NCBI GenBank assembly: GCA_018873225.1
Contig: JAEILZ010000010.1
Span: forward strand, 124,001 to 188,000
DNA length: 64,000 nucleotides
DNA from: [Phialemoniopsis] sp. UDSM-2020
Lineage: Eukaryota; Ascomycota; Sordariomycetes; Thyridiales; Thyridiaceae
Direction: 5' to 3'
Part shown: positions 1 to 64,000 of the stretch, in pieces
Position numbering within the stretch: position 1 is the stretch's first letter
Layout of the letters: each line of letters begins with the position of its first letter
Notes under the pieces: model-generated
Databases searched by the model: none
Seen by the model: the letters and a program-made list of their open reading frames with translations, nothing else
What the model was told of the DNA's origin: nothing
Position numbers and translations under genes: made by a program

Positions 1-432
1 ATCGGCTTCCTCGGTGCCAACTTCTTGTACTGCACGGAGGTAGCACCGATCCGCCTCCGCATGGCCATGTCTTCAATTTCGACGGCCAACCACTGGCTCT
101 GGTACGTTTGTTCATGACAGCTCCTTTCCGAATTCCCGCTAACCATTTTCTGTAGGAACTTTGTCGTCGTCATGGTCACTCCGGTAGCCATCAACACCAT
201 CGGCTGGCAGTTCTATATCGTGTTCGCCGTCATCGGTGCCTGTATCCCGCTCTCCGTCTACTTCCTCTTCCCCGAGACCATGGGCCGCAACCTAGAGGAG
301 ATAGACCTCGTCTTCCGGGAGTCGCCATCCATCCTAGCCACAGTGCGCTTCGCCAAGTCGCGGCCGGCTCTTACGGCAGAGGAGTACACCGAGAAGCATG
401 CCAAGAACACTGACGTCAATCACACCGAGTGA
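1..432 (+). CDS. MFS sugar transporter, C-terminal part (5' end outside window)
   Basis: Only the last two exons are present: 1-101 and 156-432, joined over a 54 bp GT-AG intron that splits a Trp codon. The protein enters the window inside a transmembrane segment (IGFLGANFLYCTEVAPIRLR), continues through two more hydrophobic stretches and ends in a hydrophilic cytoplasmic tail. The sequence PETMGRNLEEID matches the PETKGRSLEEID signature that follows the last helix of the sugar-porter family of the major facilitator superfamily, so the protein is an inner membrane hexose or polyol permease type transporter. Substrate cannot be told from this fragment. The partial state is a window edge effect, not a break in the gene. 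Confidence 0.9.
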
Positions 433-910
433 GATCAGTTCGTATTTTTCGGTCCTTGCAACGTCGAGGAGGCTGAGAAGAGAATCGTTCAAGTGATCAG
501 TCACATGAGTATACCTCTCACTCTATGCAAGGATGTCACTCTAGCCTATAGTTGAAGCCGGCTGCGTTCTGTCAACACAGCTTCTGAATGGAGTGTAGTA
601 GAAGAAGAGTGTTCTGCAGTTTGAAGACAACATGTATGTAGATGAAAGGGAAAGTAAGAACATTGAGATCAAGGGCTCATTGAATGATGGCTCATAACGT
701 CTGGGCTGGAAGTCATGAAACAAAACTTTAGGTGAAGAATTGTTGCAGAAAGGTTCCATCCGGGGCCACGCGAAATAAGTGTATATAATCCTGGTTTATA
801 TCTAGACGCTTAGTGTAGTCTTTACATCCATTGAACCCAGACCTCGCTTGAGTTTCCAAGTCACTACAACGTGGTTATGTTATTGTGCTCGTCTCCATAA
901 GCAAGACCTA
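433..910. other. Intergenic region between convergent transporter genes
   Basis: It holds the 3' ends of two tail-to-tail genes. Short open frames here lack splice sites, family motifs or good start contexts. I see no RNA gene or repeat. Confidence 0.5.
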
Positions 911-2486
911 TTATAGATGCCACCTGTAGTGCACACTCGCAGGTCCATCAGCCAACAGCTCCGTCGGGATGTCCTTGGCAGCGAGAGTTCTCCCTTCCTC
1001 TCTATCGCGCCTTTTGTTGTCGTACATCATCCATACACCGAGCAGAATCGTAGACACGCACCCAATAGCGCCAAAGATGGCAGTAGTGAGAAGTGCTGGC
1101 ATGTACTTAGGCGCATCTTTGTTCTGAAAGATGTTTGATCTACGAAACGTTAGCATAGCTCGATATCAGAGAGAAAAACACATTTGGCGGTGCTGCTACT
1201 TACGAGACAATCCCCATGAGATTCGCCACCGGAACACCCACAGTCGTCAGCGCCATACGCCGATTCTCGTTGGCGATGTTGTTGTTGTACCACACATCCA
1301 GAAGCACCGAGGGCGCCGACGTGCCCCAGGTCATCATGAAACAGGCATAGTACGCGACATGCAGCTGCGTATCGACATTGACGCACGCGTAGATGATGAA
1401 CCCCGTCAGCGTGAACGCGAAACCCAGAGCGACAAAGGGGAAGCGCAGGCGCGAGTAGTCGGACGCAAAGGATAGCAGCAGCAGCATGACGGCGCCCGTG
1501 ATGTTGGGCGCGACGGTGTACAGGTTCGTCTTGACCGTGTCGTACTTGAGGCGCTGGACGATGACGGGCAGGTACAGCGTGACGGACTGCAGGGGCACGC
1601 CGAGGCAGACCTCGATCAGCAGGATGGCCCAGGAGGTCGGGTGCTTGAAGATCTGGACGGCGTCGCGCAGGTCGAATTTCTGGTCGACGATGGACGACGA
1701 GTCGATCTGCAGGCGGTAGTGCGCCAGCGTCTTCTCCTCTGCGGTTAGGAACTTGGCCGTCGGGCCGCTGTAGGGGAGCCACCAAAAGGCGAAGAGCGAG
1801 ACGAGGATGGTGCCCGCGCCCTCGACGACGAAGAGGTACTTCCACGTAGCTAGGGCGCCGCCCTTGATCTGGAAGGTGCCGTACGAGAGCAGGCCGCTGA
1901 AGGCGCCGGCGATGCTCGACGCCGCGTAGAAGATAGCCAAGCGGCGGGCCAGCTCGTGGCGGCGGTAGATGGTGGTCTGGTAGTAGATGACGAGTGGGAA
2001 GAAGGCGCTCTCGGCCATGCCGACGAACCAGCGCAGCGCGAAGAGGCCGCTGAAGTTGCGCGCGGCGACGACGAGCAGCGTCATGGAGCCGAAGACGAAC
2101 ATCATAACAGGCAGGACACGGGCGGCGCCCCACTTCTTACCCAGGGCGCCGAGCACGGGCGCGAAGAGGACGTAGGGAATGAAGAAGACGGACAGCAGCA
2201 GGTTGTATTGGTTGCCCACGAGGCCGAGGTCTCGCTCCAGCCCGGCCGTCTTGGCGTTTCCGATGTTGCCCTTGTCGAGGGAGTTGAAGAGGTACATGAC
2301 GGCAAGCACGGGCAGGATGCGCAGGTCAAACTTCCACACCAGGCGGCGCTCGGCGGCCGGGTCGATCAAGGTCGGGGCGAGGACCGAGACGGCCTCGAGG
2401 GGAACGGGCCCATCTTCAGGGAGATTGATCTTTGTATCGGCAGGCAGCTCGGCCAGGGTTGGGTTGGGATCGGCGTGGCCAGCCAT
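911..2486 (-). CDS. MFS permease, anion:cation symporter (Dal5/allantoate-type) family
   Basis: Two exons (2486-1204 and 1139-911) around a 64 bp intron with GTAAGT donor and CGTAG acceptor give about 503 aa, the normal length of this family. A hydrophilic N-terminus of about 50 residues precedes DLRILPVLAVMYLFNSLDKGNIGNA. That D-x-x-x-LP...(L/F)xxLD(R/K)xNIGNA pattern is the first helix signature of the Dal5/TNA1/vitamin-H permease group. Further hydrophobic segments follow (RWFVGMAESAFFPLVIYY, SWAILLIEVCLGVPLQSVTL, and a last one in the second exon), then a charged tail. Family members import organic anions such as allantoate, nicotinate, biotin or pantothenate across the plasma membrane; the substrate here is unknown. 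The start is the first ATG in frame. Confidence 0.88.
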
Positions 2487-3212
2487 TTTGCTTGGCTACT
2501 ACTCGAAATTCAGCAAGACCCCTGTGAACGTGAGAAGTAGAAGTTGATGAACATACGAAGTCATATTTGGGGAGGGCGAGTTCACTTCTTTAAACCGTGG
2601 CACCACTACCACAAATCCCCCCAAAAGAGCCCGCGCTCGAGGCGCGGCATCGTTCCACAGATTAGGAGCAGATAAGTGAGTAAAAGCCGTACATTTGCTG
2701 TCGCTCGACCGGATCGTACTAGAGCATGCCCTTCTCGGTGACCCCGATTCGGGGACAGGAAGATGGCGGGGGGAACAAAGTTGTAGATATGGAGACAGAT
2801 AAGAGTTTCAGCAAGTCATTGCCAAAATGCTATCCTTTCTCATTGGATGATCTGGATCTGAGAGATAAGCCTTTGTTAGCTCCCCGTGATGGATGCTCCC
2901 CACATCCCTTGGTGCAAGACACATGTCAATTAAGTAATGGCTTGCTTTCAACACCTGAAGCACTTATAAGGAAATCATCCCATGGACTTTGATTTCTGTG
3001 GAGGTTTGTATTTATCATCCCTTCATGCAATCCCACGATCTATCCTCCTTCCATGAACTTCATGTGACAATTGGACATTCTGACAATTCCGACGAGTTCT
3101 ACGACCGATACAGGTTTTGAAAAAGCATAATTGGCATAATGAGGGGCCAAGAAATTTAACGAATACACAAAGTCTTCAAGAAATCTACATCTTATGCGTA
3201 GGAAAACCAACC
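2487..3212. other. Intergenic region upstream of the MFS permease
   Basis: This stretch holds the promoter of the minus-strand permease and the 3' flank of the FMO gene. An 88-codon plus-strand frame (2726-2992) has no recognisable domain and I do not call it. No RNA gene or repeat was seen. Confidence 0.45.
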
Positions 3213-5322
3213 TCACCATCGCGTGATACCCTCCTGAATGGCCTTGACCTGCAACGCGACGATCCGAGAGAAGTAGCGGCAGTAGGCAAAGTTGGTTCCC
3301 ATGTACCAGAAGCCTGGGTGTCCGGTTCGCCTCCAGATCGTTCGAACTTCACCCTCACGGTCAAATCCCCAGACGTCTTCCACTCGATCAGCAACGTGGT
3401 CACCGAAGATGACCCTCGTCTGCGTCCGCATGTTCTGGAAGCCAGTGGCAAACACGATCTCGTCAGCCCCCAACTGAGTGCCATCAGAGAAGAGAATGCC
3501 GTCAGGAACGATCTCCGAAATCTCGGCACCCTGCTTCAGCTTAATCTTGCCATCCACCACGAGCTGACTGGCACCCACGTCGACGTAATAGCCACCTCCA
3601 CGGTGCAGGTACTTCATCATGTAACCAGTGTCATCTACTCCACGGTCCAGTTGGAATCCGACCCGCTCCAGACCTGCATGGAGCTCGGCGTCGAACTTGC
3701 ACTGTAAGTCGCACACCTTCTTCTGCTGGGCTTTGAAAAGCTCCATCGGCATGCTCCAAGCCAAGAGATCCGCATCCTCTGTCGGCGGCCCGTCCTCCGT
3801 GTACATGCCTTTCACACCCACTGTGTTCCTGAACTTGGACGAAATTACGAGCGTTGAGCTTCGCTGGACCATGGTGACATCGTATCCTTGCTCGTAGAAG
3901 TCCTGGGCAATGTCGTGAGCTGAGTTGCTCGAGCCAACGACTACAGCCTTTTTGCCCTGGCCGTTCGGAGCGGCACATGCGAATTCGGTGCTGTGAGCCA
4001 TGTTCCCCTTGAAAGATTCCATGCCTTTGAATGTTGGCATGTTCTTCGGGCCTGCGTGGCCGGTGGCTTGGATGACGTGGGCCGGATGCACCGTGCGTGT
4101 CTCGGAGGTGCCGTCTTCTCGGGTTCGCTGCAAGACAACGGTCCATTCTTGCCTGGTCTCGTTCCATGTGCTGGAAACGACTCTTGTCCTGGTCCAGACG
4201 TTCAGCTCCAGGAGGGTCACATAAGCCTCGAAGAATTCCGCTAGCTTGTCCTTTGGTGTAAACTTGGGCCACTGGGCGGGGAACTTCAGGTATGGCATGT
4301 GGTTGAGACAGACTGGATCGTGAAGAACCAGATGGCGGTATCGTCGTCTCCAGTTGTCCCCCACGCGATCTTCGCAGTCGATGACTAAAGTATCGACATT
4401 GAGTGCCTTGAGTCTTGCGGCCGTTGTAAGCCCGCTTTGGCCAGCCCCTGTGAAGAGAATAATTAGCTTCGTTCCATCTAGTCGCTCGAGGCACAGGCCA
4501 CAGCCACCACTTACCAACGATAAGCACGGCAGGCTCTCGCTCCTGGAAATCGATGTCGGCCTGTCGCCTGTCTTGCCAGTTTCGTCGACCGACCTTCTCT
4601 CCGTGCACGGCGCCGAGAGGTCGACGGTCGTTGAGGAGCTCCTCGTGACCATGCAGCTGCTCGAGAGTCGTGAACAGCGTAAAGAACTTCCACTGGCCAT
4701 TGACCTCGGCCAACTTGGCGACACCTCGGCCGGAACCAGCCTTCGTCGCCACCTTGACAAAGAACTCGATCCCCGCAGCGCTCGAGGCCGGGCCATAAAT
4801 CCCATCAATTGGACCGTGTTTCGGAGCTCGGAGGGTTGTCGAGGTGTCTAGCTCGATCAATACAGAGTCTAGATCAGGGCTGTCGGCGACGAAGTGGGAT
4901 ATTTTTAAAGGCCCCTTCAGTGTTCGTAGATCCCAGGAGAGACATAAATGGTCGCGCCAGTAGCTGTTCTCATGGAAAAGAAGTGCTATCGCTGAAGCGT
5001 CTCCATATTTCAGTGCCTTATTCAAACGCTCCACCAGCTGGGACGCGACCACCTGAGGATCAGGGAATGACCAAGATAAGGGTGGGAAAACACCGATGGG
5101 TATCTTGTAGGAGCCTGGTACGATTCTGTCCTTCGATGGGATAGTGTCTAGTGGCTTTTCGACGGCGGCTACTTTGCCATTGGTGAGACCGAGGTGATCC
5201 TGGTTCTTGGATTGGATAGCCTCTGCGTGAGCGGGCTGAAGTTCGACTGCAGACGGCATGACTGTCTCGTTATCTTGGTGCAAGGCTAAGATAGAAGATA
5301 AAACTGAGGTTTCCAAAGACAT
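3213..5322 (-). CDS. FAD-dependent monooxygenase with N-terminal NTF2-like domain
   Basis: Two exons (5322-4515 and 4447-3213), with the 67 bp intron falling inside the dinucleotide-binding motif, give about 680 aa. Residues around 95-215 resemble an NTF2/SnoaL-like fold (LNKALKYGDASAIALLFHEN). The FAD site GAGQSG starts at about residue 270, a second Rossmann motif VVGSSNSAHDIA lies near 440, and the FATGF motif typical of flavin monooxygenases and Baeyer-Villiger enzymes follows near the C-terminus. This domain order is common in Pezizomycotina FMO-like proteins of the CzcO/YUC-type group. The enzyme should use NADPH, FAD and O2 to oxygenate a small organic substrate, in the cytosol. An upstream in-frame TTG is not used; the first ATG is at 5322. 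It is divergent from an MFS permease with palindromic CGG elements between them, suggesting shared control. Confidence 0.88.
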
Positions 5323-5625
5323 AGCCAAGGACAAGATGGAGACGGGTCCTTTTTCTTATAGCCTGGTGGGTGGTGGCATGTTGATGTGTAGAGCCAAGAG
5401 CTGTCTTCAGAGTTCACCGTCAAAGCCGTGTAGATGTTCGGAACTCTGATTTCCATGCAGCACGAGACCTCGCGACTTGAGATATCCGCATTGTCCATGT
5501 TCAAGGACTACACCGGATCTCGGGTATTATGCTGTCACTTTGCTGAGGCTCGCGACGGGTTATCGGCAAAGCAAGGTCCGTAAGAGCCACGTTCAGATGA
5601 CGCCAAATCCAAGCTAATTTAGGTT

Positions 5626-5644
5626 CGGACTTACAACATGTCCG
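5626..5644. promoter_or_regulatory. Inverted repeat CGGAC-N9-GTCCG, candidate Zn2Cys6 site
   Basis: CGGAC at 5626-5630 is mirrored by GTCCG at 5640-5644. Zn2Cys6 dimers typically bind inverted CGG triplets with a fixed spacer. The right half ACATGTCCGC recurs at the hydrolase promoter near 9450. Binding is inferred, not shown. Confidence 0.4.
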
Positions 5645-5678
5645 CTAATTATTTCGCTAAATGCGCACGTTCGTGATG

Positions 5679-5688
5679 TCCGTACGGA
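5679..5688. promoter_or_regulatory. Perfect palindrome TCCGTACGGA
   Basis: A ten-base perfect palindrome with everted CCG/CGG triplets, 35 bp from the inverted repeat at 5626-5644 and in the same divergent promoter. It could be a second regulator half-site pair. Confidence 0.35.
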
Positions 5689-5997
5689 AGAACAGGGCCA
5701 TCAAGACTTCGTGACCACAGATATGTGTGCCCTGGCAGTGAGCATCGACTCCTCCGCCCTCTGTCTCCGGTCTGGTCAGACCCCCGGTCACAGACCCACG
5801 TCCGGCATTGCACATTGCCATCTTCTCCTACCCCAGCACAGGAGGCTCAAAATACAAAATCTCTCCCATACCCCAACATCCCCATACCCCAGACTTTATG
5901 ATCCAACCCAATAGATCTGGTATTCACCGGCACTGCCAAGTCTTTGACCAGTCAATTCGTCTTTTTCACTTCGTTGACCCCTCCCAAGTCTTGCGAC

Positions 5998-7734
5998 ATG
6001 GCAAGTGTCAAGACACCGACAACCCCAGAGAAGCCGGAGGGTGTTCACGATGAATATGAAACATCTAGTCACCAAGTCGCCAGCGGAGACGAGTCACTAC
6101 CTGCAATGGACGCTGCGCATCATGACAAAGTTCTGACGCGGAAGCTACTCTTCAAACTCGATGCAAGGTATGTACTTGTGGCTTCCTCTCCCCTTGAGAT
6201 CTCTTGGAACTAAAACATTTGATGAAGAATTGTCCCAACCCTTGGCGTCCTGTTTCTTTGCTCCTTCTTCGACCGAACCAACGTCGGCAATGCCAAGATC
6301 CTGGGCCTAGAGAAGGACCTTGGGCTATCCAACGGTCAATATGCCAACGGACTCGCCATCTTCTTTGCCTTTTACATCGCGGCCGAGTTGCCTAGCAACT
6401 TGATTCTCAAGAAGGCTAGTCCGAGGGTCTGGCTTGCCTTTCTCACCGCTGCCTGGGGCGTGGCCGGCATGTGTCTGGGCTTTGTTCGAAACTATGCCAC
6501 TTTCCTCATAGTCCGAGCAATCTTAGGACTCTTCGAAGGAGGTCTCGTGCCAGGTGTGTTACACTTCAAGTCGACAAAGCCTTCGTGATCCCTAATCAAG
6601 TTGCAGGCATGGTCCTCTATCTCTCTGGAATCTACACGCGAGGAGAACTGGCCCTCCGGGTTGGTCTCTTCTACGTCAGTGCATCCCTCGCCGGGGCTTT
6701 CGGGGGTCTCCTCGCTCGGGGCCTCTCCGCCATTCCCCTCACGCCTCCCGTCATCGATGCCGGCTGGCGTTGGATCATGATCGTCGAAGGCCTCATTACA
6801 GTTGTTGCCGGTGTTGCCGGATATTTCTTCCTCCCCAATAGCGTCACGAGTGCCTCATTCTTAACGCCCGAGGAGCGCCGACATGGGGAGATGAGACTCC
6901 GGAATGACACTGTCGGGCACCTGGCCCACGGTCAAGAAGGCGAAACAACGGACAAGTTCCACTGGTCCGAGATTCGCCGCGGTGTGCTCGACGTCCAAGC
7001 CTTTCTGACAGCCACCGCGTACTTTGCCATCCTCTCCGGCCTGTACTCTTTCGGCCTCTTCATTCCTTCCATCATCAACGGCTTAGGGTACACGGCCAAT
7101 GAGGCTCAGCTCTGGTCGGTCATCCCCTACGCCGTAGCCTCCGTGCTCACCGTGAGCGTTGCATTTGTGTCGGACCGTCTCAAAGTCCGAGGCATCATCA
7201 TGCTCGTCACGCTTCCTCTGGCCATTATCGGGTATGCTGTCATCGCCAATACTAAGGACAATCACGTCAAGTTTGGCATGACCTTCCTTATGGCTACGGG
7301 GCTCTATGCTAGTGTCCCACCCATCCTAGTGTGGTGTTCAAACAACTCGGCTGGTCACTTCAAGCGAGCCGCAGCCTTGGGCTTGCAGCTGATGATTGCC
7401 AACTGTGGTGGCTTCGTCTGTGGTAAGTCGTGCAGCAAAGTGTCAGTGCCAGACGTCAATAGCTGAGATTCAAACAGCCTTCATCTATCCTTCGACCGAA
7501 GGTCCACAATACCACAAGTCGCACACCATTGTTCTCGGATTGCTGGTGTATGCTTGGTTTGCGTGAGTAGCTGCGATGCACGTCAAAATAAACACAACGG
7601 CTGACAAAGTGAGCAGAATCCTGTTGAACGTGCTATACTGTGCCAAAGTCAACCGCGACAAGGCGCAGGGCAAGTACAATAAATACATCGGTTACGGGGA
7701 CGATCGAGATCCTGAGTTCAAGATGGTCTTGTAA
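5998..7734 (+). CDS. MFS permease, anion:cation symporter (TNA1-like) family
   Basis: Five exons (5998-6167, 6228-6553, 6607-7422, 7478-7562, 7617-7734) with short GT-AG introns encode 504 aa. After a hydrophilic N-terminus of about 55 residues comes PTLGVLFLCSFFDRTNVGNA, the first-helix signature of the nicotinate/allantoate permease group. ILGLFEGGLVPGMVLYLSG matches the family motif around helices 4-5, with the second intron falling inside it, and WCSNNSAGHFKRAAALGLQL matches the conserved cytoplasmic loop before helix 11. The protein should import an organic acid or vitamin-like compound at the plasma membrane; substrate unknown. It is divergent from the FMO gene and may supply or export its substrate. 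Confidence 0.9.
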
Positions 7735-8224
7735 AATGTATTGTGAGATGACAAGTTACACTCTCCTTAAGAGTCTTGGGTCCTCTGTCAAGCTTGGCTA
7801 CTGGGGTTCAACGGCTGGAATATGATTACAACCCTAAGTTGGGGTAGCGAGACACCCTGTAATAGAGACTAGTCTTTTTCCGTGCTGCAGATGAAATGCC
7901 AGAGTCTCTGAGCTAGCTAATGTCGTGCACTGTGATATGCGAAGCGCTGGGACCTCTCAAGCCAGCAGCAACCCCTTGGTAAAAGCCAGTAGCGACTAGT
8001 GGCTTTGCAGATACTCAAGGGTCACTGGATTGGTCGAGGCAATCCGCTTTACTTATTAAGGCGCTCGCCAGAGCGAACATTGATATAACGGCCGATCGTT
8101 AGAATCATGTAGAGGTAGTTGACAATGCAAGTACATGGTGATTTGCGCGGATTGTGTTATCAGGTAAGAGGGCTCAATGAATATACGATAAGTATTCCGA
8201 GCCGTCAACTATTCCAGGTCTAAT
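7735..8224. other. Intergenic region between convergent genes
   Basis: 3' flanks of the permease and the hydrolase. No coding frame, RNA gene or repeat is supported. Confidence 0.5.
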
Positions 8225-9122
8225 CTATAGATACTTGGCTAACCACCAGAGGAAAAGTTGATAACCTCTTTCGTACTCCCCTCGTTGTCGATTTTGATCG
8301 AGCTTTCCTCTGTGGTAATGATTCGATCAGCAAAAAGGTACAGTCACTTCGAGCTCAGCGCGTAGGAGGACTAATGAGACATACCTTGCCGACATCCAGC
8401 CATGGTTCTCATCGAATCTTTCAAAGAATCTAGGACCTCTCAGGTTCGCGCAATAGCTTCCAGTAATTGTCTCATCCTCCCCGTTTGATATCAACATCAT
8501 TGTCGGAACTGTGATTGTCTTCGCCTCCTCCGGATCCAGTCTCGACGGCGATGTGAGTACCAGCACATCGAAGAGCTTCTGACTGCTATGGCCCGCGCTG
8601 AGGCTGACGCCCTTGGTACCCCAGCAAAAGCCGGCTCCAGCCCACCTCTGTACATGTGCATATTTGGAGTCGGATATTATCGCTGCGGCTGTTGTGTGAA
8701 TGTCTGCCATCATCTTCTGCGAGGTGACTATCTTCAGCAGGTCTTGGAGGCCCTTCTGATCGGCACCGGGCAGAAACCACTCGAGCTTTGCACCCTGATC
8801 AGAGCCGATGAAGTCGGGGACGAAGACAAGGTACGGCTCGCTTCCTTTGGTCGCAAGTATATCTGCACCTTGATAGGTTTGAGGAGAGTATCCAAAGAGA
8901 TCGTAGACCTGCACAATTGCCTTTTTGGCATTAGGAGAGCCGGTGACATCTATGTGCAGCTGTTAGGAAAGTGCGCAATGGCCGAGCTATCGCGCCAGGT
9001 GGGAAGAGGAATCACCTACACGTTTTGAAGCCATTAATCTCGGTCCACGAGCCCTTGGGCGTGTATTCGCCGACGACGGCAGCTGGCGTAGTACAGCATG
9101 CTGAAGAGTACTGGTTCGCCAT
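8225..9122 (-). CDS. Dienelactone hydrolase family protein
   Basis: Three exons (9122-9020, 8949-8385, 8309-8225) give 250 aa, the usual size. The start MANQYSSACCTTP and the splice that yields GFKTYVTGSPNAKKAIV match the N-terminus of fungal dienelactone-hydrolase-like proteins. The alpha/beta-hydrolase triad of this family (Cys-Asp-His instead of Ser-Asp-His) is visible as Cys143 in GFCWG, Asp193 in NGEDE and His217 in ENHGW. Bacterial relatives open dienelactones in chlorocatechol degradation; fungal paralogs are often found in small catabolic clusters for aromatic or lactone compounds. The gene lies between an FMO/permease pair and a Zn2Cys6 regulator, and CGG inverted repeats precede it. 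The exact substrate is unknown. Confidence 0.9.
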
Positions 9123-9287
9123 GTTTTGCTGTGCTGTCTGTTGCCGTCCTGTCTGTTGGACTCCTTTTCGATATTGACCGAGTAGGTACTGGGTGATATC
9201 TTCAAAGAGGGCGCTATTGGATGCTCTCAGTGAGGTCATATTAATATCCGAACGAATGATCTCGAGAGTCGAGGACCCGCTGGTATA

Positions 9288-9305
9288 CGGACCTTTCGAT
9301 ATCCG
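9288..9305. promoter_or_regulatory. CGG-N12-CCG inverted triplets
   Basis: CGGA at 9288 is mirrored by TCCG ending at 9305, in the DNA upstream of the hydrolase. Fits a Zn2Cys6-type site, but such sites also occur by chance. Confidence 0.25.
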
Positions 9306-9433
9306 GCTTGTGAAGCTGGGGTGCGGGGTCCCTAACCAAAGCGGCTAGAAGCCCCCAAGTTCTTATGATCCTTGGTGTCTCGACTAGAACGGAACTGAGA
9401 AGTCCGAAAGAAAAGTGGACCATCCATTTGTTA

Positions 9434-9457
9434 CGGACATGGATCTTTACATGTCCG
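9434..9457. promoter_or_regulatory. Inverted repeat CGGACAT-N10-ATGTCCG
   Basis: Seven-base perfect arms (9434-9440 and 9451-9457). The arm ACATGTCCGC is identical to the right arm of the element at 5626-5644 in the FMO/permease promoter, although the spacer is longer. Shared arms at two promoters suggest one regulator, possibly the Zn2Cys6 protein encoded at 11.2 kb; this is inference. Confidence 0.4.
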
Positions 9458-9676
9458 CATAACAACATGACCACCCGCAACTACCACGAATACCAACCTC
9501 GAGAGGTCTGTCTAGTTCTTTGTTTTCCGGTATTTTCTGCATACCATGTGTCATTTCTTTGCCGCTCATCCATATTTGTGGGGCTGAAACCTACTGGATG
9601 GTCCTTTGCCCGCTGTATCACTGTTACTGTGGTACCCCTTGTCGTCCCAAGCTTGCATATTCGACGACATACTTCG

Positions 9677-10507
9677 ATGGCTCCCATACATACCGCCACG
9701 ACTCAACCTATGTTCAGAGCCTCACAATGGAATAGGTGGACGATGTCTGGGGCCAGCTCCTCCTCGAGGCTTCTTTGCCGCCATTCGTGGCTGTCGATCA
9801 CATGCAGTCGGAGGACAATGCCTCGACAGTCCGAACCCCCTCGCCGCTGCCTGTCCACCAGAAAATCGCGTCCCAAGACGATACCGCCGGAGTCGGAGAC
9901 TAGACCATCACCATCTCAAAGCCGAAACCGTTCATCTGCTTCAAGGTGCATCGGTTGGTACTCCCGCCAACAGCGTGGCCGGCCCTACATCACAGAACTG
10001 TGTAGTATGACTGTGATCTACTTTGTAGGCGATCTTGCTGCACAAGCCCTCGGCGGGGATGGTTACGACACCCAGCGAACGCTGCGCAGTATCACGATTG
10101 GTGCAGTGGTTGCGATACCCAGTCTCAAATGGTTCTCCTTCCTCGGCCGGCACTTCAACTACTCTTCCACAATAGCCACGATATGCTCCAAAGTAGCGGT
10201 GCACCAGCTGGTTTACACGTCTTTATTCAATGTATACTTCTTTGCCTTTCATGCGATTCTCTCTGGGATGGACGTTGCTGGCATCGTTGAACGTGTCAAG
10301 AGTTGCGTTTCTAGAAGCCTACCACGATCCTTTCTATACTGGCCCTTCATCATGACGTTCAACTTCGCCTACGTTCAGCCGCAGTCTCGTTCGATAGTCA
10401 CAGCCATCTTTGCAGTGTTCTGGCAGGCGTACATGAGCTGGTTAAATGCCCAGGCTCAAAAGAACGAGAATGGTCTTTCACCAATATCCCACCTATCGGA
10501 ATCATAG
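9677..10507 (+). CDS. Mpv17/PMP22-family membrane protein, 5' end uncertain
   Basis: The supported part is about 185 codons from GGT at 9953 to the stop. It reads GWYSRQQRGRPYITEL, then hydrophobic segments, then RTLRSITIGAVVAIPSLKWF, FNVYFFAFHAILSG and a closing tract with WPFIMTFNFAYVQPQSRS and FWQAYMSWLN. This is the fungal version of the Mpv17/PMP22 fold, a small four-helix protein of mitochondrial inner or peroxisomal membranes thought to form channels. Upstream, the same frame (first ATG at 9677) is rich in Ser, Arg and Pro and looks non-coding. Better coding character (VDDVWGQLLLEASLPPF, SEDNASTVRTPSP) sits in another frame bounded by TAG codons at 9733 and 9901. I found no intron that joins the two. 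The N-terminus is therefore either mis-modelled or decayed. Confidence 0.6.
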   Translation: MAPIHTATTQPMFRASQWNRWTMSGASSSSRLLCRHSWLSITCSRRTMPRQSEPPRRCLSTRKSRPKTIPPESETRPSPSQSRNRSSASRCIGWYSRQQRGRPYITELCSMTVIYFVGDLAAQALGGDGYDTQRTLRSITIGAVVAIPSLKWFSFLGRHFNYSSTIATICSKVAVHQLVYTSLFNVYFFAFHAILSGMDVAGIVERVKSCVSRSLPRSFLYWPFIMTFNFAYVQPQSRSIVTAIFAVFWQAYMSWLNAQAQKNENGLSPISHLSES

Positions 10508-11168
10508 CACAGTGGTCTAAAGATATTAAATTTGTGCCCAACAGGCTATGGGACTGCCGTAGGAAACAAGCTGTTGCAGTCTCTATACACACACTTGAAG
10601 CGCCTTGCAAAGACTTGAATAGACTACTTTTCTCTCTTCAAACCCTTGTCTGTCTCTGAACGTCGAGTTGCTCGGCTAAGGCGGTTCCTGAGTGACATGA
10701 AACCACTAACTTTGAGAGCGACAGGTCGAACAAACTATGTAACAACCTTTGCTTCTCGTGACCTTTGAGGGATTTAATGAGGACTAGCTGCCTACCAAAG
10801 TAAACAGGAGGCACTGAGGAGGGACAAGACCGTTTCTGATACTTGTGGCATCTGCAAATCTGGGGAGGTTTCTCGATTTCTGGGGTACTCCAAGTACTCC
10901 AACTAACACATGGCGTGATTGGTTGACAGGGACACGCTTGCACTCGTAAAAAGCGGGGCATTTTGAGGGCCACCAATCCGTGTTTTGTACTTAGTTCAAG
11001 CTAGGCCCCGTTTCTCTGCCTCCACGACACACATTCCAACTCTTCGGTGACGGCAGCCGTCAATCAATCATGGTACCAACTGGCTGGGTGCTTAGGCCAT
11101 ACAGTTCTGGATTCCGTATCGGCAAAGCCAGGGTGTGGCAGCCACATGAAGCCTGAAGCCAGCGAAAC
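10508..11168. other. Intergenic region upstream of a Zn2Cys6 regulator
   Basis: Promoter side of the regulator gene. A 112-codon minus-strand frame is present but has no family signature. No RNA gene or repeat was seen. Confidence 0.45.
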
Positions 11169-13539
11169 ATGTCGAGACCCCAATCCTCGGAATCCACGGC
11201 GGTGCAGGCTTCTCCGCAGCCAGCCCCATCGAGAGGCGCCGCCTGTCGGACTTGCAAAACATGCCGCCGCAAAAAGGTAAGTTGTAACTTCGCTCTTTTG
11301 ATGGTAGTCGCTGACAGATTGCCGTAGGTGAAATGCGAGGGACAAAAGCCTGAATGCAGCACCTGCCGTACGAAAGGGTGGCACTGCGAGTATCCGCAAG
11401 ACGGCAGGAAGACCGCGGTGCGCAGCAAGAAGACGGATATCAGGGCCCTCCAACGGCAGATCGAAGAACTCAAGCAACAAATGAACGAGCGGCTTTCAGC
11501 CGATGATACGTCTATTGGTGATCACACCCTCGCGACGAAAGCGTCGGATGACCCCAACATGTCCATGGACGCGCCACACGATACCAGCGTGCTGTCGAGC
11601 TATCACGCTGATCCCAGTCCGCATATGACGGACTGGCAAGATCTGTCCCCTCTGCGCAGAGAAGAGCAGCCATCTCCCGTCAGGCCCTCGTCGAGCCACG
11701 TCCAAGTGCCAGCCGATGTTGACGAGAGCTCGTCGCCTGACGCTCAAGTGGATGAGGCCGAGATTCAAGTCTATGGCGGGACGAGCTTACTCCACGATCG
11801 ATCCAGCGGTGCCTTTTGGACCAGTACTCCTACCGCAACGGATGAGGCAGATGGGACCTTCAAGAGCGCAGCACGAGATCGCTTGATATCGCTCGCGGCT
11901 CTATGTCGTCAAAGAGAGATCATCCTTTATTCAAACCCCAGCATGACCGCCAACATCGATTTCGACGGTGTCCCCATAAATATGGCGATGCACTTGCTCG
12001 ACCTGCATTGGAACAGGCTTCACTTGATCTACCTCCAGAGCTACCGCCCGGCCATCATGGACAGCCTTATCAACAATGGACCGTACGTCAGCAAGCTGCT
12101 TCTTAATGCCATCTACCTTCAAAGCAGTCTATATAGCGACCGCAAAGGCCTGCAAATGGACGTACAAGACCCACGGACAACGGGCATGGCCTTCTACAAA
12201 CGCTTCAAAGAGCTGGTCGTCGATTGTATCGATCAGCCCAACATGCCGACCGTGTGTGGACTTCTCATTTGCGGGACATGCTTGGTTCCCTACGGCAAGC
12301 AGAAAGCTGGCTGGGTCTACTGCGGAATGGCATACCGGATGATGGTTGACCTGGGCTACCATCTGAACATCCCCAAGACGCCCGAGGAGGGTAACAAGTT
12401 CAAGCTCTCAGCCACGGACATCGAGATAAGACGGCGTGTTTACTGGGGCGCATACATCAGCGACAAATACCAGTCTCTGTGGCTTGGCCGACCACCTGCA
12501 CTACGTGAATCGGACAGCAATGCACCGCGGGAGTTCCTCGATTCATTTGATGAAATGGCCCAATGGACGCCCTATATGGATCCCGAAGCACAACCTCTCA
12601 CCCTCGGCACTCTCGCCTACCAGCCCCGGACTTGTCATTCCATCAGCACGTTCCAGGCTTTGCTCCGACTGTCGACCATTGCCTCGCAGGTCATCGACAA
12701 CTTATACTCAGTCAAGAGTGCTACTACACCCCAGTCGACTCTCCTACAAGCGAAGCGCGAGTTGTCGGCCCAGCTAACCGACTGGAAGAACAATATCCCC
12801 ATGCACCTGCGGTTCGACCCAACCAAGGATATCGACGCTCTTCCACCTCATCAATTGAACTTACAGTAAGATACTCAGTACATTACAAGAATTTGAACGG
12901 ACTACTAATGACGGCTTTAGTACAACATACTGCACGTTGGTGATCCTGGTTGAGCAGGCTTTCCTCAATCGAGTCCATTTCGATCTCACGCTCGATCAGG
13001 CTTCTCGAGAAAGATCCAGCAAGAAATGCATCGATGCCGCCTTCAAGATCTGGAGACTCCTCGATGCGTATAAGAAGGCTTTCACACTTCGGCACGCCCA
13101 TTATGGGGAGTTTTATGCTGCATACAGCGCAGCCCTTGTCATTCTCCAGCAGGCTCCCCAGGATCATGGTGACTACATCGAAAGTATCAGGTTCTTCTGG
13201 ACCATGTTGTCAGAGCCTCAGCGACGCGGGCTTGGCTTTGCTCTCGGCCTGAAGAATCCGTTCAGGTTACTGAAATCGCTCATGCGCCGAACCAAATTTG
13301 TAGCACAGCAGATCAACGTGGATGAGCCCGAGAACTCCGTGGATGGCTCCCTCCCCAGCGGTAAGAGATGTTCGAATCGACTACAAGAAGAAACTCCGAC
13401 TCTAATTATTCTCTTAGTGTCACCAAACTGGACTGAGTCGGTGCTTGGCATCGATGCTTGGGCCCATCCTTTGCAAGACGCAATGACTGACAATATGTTC
13501 TTTGCCGATCATACCATGTTTGGTCTTTTCACACAATGA
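11169..13539 (+). CDS. Zn2Cys6 transcription factor with fungal-specific TF domain
   Basis: Four exons (11169-11276, 11328-12865, 12921-13360, 13418-13539) encode 735 aa. The binuclear zinc cluster is complete: Cys29, Cys32, Cys39, Cys46, Cys49 and Cys56, in CKTCRRKKVKC...CSTCRTKGWHC, with the first intron splitting it after CRRKK as in many fungal regulators. A linker with DIRALQRQIEELKQQMNERL may form the dimerising coiled coil. The middle homology region carries RRRVYWGAYISDKYQSLWLG, typical of the PF04082-type domain in NirA-like activators. The protein should bind inverted CGG triplets in the nucleus; CGG palindromes lie in the promoters of the FMO, permease and hydrolase genes just upstream. 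The last intron (57 bp) is a multiple of three without stops, so retention would add 19 residues. Confidence 0.92.
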
Positions 13540-13758
13540 AGTCGCATAAAGCACCGGAAAAGACCCTGAAGGCTTTGGGTGCACTTTGTGCCCTCCCGCT
13601 GATTGGGATTGCTGCGCATTGAGCTGTTAGCTGCCTTGCAGCAGCACACCGCCTTTCAGATTGAACACTCTGCTAGGCACCCGACAGCGGTCTTCAATGT
13701 TCACTAGGTTCCACAACAGCCCTTGGCTGTCGGCATCATATCGTTCCATCTTCCCACT

Positions 13759-15021
13759 ATGGACAGTGACTCAGATTTTGGCGACTTTGTCGGGTCAGAA
13801 GATGAAATGGAAGTAGAAGATCTATGCGAACCCCGCGACCGATACGATGAGGGGCTCTACTATCCGCTATGCATTGGCGAAGTGCTGGATGGCAGGTACC
13901 AGATCTTGCACAAACTCGGATGGGGCGGCTTCTCTACCGTGTGGCTCGCTCGTGATCTTACACTTAGTCGGAATGTTGCAATCAAGATCATGGTTGCCAA
14001 CGACGTAGGCGATAGGGAGTTGGACATACAAGTCGACCTGATGGGAAACTTGAGCGACAATTCCAACCTGACGCTTCACAGTGCAGCATTCCGCCTACAA
14101 GGCAGGGACGGCCACTCTCACCTCTGCCTGGTCCTGCCCTTGCGAGGAACCAACTTCGATGATTACCACGCAAGGAAGCATTTCGCGATATCAGAACGCA
14201 TGGCAGCTGCCAGGATGGCTCTCCGTGCCCTCGCTTCGATACACACCGTCAGCATTATACATCGAGGTAGGTCCCAACTTACTGACGATTGAACATCTTT
14301 GCTTACTTTCCTTCACTGACTTGAGGTCTTCTGCGCCTGAGATTTGAATTCAGGGGCTCTCTTATGGGACTTGCAGTCTATGGACAGCCTGACAAAGGCC
14401 GAAATCTATCACCACTTTGGAAGGCCTCGCAAAGTCAAGCTCGATGATGTAGCTTGGAAATCTGGCGAGCTTGTCGAAGGGCTTCAGTTCCCATATCACC
14501 TACTACGTCCCTCGGCTCACCTGGGCGACTTCGGTCTGTCGATCCGGTCCGGGACCCCGGTAGAGTACACAGTTCAGGCCCCCATGTGCTTCTGTGCTCC
14601 AGAGCGATATCACGGTGCGCAGCCAAGCTATGCCAGCGACGTTTGGAGTTATACATGCATCTTTGCCACTTTATACCTCGGCGTTGAAGTGGTCTGGGGC
14701 CACGGTACCCTCTCTGTAGCCCGGATGATTGGCGCGCTGGGTCCACTGCCTGAAGAGTGGAAGGGGCGCTATTGCGGCCCTGGAGAGCCCGAGGACTGGT
14801 GGTACGATCACACTGGTCTGTTGCCTCGCCGCAAGATGGACTACGAGACTCTTAAGGAGAGAGTAGATTGCCTACGGCCCGAGATCAGTGCTGCTGAATG
14901 CGAGATAGTTCTCTCAAACCTCCATTGGGGGTTTTCCTATCAACCCGAGAGTCGCCCTTCTTGTGCGGAATTGTTAGCCAGCCCCAAGTTCATAACGTTC
15001 ATGGATATGTATGGACTTTGA
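13759..15021 (+). CDS. SRPK-like protein kinase with altered catalytic loop
   Basis: Two exons (13759-14266, 14342-15021) give 395 aa. An acidic N-terminus precedes the glycine loop LGWGGFST (from residue 53), the ATP lysine Lys76 in VAIK, HRD with Asp170, DFG with Asp232, and APE in CAPERYHG. The sequence between HRD and DFG is long and matches fungal SRPK-like kinases that otherwise read HRDLNxxN. Here the loop reads HRDLNSGALLWD, so the Mg-binding Asn is Ala175. I chose the acceptor at 14341 because it restores HRD; the next AG (14354) would delete the Asp. Family members phosphorylate Ser/Arg-rich proteins or are uncharacterised. This copy may be weakly active or a pseudokinase. Confidence 0.85.
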
Positions 15022-15565
15022 GCCGCACAACCCATACGCTCGGCGACACATACTGGGTGAATATAGCTGTTGTACGTGTTGACCACTGGGCGCAACTCTG
15101 GACGAGCTGGTATGTCATGCATAATAGTGGTTGTGGCAAGTCAATGATCGACAGCACTGGATCCAGAAGCCGGCACGTTACTTCGGACAATATGTGTGCA
15201 CAGTGACACACGAATGTACACGCGCATATCATTGGTAAAAAAGAATGGGAAGCAGCCAGTTGTGTCACACTTTGCCGGTGTACAAGGGCCAGTCCGAGAT
15301 TGATTGCGACTCACCGGCCATCAAGGAGGTCTAAAGATCCTATACGGGATGGATTCTGGAGATGCGTATGTGAACGCTGTCCAGATCAGGAACAATCACA
15401 TCACGATATATGAGCCAGAGCCTTCTGCCTGACAAGCATGCGCACAATCTGTCTATATAACCAGCACTTTTGCCAAGCATCAGGCAACATGTACTCGGAG
15501 ACTACACAGCGTCAATACGAGTATATAACCAACAACCGGGTTCACAAGACTTACATTACAAAATC
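15022..15565. other. Intergenic region with promoter of the first RDW-family gene
   Basis: Between the kinase stop and the next start. The only feature recognised is a TATA box at 15454-15460. Confidence 0.5.
15454..15460 (+). promoter_or_regulatory. TATA box TATATAA
   Basis: Perfect TATA element 106 bp before the ATG at 15566. The same arrangement is seen before three other members of the family, at 35.7, 37.2 and 37.7 kb. Confidence 0.5.
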
Positions 15566-16408
15566 ATGTCTGGACAGGCCTCGCGCGGACCTCGCTACCC
15601 TACTCAAGGTTGGCTCCTGCCCGACAATAATGTCGACGTAATACCGCAGGAGTTCCGAGACCAAGTCGCCGTACAGATGAAGCTCCGGTTCTTGCGCCAG
15701 TCTCGGGAGAACGCCGGTTCTGTGACAAGCCGAAACCGCCTTATGAATCGCATCATCCTCGAAATCCGCCTTCGACACAACCACGGTCGGTACACTGGCG
15801 TGTCCCTCGAGATTGCTCCCCGAGAGAACTCGATTTATGTCAATCCCCAGGGCAATGGTCACTACCAACTCGGCATTATCAAGATCGCACCTATTGTTGA
15901 GGGTCAAATCTGGGATCCTTCCAACAGGATCTGCCGTATCAGCGCACGCCAGGGCACGCGTCCGACGCTCGACTTCCTCCTCAATGACATGCTTGCCCTC
16001 GCGGAGCTTGATCAGTTCTCATTTAACGTCGTGTCAGGTACAGAGAAGCGGGGTTATCGCGACTGGTGGTAAGTCCTGGCTGCTGAAACTTGGTCCTTTT
16101 ACAATGCAACCATTCAGGCTCTAACAGACTTTTTGTAACATAGGACGCAGTACTTTGCCCGTCTATCGCGAGGAGGCGTCATCTCTGGCCAGGTCCGGCA
16201 GCACTCGTCTTCGGATAGGCCTATCGAAGGATCCCGGGACATCTTCAGCATCCTCTTGAACCGCTGGGTCAGCAATCCTCTGGGCCAAGGAATCCCAGCT
16301 GATCTCTGGACTGCCTACTTCCACTTTGCCGATCGCTATGCACCGGCACAAGTGCTCACTGCGCCGGATCAGGAGTCTTCTGGTTCGGACACCGAGAGAG
16401 AGGAGTGA
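15566..16408 (+). CDS. Unrecognised protein, RDW-intron family member 1
   Basis: Exons 15566-16068 and 16144-16408 give 255 aa. I do not recognise a known domain. It belongs to a family with four other members in this window (31.2-38.7 kb). Shared features are an N-x(3)-N-[IV] type block (NRLMNRIILEI), a beta-strand-like QLGIIKI segment, NRIC, FSF, then GYRDWW. A phase-2 intron follows, after which the next exon opens TQYFARLSRGGVIS. The C-terminal region has NRWVSNPLG, matching the LGxRxxxxPxG block of the others, and ends in an acidic tail with Ser-Asp repeats. No signal peptide or membrane segment is visible, so a cytosolic or nuclear protein is likely. The ATG at 15566 is chosen because it lies downstream of a TATA box; the open frame upstream begins with TTG. 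Confidence 0.75.
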
Positions 16409-16966
16409 AGGGTAGACCTCCTTGAATGTGCCGCACGCAAGCGCACTGATTTCCTTTTTTGGGGCAGCTTAATGAAACACCTAGACAGCTGCGAATAAAA
16501 GTTTCTGTTTCGTCATGTAGGGTACGCTCAGGCTTGAGGGTGATGCATCTAGAGATTTGTATGGGTGTGATGACTTCCCCAGAGAGGCGAAATCAAGTCT
16601 TTAGCCGGGTGCCCTGCAGCAGATATCGCATTTAGACAAATCAGGAAGTGTAGGTAAGACCGGACACGCGTTTTGGGTACTTGAACTCGTCTCGCGTCTT
16701 TAGATACGGAGTAGTGCTTACTCTGCGGGTCGTAGGGCCCAAGATCGCCAAACTCGCACAGATGCTTCAGCCAAAAAGATCAAAAGATGACAAGTTACAT
16801 AGCTGGATGCTCTGGAGAGTCCCAAAACTTGAAATCTCATTTGGTCTGCATTTAGTAACTGGACAAAAGAAGACAGAGCTTGTTTCAGTCGCGCATACAG
16901 AAGCTTTGACCTTGATCCTCACTTCACTGTCGGCACTTTGACACCGTAAGCTTCACCGCCACAACC
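16409..16966. other. Intergenic region
   Basis: 3' flank of the RDW-family gene and promoter of the GMC oxidoreductase. An 86-codon frame (16681-16941) has no homology that I recognise. Nothing else was seen. Confidence 0.45.
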
Positions 16967-18825
16967 ATGTCTCCCACCAAAGAGGCAGACTACATCATCG
17001 TCGGCGGCGGCACCGCAGGTCTTGTCGTCGCCAACCGCCTCTCAGAGGACCCCTCCGTCTCGGTGCTCGTCCTCGAGGCCGGCGCCGACCTCTCCGCCGA
17101 CCCGCGCGTCAACGGGCCCGCGCTCTTCCTGACGCTCTTCGACACCAACGCCGACTGGAGCCTGCGCACCGTCCCCCAGGCCAACCTACGTGGTCGCGTC
17201 TTCGCCGAGCCACAGGGCAAAGGCCTAGGCGGCTCGTCCGCCATCAACGGGCAGGCGTTCGTCGCGCCCGCGGCGGCGGGGATCGACGCGTGGGCCGACA
17301 TGCTGGGCGACAAGGGCTGGGGCTGGGACGCGCTGAGGCCCTATTACAAGCGATGCTACACGCTGACGGAGCCGGACGAGGAGACGGCGCGTCACCTGGG
17401 AGTGGACTGGCTCGGTGAGGTGGACAAGGGCACTGATGGGCCTCTCAAGGTGTACTTCCCCGGCGTCAAGGAGAATCCACTCAGTAAGGCGTGGGTCGAT
17501 GCTTTCAAAGCCATGGGCAAGGGCACTACTGGCGGTATGTTCTCGAGGTCCTTTCTAATGCTGAAGAGCAAGATGAAGTAGCTGACACAAGATTAGATCC
17601 GTTCTCGGGCAAGTCCGTCGGCGGTTACAACAGTCTGGCGACTGTGGACCCGGTCGAAAAGGTCCGGAGCTACGCCTACTCGGCATATGGTGCCCCGGCC
17701 CGGAAGAGGCCGAATGTGAGGCTGATCACACAGGCCATGGTCCAGAAGATCGTGTTCTCGAAGCCTGACCAGAGTGGTGCCGTACGGGCCACAGGCGTGC
17801 AGGTGTCGATCGAGGGAGGAGCTACCGAGATATTCACCGCCAAGAAGGAAGTCATCCTCGCCGCCGGTGTCTTCCATACACCCAAGATTCTCGAGCTCTC
17901 GGGCATCGGCCAGAGGGACGTGCTCGAGAAGCATGCCATCCCCGTCGTCGTGGACAGCCCCGGCGTGGGCGAGAACCTCCAGAACCACCTACACACAGCC
18001 GTGAGCTATGAGGCCGCCGACGGCGTCGTCACCGTCGACTCCCTGATGAGACAGGAGCCCGAGGCCATAGCCGAGGCGCAGAGACTCTACGTGGAACATC
18101 GCAAAGGGCCCCTCACCATCGGCGGACTACAGTCTCACGCATTCATGCCGACCCCCGCCAACGGGCGCGCTCGGATTGCCGAAATCTTGGACAAGCACAC
18201 ACCCTCGGTCAAGGACGCCGATTTCATCCGGGCCCTACGCTCCATCGTCGAGCGAGAGGACGAAGCCAGCGCGGCGTGGTTCGTCTTCCCCGCGCAGGGC
18301 AACCTGCACGAGGAGTCCAAGGGCAAGCCCCGGATGCCGCAGAACTTTCTCGCCTTCGCCCTGGCGCAGTGCTACGCTTTCTCGCGGGGCAACTGCCACA
18401 TCTCGTCGGCGGACCCGAGCGCGCCGCCCGCCATCGACCCGCGGTACCTGAGCCACCCGGCGGACCTGGAGCTCATGGCGCTGCACCTGCAAGAGGTCGA
18501 CAAGCTGCGGCAGCAGGAAGAGCTGGCGGCGTTTCTGAAGCCTAATGGCGCGCGGAATCACCCAGACTCGTTTCTCCTGGATGACCCGGAGGTTGCGCGA
18601 AAGTACACGGTGGACACGGCGACGTCGACGTACCACAGCTGCGGGACTGCGGCGATGCTGCCTCGCGAGAAGGGCGGAGTGGTAGACTCGAAGCTGGTGG
18701 TCTACGGGACGGAGAATCTGCGTGTCGTAGACGCGAGCGTGTTTCCGCTGATCCCTCGAGGAAATATCCAGAGCACCGTGTATGCTGTGGCTGAGAGGGC
18801 GGCCGACATCATTAGGGGTCTTTGA
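16967..18825 (+). CDS. GMC-family FAD oxidoreductase
   Basis: Exons 16967-17534 and 17597-18825 encode 598 aa. The N-terminal dinucleotide motif GGGTAG starts at residue 14. The GMC signature FAEPQGKGLGGSSAINGQAF follows near residue 80, and the second signature GVFHTPKILELSGIG is in the middle. The catalytic His536 is in STYHSCGTAAM, and the partner position is Asn579 in PRGNIQSTVYAVAERAAD, a His-Asn pair as in choline and some alcohol oxidases. No signal peptide is seen, which argues for an intracellular enzyme rather than a secreted aryl-alcohol oxidase or glucose oxidase. It should oxidise an alcohol to an aldehyde or ketone with FAD; the substrate is not predictable. Confidence 0.92.
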
Positions 18826-19805
18826 AAGTGGAGGCTGATGTCATGGAAAAGGGATGGGAAGGACTTAGAGTTGGGCACAGAGGATTTTGACTCGAAGCAA
18901 TGCATCTCATCATTACACCTGATTAAGACATAAGAGTCCAGAGGCAGTCATTTTGGCAGGGGGCTGTAGTGATGTGAATGGTTTGCTGTGAAGTGTGTGT
19001 ATGGCCTTGTGTTGTGGCCAGGGAATTGACTTCCAAACATCATTTGCTCTCCAGGCCAATAATTTGCCCTGAATGCTCAAAAGATCGCTACAAGCTTACC
19101 AAAAGTAGCGCCAAAATGTATCATAGAATGGGGAAGCTTGCGGCGAGTGGCAGTCGACCAACCCGATTCTTATTGCTCTTTTGGGACGACTTCATCAAAC
19201 CAACGCCGACGTCTGTAAAGACCTTGCATACGCCGTATTCGTACAATGAGATCGTAACTCCATGTCTCTATGATTTTCAAGTACCACAGAATATTACTTC
19301 CAAGGCCACGAATGCATTGCCTCGTTGTTGATGAAAGATCAACGTCGGCATCTGGCGTCGTTCATCTCCAAGCTACAGGGCTGAGCGTCGCCGCTACCCC
19401 CATGCCTTGCTTGCTTGCTCTCAACTGCTCTTACACATCCGCGGGTCCCGCTCGTATTCGAATGCGAGCGAATCAGCATCGTCGCCGTCGGAGTTGCGCT
19501 CTCCACTCTCTCCGACAACCTACACAAGGTCAACGCCAGGATGATGCATCCGGGATCTGAGGTCGGCGATGTCTCTGGAGCCCGAAGCATGGCAATGTAT
19601 GGCTATGTCGAACGAATACGCGGAAATAGGCATGAGCAGTCTCACCAGCTGTGGGGTTGTCGGGGTTTACTATGTATTTAACGGGCATAAGCTCCCGCTT
19701 GAATGGCGGTACTCCATCCGGACATCCCGTGTATCAATCTTATTTCGACTTCGTTCATGCAGCTATAATAGACTAGACCGCCCTCTTCTTGACTGAAACA
19801 AAACC
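18826..19805. other. Intergenic region upstream of a secreted peptidase
   Basis: About 1 kb without a supported gene. Several overlapping short frames exist on both strands, none with domain motifs. No tRNA-like fold or repeat was recognised. Confidence 0.45.
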
Positions 19806-21650
19806 ATGCGATGCACCAACTCGGGACTTCTGTCCCCCTTTGCTCTCTTCAGCACCTATCTAGCCTCGACTACAACCGCGAGGACACTCGGCTCTCGAGA
19901 CGATGGCTACCCCACTACAAACAAGACCAGCATCAACTGGGGGCCTTGCGACGACATAAACTCGACCGTGCCAGTGCAGTGCGCCTCCATCACACTACCG
20001 ATCGACTATTCGAGCAACAGCTCAGGAGCGACGTTCGAGCAGCCTCTGCTCAGACTCCAGGCTAGCAATGGCAAGTCAAAGGGGAGCATCTTGATGAACT
20101 TTGGCGGACCTGGAGGAGAGTCGAGGAATACCCTGGCGGGGATGGCGCCTTCATTGAAGATGTAAGTTCTTCTCGAGTCGGATTCGAGACTCGTCTGGTA
20201 TCCTGACATCAGTTGTCTGCACAGCATGAGCGGCGGCGAACACGACCTGATCGCATTCGACCCGCGGTACGTATTTTCTTCATGAACATCCACTTCTTTG
20301 TACACCACGACTGACTTCTTTTCGATACAGTGGCACCGGCAAGAGCCTCAACTTCACCTGCTTCACAGACCCCAACGAAAAAGCCAGCGTGCTCGCGAAA
20401 TACCCCCCGGCCCTAGGCAACTCCTCCGACACAGCACAAGGCTTCCTCTGGGCCGTCACGGGCATCTGGGCCGACAACTGCTTCGAGGGCGGGAAAGACA
20501 CAGGCGACTTCCTCGGCACGACGTTCGTCGCGCGCGACATGATGAAGATCGTCGACGCCCTGGGCGAGGATGGCCTGCTGCGCTACTGGGGCTTCTCGTA
20601 CGGCACAGCGCTCGGCGCCACGGCGGCGGCCATGTTCCCCGACAAGATCGACCGCATGGTGCTCGACGGCGTGCTCAACCCGCACGAGTACTACAATGGA
20701 TACGAGCAGGAGCAGTTCGCCGCCACCGATGCGACGTGGTCGGCGCTCTTCCCGGCGTGCCTCAAGGCCGGGCCGGACAAGTGCGCCCTGGCGCGGCGCA
20801 ACTCGACAGCCGCGGAGCTCGAGGCCATGACGTACGAGCTCTTGGAGGGCCTCAAGTACCAGCCCATCGTTTACAACACCACCATCATCGACTACAGCTT
20901 CCTCAAGGGCGTCATCACAACCTTCCTCTACTCTCCTTCGGGCTGGCCCCTGCTCGCGGCGGGGCTCGATGGCTTGCTGCCCGGTGGCCAGATGGTCCCT
21001 GTCGTCATGGACGCCTTCATCGCGACGGAGGAGGCAGACGGTGCCCTCGATGCCAACTACGGTATCAAGTGCGGCGACAAGCACAACCGTGCTGACTCGT
21101 TAGACAAGGTCCAGCCTGTCCTAGATGAGCTGCACACGGGTAGCCGACTGCTGGGCGATCTACTCGATGGAATCACGCTGCAGTGCAGCAGATGGCGGTT
21201 CAATGCACGCGAACGATACAGCGGCGACTTCAAGGCCAAGACGCGCGAGCCCGTGCTCATCGTGGGCAACACGTACGACCCGCTGACGCCGATGGTCTCG
21301 GCCAAGAACGTGAGCTCCGGGTTTGAGGGCAGCGTAGTGCTGGAGCACAAGGGTTTCGGGGTAAGCTTTTGATCTACGTGAAATGCAAGAATGAGAAAGA
21401 AAAGCTGACGATGATATCTACACAGCACGCTTCGATCGCCATGTTCTCGAGCTGCACGGCAGCCACTACAGCGGCCTACTTTGTCAACAAGACTCTGCCC
21501 GAAGCTGGTGCATCCTGCGAGGTCGACACGCCCCTTTTCGAGCCGCCGCCAACCAACGGTACTGCGGGCGCGAACTTGGGCGTCCAGCAGCGGAGTCTTA
21601 AGGGCCTGTCTGTGTTCGCCAGGAACGTTCCCCCCTTGCTCCGAGTCTGA
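19806..21650 (+). CDS. Secreted alpha/beta-hydrolase peptidase (S33, TAP-like)
   Basis: Four exons (19806-20161, 20225-20266, 20331-21360, 21426-21650), the second only 42 bp long, give 550 aa. An N-terminal hydrophobic stretch (LLSPFALFSTYLASTTTA) is a likely signal peptide, and several N-x-S/T sites suggest glycosylation. The oxyanion segment NFGGPGGES, the FDPRGTGKS motif, and a Ser222-Asp449-His477 triad (GFSYG, NTYDPLTP, GFGHAS) define the family of bacterial tripeptidyl aminopeptidase-like S33 peptidases, abundant in fungi. The last intron falls exactly before the catalytic His codon. It should cleave N-terminal peptides outside the cell. The 42 bp exon makes naive gene models likely to fail here. 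Confidence 0.92.
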
Positions 21651-21985
21651 TGTATACACGGCGTGGAATCAGGACTTACGACATCCTCTGTACAACATGT
21701 GTGCATACAATATTTCCTACGCATTTCACGGAGTTGTTTTTCTTTCTGTGTTATAATGGTATTGTGAATACTCTTCCGTATTCGTGTATTGAGAAGAATG
21801 GTTTGCGGTAAACCATATTACTGTACCGCTGCTCTTTTTGCAAAACAATACCTCCATCCTGTCTCTTCATAGAATGTTCATAAAAGATCCATGCGAAATG
21901 GCAACTAGATAGACCAATCCCTCCCTCTTTCTTCCAGGGTTTATATAGAAGATATCCAAATAGAATTAGAGAAGACAAGAAGAGT
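21651..21985. other. Short convergent intergenic region
   Basis: 3' flanks of two tail-to-tail genes; A/T-rich end sequences only. Confidence 0.5.
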
Positions 21986-23415
21986 TCAACCCTCCATCCT
22001 CGGCGAGTCCCCGAGGCCAGGCAGGTCGACCTGCCTCCGCACCCACGAGACGGCCTGCCTCCCCTCCGCCGAGGCCATGTACAGCCCGGACCGCCTCAGG
22101 ATGTCCGAGATCTCCTCGACCATACGCCGCCCCACCGACCGCGCCCACCATGCCTCGGACCCGAGGTTGTGCAGCAGGACGCCCCAGTACAGCAGAAAGT
22201 ACAGCGCCATGGGCTCGCGCTCCTGGATGGCGCGGGGGAAAGGCGGGCCGCAGAACGCCGGGAAGCCGAGGCAGTAGCCCTTGATGGCGTCGCGCTTGTC
22301 CTCGGCGAAGCACACGACGATGTACCCGACCATCTGCTTGTACTCGTCGTGCGTCGGGTTGCGCTCGTCCTGCGGCCTCTCGTCGTTCTCGCGGCGCGTC
22401 TGCTCGCCGAGCAGCTCCGAGTTCTTGTCGTTGATCTTTTGCAGCAGGCCCAGGGCACTGATCGTCTCGTCGCTGAGGTGCTCGCGCGGGTCGGCCGTGC
22501 CCAGGGCCAGCGCGGCCTGCAGCGAGGGGGCGTAGTCGCTGTTGAGCAGGGTGTCGAAGTCGGCGAACGCGATGACGAGCATGCCGTTGAGCAGGTCGAA
22601 CATGCGCGCGGCGTTGGCGAGGGTGCTCTGGCGCTCGAAGCCGTGGTCCTCGAGGCACTGCGGGATGGCGATGTTGATGACGAGGACGAGCCCCGAGCAG
22701 ATGTAGAGCAGCGAGATGTTGTCCTTTGTGATGTTGGACAGGTTGGCGCGGAAGCCGGCGCTGGCGCGGTCGTTGTACTCGAGCGCGATGCGCAGGTACT
22801 TTGACGACGGCACCGACGAAGAGGGTACTGGTGGGGGTGGCGCACCCGCAGTTCCGGCCGGGGGTGAGGATGATGAGCCGGGCGACGCCGTGGCGGCGGC
22901 CGGGGAGGACGTTGCGGAGGTGGGTGCCGTGGTGGAGGCGACCTCGAGGGCGGTGAAGGCGATGATGGTGTCCATGACAAAGGCATGCTGGTAGCCCTTG
23001 CGCGGCAGGACGTTCTGTATGTAGTGCTCGTCCTCCTTGATGGAGCACATGCTCTTGTAGGTGTGGGTGGACCAGCGGTGCATGAGCTCGAGCTCGAGCA
23101 GCCGGCGCTCCTCGGCGTCGACACCCGAGCTCCCGGGCGCCGACTGCGCATGCTCCGGCGAGGAGCCGTCACTCGCGGCGGGGCGCGGCTTGATGGACTT
23201 TGTGCCGTCTACAATGACGTTGTAGGTGCAGTCCAGGCCGCGGATCTTGCAGTTGGCGCAAGGCGGTCCCGTCTCGTCACACTACACAGAAGGGGAACCC
23301 CCTGTCAATCCCGGGATAAGAAAAGGTGAAGGGCAGAGGTAAATACCTTGACATGCCTCCTCTTACAGCTGGAGCATCCTTTCCGCGACTTTCTGTGGGA
23401 TATCCGTTTGAGCAT
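21986..23415 (-). CDS. Zn2Cys6 transcription factor (C-terminal fungal TF domain)
   Basis: Exons 23415-23347 and 23281-21986 give 454 aa. The intron splits the zinc cluster immediately after HVK; joined, the six cysteines are Cys14, 17, 24, 31, 34 and 41 (CSSCKRRHVKC, CANCKIRGLDC). The remainder starts with EERRLLELELMHRWSTHTYKSM, characteristic of the PF11951-like fungal regulator group (UPC2/sterol-uptake-control-like), where the metal cluster is followed directly by this helical domain. A low-complexity Ala/Ser/Pro/Thr tract (about residues 120-160) interrupts it. Target genes are unknown; the tail-to-tail neighbour is a secreted peptidase. The start has a good fungal context (GCCACCATG). 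Confidence 0.9.
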
Positions 23416-24597
23416 GGTGGCCCTTGGGGTGTGAGCCGGCTAGCTGAGCAGTAACCAGGCCGGGCCTGTTCTCATGATGTGGTCCCTTTCAGACTCATAA
23501 GATCAAGGTTTGGCGCGCGCCTCGCAGTTTCACAGTGGCCTACTTGAAGGTATTGAGGCACTGTCTAGCGACTGTAAGCATATCTCGCTTTCCCCGATAT
23601 CAGCACCTTATTTTGACGAGGGCGCGCGCGTGAGAGGGAGAGCGTGTCTAGATGGATGTACGTCACTTGTTGGGCAGTCGGTCGCTTGTCTTGCTTGGCC
23701 TTAAGCGACGGGATTCAGAAAAGAGGGCAGCACTGACGCGCGCAATGCGAGCCCTGTAAAATGTGGCTGTGCCCCGTTTTGGATTGTGAATTCCGTAGTG
23801 CCAAGAATAGGCTCAACCTAAACCCCACCTCGCCGCGCCTACGGGGTGTGCATTCGTCGTTGGCGGATGTCTGTCTGCCGCCAAGAGACAGAGGGAGCGC
23901 AAATATCTCCTTTGACGCGCGCGCGGTGATCCTCACTCTTTGTCAGCCCCCGGTCACCATCACGGAAAGGGGGAGGGACTCCGAAAGGAGTGCCTGGGTG
24001 GAGTGAGGGCCGGAAAGATGGAGAGATAGGCAGCGGAATACGATAAACACCTGGTACTGGTAGGGCTCGGCAGCCGGACGGGGGAGCCCAAAAGGGTTAC
24101 ATTTGGCAGGCCATCCCGACGTGGTGGTCGCTTTGATGACCTTGCAATAGCGATCGACAGGGCTGGCCGCCGGCATTGGTCCAGACCTTCCCCGGGGCTT
24201 CTCCTACGGTACTGGAAGGCCACCTGCATCGTCATCATCAGCTTCACTGCTTGTAACACCATCACCACCTATCACCTCCGTAAATCAGCGTGAACCATAT
24301 CGTCACGCACACTTGCAAATGGATTGCTCCATGAGTGATCTCAATTGTCCATTTTTGATGTCATGCCATTGGTATGATGAGTCTTCCGTGTAACACCGTG
24401 GCCAAATGCAAAGCCTGCCAAAAACCCCAACGCAGAAGTTTGTTCCCGTTGTTGACTCTCCTCCGCCGGCTTCCCCAAACCCTTTTGGGACCATTAAGTC
24501 TCTTTATTTAATTTTTCGAGATCCTCTTGGCAAGCCCAGACACCCCCCCGCATCATCATGTCGTATCCCCTTTGCTCCTCCAAATGCGATAACCACT
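23416..24597. other. Intergenic region, promoter of Zn2Cys6 gene and 3' flank of uL14
   Basis: About 1.2 kb with no supported gene. It contains several alternating GCGCGC runs (near 23515, 23620, 23735 and 23918). I see no RNA gene. Confidence 0.45.
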
Positions 24598-25706
24598 TTA
24601 CATGACGACACCGGAGTTGCTGGCAATACGGGGCCACAGCTCAGCAGCCTCCTTGCCGACGGGGCCGGTGATGGCAGAGCCCTTCATCTCACCCTTGGGG
24701 TTGACGATCTGCGCAGAGGTATTGTTAGTCTTCTGTCCATGCGTAACGTAGTGGGAATGCCGCGACGGGAGATCTGGCGAGGGTCGTTGGGACAAAAAGG
24801 AGGCAGCGTATTCCACCACCATCCCCTCATTCAGGTGATAATGTGCGTGGAAACCACGACAGGTCCTCCAGCATCACATCACCCCCGTCTCGACGTCCCA
24901 GATATCCCTAGCAGATCTCCCCTTCGCAGTATCCCTCGTTCGTCGTTGGCGGAGCGGCGGGTAAAAACTTACGACACCAGCGTTGTCCTCGAAGTACAGG
25001 AAGACACCGTCGGTGCGCTTCCAGGGCTTGGACTGGCGGACGATGACGGCGGGGTGGACCTTCTTCCTCAGCTCGGGCTTTCCCTTCTTGACAGTGGCCA
25101 TGACCATGTCACCGACACCGCCGGCGGGCAGGCGGTTCAACCGGGCACCGATACCCTTGACGGAGATGATGTACAGGTTGCGAGCACCAGAGTTGTCGGC
25201 GCAGTTCATGATGGCACCACTAGAGTAGAGAGACAAATGTTAGTTTTGGCCCTGTCGCATTCTTTCATCCGTGTCGCGATCGTTTCGTTTTCGAGATCGC
25301 TCGATGAACGGTTCGTCTGGAGGGAAACGTACACTGGGAGACCCAGGGTCATCTTGAGCTTGCCACCGGGGGCACCACGACTGTGAGAAGAGTTCTGTCA
25401 GCGAAAATTCTCCATTTCCTCCTTGTTGTCCCACGCCCGATCGATCCAAACGAATGACGGTATTCCGAAGCTGAGCACGACGAGCATTTCCATTCCAACA
25501 AAGAGTCGCATTGTTGCCGCAAATTGTCGTTCTGCCGGATTTTCTACCCACAAAGCTGTCGCCCACGGTCTTTTCCCAGCTCTTGAACATTCCCAGCTTC
25601 GCCCACCCCGCCCATGCTCGTCGTGCCCAGTCGAAATCGTCGTGTGTAATGGAAGAATCGGTCGCAGACAATCGGACAGAGGTTCGACTTACGAAAGCTT
25701 GGCCAT
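24598..25706 (-). CDS. RPL23: Ribosomal protein uL14 (60S L23)
   Basis: Four exons on the minus strand (25706-25693, 25380-25333, 25219-24973, 24708-24598) give 139 aa, the exact eukaryotic length. The first exon is only 14 bp (MAKL plus two bases). Conserved segments are [60 protein letters not shown] and the C-terminal [13 protein letters not shown]. The protein sits at the subunit interface of the large ribosomal subunit, binding 25S rRNA next to uL3 and eL24. A large first intron (312 bp), as here, is common in fungal ribosomal protein genes and often affects expression. The gene is intact and a strong marker for the window. Confidence 0.97.
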
Positions 25707-26162
25707 TGCTGCTGATTTGGTTGGGTTGACGGAAAACGAATGGTTTCTCGATCAAAGGGTGCGTGGATGTTGAGATTCGGGAATTCCAACCTAAGCAAAT
25801 TTTGAAAAGGCGGGCGAACTTTTTTTTGGACAAGTGTGGGACGAAAACCCTACCCAGCCGAGTGCAGGTCACGTGTTTGACTGATTTGAACCTCAAAAAA
25901 TCTGTGAAATCTTGGCACTTTCCTTTTTCCTTCCCAAGTGGGGCCGATGGTTTCTCGCCTGTTTGGGGGAGCCACGGACAAATGTGGGGCTCTGGCTTCC
26001 CGGGGCCGGCTTCTTTCTCTCAAGTCATTCTCAGTGCCGGTAGCAACACTGCATGCAGTCTAGCATTGATATTATGGTGATCTCACCATGGGAGGTCGTG
26101 TAGATACAATGTGCTTAGGAAAAGGGTGTTCAAGACAAGACAAGCATGTCATGTCATCCCCT
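25707..26162. other. Promoter region of uL14
   Basis: Upstream DNA of the ribosomal protein gene and 3' flank of the S9 peptidase. No other feature is recognised. Confidence 0.5.
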
Positions 26163-28172
26163 CTACCCGACATGCTTCTTCACAAAAGCCACCACCCGCG
26201 TCAACATGTCCGCAATGTGCCCCCTCTCCCGGAACCAGTGATCCTCTCGCGGATAGGTCACCATCTCAAACGGCAATCCAGCCTCCTCGAGCGCCCGCCG
26301 GAACGCCCAAGCCTGCGACACCGGCACCCGCGTGTCCGCCGCCCCGTGCAGCATCAGCACGGCCGGTATCCGCCCGTCCTCGGCAGCCTTCTTGAACCCC
26401 CACAACGGCGCCGCCCGACGTACCCTCCTCTCCTCCTCCAGCGCCTTTTTCTCATCATTTTCGTTTCCGTCAAACAGATTACCCCTCCATGCTGCCCGCT
26501 TGATGAATTCGGCCTGCTCATACCCGATATCCGATGTCAAGACCATGGCATCCGGGTCCGTGATCCCGGCGCCCGGTATCACCCCCTTGAATCGCCACCC
26601 AAACCCGTGCTCCCCATTGCGCACGGCCGCCAGGTACGAGATGTACCCGCCCTGCGACCAGCCCATCGCCACGAGTCTTTCTTTATCCGCCAGCCCGCGC
26701 CGCACGGCATCCTGCGTCGCGGCCACAACGTCCACCTCGTCGTACATACCGGCCCCGCCGAAGCTGTACGAAGCGAAGCGTTCGCCGCGGCCGCTGCTGC
26801 CGCGGTAGTTGGGCAGCAGCACGCCGAAGCCCTCTGAGAGCAACAGCGGGATGGCCGAAAAGGAGACGTCGAGGATGTCGAACGCCGGAGCGACGCGGCA
26901 GTACGGCCCGCCGTGGATGAGCACCACCGTCGGCAGAGGCGAGTTCTTCACAGCACGGCTGTTCGTAGGCGTGAGGTAAATGCTGTCCAACGTCTCCTTG
27001 CCGTCAAGCGTGGAGCACTGTAGATTGGTCCATGTGCAGAATTCTTCGTAACCGGCCAGGCTCGCCCCGTGGTCCGAGAGCTGCGTTTTGGCGCCGGAAG
27101 CCTTGATGGCGAAAACCTCCATCGGCGTGTTGAAGTCGCCCTGTGAGGCCACGAGCACGTCCTCGCCGCCCTCGACGCAAGACGCGTCGAACTTGCTCGT
27201 GACCTTGTTTGTCCCCAGCACCAATCTGCCGCTCAGCAGCCGGAAGTGATCTTCAAGTCCATGCTCGACGCGCACGATTACCTCGCCGTGGCAGCCCTTG
27301 AGCAAGGCCTGCGCACAGTCCGCCTCGCCGTGCGCGACCTTTCTGTAGGTACTGTCTGTTTTCAGGTCCATAGCGTACACCGCGAGCCCCGTGAGCGAGA
27401 CCTGCGGTTCGTTGAACGCCAAGAAACATACCGCCGACCCGGTGTAGGTCAGGTTCCAGGCCGCGCGCGGCACGCAGCATACCTCGCGTGCCTGCCTGGT
27501 CGCCACGTTAATGACGGAGATAGTCGCGCCGTGCAGCCAGCAGCTTTCAGGGTGAGGGGTGCGCGTCGTGGTGAAGGCGATTTCGGACCCGTCGTCGCTC
27601 CACGCGAACTCGCCCACACTAGCTTTGTGCTCGAAGATGGCCTCGATCTTGCCCGTGGCGATATCCAGTAGGTACAGGTGAGCATACTGCCAGTCCTCGC
27701 CCCAGATGACGGCGTCGACCTTCGCCTTCTTCTTTTCCCTTTCCTCTGGAGTCTTCTCGGGTGTCTTTACAAACGCGATGAATTTGCCGTCTGGGCTGAA
27801 CTCAAAGTTGGATACCCGTTGTTCATTGGTCTCTGGCGTGAGTGCCCTAGGCTGGCCTTTTGTCTCTAGTCCGGATATCTCCTGCAGGTAGATCACACAC
27901 GTCTTGCCCGGGTCCCCCGCTCTGTCAGATAGGTAAGCAATGTGCTTTCCGTCGGGCGACCAGCGCGGCAGGCGGTCGTTTCGAGACCCGTCCGTCAGCT
28001 TCCGCGCCGACTTGGCCTCGTTCATCTGCGCGATCCATAGTGTCGAGAGCAGGTTGTCGCCCACTCTGTGGTATTGCTTGAGGCTCGTGGTGTATACCAC
28101 CCGCTTGCCTTCGGGTGAGATCCGGATATCCCGGGGGATCTGGAGATCGAGTACCTTCTCTAGGAGGCTCAT
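26163..28172 (-). CDS. S9 prolyl-oligopeptidase-family serine peptidase
   Basis: A single exon of 669 aa. The N-terminal half has repeated beta-propeller-type motifs (RWSPDGKHIAYLSD, EFSPDGKFIAFVK, WSDDGSEIAFTTT). The C-terminal alpha/beta-hydrolase domain has HGGPYCR (oxyanion region), Ser506 in GWSQGGY, Asp613 in GAADTRVP and His645 in REDHWFRERGH. This is the acylaminoacyl-peptidase/dipeptidyl-peptidase-5 branch of family S9. No signal peptide is present, which favours a cytosolic acylaminoacyl-peptidase-like role over secreted DPP5. The frame stays open for 74 codons upstream, but the conserved start MSLLEKVLDLQIPRDIRIS at 28172 is typical, so I place the start there. Confidence 0.92.
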   Translation of the reverse strand: MSLLEKVLDLQIPRDIRISPEGKRVVYTTSLKQYHRVGDNLLSTLWIAQMNEAKSARKLTDGSRNDRLPRWSPDGKHIAYLSDRAGDPGKTCVIYLQEISGLETKGQPRALTPETNEQRVSNFEFSPDGKFIAFVKTPEKTPEEREKKKAKVDAVIWGEDWQYAHLYLLDIATGKIEAIFEHKASVGEFAWSDDGSEIAFTTTRTPHPESCWLHGATISVINVATRQAREVCCVPRAAWNLTYTGSAVCFLAFNEPQVSLTGLAVYAMDLKTDSTYRKVAHGEADCAQALLKGCHGEVIVRVEHGLEDHFRLLSGRLVLGTNKVTSKFDASCVEGGEDVLVASQGDFNTPMEVFAIKASGAKTQLSDHGASLAGYEEFCTWTNLQCSTLDGKETLDSIYLTPTNSRAVKNSPLPTVVLIHGGPYCRVAPAFDILDVSFSAIPLLLSEGFGVLLPNYRGSSGRGERFASYSFGGAGMYDEVDVVAATQDAVRRGLADKERLVAMGWSQGGYISYLAAVRNGEHGFGWRFKGVIPGAGITDPDAMVLTSDIGYEQAEFIKRAAWRGNLFDGNENDEKKALEEERRVRRAAPLWGFKKAAEDGRIPAVLMLHGAADTRVPVSQAWAFRRALEEAGLPFEMVTYPREDHWFRERGHIADMLTRVVAFVKKHVG

Positions 28173-28641
28173 CTTGTAGTAAATGTGTGCAGAAAGAAAA
28201 TAAAATCTACCAACAATCACGGCTGTCTCGATGATTATCAAGCGTAGAGGAAGGATGAGGAGTTTAAGCAGTGTCGTTTGCTGCGAGGTGTGCTGCCTGG
28301 TGGGGTGAAGTCGATGGTGATCACGGAAGTGGGGAAAACGATGCGTCCTCACTGACGACCACCATCGATCAGCCCGCGCGTCGACGACTTGCATGTCGAA
28401 ACACTTGCCTGTTTGGGAATGTCACAAATGAACAGGAGTCGTGCATGGATTGAAAGGAGAATTTCATCATAACGGCTACATAAAACTAATGCAGCGCTTT
28501 TGTATATCTCGTTATTCCGTCAAAGTGCACGGAGGGTTCCTCTTGATGGTGGCTTGGGTCAAGGCCCAGTAGACGGGCGAACGTATCCTCGAACCAAGCT
28601 CGTGTTGGCTTGGAACGACTTGGGGCAAGATTGAACAATCA
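28173..28641. other. Intergenic region upstream of the S9 peptidase
   Basis: Promoter of the minus-strand peptidase and 3' flank of the CCCH gene. No other feature was seen. Confidence 0.5.
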
Positions 28642-30170
28642 CTATTTGTTAATCTGTTCTTCGGTTCCATCCTCGTAGGCACGGATGGCCGGGGTCTGTT
28701 TTCAACTCCATTAGCATCGAAGACATGTCGCAATGGTAGGAAACTCACAAGCTTGACATGATGCGTGTCTGCGAACCGGCACTTATGCTGGTTGTCGCAA
28801 TTCCGTCCATATCGGCAGTGGTGGCCGTATGGGCAGTTGATATCCCGGCAGTCGGTCATCTTATAGCAGCGCAGTCCGCGAGACTTGTGCTTGAGCACAA
28901 GCTGCTCGGAAGGGTTAACACGCTCGCCATGGAGATAAGCGCACTCGTCTTCGTCTGGGCAGGTGCCCGATATATGGTAATTGTTGCAGAGCCGTCCATG
29001 GAGTGCAGCTCTCTCATTCAAGCGTTTCGTCACGGCTGGGTCTGACCGCATCAGCGGCTCGTCGAGGCGCTCGCGGTCGACATTCAGGACGAGGAACTTT
29101 GGTGGCTTGGGCTTCTTGGTCGGAGCGATATCGATAACCTTGTTCTCACTCTTAACTTTACCAGCAATGGCGTAACTTCCCGTAGATGAGGCCCGCTCAG
29201 ACGTGGTTCGCTTGGTAAGAACAGTTGGTGAGGCTGGAGAAATTGGTGTAGTCGGAATAGAGACAGGGCCCTTGTCGGGCAGCGGCTCGGAACGAAACAC
29301 TTCCTCAAAAGTGGCGCGAGGGAATCGAAGCTTTTGGAAGCCTGGGCCAGCTGGAGTAGTTTCGAGTAGAGTAAGCTTGGAAGCGATGGCAACTTCGAGT
29401 TCATAAGGCTTTAAGACGGGAAGGTATCCATTATCGTGGCAGGGCCCGAAAATAATATGGCGGCACTGCGCATTGCGAATCATGACACGCAGCATCTCTC
29501 GAATCTTATGGTCAGCCTGCTCCTTGCCGGAGCCAACGTCAACAAAGCAGAATAGCGGCTGGGTGCGTCCAAAAGCCCTGGCAAAGTTGGCAAGGTCGCT
29601 CGTAGAATTGATGAGGTCGATGCTCTGTAACTTTCTCGATAGACCATCCTGATTGAGGACAACCTGGACGACGATGTTCCAGGACTCGACATTGGTGTCG
29701 GCATAGACCTCTTTAAGATGCTTCTTAATGGCTGACTGTAGTAAATGAGCGGCCTGGGCACCGCCGGCATCGCCCTGGGCGATCAAGTCCTCGCGAAAAA
29801 TAGCTCCATCGCCGTCGATGATTGCATATACCATGGGATTAGATTCCTGTCACATGGAAATTGTCAGTCTGGTGGTTATCTCATCAAGGACACGAAGCTG
29901 ATTTGGGGGATCCTGATCTGGATGACTCACTGTTACATGTTTGATCTCGGTCAAATTGGTCTTTGCTTCAGTGGCCCGTTTGTGCCACATGCGTCGCGAA
30001 GTGACCTCATTCTCGAGATCGTCGCATTTCTGCTGATATTGCTCCAGGAGATGCGTGTATCTGCTCACTAACTCGGTGACCATCTCCTCTCGGTCGTGGT
30101 CTGCTTGACGAAATGAGATAAGACGAGCCCAGTAGGCTGAGCCGTCAGTGAAGCCCGGCGGGATGCTCAT
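28642..30170 (-). CDS. CCCH zinc-finger protein with coiled coil and NYN-like domain
   Basis: Exons 30170-29931, 29846-28749 and 28695-28642 encode 463 aa. Residues about 20-75 form a charged heptad-like stretch (coiled coil). The next domain begins MVYAIIDGDGAIFREDL and contains FCFVDVGSGKEQADHKI and HIIFGPCHDNGYLPVLKPY. The spaced acidic residues resemble a NYN/PIN-type nuclease fold, which I infer. A canonical C-x8-C-x5-C-x3-H finger (CNNYHISGTCPDEDECAYLH) follows, then two more Cys/His-rich units (CYKMTDCRDINCPYGHHC, CDNQHKC). The protein is probably RNA-binding and may act in mRNA turnover. The short last exon gives the ending AYEDGTEEQINK; reading through the intron would replace it with unrelated sequence. 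Confidence 0.87.
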
Positions 30171-31219
30171 GCTGGGCGAGGTTGTTTGATCTGTTTGTGC
30201 GTGAGATTTAGGAGTGGCTCATGGCGGCCTAAAAGCTGAGCGGTGTGCTGGGGGTGATGCGTCTGGTAACAAGGGGCAAAGGGCGGAGAAGCTGGCAAAG
30301 ATAAAAGCGATGCGATGAGTGTCGATGTGGATCTAGGTGCGATCGGGTTCATTCGACCAGGTATCTAGGCACCGGAATGGATGGTAAAAGTGAGGTGAAG
30401 CTCACTCAGAAAAGAGTTCAACCTTGCATGTTGTTTGCTGCATGTGTGGAGGGGTATTCCGGCGATGAAATGACCCAATGAAATTTGAGCACGTCCTACA
30501 GGGGGGAGAGAGCTTGGGCCCCGGCCGTTTGTTGCCTTCAGGGGTGGTACTAGCGCTGCCGATGGCCTTCCACGGTGTCAGGATTGTCAGCAGATAAGAT
30601 CCGAGGATTGATGACTGGACGACTAGTTACCGTCCTAGGATGCGAAGCACCGAAAGACAGCACTTTGTAGATTTCAATGATATCTTGCTACCTGAGAATA
30701 CATGCTGCATGCTATGATATTCTTGGATGGCATCGAAGCGTAAATTGACCGCAACCTTGCGCCAGCCCCTGATGGTTTCTTGCAAGTGTATTGCCCACCA
30801 ATCACGTCCAACAAGATCCGTAGAAACCCCGAACAACTCTGAGCTCCATCTTGGCTTCCTTGCCATGTACCTCTTTGATGGTGGCCTCGTGTGGATGGCA
30901 GCGATGTTCCCTTCCTTGATAGCCGTGGTCAAGTGCCTGATCACCGTCGAAGATCCTCGCCACCTCGAGACTCATTCCCTTGGTGCAATAACATCCACTT
31001 TATCAATCCCGGTACGTGGACCGAGACACGTCGGCTCCCCATAGTCGATCTAATTATCCCAAGGAGCCACGTTGTTGTCTTTCAGGGGTGATCGAGCATA
31101 GATCGCCAGACTCTAAAACCCATCTTGCCATCATACACGGCCATGACAGTCTTTGAGCTAAGCGCACGCTTCGAGGAGATTCGTGCGGCTCTGTGCCGAG
31201 AGCTGGTTCAAGTATGTCG
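30171..31219. other. Intergenic region with an unassigned open frame
   Basis: Promoter of the CCCH gene, then about 700 bp with no assigned gene. A minus-strand frame at 30627-30944 (105 codons, no ATG at its 5' end) reads like protein in places (STDLVGRDWWAIHLQETI), but I could not find its other exons. It may be a gene remnant or a missed exon. Confidence 0.4.
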
Positions 31220-32193
31220 TCAAGATTCTAGTTGCTGAAGCCCTGCCATCTGGTAACTTAGCTGAGCATATGCGGATGAACCGGCGTATGGCATATTGCA
31301 GTCCTTGATGCGAGGGCAGTCGGGGAAGCAGCCAGGGACTATAGGATTCGAGAAGGCCATGCCCAAGGGGTCATCAACGAATCGCATTCCAAGCACAGCG
31401 AAGATACAGGTCGACCAGAGCGTCTGCCCTCGTGGTAGCGTGGACTGGATCGTGCCATGTATGACGCCTGCTTTGACAAGTTGATAGAGGAATTGGGTTC
31501 TGTTTTGAAGAGATGATTAGTAAAGTCTAGCTGAAACAAAGTCGTACGGACGACAGAAAAAAGGCGGATGAATGCTTACATGAAGTCGCGGGATCCTCGA
31601 AAGATGTCGTTTAGAACCGTGAACGCAAAAGTCTGCAGCCGCCGACTGGTCAGAATGGCAAGAAAGTAGTTGAGAGAGACGCCATTGGTGATCTTCAGCG
31701 TGCAGGTACGAGACATCTCTGCCGTCTGGTATAGCATATCGAATGGCTGGACCAAGACTTTGCCGGGCTGCGCCGGAAATCGACCCACCCATATCGGATC
31801 AGCAAGCAAGTCGGGGGTGACTCGAATACGGACCCCGAGACAATCAGAACGAGGTATGTTCAATACCAACTTGAGCGCAACGTCGTTGGAGAGCTCATTC
31901 TCGACGCTGACAATCTCGCCGCTCAAGTTTCTGGTGTCGAATTCAACCGTGACTTCGCTGACAATGGATGCAAGCAATTCTCTCGGCATGCCTACTGTCC
32001 CAAGTCGAGTGATGTTATAGCCCTCTGCAGGGACTAGGTGTTCGAGAACGTTGACTTCTTGAGCTGAAATAGACGGTACACAGAGGGCGAGGGGGAGTGA
32101 TTTTGGCGGAAGACGGAGCGTGGGTTGAGTTGGCTCAGGCCGTTGGTGGGTCTTTTTGCCCTTCGAGGGGCGTTTGCTCTGAGTCTGGCCCAT
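31220..32193 (-). CDS. RDW-intron family member 2, predicted N-myristoylated
   Basis: Exons 32193-31580 and 31499-31220 give 297 aa. The N-terminus MGQTQSKRPSKGKK has Gly2, Ser6 and following basic residues, the pattern for N-myristoylation and membrane attachment; no other member in this window has it. Family features are NELSNDVALKLVL, a strand KVLVQPF, SRTC, FAF and GSRDF, then a phase-2 intron. The second exon opens TQFLYQLVKAGVIHG and contains the block LGMRFVDDPLG. The C-terminal extension is Cys- and Pro-containing (VPGCFPDCPRIKDCNMP) and lacks the GHFEEY block of members 3 and 5. The ATG is the first in frame. Function unknown. Confidence 0.72.
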
Positions 32194-32825
32194 TTTGGTA
32201 CATCTTTCAGTGGGATATGAAATGAATATGCGTGACAATATCGGGAAACTGGATAGATTTGCTTGTTGCTAGGGTCAGAAACGAAGGAAAGAACCGATAA
32301 AAATACTTGAATATGTTAAGAATGGTGGTAGTGACACAAGTGCCGTGATTCAAGGCCTGGCAATTGAATGAGATAGAGAGGCAACTCGGACATCGTTGCG
32401 CTCGTCACGGCCATCACTTATTACGCGCTTAATTTTATCGGTAGTTCCAATCGAGAGATCAAGCTTGGTATCATGCTAAGAGACATGACTGTCTGCCAGT
32501 AGAGCGTTGCGTGGATCGCGGATTGGCCATATATGATCTGCTGACGATGGAGATGGGCCTTTCCACCCACTGAAAAGGGGAAAACCCCTCAAAATCCCAT
32601 GTCATAGCATCTGTCGCAAAGATTGGCAATGTTTTCCGGAATCAATTCAAGCGTTCTATACATTCTATAGGTAAAATCTCCAGAAGTCTACGAGGCGAAA
32701 TCATTTCCAGGGAGGCAAGCAAGCTCCCAGACTAGGGCCCTTCTCGGTCGTTAGTCCGTCGTCTTGTGGTGTAGAGCAATCCATTCCGCGCCGTGTCAGT
32801 CACGGTCATTGTACACAGCAACAGC
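32194..32825. other. Intergenic region
   Basis: Promoter of RDW-family member 2 and 3' flank of the EF-hand gene. Nothing else was seen. Confidence 0.5.
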
Positions 32826-33624
32826 CTACAGCTCCGGGTGGGGACGTCCACTCTGACGAGGGCCCTGCTGGATCGGGCTGTCCGAGTCATCCTCAACCTG
32901 CTCCCGCATCTCGTCGACGGTGATGACTCCGTCAGAATTCTTGTCGAACCTAGTAAAGAGCACCACGCGTTAGCACGGCCCGGACCACACCACAGAACAT
33001 AATAAGGCGGTCACTCACTTGGCAAAGTACGCCTGGTAGTCCTCGTCGTCCTTGGCGCCGACAAAGCCCAAGAACTCCTCGTAAGTGAAGTGCCCCTTGC
33101 CATCCTTGTCGACCTCGGCAAAGATCTTCTCGTCACCCTCGGGGCCAGTGAAGCCGGCCTCTTCGAGGCTGGCCAGACCGACAGCCTCCGTCTCGGCGTC
33201 CATGTTCTTGAAGATGTCCTCGGTCGAAACAGACTCATCGGCCGCGCCCCTGAGCTCTGCCGAGCTGCGGAGGCTACTCTTGGTGCAGATCACGATGGGC
33301 TTGCCCGGTGCACCCACGCCCCAGCCTGGCTGATGTTAGACCTTATATGAACACAACACCACGTCGAAGTATTGGGATGACCTACAGATGGGCAAGTCCA
33401 TTCCCTTGCACTGTTCTTTGGGTTTGCAGCCTGATGGTCGCTGTGTCAGCAGAAGGTCCTATTGACAGTAATGTGCCTGGAACGAACGCACCTCCATTGC
33501 AATTGCAGCAAAAGATGTTGCATTTTCCCTTTCCACAGCAAGAAGTGAGCTTGTCCTGCTTGCAGCAGGCCATGGCGGCGGGCACGATGGCCAGAAGAAT
33601 GGCGCAGAAGGTCGAGGTCTTCAT
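32826..33624 (-). CDS. Secreted Cys-rich protein with C-terminal EF-hand pair
   Basis: Four exons (33624-33492, 33430-33386, 33325-33019, 32949-32826) give 202 aa. Residues 1-19 (MKTSTFCAILLAIVPAAMA) are a clear signal peptide. The next 60 residues hold 12 cysteines in paired and spaced arrangement (CC, CC, CNIFCCNC, CKPKEQC, ICWG, VIC), likely all disulfide-bonded. The C-terminal half has two EF-hand loops: DKDGKGHFTYEE, with a non-standard Lys at loop position 5, and DKNSDGVITVDE, which is canonical. It could bind Ca2+ outside the cell. I know of no standard family with this order. Very small second exon (45 bp) and three introns make it easy to mis-annotate as two separate short genes. An effector-like role is inference. 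Confidence 0.78.
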
Positions 33625-34785
33625 CTTGACTTGCGTGTATGGGTCTGACGACTTGAAGCGTGGAGTACTAAATAGATAGAAACGAAGAGGATAGTGTGTT
33701 AGTATATTGTGTGATCTATGTTCTCTGGGAATCTGCGGATGCTTTATATCTTTCTCTGCGGCGTATGAAGCCCGTGACAAGCCCCGAGGCGGGCGGAGTT
33801 TAATGACGATGGTGGTTTGGTCTCGGCCGCTAAGCTTCTGGTCTGGCCGAGCATCGCAGGGTCCAGGAAGCCGTGCGGGCTATGCTGTGGAACAGAAGCT
33901 TGTCTCGGGCCGGGGTAGAAGGACCCCTGATTCTGGTGCCAAGATCTCAGGGTATGCCCGATCGTGTGCTCTGTTGTTTTTGATCGCCGCTTATTGCATG
34001 GCGGGGAATCCCGTGGTGGGCATCTTTGCCGGGCTCCACTCTAAAAGCGAAGCTTTTCCAGCTGCTGAAACGGCTGACCACTAAAAGGCCCGGGGCACAT
34101 CCCTGCTAAGGTTGCATAGCTAAGCAGAGTTTACTGGCTCGGAGTTCACCGAGCAGAAAGAAAATGCCCAGCAAGAAAAGCCACTTCATTCCAAGCATCT
34201 GCAGTGCGCGGAGTTTTGACGCAGGTGCGGACATCAAATAGCCTATTTCTTGTGGAGACAAAGGTGCCCAGGAAGAATGACACCCATATGATCCGCTGGT
34301 AAGTTATGCTAGCCTTTCCTTTGGTGGGATCTCACTCAAGGCAAGCTTTGATTTCCGCCTTCTTTCTCTCCAAAAGATTGTGCGGTGTTTTCTTAGATTA
34401 CTATGAAGTGCTGATCCCCAGTTATGGGCCGTTCAGACTCCGCATCCTCACATTCTTGTCGTGACACAAGCGCCACGGTCATCATCTTTCCGTATATTGC
34501 AGCATATGAACACGTACATGGATCATAAGATCACATAAAAATGTCACAACAAGGGGCGTGGTTCAGCTCTCAGCAGCATGTGAGGATGCATCATGATGTT
34601 TGCTTCTGCCAAAAAATAAAATGTATTGCCGTTCCAAAACTGAGGAGCATGTCTGAAAGACGTTTCCTTAATACAACCCCTGATCGTTACCGCCGGACTG
34701 GGTGTAAGTGGATAGGGGCCTAGCCAGAGTATGAGGTAGGTGGCTCTTCAATGTCATGCCCTTCTTCTTCTCTTCATGCCACTGT
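33625..34785. other. Intergenic region
   Basis: Promoter of the EF-hand gene, with a TATA box on the minus strand at 33742-33748, then about 1 kb without a supported gene up to RDW-family member 3. A 125-codon plus-strand frame here has no recognisable motif. Confidence 0.45.
33742..33748 (-). promoter_or_regulatory. TATA box of the secreted EF-hand gene
   Basis: Reads TATAAAG on the minus strand, 118 bp before the ATG at 33624. Confidence 0.4.
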
Positions 34786-35623
34786 CTACTCACCATCTTG
34801 ATATGGCATGTACGGAGCAAGATAGCGCTCATACTCCTCAAAGTGACCCTTTCGCATGCGACACACCTCCGCCATTCCTCTCGGATTGTCAAGATACCGC
34901 GCACCAAAGTAATCCCAGATTATGCCTGGGAAGAACGGAAGTCCACCATTGTCTTGGGTCGGCGGTGGGTTTGTGAAGGACACTTGCTCAGTGAGCAATT
35001 CCTCATTATTCAGGCATTGGACTACCTGGCATCTGTTGCACAAAACGACAGGTCAGTCAAGGATTTTGAACGTCTTTGCTCCGTTCTTGGGTTGCAAGAA
35101 ATGAAGAACAAACTTACGCCCAATCGCGACTACCCCGTGGCTTCTCATTGTCCAAACAAAATTGGAACTTGTGTAGGCGATGGTAAATGATGTGATCCAG
35201 GACGTCATGGACTGAGAAGTCCGAGGCTAGGCCCAGGTAACATGCTCGATTATCTGTAGGTACCTCTGTTTCCTTGTCGTCGGGCACTGCCGCAATGTAC
35301 AATTCGCTACCCACGTGGGTCGCTCGCGGCTCCCTTCGTGTTCCGGGCTGTATGTACAACAAGAGTTGCGAGTAATCCGTACCTCGGAACTCGTAGGTGC
35401 CATCTAGTTGGAGCTCGAAATGGACCGCATTGGTTCGGTCGTTGTGAGCCTTCACGAACTCGCTGTCGGTCGCTCTTTCCGAGAATCTGCAGACAAGTGC
35501 TCGGACGTTGCAGTCTCGCCAGGCCTGAGGGTTGTCTTCTAGGGGCGACCTGGAGAGATTCCACCGTGGAAAGTTCAAGTCGTAGAGCGCAGGCTCTATT
35601 CCATTGCTACGTGGTTGGCTCAT
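34786..35623 (-). CDS. RDW-intron family member 3
   Basis: Exons 35623-35118 and 35032-34786 give 250 aa. The family pattern is visible as DRTNAVHFELQL, the strand SELYIAAV, NRAC, RLHKFQF and GSRDWA, then a phase-2 intron. The second exon starts ACQVVQCLNNEE where others have TQ, and contains YFGARYLDNPRGM. Its C-terminal block RKGHFEEYERYLAPYMPY is nearly the same as RMGHFEEYDRHLDPDMAY in member 5, the strongest pairwise match in the family. An in-frame ATG exists 162 bp upstream, but it lies before the TATA box at 35707-35715, so I use the inner ATG. No signal peptide, membrane segment or known domain is visible; function unknown. Confidence 0.72.
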
Positions 35624-36234
35624 TGTGGCGGTCAATATCGCTAGTGAGGTCCACAAGAGATACTCTGCTTGGCAGGAATTGAAGTCAACCGTGGCATTGG
35701 GGAGTGTCTTTATATACCTGCGGTGCTCTGAGTTTGCGCTTCGCTCGCAGTGGTGTGAATCACGGGATGTCTTCCTATACACCATATGTCATTAGCAGGT
35801 TTGTTGGTGAGTATTACGCTGTCAGTTTATGGTGTCACTGGTTGTGATGACGACTGTGCAGGGCGTGTTGTTTGCTCAAAGAGACACAAGGTACTTAAGT
35901 AGGTAACAACAGGAAAACGCAGGAGTGTGATGAGACTGAAGTAAAAAGAAGTGACGGTATCAGGAACTGAGTATTGTCGACATAGCGCAGATTTGCATCT
36001 GGTTCTTGAATTATGCTCATCTCGGATTTGTTGGCAGGTGTCACATCATGATAATTAGTGATTCTAGCATCGTCAAAGCCCGTGACAAGTGTTGTTAGAT
36101 CAACGTCGCTCTCGGAGAGCTTGTATTTGCCTCCACTGGCTCCAAAATTGCTGCACTTCATTGAAATGCTAGCTCAACCAAAAAGTAAAAGTCTTCGCAG
36201 CCATCCGCACCCCCGGACCACACCCACTAAAGAC
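35624..36234. other. Intergenic region between RDW-family members 3 and 4
   Basis: Promoter of member 3 and 3' flank of member 4. An 88-codon minus-strand frame (35895-36161) is open but has no shared motif, so I leave it out. Confidence 0.45.
35707..35715 (-). promoter_or_regulatory. TATA box TATATAAAG of RDW-family member 3
   Basis: Strong TATA consensus on the minus strand, about 85-90 bp before the ATG at 35623. It also decides the start choice for that gene. Confidence 0.5.
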
Positions 36235-37131
36235 CTATTCGGCGTCCTCGTCGTAGTAATGGAAGCCATTTGTCACCACAGGAACTTCGTCGTCAGGATG
36301 GGAGCCATTCGTCACAGGAAGTTCATACTCTGGGGCATATGGAAATTCGGCAGACTCGTTGCGAGGGTGGTAACCGAAGCGACCCCTCTGAATCAGACAT
36401 GGAACCCCCTCGCCCCGCGGTTCACAGATGTAGCGCCTGCCCAACACTTGGAGAATGTTCCTGCTATGTAGCTCTGGCACGTTTGGCACCGATGATTGGA
36501 TATCAAGGCTGATGATCCTGTAACATCGAAGGATCTCTAGTGCTTGAACCCTACAGGTGAATGATGGTGATCAGCCGCTTGTGCCATATCCGTGATTGCA
36601 AAAGGGTACTTACATCCAGTCACGCATGCCCAATATTGGCCGCGTGGGGTCAAAATAGAACGAGAACAGTTCCAGTCCTGCGGTGACCAGGGACGTCACC
36701 AGGGTGCCGAGCGAGATGCGGTCGTCGAGGAGCCTCAGTAAACAAAGTCTGTTGTAGGCAGGCCTAACAATATCGTGAGACCAGGGCATGACGATCAAGG
36801 TGCCGCGCTGATAAGAAGGTTCGTTGGCATAGAAACTGGCAAGACACATCTGTATGAGGATCCTGTCGTAGTTGGCGTAGTCGATGTTGAACCCTGCTCG
36901 CACCTCGGCCTCCAACCAGAGGACGTTGCGAAACTCGTTGTCAGCTGTGACAGGCTGCCCTTCTAACGAAGAGTCCGAGAAGTAAAGCCGTAGTCCCGTA
37001 ATAACCAGGTCTTGAACTTCTGGAGGGACGGCCAAAGATCCATTCTCGGTGATGTTCCATTGAGGAACGGCGGGCAAGTTGCCGTTATGCAAAGAGCCTA
37101 GAGATGTTGTTGGGGACTGTGACGAAGACAT
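36235..37131 (-). CDS. RDW-intron family member 4
   Basis: Exons 37131-36614 and 36550-36235 give 277 aa. Family features are NEFRNVLWLEAEV, the strand GTLIVMPW, NRLC, LFSFYF and GMRDWM, then a phase-2 intron. The second exon opens VQALEILRCYRIIS and has LGRRYICEPRG and RGRFGYHPR, the counterpart of RxGHFEEY in members 3 and 5. The C-terminus carries an imperfect internal repeat (ELPVTNGSHPDDE and EVPVVTNGFHYYDE) and ends in an acidic run. Gene 5 is divergent from it across a 681 bp promoter. A TATA-like element lies at 37219-37225. Function unknown; no signal peptide or known domain. Confidence 0.72.
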
Positions 37132-37218
37132 TTTAGCCTGTCAAAGTTCGATGGGAAGCTCTCAGCGTTGTAAATAAATTCATGCTTGGGAAGGAGAACT
37201 GGAGAGTGTTACCTTTAA

Positions 37219-37225
37219 TTTATAA
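37219..37225 (-). promoter_or_regulatory. TATA-like element of RDW-family member 4
   Basis: Reads TTATAAA on the minus strand, about 90 bp before the ATG at 37131. Confidence 0.4.
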
Positions 37226-37737
37226 GCAATAGATGTGTCAGTCCCTTGCTGTCACGCAGAGCCGAGGGCAAAGGGGTTACGTTGGCGACTCGATGCACGG
37301 CTGTGACAAGATTTCTAGTCCCAGAGCCAGAACAATGGACCCTAGTGCCTACGACGGGCGGTAGGCTTGAGTTCCGGGGCCCTTCAGCCAGCTATCTCCC
37401 CTCGGATGGGAAGTGATTCTACCAAACAAATTTCAACAGATCCAAATCTAATACTAGCTTTACCATCCTCACCACCTCCGCCGGCACTGAGTAACCTGGC
37501 CACCCCCTCGTCGCGTTCACAGCCTTTAGCCAGTCCCTGCTTTTCCTTTGACATTCTGGTGTCGAACAAGTCGGATGCAATGCAGAGTCGTTGGGAATTG
37601 TGGCGCCTCCAGAGTTCTATCGTCCCAATCGAGGTACGCGAATCACTCCTTCAGGACCCGTACTGGTAACAGGTTGCACGGGTTGTCATACCACCAGGCT
37701 AACCAATGTGCAACCCATTCGCCCATCATGTATGCAC

Positions 37738-37744
37738 ATATAAA
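37738..37744 (+). promoter_or_regulatory. TATA box ATATAAA of RDW-family member 5
   Basis: About 70 bp before the ATG at 37813, the same layout as the TATA boxes of members 1, 3 and 4. Confidence 0.45.
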
Positions 37745-37812
37745 CACCGACAGAACACTCCTCCGTCATTCAGGCCTCAGCACGTTCAACCACTCACCCT
37801 ACAACATACAAA

Positions 37813-38705
37813 ATGTCGCAAGACGAGGGCCGGTCTACGATGTCAACAGACGCACTGTCGTTGAGCAGCGAGTCCGACGGCTCCGAGGGATATCTCATGT
37901 GGAATCTCTCCGAGATGGAGCCGACAGACGTCGCCAATCTACTGCCAGATGCCTTCCGCAGGACCATTATCACGCGTTGGCGCGCCCTCTTCACTAGGAC
38001 TTCGCAATTTGAGGAGGACATCGTCGCGGCGGATAACAAGTTCGGGAACATCGTTATGATCGAGATCCTTTTCAAGCAGCCTTACGAGCACGAGGGCGTG
38101 GCCTACCCCAAAGCGGTCATCCAGATGACCGGCGGCAAGGAGCCGGGTAGCCAGCCTTCCCACGTCAAAAGCCAGCTCAGGATTGTGCCTCTACAGAGCA
38201 CCTACGACCTGCCGCATCTCAATCGAGTCTGCACGATCACCAACCGTGCGGAATGCACGGTCAACTACCTTGTCTCGGTCATCTTCCGGCACCGACTACA
38301 CAAGTTCCAGCTCTTGCTCGAGGGTGACAAGAAGATTGGCATTCGTGACTGGATGTAAGTCAAGGTTCCATACCTAGCTGGACGTTCCATATCGCTAACG
38401 TTTTATTCCCACACCACAGGACGCAGTTCCTCTGGATCCTGAGAGAAGAGGGCGTGATTCATCATCACGTCTCGGCACCTCTTCCACCTCCCGCTCATGC
38501 CCTCCTTCCGACGTACAATATTTTGGGTATTCTTGGGTACCGCTACCTGCGTGAGCCTCTCGGCCAGGAAGACCGTCTGCCTATCCGCATGGGACATTTC
38601 GAGGAATACGATCGCCATCTTGACCCGGACATGGCATACGACACTATAAATACGGCGACAGTCTTGTCACACGCATCCGTTGACTCAGGGAATGTCGAGA
38701 CATGA
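37813..38705 (+). CDS. RDW-intron family member 5
   Basis: Exons 37813-38354 and 38420-38705 give 275 aa. An acidic Ser-rich N-terminus leads into LMWNLSEMEPTDVANLLPDAF. Family features follow in order: DNKFGNIVMIEILF, the strand SQLRIVPL, NRVC, RLHKFQLLL and GIRDWM, then a phase-2 intron. The second exon opens TQFLWILREEGVIHHH and has LGYRYLREPLG and RMGHFEEYDRHLDPDMAY. It is the most complete member and a good query for searching. No signal peptide, transmembrane helix, zinc-binding pattern or catalytic motif that I know is present. Two domains separated by the intron seem likely, the first rich in predicted beta strands. Function unknown. Confidence 0.75.
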
Positions 38706-39274
38706 AAGAGTCCAGCTTTTGCCCACTGTCGGGTCTGACACGTAGCTTTGCCGAGTGAGCGAGGTAGTGTTAGAATACAATTTTGGAAGTTCCGTCCTCA
38801 TGATGGATTTGACTGTGGCACTCGTATCCCCAAAGAGGCTTGCTCTGTGTCCGTGTCTTGGGCGTTGATTAGTCTTGCATAAAGCATCTTGAAACACGGC
38901 CTGGCTCTCTGTGCCGTTGTGTCATTCCTGGACACGTGGATAGGAGCACGGGCAGTCCGCCAAAGCAGTTCTCTGGAGGGGTACGTCTGCAAACCGGGCT
39001 GGAAGATCCGTTCGAAGCAAGCGTCATGGAATTGTTGTAGAGTATAGATCCAAGATAAACGTAGTTTGAAAGAGAAGAATGTCACTGCCTCCGACCAAGC
39101 CAACTTCGCCTGTGTCCTACATATGCGCCGCGTGCGTGTACCATTACTCTCCATCCATCGTCGCCCAAATTTGCCACCTCGCTCGCCTTCAAGTCACCGC
39201 TATGCATCGAAAGAGTATATCACGACCGTCCATTTTCTTAATCCATCCTCGAATATCATTCAACTCGCGCGTCA
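38706..39274. other. Intergenic region
   Basis: 3' flanks of RDW-family member 5 and a small membrane protein gene. Nothing recognised. Confidence 0.5.
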
Positions 39275-39730
39275 TCATTGCTTCCCCTGCCGCTTAATCG
39301 CACGGATGACCTCCTCGCCGACAAAGATCACGGCCACCGCGACGAAAGCCCATGGTACCACGTCGCCGACCCACATCCGGCCAATCCGCACATGAATCCA
39401 GAACATGCGCAGCATGCACCGCCATGGTGTGAGTATCTCGCATATGGCGGCGACGGGCTGGACCGCAACGAGGTCGTAGGATCGGCGGGCGGCAAAGAAG
39501 CCGTGGTAGAGGGCGAAGCAGCCCAGCAGGAGCAGGACGAACTCGCGGAAGGAGATGGAGGCAGGGGAGGAGAGCACGTCGGAGGCGCGGGCAAGGCGGT
39601 TGGAGAAGAAAGTCGGGCGGCGGGCGGACGCGTTGCGGCGGTGGTCGTTGACGTTGTGGCCCGAGGGGTGGATGCGCCGGTTGGGGTCGGGAAAGCCCGC
39701 GTGGGGGTTGCAGCCGCTTCCGCAGGACAT
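39275..39730 (-). CDS. Small predicted membrane protein, unrecognised
   Basis: A single exon of 151 aa starting MSCGSGCNPHAGFPDPNRRI; the frame continues upstream only to a TTG. Two or three hydrophobic segments are visible (EFVLLLLGCFALYHGFF and VVPWAFVAVAVIFVGEEVI), with a basic C-terminus (RAIKRQGKQ). The middle part LTPWRCMLRMFWIHVRIGR is amphipathic. I do not recognise the family. The pattern of a hydrophilic N-terminus and two helices fits an ER or mitochondrial membrane protein. Reading frames on the opposite strand are as long, so some doubt remains, but codon choice and hydrophobic pattern favour this strand. Confidence 0.55.
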   Translation of the reverse strand: MSCGSGCNPHAGFPDPNRRIHPSGHNVNDHRRNASARRPTFFSNRLARASDVLSSPASISFREFVLLLLGCFALYHGFFAARRSYDLVAVQPVAAICEILTPWRCMLRMFWIHVRIGRMWVGDVVPWAFVAVAVIFVGEEVIRAIKRQGKQ

Positions 39731-40350
39731 GGTGATGGACAAATCTGACTGGTAACCGGAAGTCTTCTAGTCGATGGAGTGTGTAGAGAGATTGAAGATC
39801 AGAGGGGAAGGACAGGGAGAGGAGAGAAGAGTGCGGGCTGACGATGTTTTCGCGAGAAGTTGAGGGTTGAAGTTGAGTCGATGGCATGGTGGCTTAGGCG
39901 GCAAGAACCCACTCCACCATCGGCGATAGCGGCTGCCTGTTGCCTTCTTAGCCAGGGGTTGGCGTCTTTTTAGTGGGGATGACATCCATTTTTGGTACCA
40001 GATCCCCTTTTTTCCGCCGCCATCCATTCTAGAACTCTAGAATCAACATCAGCTCTACTTTGACACTCACATCTTCTACAACCCTCGCTGCTTTGTCGAA
40101 CGCTTACTCGCGCCCACGACACATATCAAGCGATCCCTGTCGAATTGACAGCCTGGTTCACCACAGTGACGCGGGTGTCCTGGGTCGGCAGGGATTTTGA
40201 GGAGCATTGTGACCTCATTTTGGCGCGGCCGCCCCGCAAAAGCCAAGTACCTCGCCTATCTTATCGCCACTTTTGCACGCACGTCAGGGTGCAGGTGCGA
40301 GCACTCACCTCGCACCCACGACATGAACAACAGCAACCAGACGTCAATAA
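39731..40350. other. Intergenic region of normal base composition
   Basis: Promoter of the small membrane protein gene. It changes abruptly at about 40340 to AT-rich DNA. No gene is supported. Confidence 0.45.
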
Positions 40351-40620
40351 CAGATAAATAGAAACAGTAAAGATGATCTAGTCTTACAGTATCCTCTAAA
40401 TAACAGCTAGATAGATATTCTCTGTCTAATCTATTAGTATTATTAAATAACTAGATTTATATCTTTTTCTTAGTAAAACGATAGAATTAAATATACTAGT
40501 ATTATTATTTTTAAGTAAAAACTTTTTTCTTATAATAAATTAATAAGGGAAATTTACTTCTTCTTTAACTATTAGTTATTCTCTCTTATCTGATTTTCTT
40601 AGTACGAACAGTGCCTGCCC
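40351..40620. repeat. AT-rich, TpA-rich island (RIP-like)
   Basis: About 270 bp dominated by TA, TAG, TTA and CTAGATA-like words, in sharp contrast to GC-rich DNA on both sides. C-to-T mutation at CpA, as made by repeat-induced point mutation, leaves this kind of composition, so it may be the remnant of a mutated transposon or duplicated segment. No open frame, terminal repeat or transposase trace can be recognised. The SRA-YDG gene with nonsense mutations begins less than 1 kb downstream. Confidence 0.5.
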
Positions 40621-40826
40621 TCTAGGCTTAATATACCCTCTCCCCTTACAACCTAGGCCTCTCAGATATCGTCAGACATCAGACGATTTGCACCTACCAC
40701 CTACCACCTGCCAACTACACCTTCCTCATCACCTTCTCCTAGTGACTCAGCTCCTTCCCAACGAAGTCCTCACCAAATCAACAAGCCTAGCGATAAGATA
40801 AGGGCTACCACTACTATTTAAAGACC

Positions 40827-40885
40827 TCTTCCCCCCCTCCCTCTCCATCCCTCCTCCATCCCTCCTCCACCTCCATCCATCGCAG
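40827..40885. repeat. Pyrimidine-rich imperfect tandem repeat
   Basis: A CT-only tract becomes repeats of about 10 bases of the type CCATCCCTCCT. It lies in the putative 5' leader or promoter of the SRA-YDG gene, where such CT-tracts are common in fungi. Confidence 0.4.
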
Positions 40886-40923
40886 ACCACACATCGCCAC
40901 CGCAGCCCTCAAGCCCTTCTCAG

Positions 40924-41327
40924 GTAAGTTCTCCAACCCAACCGCAATCAAGATAGGTATCGGTCTTCAATCAACCAACCTGGGATGCCCCTAGGTTGGT
41001 TGAGATACCAAAGTTGCCTATCAGGTTGCGCCCCTAGGCGACTCTTGAGATCGCTGAAATCTGAATCCCTGATGATACTGATTTCAATTTTTCCAGTTCT
41101 AGCCCAGTTTGAACGCCTGAGTGCGACAGTGCACCGAGTCAACGTCCGCCAACCGTCCGCATAGCAACCCAGCCATTGGTATGCCCCTACCGAGCCTGAC
41201 CTGAGTATAAAGACTTTCCTTTGAACGGATCATAAGTCTGTACTCCTTTTGGATTTCATATCTAAGTTTGGAGAAGATTTTTGTTTGTGAAATCACTTCA
41301 ATAACTTTACTAACTCAAAATCTATAG
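40924..41327 (+). other. Possible 5' UTR intron of the SRA-YDG gene
   Basis: A perfect donor CAG|GTAAGT at 40924 and an acceptor TCTATAG at 41327 bracket a 404 bp stretch ending six bases before the ATG at 41333. This suggests a leader intron. It is inferred from splice consensus only. Confidence 0.35.
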
Positions 41328-41332
41328 CAAAT

Positions 41333-41599
41333 ATGACTACTCTAGATTCTGTTTCCAAGGTGGTTTCAGTTGCATCAACAGACCAGGGCCGCGTCGACAA
41401 CCTGCTACACCTCCACAAAATCCTGAGGAATACGGCTCTACAATACAAGAAAGGACCGGCTCTCTGGGATCAGCGGATGATCTCTGCTTGAGAGCCGGAG
41501 ATCGAGCAGATCCTACTCTCGCTTGAATCACCTGCTTTCACTATTACGCTGCAACTGAAGAAAGTTGGTAAGATCTAGTCCTCCCTGGACGTTATCCTT
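41333..41599 (+). pseudogene. N-terminal part of the SRA-YDG gene, interrupted by two stops
   Basis: An ATG at 41333 is in frame with the intact SRA frame downstream. The segment reads LLHLHKILRNTALQYKKG, LWDQRMISA, stop, IEQILLSLESPAFTITLQL, stop, then runs into the downstream protein. Its helical Leu-rich pattern resembles a TFIIS N-terminal (LW)-type domain. The stops are TGA at 41489 and TAG at 41576. Both could come from single C-to-T changes (CGA and CAG). I found no GT-AG intron that removes both and keeps frame. So the full-length gene is broken, or translation starts further in. Confidence 0.6.
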
Positions 41600-42460
41600 A
41601 TGAACCCCGAATATAAGTTCCCAGAGTACCTTGTCAACCGTGGCAAGGCTCTGCTGGGCAAATTCGAAGAGGCGAACTGGGGCGCTGACGCTGTCCCGGA
41701 CGAGGACGAGATCGTCGACGCTACTTCTGGCAGTGACGAGGACGAGTCCGATGATGCTGCGCCTTCGGCCCCGGTTGCCAAAGGTGCTGCCAAGGCTTCT
41801 GGTCCGTCGACTGTCACCCCGGCTCACCGCACCCACCCCATCTATGGTGCAGAGGGCATCATGCGTGGCGTCTGTGTGCAGCACAGCAAGCCAAAGGTGT
41901 ACCTCCTGGACCTAAGCTTCCCAGCAAAGACCAGCCAGGTCTTCGGAGACAACGGCCTGAAAGCGGGTGCCTGGTTCCCGTTGCGGGTCGCGGCTCAGCG
42001 TGATGGTGCCCATGGCCAACGCGTCGCTGGCATCTCGGGTACGACTACTCTGGGTGCCTATTCGATTGTCGTCTCTGGATCGTACGATGATCTCGACGTC
42101 GATGAGGGCGAAACCCTGTACTACTCAGGCTCCAAGAGCCACACGAACACCGATCCCAACAAGCCGCTACCATCTTCTGATGGCACCAAGGCACTCAAGA
42201 TGTCACTGTCGACCGGCAAGCCTGTCCGTGTCCTGCGTACTTCTAGCGGAAAATACCCCTTCAAGCCGACCGTCGGCATGCGATACGACGGTCTGTACAC
42301 CGTGGTCAAGATGTTGACCCCTAAGAATGGGCTGGGCGGCAAATACGAGCAGTTCAAGCTCACTCGTCTCCCTAATCAGCCGTCCTTGGAGTCGCTCCGG
42401 GCGTCTTCGCCTACTCCTGAGCAGGCTCGCGATTTCGACAAGATTCATGACTACTACTAA
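41600..42460 (+). CDS. SRA-YDG domain protein (methylcytosine-binding type), truncated start
   Basis: From the first ATG after the second stop the frame encodes 286 aa. An acidic linker (DEDEIVDATSGSDEDESDD) precedes the SRA-YDG domain: GIMRGVCVQ, KAGAWFPLRVAAQRDGAHGQ, VAGISGTTTLGAYSIVVSG, YDDLDVDEGETLYYSGSKSH, and PVRVLRTSS...RYDGLYTVVK. The YDG-type motif and the DEGETLYYSG segment match UHRF1/SUVH-like SRA domains that flip and bind 5-methylcytosine. No RING, SET or PHD partner domain is present, as in many fungal SRA proteins. If translated from 41600 the SRA domain would be complete and only the N-terminal helical domain lost. Nuclear location and a role in reading DNA methylation are inferred. 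Confidence 0.7.
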   Translation: MNPEYKFPEYLVNRGKALLGKFEEANWGADAVPDEDEIVDATSGSDEDESDDAAPSAPVAKGAAKASGPSTVTPAHRTHPIYGAEGIMRGVCVQHSKPKVYLLDLSFPAKTSQVFGDNGLKAGAWFPLRVAAQRDGAHGQRVAGISGTTTLGAYSIVVSGSYDDLDVDEGETLYYSGSKSHTNTDPNKPLPSSDGTKALKMSLSTGKPVRVLRTSSGKYPFKPTVGMRYDGLYTVVKMLTPKNGLGGKYEQFKLTRLPNQPSLESLRASSPTPEQARDFDKIHDYY

Positions 42461-43050
42461 GTTCGGCCGGTAGAATCAAGGGGGAGGGGTTCGAATTCGG
42501 ATTCTGGGATGCTCCTTATGGGAGGAGCTATGATATTTTTTGGGCGTTTCAGGGACTTTCAGTAGATGGCATGGCGGACCTGGAACTGCGATACATACAC
42601 TTTTTTCTTCGGCTCAGGACAGGGCACTGAGGATTCATGAGGAGTTAGGGGTCAAATGAGGGACAAAGATACCAAGGATTTGCGTTGTTTTCTCTGCTTT
42701 TTTTAGGTCCTGAAAGGGCGTAACTAAGGATCATCAAGAGCCCCAAAGGCTTCACAATGAAATTTCCGTTCAATGGACATGCTTTCCCTTACAAATGGCG
42801 TGTCTACTTGCGTTTTCCATGCCTTTTTTTATAAGTGACGTGCTTGTCTCAATGGTGGCGGTAATGGTAAATAGTTGGACAGAACGCACGGCAAAGACAT
42901 CATTCGAAATACTCAAAGGCCAAAAGAATTTCATTGCGTGGTGATTATGAAATCTAAAACTACAAAGGCTCCAAGATCACTCCCCATTATCCTCTCTTTC
43001 TTATGATTGCTACTCATTCTCGTTGTAAGGTCTGCCGCTGATCAGGTCAA
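42461..43050. other. Convergent intergenic region
   Basis: 3' flanks of the SRA gene and a secreted protein gene. Nothing recognised. Confidence 0.5.
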
Positions 43051-43790
43051 TCAATGGACAGTAGTGTTGACGGAACCAGGAGGGGCATCGGGGAAGTCTG
43101 GGCTGCAGACGCCGTTGGGTCCCGGAAGGGCGTAGAGATCCGGGCGGTATTTATCCTGGTTGTTGCAGTTTGCATAGCCAATGACGACGTTGTAACCCTC
43201 GGTAGGGTGGAATAGCTGTCCAGAAGTGCCGCCGTCCCAGGGAGCGCAGCACAGGTCCTTGAGCTTCTCCGCCATCCATGCGATGTTCGTGTTCGGGACG
43301 CCGATCATTTCGTCGTTGCCGTTGTTGCACACCTGAGGGTAGAGAAGAAAGGGTAAGTCAGTCTGATGAGCACTGTGGAATGGTTGCTGAAGAAGGGGAA
43401 GAAGAAAGACTTACGTAGATACCGCTGGTGTTCCAGCAGAAGACGCGAACGCAGGCGCCGGGGTTGACACGCCAGGTGTGCTCGTGGTTCTTGACGTCTT
43501 CGGTCACCATGTTGTTCTGGCGACCGGTGGCAAAGGTGCCGCAGAAAAAGGCTGTGGGGTATGGATGTCAGCATCAAAGCAAGGTACACGATTGGGGATC
43601 TGGAGAAACACTCACTGTAGTCACCGTAAAGGTGGGAAGCAGTGTCGGTGATATGCTTCTCCTTGGGCTCGCCGGGATCGGGCAGCTTGTCGGGGACGAT
43701 GCGGAAGGATGTGTCGCGATCTTGAATCTCAGCAGGGCTGGCGGCGGCGAGGGCCGCGCTGGCCAGGGAGAGGAGGGTGCTGATTCTCAT
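43051..43790 (-). CDS. Secreted cysteine-containing protein, unrecognised
   Basis: Three exons (43790-43616, 43551-43415, 43332-43051) give 197 aa. A signal peptide (MRISTLLSLASAALAAASP) is followed by a charged region and then a core with eight cysteines (FFCGTF, ACVRVFCWN, YVCNN, DLCCAPW, NCNN, VCSPD). Conserved-looking segments are NHEHTWRVNPGACVRVFCWN and HPTEGYNVVIGYANC. The even Cys count suggests four disulfides. It resembles small secreted proteins of plant-associated ascomycetes but has no domain name that I can give. The start ATG at 43790 follows a TTG-opened frame that I reject. Confidence 0.8.
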
Positions 43791-44304
43791 GGTTGCGGAG
43801 GTGGTACTGGAGAGGAATGGAAACTGCAAAGAACGCCGAGCTCTGAGGTATGTAGAGGAAGAGAACTTGAGAACGAGACTTCGTGGGAGAAAAGAACTTA
43901 TTTATATTGCCATCTCTGCCTCACATTTGATGGCATCACGGCCATCACTATGAAACGACACAGAAACCCTGCTTCATCCCCAACGAGATTGAAAGGGCTG
44001 CCTGGCTGAATATTGGGCCAAGATGACTTCGATTCGATCCGATAATGGGGACGATCCTGACGAGACTGGGGAATGTGGCCACAATGAGGATGCTGGAGCC
44101 TCCACCTGATTGTGTCAAGCAAACACTAATGACACCTCAAACGGGTCGACTCAAGCACAAGATTGACTGTCACGGTGTCACTACGTCACGAGTCACTAGT
44201 TCTTCATTCGAAGGGAACACGTCTTGAATTATTCGTCTACTCGACAATACCCTTGAAAGCAAGCATCTATAGCAATCGTACACCTTCTCTTCCGTGCAAC
44301 AAGT
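43791..44304. other. Intergenic region
   Basis: Promoter of the secreted protein gene and 3' flank of the esterase gene. Nothing else recognised. Confidence 0.5.
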
Positions 44305-46071
44305 CTACTCCCTAGGGGTAGCTTGGTCATACAATGGTTTGAACAGTTTACACATCTGGTCCACCTCGTCTGCCTGCTTTGTCGTAAACGCCTTCTTGCC
44401 CTCGTCACTCATGCCGACCTTGACGCCATCTCCAAAGATTCCAATTTCAGGTACCGTCCTCCACCCGGGTCCACTCATTGGGTCTTTCGCAAAGTCGGCC
44501 CAGGCCTTCTGCATGGCGGCGCTGGTAGCGTGTTCGAAGCGTGTCGCGCTTTGAGGGTAGGTACCGAAGACCTGACGCAGCTCCGAGGCGTGGTAGGCGC
44601 CGCTGCCCGGCAGCCCCTTGGGCTCTGTGTTGGCGGAGCTGGCGTTGAAGTAGTACCGATAGCTGGGCAGTCCGATGTCAGCGACGTCCTTGGCATACTC
44701 GCTGCCCGTGCAGAGAGTAAGCAGGTCGGTGGCGAGGCCAATGGTCTTGTTGTAGAGTCCCTGGCGGGGTGAGGCAGCGAAGTAGGTCTCTACGATCTTG
44801 ATGAGGGCTTGGGACGTTGCGTCGCTGGCGGTGGCGTTGCCGCTGTTGGCGTTCTGGCCCGTAGAGCCGCCGATGGCGCCGCCTAACCCGCCGCTTTTGA
44901 TCATTGCTGCGATTTGGTCGTCGGGACTGCCCTTAGCGCCGGTCATGTCGACCATCGTGCCGAGGTAGACGCTTGCTTCGTCGGCATTGGAGCCGATCAT
45001 GGTCGGAACGCGGGCAATGGTTGAGTGTGCCGCGGTCGAGTTCATGCGGGCTGGGCGAGGAGACTTGTCGGACCAGGTGACGCCACCGTCAGGCATGGCG
45101 CTGTAGGAAAGTGCAGCTTCCTTGGTGATGTTCTGGAGCACGTCGACAGACAGGTTCTGCATACATTCGAGTTCGTTTGTTGTGCAGTTTGCCAACTTGA
45201 CAGCCGTCTTCCATGACTCGAGCGATGCGGGATCGTAGAAGGGGTTCATCCTGACGGTGGACTGGGTAGACTGCATGATGGCGGCGCGGAACGGTAGAGG
45301 GCTTGGCGGGTTGAGTATGAGAGCGTCGACACTGGTACCGCCAGCACTCTCACCGGCGATAGTGATCTTGGAAGGATCGCCACCGAGGCCGGCGATGTTA
45401 CGGCGCACCCAGTCGAGGGCCCGGCGCTGGTCGAGGAGACTGTGGGTGCGACATGTCAGTAGATGCGTTTGAAGTGAGCTGCGCGACGAAGACACTTACG
45501 CTGGGTTTCGCTCAGCCTCGGGGACATCGGGAGAGCCAGGGAAGCCGAAGATGTTGGTCCTGTAATTAGCAGTGACAACGACGACATCCTGGTTCACCGC
45601 AAAGCTCGTGCCATCGTAGAAGAAAGAGGAAGCATCGGCATTCTTGAAGTTGCCGCCGTCAAGCCAAAAGATGACAGGCTTGGAGCCAGCCGACGCAGCA
45701 GCAGGGGTAAAAACGTTGAGAAACAGGCAGTCCTCGTCGGTGCCCGCGACGGGGTCCTCAAGGCCGACCAAAGAGTAGAAGAAGTCGCTGTTCTTGTCGA
45801 TCTGCTGGATACAAGTCGGCTTGTATTGTGTAGCATCTTGGAAGGTGGTCCAAGGCTTGGCAGGGACGGGACCACGGAAGCGAACGGGCCTCTCGCCGAA
45901 ACGGACTCCGAGAAACTTGTTGACAGTAGCGGTGGATGAGGGCAGGGAGGTCCTCGTGCCGATGATGGCACCGGAGTCGATGATGGCGGTAGGCTTGTCG
46001 CAACCGGCACAGGGCGTGCAGGACGCTAGCGACGAGAAGAGGGCCAGAGGGAGTAACGTCTTGGAAAACAT
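44305..46071 (-). CDS. Secreted type-B carboxylesterase/lipase
   Basis: Exons 46071-45500 and 45439-44305 encode 568 aa. A signal peptide (MFSKTLLPLALFSSLASCTP) is followed by FLGVRFGERPVRF, the EDCLFLNVF signature, the oxyanion region FWLDGGNF, the nucleophile Ser222 in GESAGG, the acidic residue in GSNADEASVYLG and the base His in GAYHASELRQVFG. This is the full triad of carboxylesterase family B, as in Geotrichum/Candida lipases and cholinesterase-like proteins. The oxyanion segment usually reads HGGG/HGGx; here it is LDGGN, a mild deviation. N-glycosylation sites (NCT, NLS, NIT, NST) support secretion. It should hydrolyse carboxylic esters outside the cell; natural substrate unknown. Confidence 0.92.
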
Positions 46072-48124
46072 TGTCGATAGAGTCTTGCTTGCTCAGTGGG
46101 TTGAAGTGAGCGAGCCTCAACCAGAGCTACCAGGGCGATGCACACTTTTATACACATTGATTGCCAAACCGCACGGAGAGAACCGAGAGTTGAATCATGA
46201 CGATCTGCGTTCAGAAAACGCGCCCCAATGTTCGAGGTAATTGCAAGTGGTAGGCAAAGCCCCCGTTCTGACTCCATCGTTAAATCTTCTAGGCTAACAT
46301 GGCTCGTCTCAAAAGGGAAGTAAGATGTACAGAGCCATAGGGCTGCTATTCGGACTGCTATGCCCTGAACAAGGCCCCGAGCCTAGCCACTAAGTGCTGG
46401 GCCTCAGCTTACGCTAAAGGTCCAAATAGCAGACTACCCGGACTGGAGTAGCTTCTCAGCTTGCGGCTGAGGCGATATCCTACTCGGCCACTTGGGCGCT
46501 ACCTCGACGAGGACCCCAGAACGCACAATATCTCTATTTTTTGCATCTGGCTTCAGCACACTGGCTCTGCTTCAACCTACTCAGTCCAGCTCGAGGAAAC
46601 ATCAACTTGTCACGGTTCAAGAAGCCAATACTGCCTAGGCCTACACTATCATACATATCTGTTAATACTCCCGGCTGCCTAGAATAGGCCGTTCTAAGAA
46701 GAAATAAACATCGTGAGGAATAGAAATGGCAACGACTTCCAAGCGCCGACAGTGGGATTAAGGTTAGTTTTCTCTCCTCTGAAACGGCTGTATTCAAGCT
46801 TGTTTATGGCGCTTACTGACCCACAACGGCAGTGCCAGGGATGAAGCCACCGAGACGCGCTGCTACGCTGGCGAGAGACTATGCCCAATGAGGACGAATT
46901 GAGCGCTGGGGAACCCCAATCTTAATTGATGCTCCAGGTCTCAGCATCTTGACGTCAGCGCCAAGCCCAGCGCCCCGGCACAGCTCGAATGACTGTGCTT
47001 GTTTTGCAACTCCAGCCTCTCTGGCCCTCTAGTCCATATCTGGCAATGAGTTGCCGTCAGGTCATTCTATTTTTACCGTGCTGTACTCTCCCACTGTCAC
47101 ACTCTTGGCATCGACAAACATTGAGAGGATCGCCATCCAGCTGAGCAGGAAATCAGGAACTGTCCCGGCCCAAACACATCGCGCAGCTTCGGAGATAGCA
47201 ATATGGGAGGGGAAGGGGGATCTCGTATATTATCCGGACAGCTCGGTAGGGCTGCAGGCAACATTTCACGAGTACCAACAGAGGTGACATAATTCACAGC
47301 GGCTCAACCTACTATCGCAGCCTCCAACACCGAGTCTAACGTCTTTTTACGGTAATACCTCCGGCCCGGCCGTTGTTCAAGCCGTTCGAAAGAGACACTG
47401 ACACGGCCAGAGTACTCTTTAAATCCAAACGCGTTCGGAGGAGCTGTTGTGCGAGGCAGGAAGGAAACAGCCTTCCCACAATCGACGTCACATCTGCACC
47501 GGCCCCAGACAATGCCGTTCCCCAAGCTTTGGACCTCCTCTTGGCGTCTTGGCCTGCCATGTGGTGGCTCCGGACTGTCAGCCCCGCAAGCTCCGGTCCC
47601 TCCCCGGATGCGTGATAAGCTAAGCTGCAACATCGCGAGTATCAATAACCTCATCCTGACTGCTGTTGCGAGCGAACCAAGGCTCATCGATCGATCGGCA
47701 CTTCTTGCATGGCTTCGGCAAAGCGAAAATCAAAGCTGAGGCTGTGCGGACATCGAGTCTCGGCTCTTGTGGTGATCTCGCTCGGGTACTCGCTAACAAC
47801 GCCCTGGTCCGGGCCATCGGCAGAGCCAACACGCAAGCTGCGGGTACAATCTCCGCAAAACAAACAATGCCCAGCATGGCGTTGCTGTATTGTGGAGAAA
47901 CAATGTTTGCCTTCATTCTGGGCCCATGGACGTCATAGCATGTTGTGAGGCCGGGTTGCAATGGTTGAGGCTCGAGAATATAAGACACAGCGATCTCTCT
48001 TGGAGGCATCCACCGACAACATGAGCCTTACAGCTACTCAAAGTTCAAATTCGTCGGCAACAGAACAGAGAGATACAACCGACGGGACACACCTTTATCT
48101 TTTGGTCTCTAGACGTCCCGCATC
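46072..48124. other. 2 kb intergenic region without recognised gene
   Basis: Divergent space between the esterase and the M13 peptidase. Many short frames exist on both strands, none with a start, splice sites and motif together. An upstream signal or anchor exon for the M13 peptidase would have to lie here, but I could not find one. No RNA gene or transposon ends were recognised. Confidence 0.45.
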
Positions 48125-50473
48125 ATGGCGCTCAACACCTCTACCGGGGGTCTCTGCACCACGCCGGCATGCGTCCGCATAGCGGGTGAGATGCTCGCCA
48201 ACATGGCGCCCAACTATACTGATATCGATCCCTGTACCGATTTTGATAAGTGCAAGTCGTCACCGTTCCCCATTCCCCAAATTAGACTAACTCACCTGTC
48301 CCCAAAGACGTGTGCGCTGGTTGGGATGCGCGTACTGAAGTTCCGGCGGGTGTCAGCTACATCGAAAGTCTCACCAAGCTAAGATTCGATGTAAAATGGC
48401 AACTCAATCAGATCCTGCAAGGACAGTACCCCGCAGGCGAGGATGTCGGTTGGGTGACCGAGTCGCTCGCCAAAGATCAGGCCGAGGTCGACAAGGAGAA
48501 CTGGGACATGCTGCAAAAGACGTACACCTCCTGCATGAACCAGACAGGGGCTGCGACCGAAGACGTCGCGCCTTTGCAAAAGTATCTCGAAGGGGTCGCA
48601 AAATCCTTCCCCGTCGACCCCAAGTCCAACCAGACGGACCCGGGGGCGTTTGCCAAGACCATGATCATGCTCCTGGAGTCGAACATCCAGACCTTTGTCT
48701 CAGCAACAGTGATGCAGGACTCCAAGGACTCGGTACGTATTTCTCGCCTTTCCTTCCTTGCACATGGATATATCTTCTAATCAAGGCATCTAGAACCAGT
48801 ACCAACTGACCGTTGGTGGTCCTGAGGAGTTCGCCGACAGCCCCGCAAGCCTCGATGCCAAGACTCTCGCAGGGGCCGCCGCGATTGTGCTACAAGCGGT
48901 GCACCCCGGCAAGCCGAGTCTAGAAGTCGCCAGCAAGATGGCCACACGCGTGATAGAATTCCAGCAGACTGTGGCGGGGATGTCGGCGCTGTCAACGGGT
49001 GGCGCCGACACAAGCGGCGGATTAGAATCCATCGTCCAATACGGTGTCTCGCTCGAGAAGCTCAACGAAACAGCACCCAACCTCCACTTCCCGTACCTTA
49101 TCGAGCACTTTGCTCCAAAGGGGTACAAAGCCGAGAACCTCGGCGTTGGCGGGGCAGAGTACCTTAAGAACGCTTCCGCGCTCGTCGCCGAGACACCGCC
49201 CGACCTGATCCAGGACTACTTCATCTGGCGCGCCGCAGCGAGCCTCTCGAAGTTCATCGAATCCGACAGCCTTGAGTTGTGGAACAAGATCCGGCTCACG
49301 ACTGAGACGGAAGGCATCCAGTACGGCGAAGCGGCGCGGTGGCAGACATGCGTCGATCAAATCGACGAGGGCCCTACTCTGGTTGCGAAGTTAAACGGCC
49401 AGGGCAATCAGAACACTCTCGGCTTCGCCGCCACTCGCTTCTTCCTCGACAAGCACTACTCGAAAGAAGCACGTGAACTGGCTGCAGAGATGGCTGACAA
49501 CATCCAAGAGGAGATGGGCAACAGGATGGATCAAAAGGAATGGCTCGGGAACCAAACCAAGAAGGCTGCCAAAGACAAGCTCAGTAAGATCGCCAAGAAG
49601 ATCGGCTTCCCTGAATCGGACCCAAATGTCCTCGACCCCGTCTCCGTACGTGACTTTTATGCGGGGCTGGAGGTCACGGATTCGTACTTTGCCAACACTC
49701 TGGCCCTCTCTCAATGGGCGGTCAACAAGTCGTGGTCGGCCCTCACCTCGCCCGTCAACAAGAAAGCCTTCAACATGATCAGCCCCCTGACAAACAACGC
49801 CCACTATGAATCACGGAACAATGACATAGAAATCTGCGTGGGTGTAATGGGATTCCCCATCTACGACCCTGAATTCCCTTCCTACCTTCTCTACGGCGGT
49901 CTTGGCAGCATCGTCGCGCACGAATTCACGCACGGTTTCGACAGCAACGGCCGCCTTTACGATGCCGAGGGTAACAAGGTGGACTGGTGGGATGACAAGA
50001 CGGTTGCCGAGTTCGAGAAGCGTGCCGAGTGCTTCGTAAAGCAGTTTAGCGAATTCACCATCACTGCACCCAACGGCACCGAGCTCCACGTCGACGGCAC
50101 CTTTACGCTACCCGAGAATATCGCCGACAGCGGCGGTGTGGCCGCTTCCTACGGCGCGTGGAAGCGCTCGCAGCGCAAGATGGCCAAGCGCGACGATGAT
50201 GCCAGAGTAGGACCAGCCAGGAGTGGCAACAGCACGCTGAAGCAAGACCAGAAGCTGCCCGGCCTCGAGCAGTTTACCGACGAGCAGCTCTTCTTTATGA
50301 AGTGGGGCCAGATGTGGTGCAACAACCGCGCCCCCGAGAGGGCCCTGAAAGCGCTCAAGATCGACAACCACTCACCTAAGAACGGCCGGATCAAGGGCCC
50401 GCTGGCCAACTCGCCCGACTTCCTCAAGGCGTTCAACTGTCCCAAGAAGGAGCCTCGCTGCGAGCTTTGGTAG
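48125..50473 (+). CDS. M13-family (neprilysin/ECE-like) zinc metallopeptidase
   Basis: Exons 48125-48251, 48308-48732 and 48794-50473 give 743 aa. The first intron uses a GC donor (T|GCAAGT); joined, it yields IDPCTDFDKYVCAGWDAR, the conserved M13 N-terminal motif, whereas nearby GT donors give the wrong frame. The zinc site is HEFTH (His560, Glu561, His564) with Glu625 and Asp629 in ENIADSGG. NNAHYESRNNDI, upstream of it, is the usual NAYY/NAFY-type substrate loop. The end EPRCELW is the family C-terminus. M13 enzymes cleave short peptides at the outer face of the membrane or outside the cell. Here no signal peptide or transmembrane anchor is visible before CTTPACVRIA, so an N-terminal exon may be missing. 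Confidence 0.88.
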
Positions 50474-50684
50474 ACGACTACTTCGAGATCCTGGCGTATT
50501 TGCTATTTGCTTTCTGGAGTCTGGGGGACGTTCATGACTCTCATTTGTCTTAATGATGCGAGCTGAAGAGAAGGAAGGTTTTGTACAATAGTTTCGAAGG
50601 ATACAATATTGATAACAATTGACGATCAATCTCAACATATCCATGTCTCCAGGTCTCTCTGCTGATTTGAAGTGACACCTGCCA

Positions 50685-51883
50685 TCATCCCTCATTAGTA
50701 GCTTCTTCCTCTTCCTTCTTCTTGATATCCGCCATGTACTTTGCCCTGTTCGCCACGGGCCAATCGAACTCGGTCCTCTGTTCATACGTCTTCAATACCT
50801 GTACCTCATCCCCGACAGACAGCACCATCCGTTCTTTCCTGTCTTGCGCCTCCCTCACCTCGTCATCCGCCAAGAAGCCGTACCGTCCAAATATCGGCGC
50901 CCACTTGATCCCCGGATCCAACCTCCTGTCTTTGGCCAGCAGTCCCAGAGTCTTGCCCGTGGGACCCACGCCCATCTTGCCCGTTTTGTAGTCAACGTTG
51001 AGCGAGGTGCACCGCCCACAGCTCGATGTGATGATGACTCTGTGTTTGCCAATGCGCAGCTCACTCCAGAAGTCCTCAGCGTACTTTTCCTCTCCGTCGA
51101 TGACGATATTAGGCCGGAACTTTCGGACGTCGTATGTGCTCCCTGGAGGCAGGCGGGCGTTGACGTCCTCGACTGATTTCTCTGTGACTACGAGAAGGGG
51201 AGCGACGTCGGCGAAGGTGATATGGTCTGGTTTCGGGGACAGTGGTGGCTTCCAGTTGACGAGGAGGGCCAAGAACGATAAGATCCACGTGGGAAGAAGC
51301 GATTTGAGGAAATACAGCCACGTCTGCTGGGCTTGAAGCTGAGCAAGCTTGAAGTTTCGGATCCTCGGCGACAGCGTGCCTAGCACCGGCCGCCGGCCAT
51401 CGCCTAGGTAGATGAAGCAGATATCGAACCCCATGCACGCGCTAAACCAGTCATCCCACTCCTTGCCCATCTTGTATGCCACCGTCGGGCTAGTGTGTAG
51501 GACGAAGTCAAATCTTTCCAGCCTCTCGATGTCCGGCTCCAACGGGATCTCCAGGGGTTGATTGTGTAGCGGGTGCGGCGGTAGCAATGGTGTTTCCGGT
51601 ATCTTGTAGCGAACAATGATCTTGTCTCCCCTGATTTCCTGAGTGAAGCGAGAGAGCTGTGCGTACTGTGCTAGCTGGACGCGCTCGAGGGTGCCGTCTG
51701 GCTTGGGCAGCGTGAGCATGAAGGAGCGGTCATACTTGATACCCATCGGCGTGATCTCCGCGTGCTCTAAAGGGATGCCCCGGAGGGCTTTGATGGGGTA
51801 GACGTGCAGCTTGAGAGTCGTCAGTGAGGGGCCCAGAAAATGGATCTCGTCGATGGACTTACCCCTGTGACCTTCATTTTCAT
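50685..51883 (-). CDS. MOSC domain protein (molybdenum cofactor-binding type)
   Basis: Exons 51883-51863 (21 bp) and 51809-50685 give 381 aa. The N-terminal beta barrel begins VTGLHVYPIKALRGIPLEHA and continues GIKYDRSFML, the standard start of MOSC-N proteins such as mARC and the Moco sulfurase C-terminus. A hydrophobic helix (TWLYFLKSLLPTWILSFLALLVNW) sits between the halves and may anchor the protein in a membrane. The MOSC core shows RKFRPNIVIDGEE, EDFWSELRIGKHRVIITSSC and GRCTSLNVDYKTGK, with the Cys expected to touch the Mo cofactor. A role in reducing N-hydroxylated compounds, as in mARC, is possible. The tail is Lys/Glu-rich. The tiny first exon is supported by family homology. Confidence 0.9.
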
Positions 51884-52415
51884 GAAATCTGATGCTGCCC
51901 TCTGATTTATCAGTGTCTTTTGAGTCGAGAGCAGACCAGCTGTGGCTACCGTCCTTTGCGCATGATGCGATGTTGATGAAGTTGTCTCAATAAGCCCGTG
52001 ACTCTCGTCATATGCGTGTTCCGGAGAATGTTTTGCGGTCGTGCATCCTCCGAGTGCTAGTGGAATGCGGGGTCCTCAACTGCTTCGGGAGGCGATAATG
52101 GCCAGATCTAAGGACAAGCCAGACACCCACCAACTGGGAGTCAGAATGAACTAATATGACCTTACCTATGTCGCTCCACGCAGCTTTTAGGGATATGGAT
52201 CCTTGCTCTTTCAAGATAAGAGATGGTCAGGCTGACAGCCTTTCAGAGAAACTTTGCGGTTTCTACAAGTTTCTACCAAGTACAAGATCCGTGTTTAGAA
52301 AGGGAAAGCAACAAACACTCCTAATCACAACAAGAAGCGGCGACGCCTTGATGAGCTGTCTCAATCGCATAATCTAGTTGCATTTACTCTAAAATGACGT
52401 GCTCTCGCATGTACT
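51884..52415. other. Intergenic region
   Basis: Promoter of the MOSC gene and 3' flank of the aldo-keto reductase gene. Nothing recognised. Confidence 0.5.
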
Positions 52416-53554
52416 CTACAAAGGAGGCGTGTCGCCAAAAGCCTGGAGCATTCCTGGAGGCTCCTTGAGGCCCGCGATACCGCCGAACTGGTCAACCCAT
52501 GACCGGATTTCCTTCTCTTCGCCGGAGGACAACTCAACCTGAGCGGCCCCAACATTCTCTTCCAGATACTTGATGTTCTTGGTTCCGGGGATCGGAATGA
52601 AGTCGTCGCCTTGGGCCATCACCCACGCAAGAGCAAGCTGACCGGGTGTGCATCCCTTTTCCACAGCCTTCCGCTTAAACTGATCCACCAAAACCAAGTT
52701 TTTATCAAAGTTTAAGGGACTGAACCTTGGCAACAGCCTTCGCAAGTCAGTAGGCTCAAAGTCGTCGGGTGACTTGATCTGACCAGTCAGCATGCCTCGG
52801 CCCAAGGGGGAATACGCGACAGTGGCTACGCCGAGCTCTCTGCAAGTCGCGAGAAGATTGGTGCCCTCCGGTCCCTCGATGTCTAGCGTCCATGGGCTGT
52901 ACTCGACCTGTACAGCAGCGACGTGCTCTACGGCGCAGGCGCGTCTCAGAGTGTTGGATGAGGGTGACGAGAGGCCGATATACTTGATCTTTCCCTGTCT
53001 GTACACTCCATCAGCAACGGCTAAACGAGTATTCGACGAACCATACGTACCGCTTGGCCTCGGCAAGGACCTCCATGGTCCTCTCAATCGGGGTCACGTC
53101 ATCGACGCGGTGGACGTAGTAGAGATCAATAGACTCGATGCCGAGCCGCTCCAGACTGCCCGCCAAGCATTTCTTGCAGTACTCCGGCGAGCTGTCGCGC
53201 GCAATCTTGCGCCCAGGACCCATGGAAAGACCAAATTTCGATGCCAGAAAGATATCATCTCGGCGCTCGGGGTGGAGCTTGAACCATTTTCCAAGCAGAG
53301 CTTCGTTTCCACCGTAGAAATCAGCCGTGTCCCAGTGGCGACAGCCCAGCTCCCACGCGCGATCCAGGACAGCAAGACTCTCTTCGTCCGCTCTAGATTC
53401 AATCAGTCTGTGAAATCCTTGGTTGGGAGTGAACACGTGTTAAGACATACCGAGGTTTTCCGTAGGCCGCGCTGATGCCCATGAGTCCGAACCCGGGGAC
53501 GTCTACCAGCGGTCCATTCTTGCCAAGCTGGCGTTTGGGAAGGTTTGCGGTCAT
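52416..53554 (-). CDS. Aldo-keto reductase
   Basis: Three exons (53554-53451, 53392-53051, 52998-52416) give 342 aa, the normal length for the AKR13/YakC-like group. The catalytic set is visible: Asp56 and Tyr61 in WDTADFYGGNE, Lys87 in ASKFG and His129 in YYVHRVD. Later segments GKIKYIGLSS, VEYSPW, VAYSPLGRGMLTG and FIPIPGTKNIKYLEENVGA (NADPH 2'-phosphate site) complete the TIM-barrel signature. It should reduce aldehydes or ketones with NADPH in the cytosol. A GTG-opened extension upstream is not used. The third acceptor was chosen as ACAG before ACAGGG because it yields AKRQGKIKYIG. Confidence 0.93.
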
Positions 53555-54281
53555 TGTGGCGTTGTATCGCGGACCAAAGGACACTGTCGCGCGAATTAGC
53601 TCTTGAACAATAGATTTCAGGTCGAATCCAAGGAATGTCCCAGCTCACCTGATATTTATTGATTTCGAAATCTGGTCCGAACCAGTGCGCGCGCGGCTCG
53701 CGGCTTTTTCGGCTCAATGCGTCCGCACTGCGGGAGAAATGTGAGGCCCTCGCTAAGTAGTTGCCGCGAAAACAATTATGGAACCGTTCTCAATGCCGAG
53801 CAAACGAACCAACACCAAGCCTTTTCATAGTAGTACAATGGCTAAGACACATCTCGGTGAGGCAGGAGTTGGTCACGATCTTCATGTGTTGAGGCTGGCT
53901 AGTTTCAGATCCCCCAATCCAGAGGATTCTCTTTTTTTTTTCTTTTTCCTTCTTTTGGTAGGAGAATCTGTGATGAGGTGTTGCTCGAGCAAACAGTGGC
54001 TCATGTTCTTCGGTTCGCGATCCTCGACAACCTAGTGTATGACCCTCTTGATGACAACCAAGGACCTCCAAACTTTGAATCACTCACAACCTAGCCATTC
54101 AAAGACAGGAAGCATGTCCTTGGAGGGGTATAAAGGCCCAAACATGACACCCGCCACGAAAGAAACTGGGGGACCAAAATTCTCTTCAGACATAAAATGA
54201 CCTATGACCCCACAACATCCTTCTAATCTACGCATCAGCCATCAGAATAGGTACTCTCGATTCCACCAGTCTCCATAAGCC
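53555..54281. other. Intergenic region
   Basis: Promoter of the aldo-keto reductase. It includes a T-run of 12 at about 53931-53942. No gene is supported. Confidence 0.5.
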
Positions 54282-54569
54282 ATGTCGACCCTCTATGGTG
54301 TAGACCACAAGCTACTCATTCTGCTCTCCATCTGTATTCATTTCGGCGCACGGAGCAGTATTATCTTCCCGAAATCAATCCGACTACCGGCTTCATATAT
54401 CCTATTCATTTCAATTCAGGGATATATTATTGGCTATGGCATCGCGAACTTGCAGTGTGTTACTCGCGCAGATGCTCCTGCCTACTGCGACTCGGTCGGA
54501 ACGTTCGTTTCGGCACTAGCCACTACGTTTGCGGTTCTCGTTCGCGGACTGGCGACTCAATTTGAATGA
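54282..54569 (+). CDS. Possible small hydrophobic protein
   Basis: An ATG-started frame of 95 codons with three hydrophobic stretches (LLILLSICIHFG, YILFISIQGYIIGYGIA, FVSALATTFAVLV). No family is recognised. Size and composition could fit a small membrane protein, but chance cannot be excluded, so I give it as a weak candidate. Confidence 0.25.
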   Translation: MSTLYGVDHKLLILLSICIHFGARSSIIFPKSIRLPASYILFISIQGYIIGYGIANLQCVTRADAPAYCDSVGTFVSALATTFAVLVRGLATQFE

Positions 54570-55692
54570 CAAAAGCCACAGAACTGAGCCGGAATCAGTG
54601 AGACCAACAGTGACTTTGAAGCCACGTTGCTGGGGCAGGTCAAGTCGAATTGATGTTTGTGATATTTGGTCTTGGACTGCATGATGGAGGCGTATTATGG
54701 AAGGCTAATACACGAGTATACGCACTCTGAGACGTTCGAGAAGGGAAAGGAGGCTCCTGCCACTAGAAATATTGGACCATTGCAACTGGCGGAACATAAA
54801 GCGGGTTTCCAGTTCAGTGGGAGGACCGGAGACTATTTTGCACTGATGCGTAGCAAAAGGTCAAAGAAGGATTAAGATGTTGTTAGGCTAGGAAAGAGCA
54901 GGACACCAATAATTCCCCAAACATGAATCGTGCATTAGGGTTTGAATGGTACCTTGTTGGCTTGACTTTTGCCCCAGAAGGCCATAAAGAACAGTAGAAG
55001 AACAACAACTCTCCACCAAGCTCATTGGCTAGCTCTCAGAGCAACGCCAGATCATCATTTTTGCTTCATAGTCAATTCTTGCACGTTCAGTCTATGCCTA
55101 AATCTAGAGAGCTGCAACCGAAATACCAAGTCATGACACCGTGACGAGACCGCGGAGAAGCTGCTTTCCTGGCCCACCACCACCTGGAGTTGGTGTCGAC
55201 CGCCATTGCTATCAAGCACGAGGTCAGCAAGAACACTCAAAGCAGATTGGTGGCGGACAGTGCTGACCTACTCCACTCTGGCGTCCCACTGACCCCGTAA
55301 GCTAAGGCACTAAGGAGGCGCCAGTGGCATGGGCTTCCCTGGGGTCGAGATAACACTAGCCTGGCAGCGAGACCACTTGGTCATGGAATGGCAACACTGA
55401 CCTGGACCTGCCCACAATGTCGTTGCAAACCTTGACTCGTAGCTGACCATTTTGCTTATCCAGTCTGCCGGGCCTGTTGATCAGCTACGCTACGTTATCA
55501 TGTCCTTTGTGCGGGGTCTAGACACGGGAACAGAAGTAGGGCCCGAACGTCTACAGGGCTAGCCAGCCAGACTGGCAATCAAGTTGAAACTTGCAACTGA
55601 TAGACTCGTCGAATGACCATACCCTGTGAGCAAGTTAATCCATCCTATCTATTACTTTCTATAAAGCTGCAAGCAAATTTCCCCGGCTCTCA
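54570..55692. other. Intergenic region upstream of an MFS permease
   Basis: About 1.1 kb. A 69-codon frame (54666-54875) starts with ATG but has no motif. No RNA gene or repeat was recognised. Confidence 0.45.
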
Positions 55693-57478
55693 ATGGAAAG
55701 AGAAACCAAGTCACCCTCCTCACCTTCCTCCCCTTTCAAGATTACAATGATCATGAGCAACACCATGGCCAAGCCAGGCGATAACGATATTGAGCCGACA
55801 GAGATGACGGAAGTTGGTGTGATCAAACATACAACAATCCACGAAGAGCGTGCTGAGCAGTTGGCTCTGCTCCCGGACCCTGATGCTGGCAAAAGCGATC
55901 AGGAACGCGCAGCTATTGTGAGTAGTTTAGTTGCCTCCATCTCTCCTTCATCGTTGCTGATCAAAAGTTATGGTTGTTAGGATCGCAAGCTCCTCTGGAA
56001 GGTCGACATGTGGCTTATCCCCTGGCTGTCGCTGCTCTACCTCCTATCCTTCCTTGACCGGACCAACATTGGCAATGCTCGTCTAGCCAAGATGGAGCCA
56101 GATCTGGGCATGGATCCAAGCGGTTCTGATTACAACGCGTCTCTGTCGGTCTTCTTCGTCAGCTATGCTGTCTTTGAACCGGCTACCAACGCGTTGCTCA
56201 AGCGGTTCACACCTCGAGTCTTCTTTACCTCCATCATCGTGATTTGGGGTACAATCATGACGCTCATGGGTCTCGTCACCAATAAGCAAGGTCTCCTCGC
56301 TGCTCGCTTCTTCCTGGGCATGGCTGAGGCAGGTCTTTATCCAGGTAAGAAACCTCTCCCCGCATCCAGCGTTACCCGATCCTAACAAAGACTTAAAGGT
56401 GTTGGCTTTTATCTCTCCTGCTGGTACAAGAGCTCCGAGGTTGGCGTCCGTAACGCAATCTTCTTCTCGGCGGCTGCTCTTGCGGGTTCTTTCGGCGGTC
56501 TACTCGCGGCAGCTATCGCAAAGATGGATGGCATCGGCAACAAGCCTGGATGGGCTTGGATCTTCATAATAGAGGGCCTATTCACTGTAATCATTGGCAT
56601 TTCTTGCTGGTGGATGGTTTTCGACTGGCCCGATACTGCCACCTTCCTCTCTCCCGATGACCGTGTGCGTGTCCAGCGCCGACTCATTGCCGACAGACAG
56701 GGCCGAACGGCTGAAGACTTTGACAAGAAGCACATCTGGGCGGCGCTGACGGACTGGAAGTCGTACTGCTACATGGCCATTCACGCCGGCAGTCTGATGC
56801 CCATCTACGCGTTCTCGCTCTTCCTCCCGACCATCCTCCGCGGGATGGGCCACCAGGGCACGAAGGCCCAGCTTCTTTCCGTCCCGCCCTATGCCGTTGC
56901 TGCCGCGACGACTGTTCTTGTGGGTGTCGTTGCCGACCGGACTCGGCAACGCGGACTCTGTTCCATGGCCAGCGCCACCGTCGGTATCATCGGCTTCGTT
57001 CTGCTCATTGCTTCCAAAGATCCCACTGTACAGTATACCGGCACGTTCCTGGGCGCAGCTGGCATCTACCCCATCATCTCCAACAACGTTGCCTGGGCGT
57101 CAAACAACAACGAAGGCTCGCTGAAACGAGGTGTCGTAGTAGTGAGTTCAACCTCTGAAACCCCAAATCCAATAGCTTCGAACAAGTCTGACGTGCATTC
57201 TCTAGGGTATGATTGTAGGATTCGGCAACTTGAATGGTGTGGTCAGCTCCAACATCTATCTATTACGCGAGTCGCCTCGCTTCTGGACAGGCCATGCTGT
57301 GGTCATCGGATATCTTGTCGTCTTGCTTCTGGGCTTCTCGGCAATCTTGCACTTCGCGCTCAAAGCCGAAAACAGGTCACGAAGGGCAGGCAAACTGGAT
57401 GCCAAGTGGGATGCAATGACGGCCGAGGAACGTTGGTTCGCGGGAGACAAGCGGCCGGACTTTGTGTACACGCTTTGA
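55693..57478 (+). CDS. MFS permease, anion:cation symporter (allantoate/vitamin-type) family
   Basis: Four exons (55693-55917, 55981-56344, 56399-57141, 57206-57478) encode 534 aa. After about 75 hydrophilic residues comes DRKLLWKVDMWLIPWLSLLY, then LLSFLDRTNIGNARLAKMEP, the classic first-helix signature. FFLGMAEAGLYPGVGFYLSC lies around helices 4-5 with the second intron inside it, and the C-terminal loop reads SLKRGVVVGMIVGFGNLNGV. This is the third member of the group in the window, distinct from the other two. It should be a plasma-membrane importer of an organic anion, vitamin or nitrogen compound. A nitrilase gene follows about 1 kb downstream, convergent; a joint role is speculative. 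An alternative ATG lies at 55747. Confidence 0.9.
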
Positions 57479-58562
57479 TCCGGACGGAAGGAATGGTCGT
57501 TCTGGTCTTCACCTGGCAGCATGGGAACAGATCAGACACATGTAGCAATTAGATAAACGAGCCTATGATGTTACTAAGCCTTAGTCACAATTACAAACAG
57601 TCTTCCCCAGAACATTTGCCATTCTTGAGTTTAAAGCGAGGATGCTTAGCTGATCGCTGCTCTAACCGGCCCCCACGATCATTTTCATGCACCGCTGCAA
57701 ATATGTTTTCCGGGTGCCATGGTATCTCTCCTCTGAAGAGCATTAGGTTTATAGACTAGTGCCAAACTACCAATAGCCCAGGCCATGGTGGAAAAGAACA
57801 AAGAAGCGAGGGAAGGGGTCATGCCCAGTGCTCAGGGGGCATATCCCCTCTCCCATTCTCCCTCCGGAACGAGATGGTCAAACCCATACCTCCTTCCCCG
57901 CAGATTGTCACCAACTTGGGCTTGAAGCCATGGTATGATCTGCAGATCTAGTCGCGACGCTTGCGGGATACGGGTGGGCAAAACGGGCGGTACGGGTGGT
58001 GCGGCTGCGGCGGCCGGCGCGGCTCCGGAACAACCGCCGCTTATCATTGTTGAGACAAACATCTCCATCATACAACATACATTATTGAACGTAATACCAT
58101 GCCCGTATCCCCTTATCAAGACGCTCCAGTCGGCCGTTATTCTGGAACCGACTTCGTGGCTTGAAGCTAATCAAGTTCGATGGTGATCCATCCAGATACG
58201 GCCATAGAGCGGCGTCGTCGCTCTGGCGGCTACTTCAAGGCTCTGATACATGGCCAGGCTACCAAAAGCTCATATCAGTCATTGACAAATGAAATTCTTG
58301 GATTCATTCTTATCTTTTGTTCTTGTCATCCAACAGCCCGTACTGGTAAAGAAGTCGCATTCCACTCCGTTCGCCCGCCACGGGGTTCGGGAACCACAGT
58401 AAAGCCTTGGCTAGATCACGAACAAACAGGTTGCAAGAACATGTTTGATGCCTCATCGCGTCCTAGTGGCATTTCTTGTGGTCATGTCAAGGGCTGGCTG
58501 TTTCGTTAGTGACGAGGGAGTGATATTCAGTTCGATGCTCAGTAAAGTATTGTATTAGGCAA
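57479..58562. other. Convergent intergenic region
   Basis: 3' flanks of the permease and nitrilase genes. An Ala/Pro-rich minus-strand frame near 57832-58119 opens with TTG and has no homology known to me. Nothing else was seen. Confidence 0.45.
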
Positions 58563-59675
58563 CTATTGTCTAACTTCTAGCAAAGTCTCTTGATCTTCTA
58601 ACGGAAAATGGTCATTTAACTCTGAGCTGTCTGTGAAAGTAGCCGGTTGCCGCCTCGATCTGTCGACGGTCAACTTGAAAATATCCGTTCTCTGGTAGCC
58701 GCCCACCACGTCGTGATATTGCTTGCCCTCAATACAGTCCTCTACATTAATATCCGCGTATAAAATATCCTCTTTATCCTGTAGAAGTTCGGTGGGCTGT
58801 TCTTCTCCAGTGTGCTCGTCGACTGTAAAGCCTTGAAGTGCAGCGCCGGTCGCGTCAAGGAACATTGTTGCGCCACGCTGAGCCTCCTCCATAATCTGCT
58901 TCAGGTGGGCCGAGCCTGCCGAGATGGCTTCAATTGCATCTTGTCCGAGCACGCCCGAGCACAAGACTCCGAAAGCCTTTGCCTCGAAACAGTGCGCAGC
59001 TGCACGCGTCCGGTTGGCTGCCACGTTGTCGTAGTTTGCGGTCTTACTTCGCGATGGGCTGTGGTTATCCGCCGATGCGACGCGAGTGGGCCAGATGGCC
59101 GGCCATGTCGAGATGTGAATCTGTTCGCCCTGCGCCATGAGCGCGTACCGTGCTAGGGGGTTCGTGTTCTCGCCACAGATCAAGCCTCCAATCTTGCCGA
59201 ACGGCGTGTCCACCACGCGCAGCCCATGCCCGTCGCCAGGTGACCACGTCAACTTCTCAAAGAACGTCGGCACCAGCTTCCGGTGGTGGTTGGGCACCTC
59301 GCCTTGCGCCCCGATCATGAGATTCGAGTTGTACAGCGTAGCACTGCTGAACCGCACCTTCTCCGAGAAGCCCATGCTGACCATGATGTTGGACCTTCTC
59401 GCCGCGGCGCGTACTGCTTGCATCTCCTCGCCGTCGCTGTAGACCGACTCGACGGCCATGCGCTTGAAGAAGTCATGGTTCTCAGTCGGCGCCCGGAGCG
59501 AGCTCCAGAGAGGAAAAGCGGGGATGTAGGTCTCTGGGAAGATGACGAGGTTGGCTTTATTCTTGGCTGCCTGCTCTATGAGGGCTATGGCCTTATTGGT
59601 AGTATCTCGCGCCGAGAGGAAGACCGGTGAGACATGGCACGCGGCGATTCTGATTGGTCTTGTTGCGGCTGCCAT
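58563..59675 (-). CDS. Nitrilase
   Basis: A single exon of 370 aa. The carbon-nitrogen hydrolase triad is complete: Glu48 in IFPETYIP, Lys133 in NHHRKLVPT and Cys167 in GLICGENTNPLARYAL. The CGENTNP sequence and the C-terminal extension after about residue 300 are typical of fungal nitrilases and arylacetonitrilases, rather than omega-amidases or beta-ureidopropionases. The enzyme should convert nitriles to carboxylic acids and ammonia, in the cytosol, often as helical oligomers. Plant-associated fungi use such enzymes on cyanogenic or indole nitriles; the substrate here is unknown. The frame stays open for 102 codons upstream, but the start MAAATRPIRIAACHVSPVFL aligns with the family. Confidence 0.94.
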   Translation of the reverse strand: MAAATRPIRIAACHVSPVFLSARDTTNKAIALIEQAAKNKANLVIFPETYIPAFPLWSSLRAPTENHDFFKRMAVESVYSDGEEMQAVRAAARRSNIMVSMGFSEKVRFSSATLYNSNLMIGAQGEVPNHHRKLVPTFFEKLTWSPGDGHGLRVVDTPFGKIGGLICGENTNPLARYALMAQGEQIHISTWPAIWPTRVASADNHSPSRSKTANYDNVAANRTRAAAHCFEAKAFGVLCSGVLGQDAIEAISAGSAHLKQIMEEAQRGATMFLDATGAALQGFTVDEHTGEEQPTELLQDKEDILYADINVEDCIEGKQYHDVVGGYQRTDIFKLTVDRSRRQPATFTDSSELNDHFPLEDQETLLEVRQ

Positions 59676-61078
59676 GATTGCCGACTCGTTAGGAATGGGA
59701 GTTACAATTCTGAAGCAAGTGTTCCACCAAGGCTGACGGCATATGTCGATTGTATATGCATCTCGTGATGCTTGACCTGGAATGCGTGTGTGTCCTCGGA
59801 TATTGATCTGACTGCCGCTGGTGCCGCGGAAACGTGGAGCTCGTGGCCACAGTCCGGCGCGGATGGTGCGGACGAGATGCCCGGTCGTACTCCACTCCGC
59901 ATTGCAGACCCCGGCCAAGCTTGACGGGCAGTGCAGTAAACCGAGTGATAACGAATGGTGCATTTGTGCTTCGTCGAACACCGTCTAGATGGTATCATTA
60001 CCATTGGTCTCTGCGAAGGTTTCCCTGATTGGTGTTTTGGTGATGAATACACTCACCACACCCCAAGGGAACATGATTTGATCATCTTCCAGCTCAAATC
60101 GTTTAAGAGGATTTATAATACAAATGATATTCTGTTTAACATGATCGGGTTGTGAATAGACACTCCACATAGTTTATCGTATCTAGAATAGCAGCAACAA
60201 TGAAGCCAGAGGTTGCGAAGCAGACTTGACTTGCGGTGGCTCTCGACAGTACTGACACGAGGTGCAGGGGCTTGGCCTCACAGAACAAGAAAATATTGAT
60301 AGACTGGAAGTGACATTATCAAATCTGAAGCTATCATAGCTCAAGCGGCTATCCTTCCCCAGCTGAAAGCATTGGTGACTGTTCCGCTCTGATGATGATG
60401 CTGTTCCGCCCACGTCCTGGCAGTTGTTTGGCCACCGGCTCTTGATTGTTGGCCCAGTGCTTGGCATACAATGATAACAAAGACCCAAGACGGCTTCAAA
60501 GGGCTTTTGTCGGGTTGGTTATTGGTTCGGAGGGGGGCCGGATCGAAGGGTGCCCAAGATTCCCCCGGCTCATCCTGAAACGGCAACACGGAAGGCCAAC
60601 CCCCGCGAAGATGGCGCCTACGATTCGGATCGCAGGAGTAAGCTCTCCCACCCCCTGCAGACACCTTACCTGAGCGGCGTGAGGCCCGCGATCCCGGCTG
60701 CGATCTAGCCCGTTCCTGAGCTGTTCAAATTGAACACATTGCGCAGCTCGCTGTTCCTGCATGGCCTGGCGCAGCTACCCCGGTCACCAATCTCCAACCA
60801 CCGACTTGGCACTTTGTTCAGGGCCGATCCCCTGCTTCTAGGTCAGCCCAGCGATGGAGGTTGCACTGGAAAGATTCGCTTCCGTCAATGAGGCGGGACG
60901 ATGCCTCCCGTACTCCAAGGAAGGATAGGCCAGCGAGCTACGCCCTCCGAGAGGCGATGCACGATAAATAGACGAACGCCGTGTCGCAAGCAGACAACAT
61001 GGCAGACCTCGAGTGCCAGGCTTTGCTTCTCGATCTCGACGTGCCCACGCTTTTCGCCAGTCTCTCTGTCTGACCACA
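59676..61078. other. 1.4 kb divergent region between nitrilase and GH7 genes
   Basis: It carries both promoters. CCCCGG/CCCCG motifs resembling CreA (SYGGRG) sites occur, for example CCCCCGGCTC near 60564 and CTACCCCGG near 60775, as expected before a cellulase gene under carbon catabolite repression. No gene is supported. Confidence 0.4.
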
Positions 61079-62486
61079 ATGGCTCGCAAGGCAACCTTCG
61101 CGGCAGCTTCGCTGCTGTCCGTGCTGGCAACGGCCCAGCAGATCGGCACCGCCGTCCCAGAAGTGCACCCCAAGCTGACCACCCAGCGGTGCACCCTCGA
61201 CGGCGGCTGCAAGCCCGTGACCAACGCCGTCGTCCTCGACAGCGTGACGCGCAACATCCACAAGGCCGGCGACACGGCCACGCCCTGCACCGTCGGCGGC
61301 GAGATGTGCCCCGACGCCGAGGCCTGCGCCAAGAACTGCGTGCTCGAGGGCATCCCGTCGTACGAGGCGCAGGGCGTCAAGACCGAGGGGGACGTCCTCA
61401 CGCTCAACCAGTTCATGCCCAACGAGGACGGCACTACTCGTGTCGTCACCCCGCGTATCTACCTGCTCGATGCCGAGGAGAAGGACTACGAGCCCATGCG
61501 CCTGCTCAACGCCGAGTTTGCCTTCGACGTCGACCTGAGCAAGCTCGTGTGCGGCATGAACGGCGCGCTGTACCTCGGCGAGATGAACTTGACGGGAGGC
61601 CGGAGCGAGCTGAACCCGGCTGGTGCTGCGTACGGTACCGGCTACTGTGATGCGCAGTGCCCTACCCTGCCTTGGATTGACGGTGTTGTATGTGTTTCAG
61701 TCCCCCGAGTCGGAGCATGACTGACTTGATGAACAACAGGCCAACATCAACAACACATACGGATCGTGCTGCAACGAGATGGACATCTGGGAGGCCAATG
61801 CCCTGGCCCAGACCTACACTCCTCACCCTTGCACCGAGGATGGAGTCTTCAAGTGCCTCGGCGAGGAGGAGTGCGGTCTCGACAACGGTGTCTGCGACAA
61901 GTGGGGAAGTAAGTTATGCCTAGGTCTCCTCTCCCTTCACTTGAAAGAGTTGAGACTAATATCAGAGAAAAAAGCCGGCTTCAACCCGTACGCGTACGGC
62001 TTCAAGGACTACTACGGCCGCGACAAGACGGTCAACACCAACAAGAAGTTCACCGTGGTCACGCAGTTCCTCACCGACGACAAGACGGCCACGGGCACGC
62101 TCAACGAGATCCGCCGCCTGTACGTGCAGGACGGCAAGGTCATCTCGAACCAGGTGGTCAGCGCGGGCGACGCCGAGCACGACTCGATCAACGACGCGTA
62201 CGTCAACGCGACGTCGGCGTGGTCGGCCAAGCGCGGCGGGCTGGCGACCATGGGCCGCGCGATCGGGCGCGGCATGACGCTGACCTTTTCCATCTGGGCC
62301 GACAACGGCGGCTTCATGAACTGGCTCGACAGTGGCAACGCCGGGCCGTGCAACGAGACCGAGGGCGACCCGAAGCTCATCCAGCGGGACCACCCGGACG
62401 CGGCCGTCATCTTCTCCAACATGAAGTGGGGAGACATCGGCTCGACGTACAAGGCGGCGACCTGCGCCAAGCGTCGTCACGCGTAA
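61079..62486 (+). CDS. GH7 cellobiohydrolase, without cellulose-binding module
   Basis: Three exons (61079-61687, 61740-61908, 61966-62486) give 432 aa. A signal peptide (ARKATFAAASLLSVLATA) precedes the mature start QQIGTAVPEVHPKLTTQRC. Landmarks are CTLDGGC, NGALYLGEM, GTGYCDAQC and the catalytic motif NEMDIWEAN with Glu216 (nucleophile), Asp218 and Glu221 (acid/base), then CDKWG, FNPYAYGF and FSIWADNGGFMNWLDSG. The E-x-D-x-W-E-A-N form is the cellobiohydrolase type, which releases cellobiose from the reducing end of cellulose; endoglucanases of the family usually have a different form. The C-terminus stops at KRRHA without linker or CBM1. The second intron is 57 bp with no in-frame stop, so unspliced mRNA would still read through. 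Confidence 0.93.
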
Positions 62487-64000
62487 GAGCGTGGCAAGAA
62501 ATCCATTGTCTTGCAGACATATACCTTCCATGTACATACTTGCAAATAGATAGAGAAATCATACATAGGCGATCATTTGGACTGGCCTAGCCTGGACTTC
62601 CAGCAAACCGCACGACTCCTTGAGGTTGAATCGATCTGGCCAATGACGACTGCGTTCATTGTAATGCATTGTGCTTCCAACCGACTTCGGCAGGAGCTTG
62701 TACATTGTACCTCGATGAGATCGCAGATTTGAGCTGTCAGACGAATGGAAAGACAGTCTAGACATCACGCGACCAAGTGAAAAACGTGGGATGAAAAGGT
62801 AGAGGACGGAGAAGGGCTCCCCACGCGGGCGGCCGCATGGAGCCACATGAAGCCGCATGCACGGTAACACATTGGGACGATAAAAGCTGACATGCAGACC
62901 AGAACAGCAGACAGCAGGTGAAACTCTCATGCTGGATCGGGAGGCATTGTCATGTTAACGCTGAGGTTGAAGGCAAAACCCGGAAGCGATTTGCGGAGAT
63001 GGAGGGTGGCATGCGGCTGCTTACAGGCTGGTTGCTCGCTAAATCGGTGGGCTACTGAGAGTGGGTGTGCTGTGAGCCTGTGATGTCGGTCAACAAAGCT
63101 GTGACAACTCAGCTCCCCGAGGAGGCGGAGTTCTAGAACCTTGCCTCACCCCGCGGGTTTACGCAAGCTTTAGCAAATGCTAATACCCAACAGGGCAATG
63201 GAGTGGACAGCACACGTGTGGGAAGGAATTGGATGTGTCTGGCGAAAAGTCAATTCTTTTGTTTCAGCAAATCCGGCATCGGTTCGAGTCCAGCCATGGC
63301 GTAGCCTCGACGTCACGACTGTGGGGGGAAATGGAGAGCCAAGGCACAGGCGTGGGAAGAGCTCCTCCAGGGCTTGTTTTATTCTTGGATCCCATTGACC
63401 TTTTCCCGACAGCAGCTTCCGATCTGCTCTTAGAATGCCATCGAGAGTGGATGACGGTCAGCGAGGCGATACCGGAAGAGTGCTAGTAGATGGGGGCACA
63501 AGTGCCCTATCGAACGGGCTGGACTTTTGTCGCGATCCATTGATGGCTCAACGATAAGAGGTAAAATGGAGCTGGCACAGGGCATGCTCTTCACGATAGA
63601 TAATGGGACAAAATCAATAAAGGTCCTCGGTCCCTTGTGTGAGAGAAGTGACGTCTCTTCCCGTCTTCCAGGGAGATCCACTGAAGCGAATCTCAACGTC
63701 TTTCATCAAACAAAAGACTTGCTCCCGGTTTTAGGCCCCGCGGGTTGACGAAGCTAAGGTTCAGCGCCCGCTACGAAACTTCTCGAAAGCGCTGATCTGC
63801 AGCCCTGGCAACTTTGAGCCCACCACCAGCTATCTGGCAGGTACCACCAACCTCAACTGACTGTTCGTCTCGGATCAGTCTTCATCATCTGCATCTTCTC
63901 TCCCTCCTACTATTACGGACCGAGCCGGCGATTCTCTCTTCTTCTTTCTGTCTCTCTCGAGCTATTTCTCAGCAGCTTGATGGGCCAGGGGCCAAGCTCG
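62487..64000. other. 1.5 kb right-hand flank without recognised gene
   Basis: 3' flank of the GH7 gene and possible upstream DNA of a gene beyond the window. The last 150 bp are CT-rich, like a fungal promoter or 5' leader. A GGTTCGAGTCC sequence at about 63282 resembles a tRNA T-arm but does not fold as one. Confidence 0.45.

What the first reader, a model, noticed from the sequence alone, without database searches (positions are those of the whole stretch)
15566..38705. Five-member, highly diverged gene family with an invariant intron after a G-x-R-D-[WF] motif
Genes at 15566-16408, 31220-32193, 34786-35623, 36235-37131 and 37813-38705 encode proteins of 250-297 aa that are hardly alike overall. 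They share, in order: N-x(2,3)-N followed by alternating hydrophobic residues; a short hydrophobic strand (QLGIIKI, KVLVQPF, SELYIAAV, GTLIVMPW, SQLRIVPL); NRIC, SRTC, NRAC, NRLC, NRVC; F-x-[FL]; and GYRDWW, GSRDFI, GSRDWA, GMRDWM, GIRDWM. A single intron, always phase 2 and always splitting the codon right after RD[WF], separates this from a second block (TQ[FY] in three, then a [RW]x(4)PxG block). Four have a TATA box 70-110 bp before the ATG. The reading frames and introns are preserved while sequence has diverged strongly, which fits rapid evolution under selection, as in effector, self/non-self or host-interaction families. I know of no described family with this layout.
Basis: partly seen in the sequence, partly recalled or inferred. 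Interest (0 to 1): 0.86.

Follow-up and report, generated by a model that had tools for sequence, protein, structure and literature searches.

The report
Clustered dead-enzyme-like fungal protein family
Six neighbouring fungal genes encode very different-looking versions of one protein that appears to have kept the shape of a fat- or protein-modifying enzyme but lacks the residues that such an enzyme needs to work.

Summary
All five gene models, the shared motifs and the phase-2 intron directly after RD[WF] are there. The proteins are true homologues (E down to 3.9e-13). A sixth gene with the same intron lies 2-3 kb left of the window; no other convincing copy was seen in the 44-Mb genome.

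Best reading: intracellular pseudoenzymes on a permuted papain-like scaffold. A secreted-effector reading is not supported, as no member shows a signal-peptide-like N-terminus.

The parts
15566..16068 (+). g1 exon 1 (ends GYRDW + 2 nt)
16069..16143 (+). g1 intron, phase 2, 75 nt
16144..16408 (+). g1 exon 2 (255 aa in all)
15454..15459 (+). TATA-like box of g1, -112 (a second at -44)
31580..32193 (-). g2 exon 1 (ends GSRDF + 2 nt; N-terminus MGQTQSKRPSKGKK)
31500..31579 (-). g2 intron, phase 2, 80 nt
31220..31499 (-). g2 exon 2 (297 aa in all)
35118..35623 (-). g3 exon 1 (ends GSRDW + 2 nt); best DUF7770 match, E 4e-4
35033..35117 (-). g3 intron, phase 2, 85 nt
34786..35032 (-). g3 exon 2 (250 aa in all)
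35711..35716 (-). TATA-like box of g3, -93
36614..37131 (-). g4 exon 1 (ends GMRDW + 2 nt)
36551..36613 (-). g4 intron, phase 2, 63 nt
36235..36550 (-). g4 exon 2 (277 aa in all)
37219..37224 (-). TATA-like box of g4, -93
37813..38354 (+). g5 exon 1 (ends GIRDW + 2 nt)
38355..38419 (+). g5 intron, phase 2, 65 nt
38420..38705 (+). g5 exon 2 (275 aa in all)
37739..37744 (+). TATA-like box of g5, -74

Best explanation
The genes are a locally duplicated family of six (five in the window, one 2-3 kb to its left) that forms a remote branch of the DUF7770 group. The proteins most likely have a circularly permuted papain-like (NlpC/P60, LRAT/CLN5 type) fold: a five-stranded sheet, a helix, a strand, then the helix that begins at G-x-R-D-W, where an active enzyme of this kind carries its cysteine. 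The DUF7770 model favours Cys at x, His after an Asn near the start of strand 2, and a Tyr in the strand before the Cys helix. All six members lack the Cys and the His and have Phe for the Tyr, while the framing G, R, W/F and N stay fixed. So the family most likely works without thiol catalysis, as intracellular pseudoenzymes that use the old active-site cleft to bind a ligand or partner (acyl group, lipidated protein, or a catalytically active relative). They are probably expressed from inducible TATA promoters. Shown: homology, intron, cluster, absence of Cys and His at the aligned positions. Supported but not proven: DUF7770 kinship and the fold. Inferred: loss of catalysis, the binding role and the mode of expression.
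Confidence: 0.62

Rival explanations
1. The proteins are still enzymes: the nucleophile has moved, for example to the conserved Cys of the NRxC strand, and another residue serves as base.
For: C128 (g3 numbering) is kept in five of six paralogues and in P0001. Active-site migrations are described for papain-like proteins (PMC10318531, passages).
Against: The sixth member has Leu there. Only one column holds His in three or more of seven rows (D,Q,H,E,H,H,H) and it is not universal.
Confidence: 0.12
2. Fast-evolving host-interaction or self/non-self proteins, whatever their fold.
For: 19-34% identity between neighbours that keep intron, frame and motifs; TATA-like boxes; a cluster of six; a small Cys-rich ORF with a hydrophobic N-terminus lies between g2 and g3.
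Against: No signal-like N-terminus in six of six. Of ten neighbouring ORFs scanned, seven match ordinary families and three match none. No measure of selection was possible. Deep divergence also fits old duplications.
Confidence: 0.2
3. The structural resemblance is a common alpha+beta arrangement only; the family and DUF7770 have an unrelated fold and the missing Cys and His say nothing about catalysis.
Confidence: 0.22

Closest known systems
Pfam DUF7770 (PF24968), unknown function
   Same: Collinear core from the NRxC strand through G-x-R-x-W to a tail with G-x-F; sub-cut-off HMM matches in three of five window proteins.
   Different: Below Pfam's cut-off in all tested; Cys and His favoured by the model are absent, and the favoured Tyr is Phe, in seven of seven sequences; fixed Asp after Arg.
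CLN5 (human S-depalmitoylase / BMP synthase), PDB 6r99
   Same: Best structural match of two models, about 150 residues.
   Different: 2-6% identity. CLN5 is lysosomal and extracellular (PMC9686302, passages), while these have no signal-like N-terminus and no Cys/His pair.
DUF6540 (PF20174), CHH-triad papain-like family (PMC10318531, passages)
   Same: Two members in this same genome carry an HW motif and a [ND]CQxW motif that resemble N-H-W and G-C-R-x-W.
   Different: No significant profile match to this family (hhalign E 0.014, probability 3%).
LRAT / HRASLS / YaeF-YiiX permuted NlpC/P60 enzymes
   Same: Element order, and where the Cys helix would start (PMC3142127, passages).
   Different: No sequence match; catalytic residues absent.

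Membership tests
DUF7770 (PF24968) | HMM score over the curated cut-off (24 bits) | tested here: not met
   Best 20.8 bits (g3); g5 16.6, g2 15.4; g1, g4, sixth member, P0001 none.
DUF7770 (PF24968) | Collinear domain including the C-terminal tail | tested here: met
   hhalign of the seven-sequence profile to an artificial peptide that itself scores 164.4 bits, E 1.4e-5, up to the peptide's last residue. No natural DUF7770 protein was available.
DUF7770 (PF24968) | N-H-W and G-C-R-x-W residues (recalled motif, supported by HMM score drops) | tested here: not met
   N, G, R, W/F kept; His and Cys absent in seven of seven.
Permuted NlpC/P60 (papain-like) fold | Five-stranded sheet, then helix, then helix that starts at the catalytic position | tested here: inconclusive
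Permuted NlpC/P60 enzymes | Catalytic Cys at helix start and His on strand 2 | tested here: not met
   Y,S,S,M,I,H,Q at the Cys site; no His at either placement.
DUF6540 (PF20174) | HMM or profile match | tested here: not met
   No Pfam match at E up to 10; hhalign probability 3%.
Classical secreted fungal effector | N-terminal signal peptide | tested here: not met
   Hydropathy scan: six of six lack a hydrophobic N-terminus; the window's own small Cys-rich ORF is a positive control. No dedicated predictor was available.
Rapidly evolving family under positive selection | dN/dS above 1 or presence/absence variation between close species | not testable with these tools
   Only one outside relative (protein only) was found.

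The most novel reading that the evidence does not exclude
DUF7770 is an unrecognised family of CLN5/LRAT-like permuted papain enzymes (thioesterase or acyltransferase). This cluster is a branch in which the catalytic Cys, His and Tyr were lost and the empty active-site position then diverged freely (five different residues in six paralogues between invariant Gly and Arg). That would make it a multi-gene set of pseudoenzymes that bind different acylated or lipid ligands or titrate active relatives. One member (g2) may be membrane-anchored by N-myristoylation (MGQTQSKRPSKGKK).
Probability: 0.3. Interest if true: 0.7.

Novelty: new variant of a known kind. Interest (0 to 1): 0.5.

Why it matters
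In the held library (5.39 million papers) searches for 'DUF7770' and 'PF24968' returned 0 papers, so I know of no function for that family. If the reading holds, it gives DUF7770 a fold and a testable chemistry. It also adds a clustered pseudoenzyme family, with intact genes and a shared intron, in which the dead active site can be studied beside two DUF6540 genes of the same genome that keep HW and CQxW motifs.

Tried and rejected
Family searches: PF24968 in the whole genome gave 0 candidates. The control genomes gave 0 too, and the search missed even g3, so absence of a canonical DUF7770 gene is not shown, although PF20174 was found twice by the same route. The artificial peptide also found nothing there, in genome contigs or in viral contigs. 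NCBIfam: none for the five window proteins. Solved structures by sequence: only a GTPase Der row at E 1.6.

More relatives: three protein searches gave one relative, P0001, then none. So dN/dS, a tree and a deep structure alignment were not possible.

A weak hit of the sixth member on contig C5 (E 0.139) and one on C1 (3.43) were read by eye in translation and rejected: no G-x-RD[WF] motif at the matched place.

DUF6540 kinship: the artificial peptide with GCRDW matches PF20174 at E 0.11 only, and profile comparison is not significant. Left as a lead.

Structure matches other than CLN5 (CusS sensor, immunoglobulins, PYL receptors, fluorescent proteins, EspG3) have low scores and were treated as chance. 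LRAT, HRASLS, YiiX and PPPDE chains did not appear in the VIA-align lists; the tool says this excludes nothing.

The ribosomal 5.8S search, meant to help name the species, gave nothing.

Literature: two searches for papain-like pseudoenzymes or CLN5's fold gave 0 papers and nothing beyond PMC10318531 that I used.

Full report
1. What was checked. The window is bases 124001-188000 of contig C2 (453,219 bp) of an unnamed 44.18-Mb, 11-contig genome; gene content and introns read as fungal (my judgement). Spliced models were built for the five genes. Each has one intron of 63-85 nt beginning GTAAGT or GTAAGC, whose donor cuts the codon after RD[WF] after its second base, and each model runs from ATG to stop in frame. 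Codon-position G+C is of coding type, and the introns have 40-48% G+C.

2. Is it a family? Yes. Searching the genome with single proteins gives cross-matches well beyond chance: g5 to g3 E 1.5e-12, to g4 6.5e-8, to g2 exon 2 4.8e-4, to g1 0.002; g3 to g5 3.9e-13; g4 to g5 7.7e-9, to g2 2.2e-4 and to g1 6.2e-4. The g1 search found a sixth gene outside the window (C2:120836, E 1.3e-7). Its model (L030:6803-7688, 268 aa) has the intron at exactly the same codon, GHRDFW|MQF, 79 nt. The sixth gene matched only g1 and P0001 in these searches, so it is the most distant member. The six genes cover about 42 kb. Six single-protein searches of the genome with family members, and one with P0001, showed no further convincing member; two weak hits were read and rejected. 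These searches are lower bounds by the tool's own statement.

3. Outside relatives. Of three searches of 5.8 billion proteins, the five-sequence alignment found one relative, P0001 (E 5.6e-34, 61% identical to g1); g3 alone and g5+g4 exon 1 found none. P0001 ends exactly at GQRDWW. That is what an unspliced reading of a gene with the same intron would give, so the intron is probably shared with another organism (inference).

4. Relation to Pfam DUF7770. In Pfam, g3 (E 4e-4, 20.8 bits), g5 (0.0083) and g2 (0.019) match PF24968 below the 24-bit cut-off; g1 and g4 do not, nor do the sixth member or P0001. The three matches place the RD[WF] motif at about the same profile column (inferred from the end points). 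The five reversed sequences give no DUF7770 match, though one gives an unrelated family at E 0.09. To learn what the profile favours, I wrote an artificial peptide in the style of the family as I recall it. It scores 164.4 bits over positions 1-149 of 150, and its reverse scores nothing. Single changes lower the score: His of N-H-W to Ala 7.6 bits, Cys of G-C-R to Ser 6.4 and to Ala 6.2, the Arg to Ala 5.0, the last Trp to Ala 8.1, the first Trp to Ala 5.1, the Asn to Ala 3.0, and the residue after Arg to Asp 4.7. As a control, ten Ala changes outside these motifs cost 1.2, 4.4, 4.1, 3.9, 3.6, 1.8, 3.0, 8.8, 1.2 and -1.5 bits; the 8.8 is a Tyr nine residues before the Cys. So His and Cys cost more than nine of the ten control positions. 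A profile of the window family aligns with this peptide at E 9.6e-5 (five sequences) and 1.4e-5 (seven; score 39.9 against 13.2 +/- 2.6, maximum 21.0, for 100 shuffles of the peptide). No paper in the held library names DUF7770 or PF24968.

5. The missing residues. In seven of seven sequences the Cys position is something else (Y,S,S,M,I,H,Q in g1-g5, the sixth member, P0001) between an invariant Gly and Arg. The His position is R,E,D,E,K,D,E if the first invariant Asn is the Asn of N-H-W, as three MAFFT runs and a global hhalign place it, or R,D,A,V,I,R,R if it is the second. Neither placement gives His. The favoured Tyr aligns with the invariant Phe of LxxF. NlpC/P60 enzymes are described as using a conserved Tyr (PMC3142127, passages); that this is the same Tyr is only a lead. 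No column offers an invariant His or Cys; the NRxC Cys is in five of six paralogues plus P0001. The spread of residues at the empty Cys site is not unusual in itself: 86 of 216 gapless columns hold five or six different residues among the six.

7. How it may work. With no thiol-His pair, catalysis of the papain kind is unlikely. Inactive papain-like proteins are known as scaffolds and binders (PMC10318531, passages). The proteins lack signal-like N-termini, and no 19-residue stretch exceeds a mean hydropathy of 1.46, so they are most likely intracellular. g2 begins MGQTQSKRPSKGKK, which fits the recalled N-myristoylation plus basic-stretch pattern (not tested). Four of five have TATA-like boxes, against 3.6% of random 200-nt stretches; in fungi TATA promoters are often inducible (general knowledge). 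The two DUF6540 genes of this genome (C4, C10) keep HW and [ND]CQxW, so genes of a permuted papain-like kind with both residues exist in the same organism. Whether they are partners is unknown.

8. Verdict. The finding is real and slightly larger than described. It is best read as a distant, catalytically degenerate branch of a poorly known Pfam family, not a family without relatives. The effector and rapid-evolution reading is untested on selection, and its secreted form is unsupported.

Noticed in passing
33382-33624, strand -: Small Cys-rich ORF with a hydrophobic N-terminus (MKTSTFCAILLAIVPAAMACC...), between g2 and g3; no Pfam match for the longer frame 33385-33729.
   Followed up: partly
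13723-15021, strand +: Protein kinase split over two ORFs just upstream of g1; both halves match Pkinase slightly under the cut-off.
   Followed up: partly
41600-42460, strand +: SAD/SRA domain protein (E 2e-36), a domain type known for reading methylated DNA (recalled), 3 kb from g5.
   Followed up: no
28512-29834, strand -: DUF7923 plus tandem CCCH zinc-finger protein (E 7.4e-63).
   Followed up: no
L032 (G000:C4:2230715) and L033 (G000:C10:226976): Two DUF6540 genes elsewhere in the genome with HW and [ND]CQxW motifs intact.
   Followed up: partly
32152-32193, strand -: g2 N-terminus MGQTQSKRPSKGKK looks like a myristoylation plus polybasic membrane signal (recalled pattern, untested).
   Followed up: no
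16016-16018, strand + (g1 F151) and the same column in the other genes: The most favoured DUF7770 position tested, a Tyr in the strand before the Cys helix, is Phe in seven of seven family sequences.
   Followed up: partly
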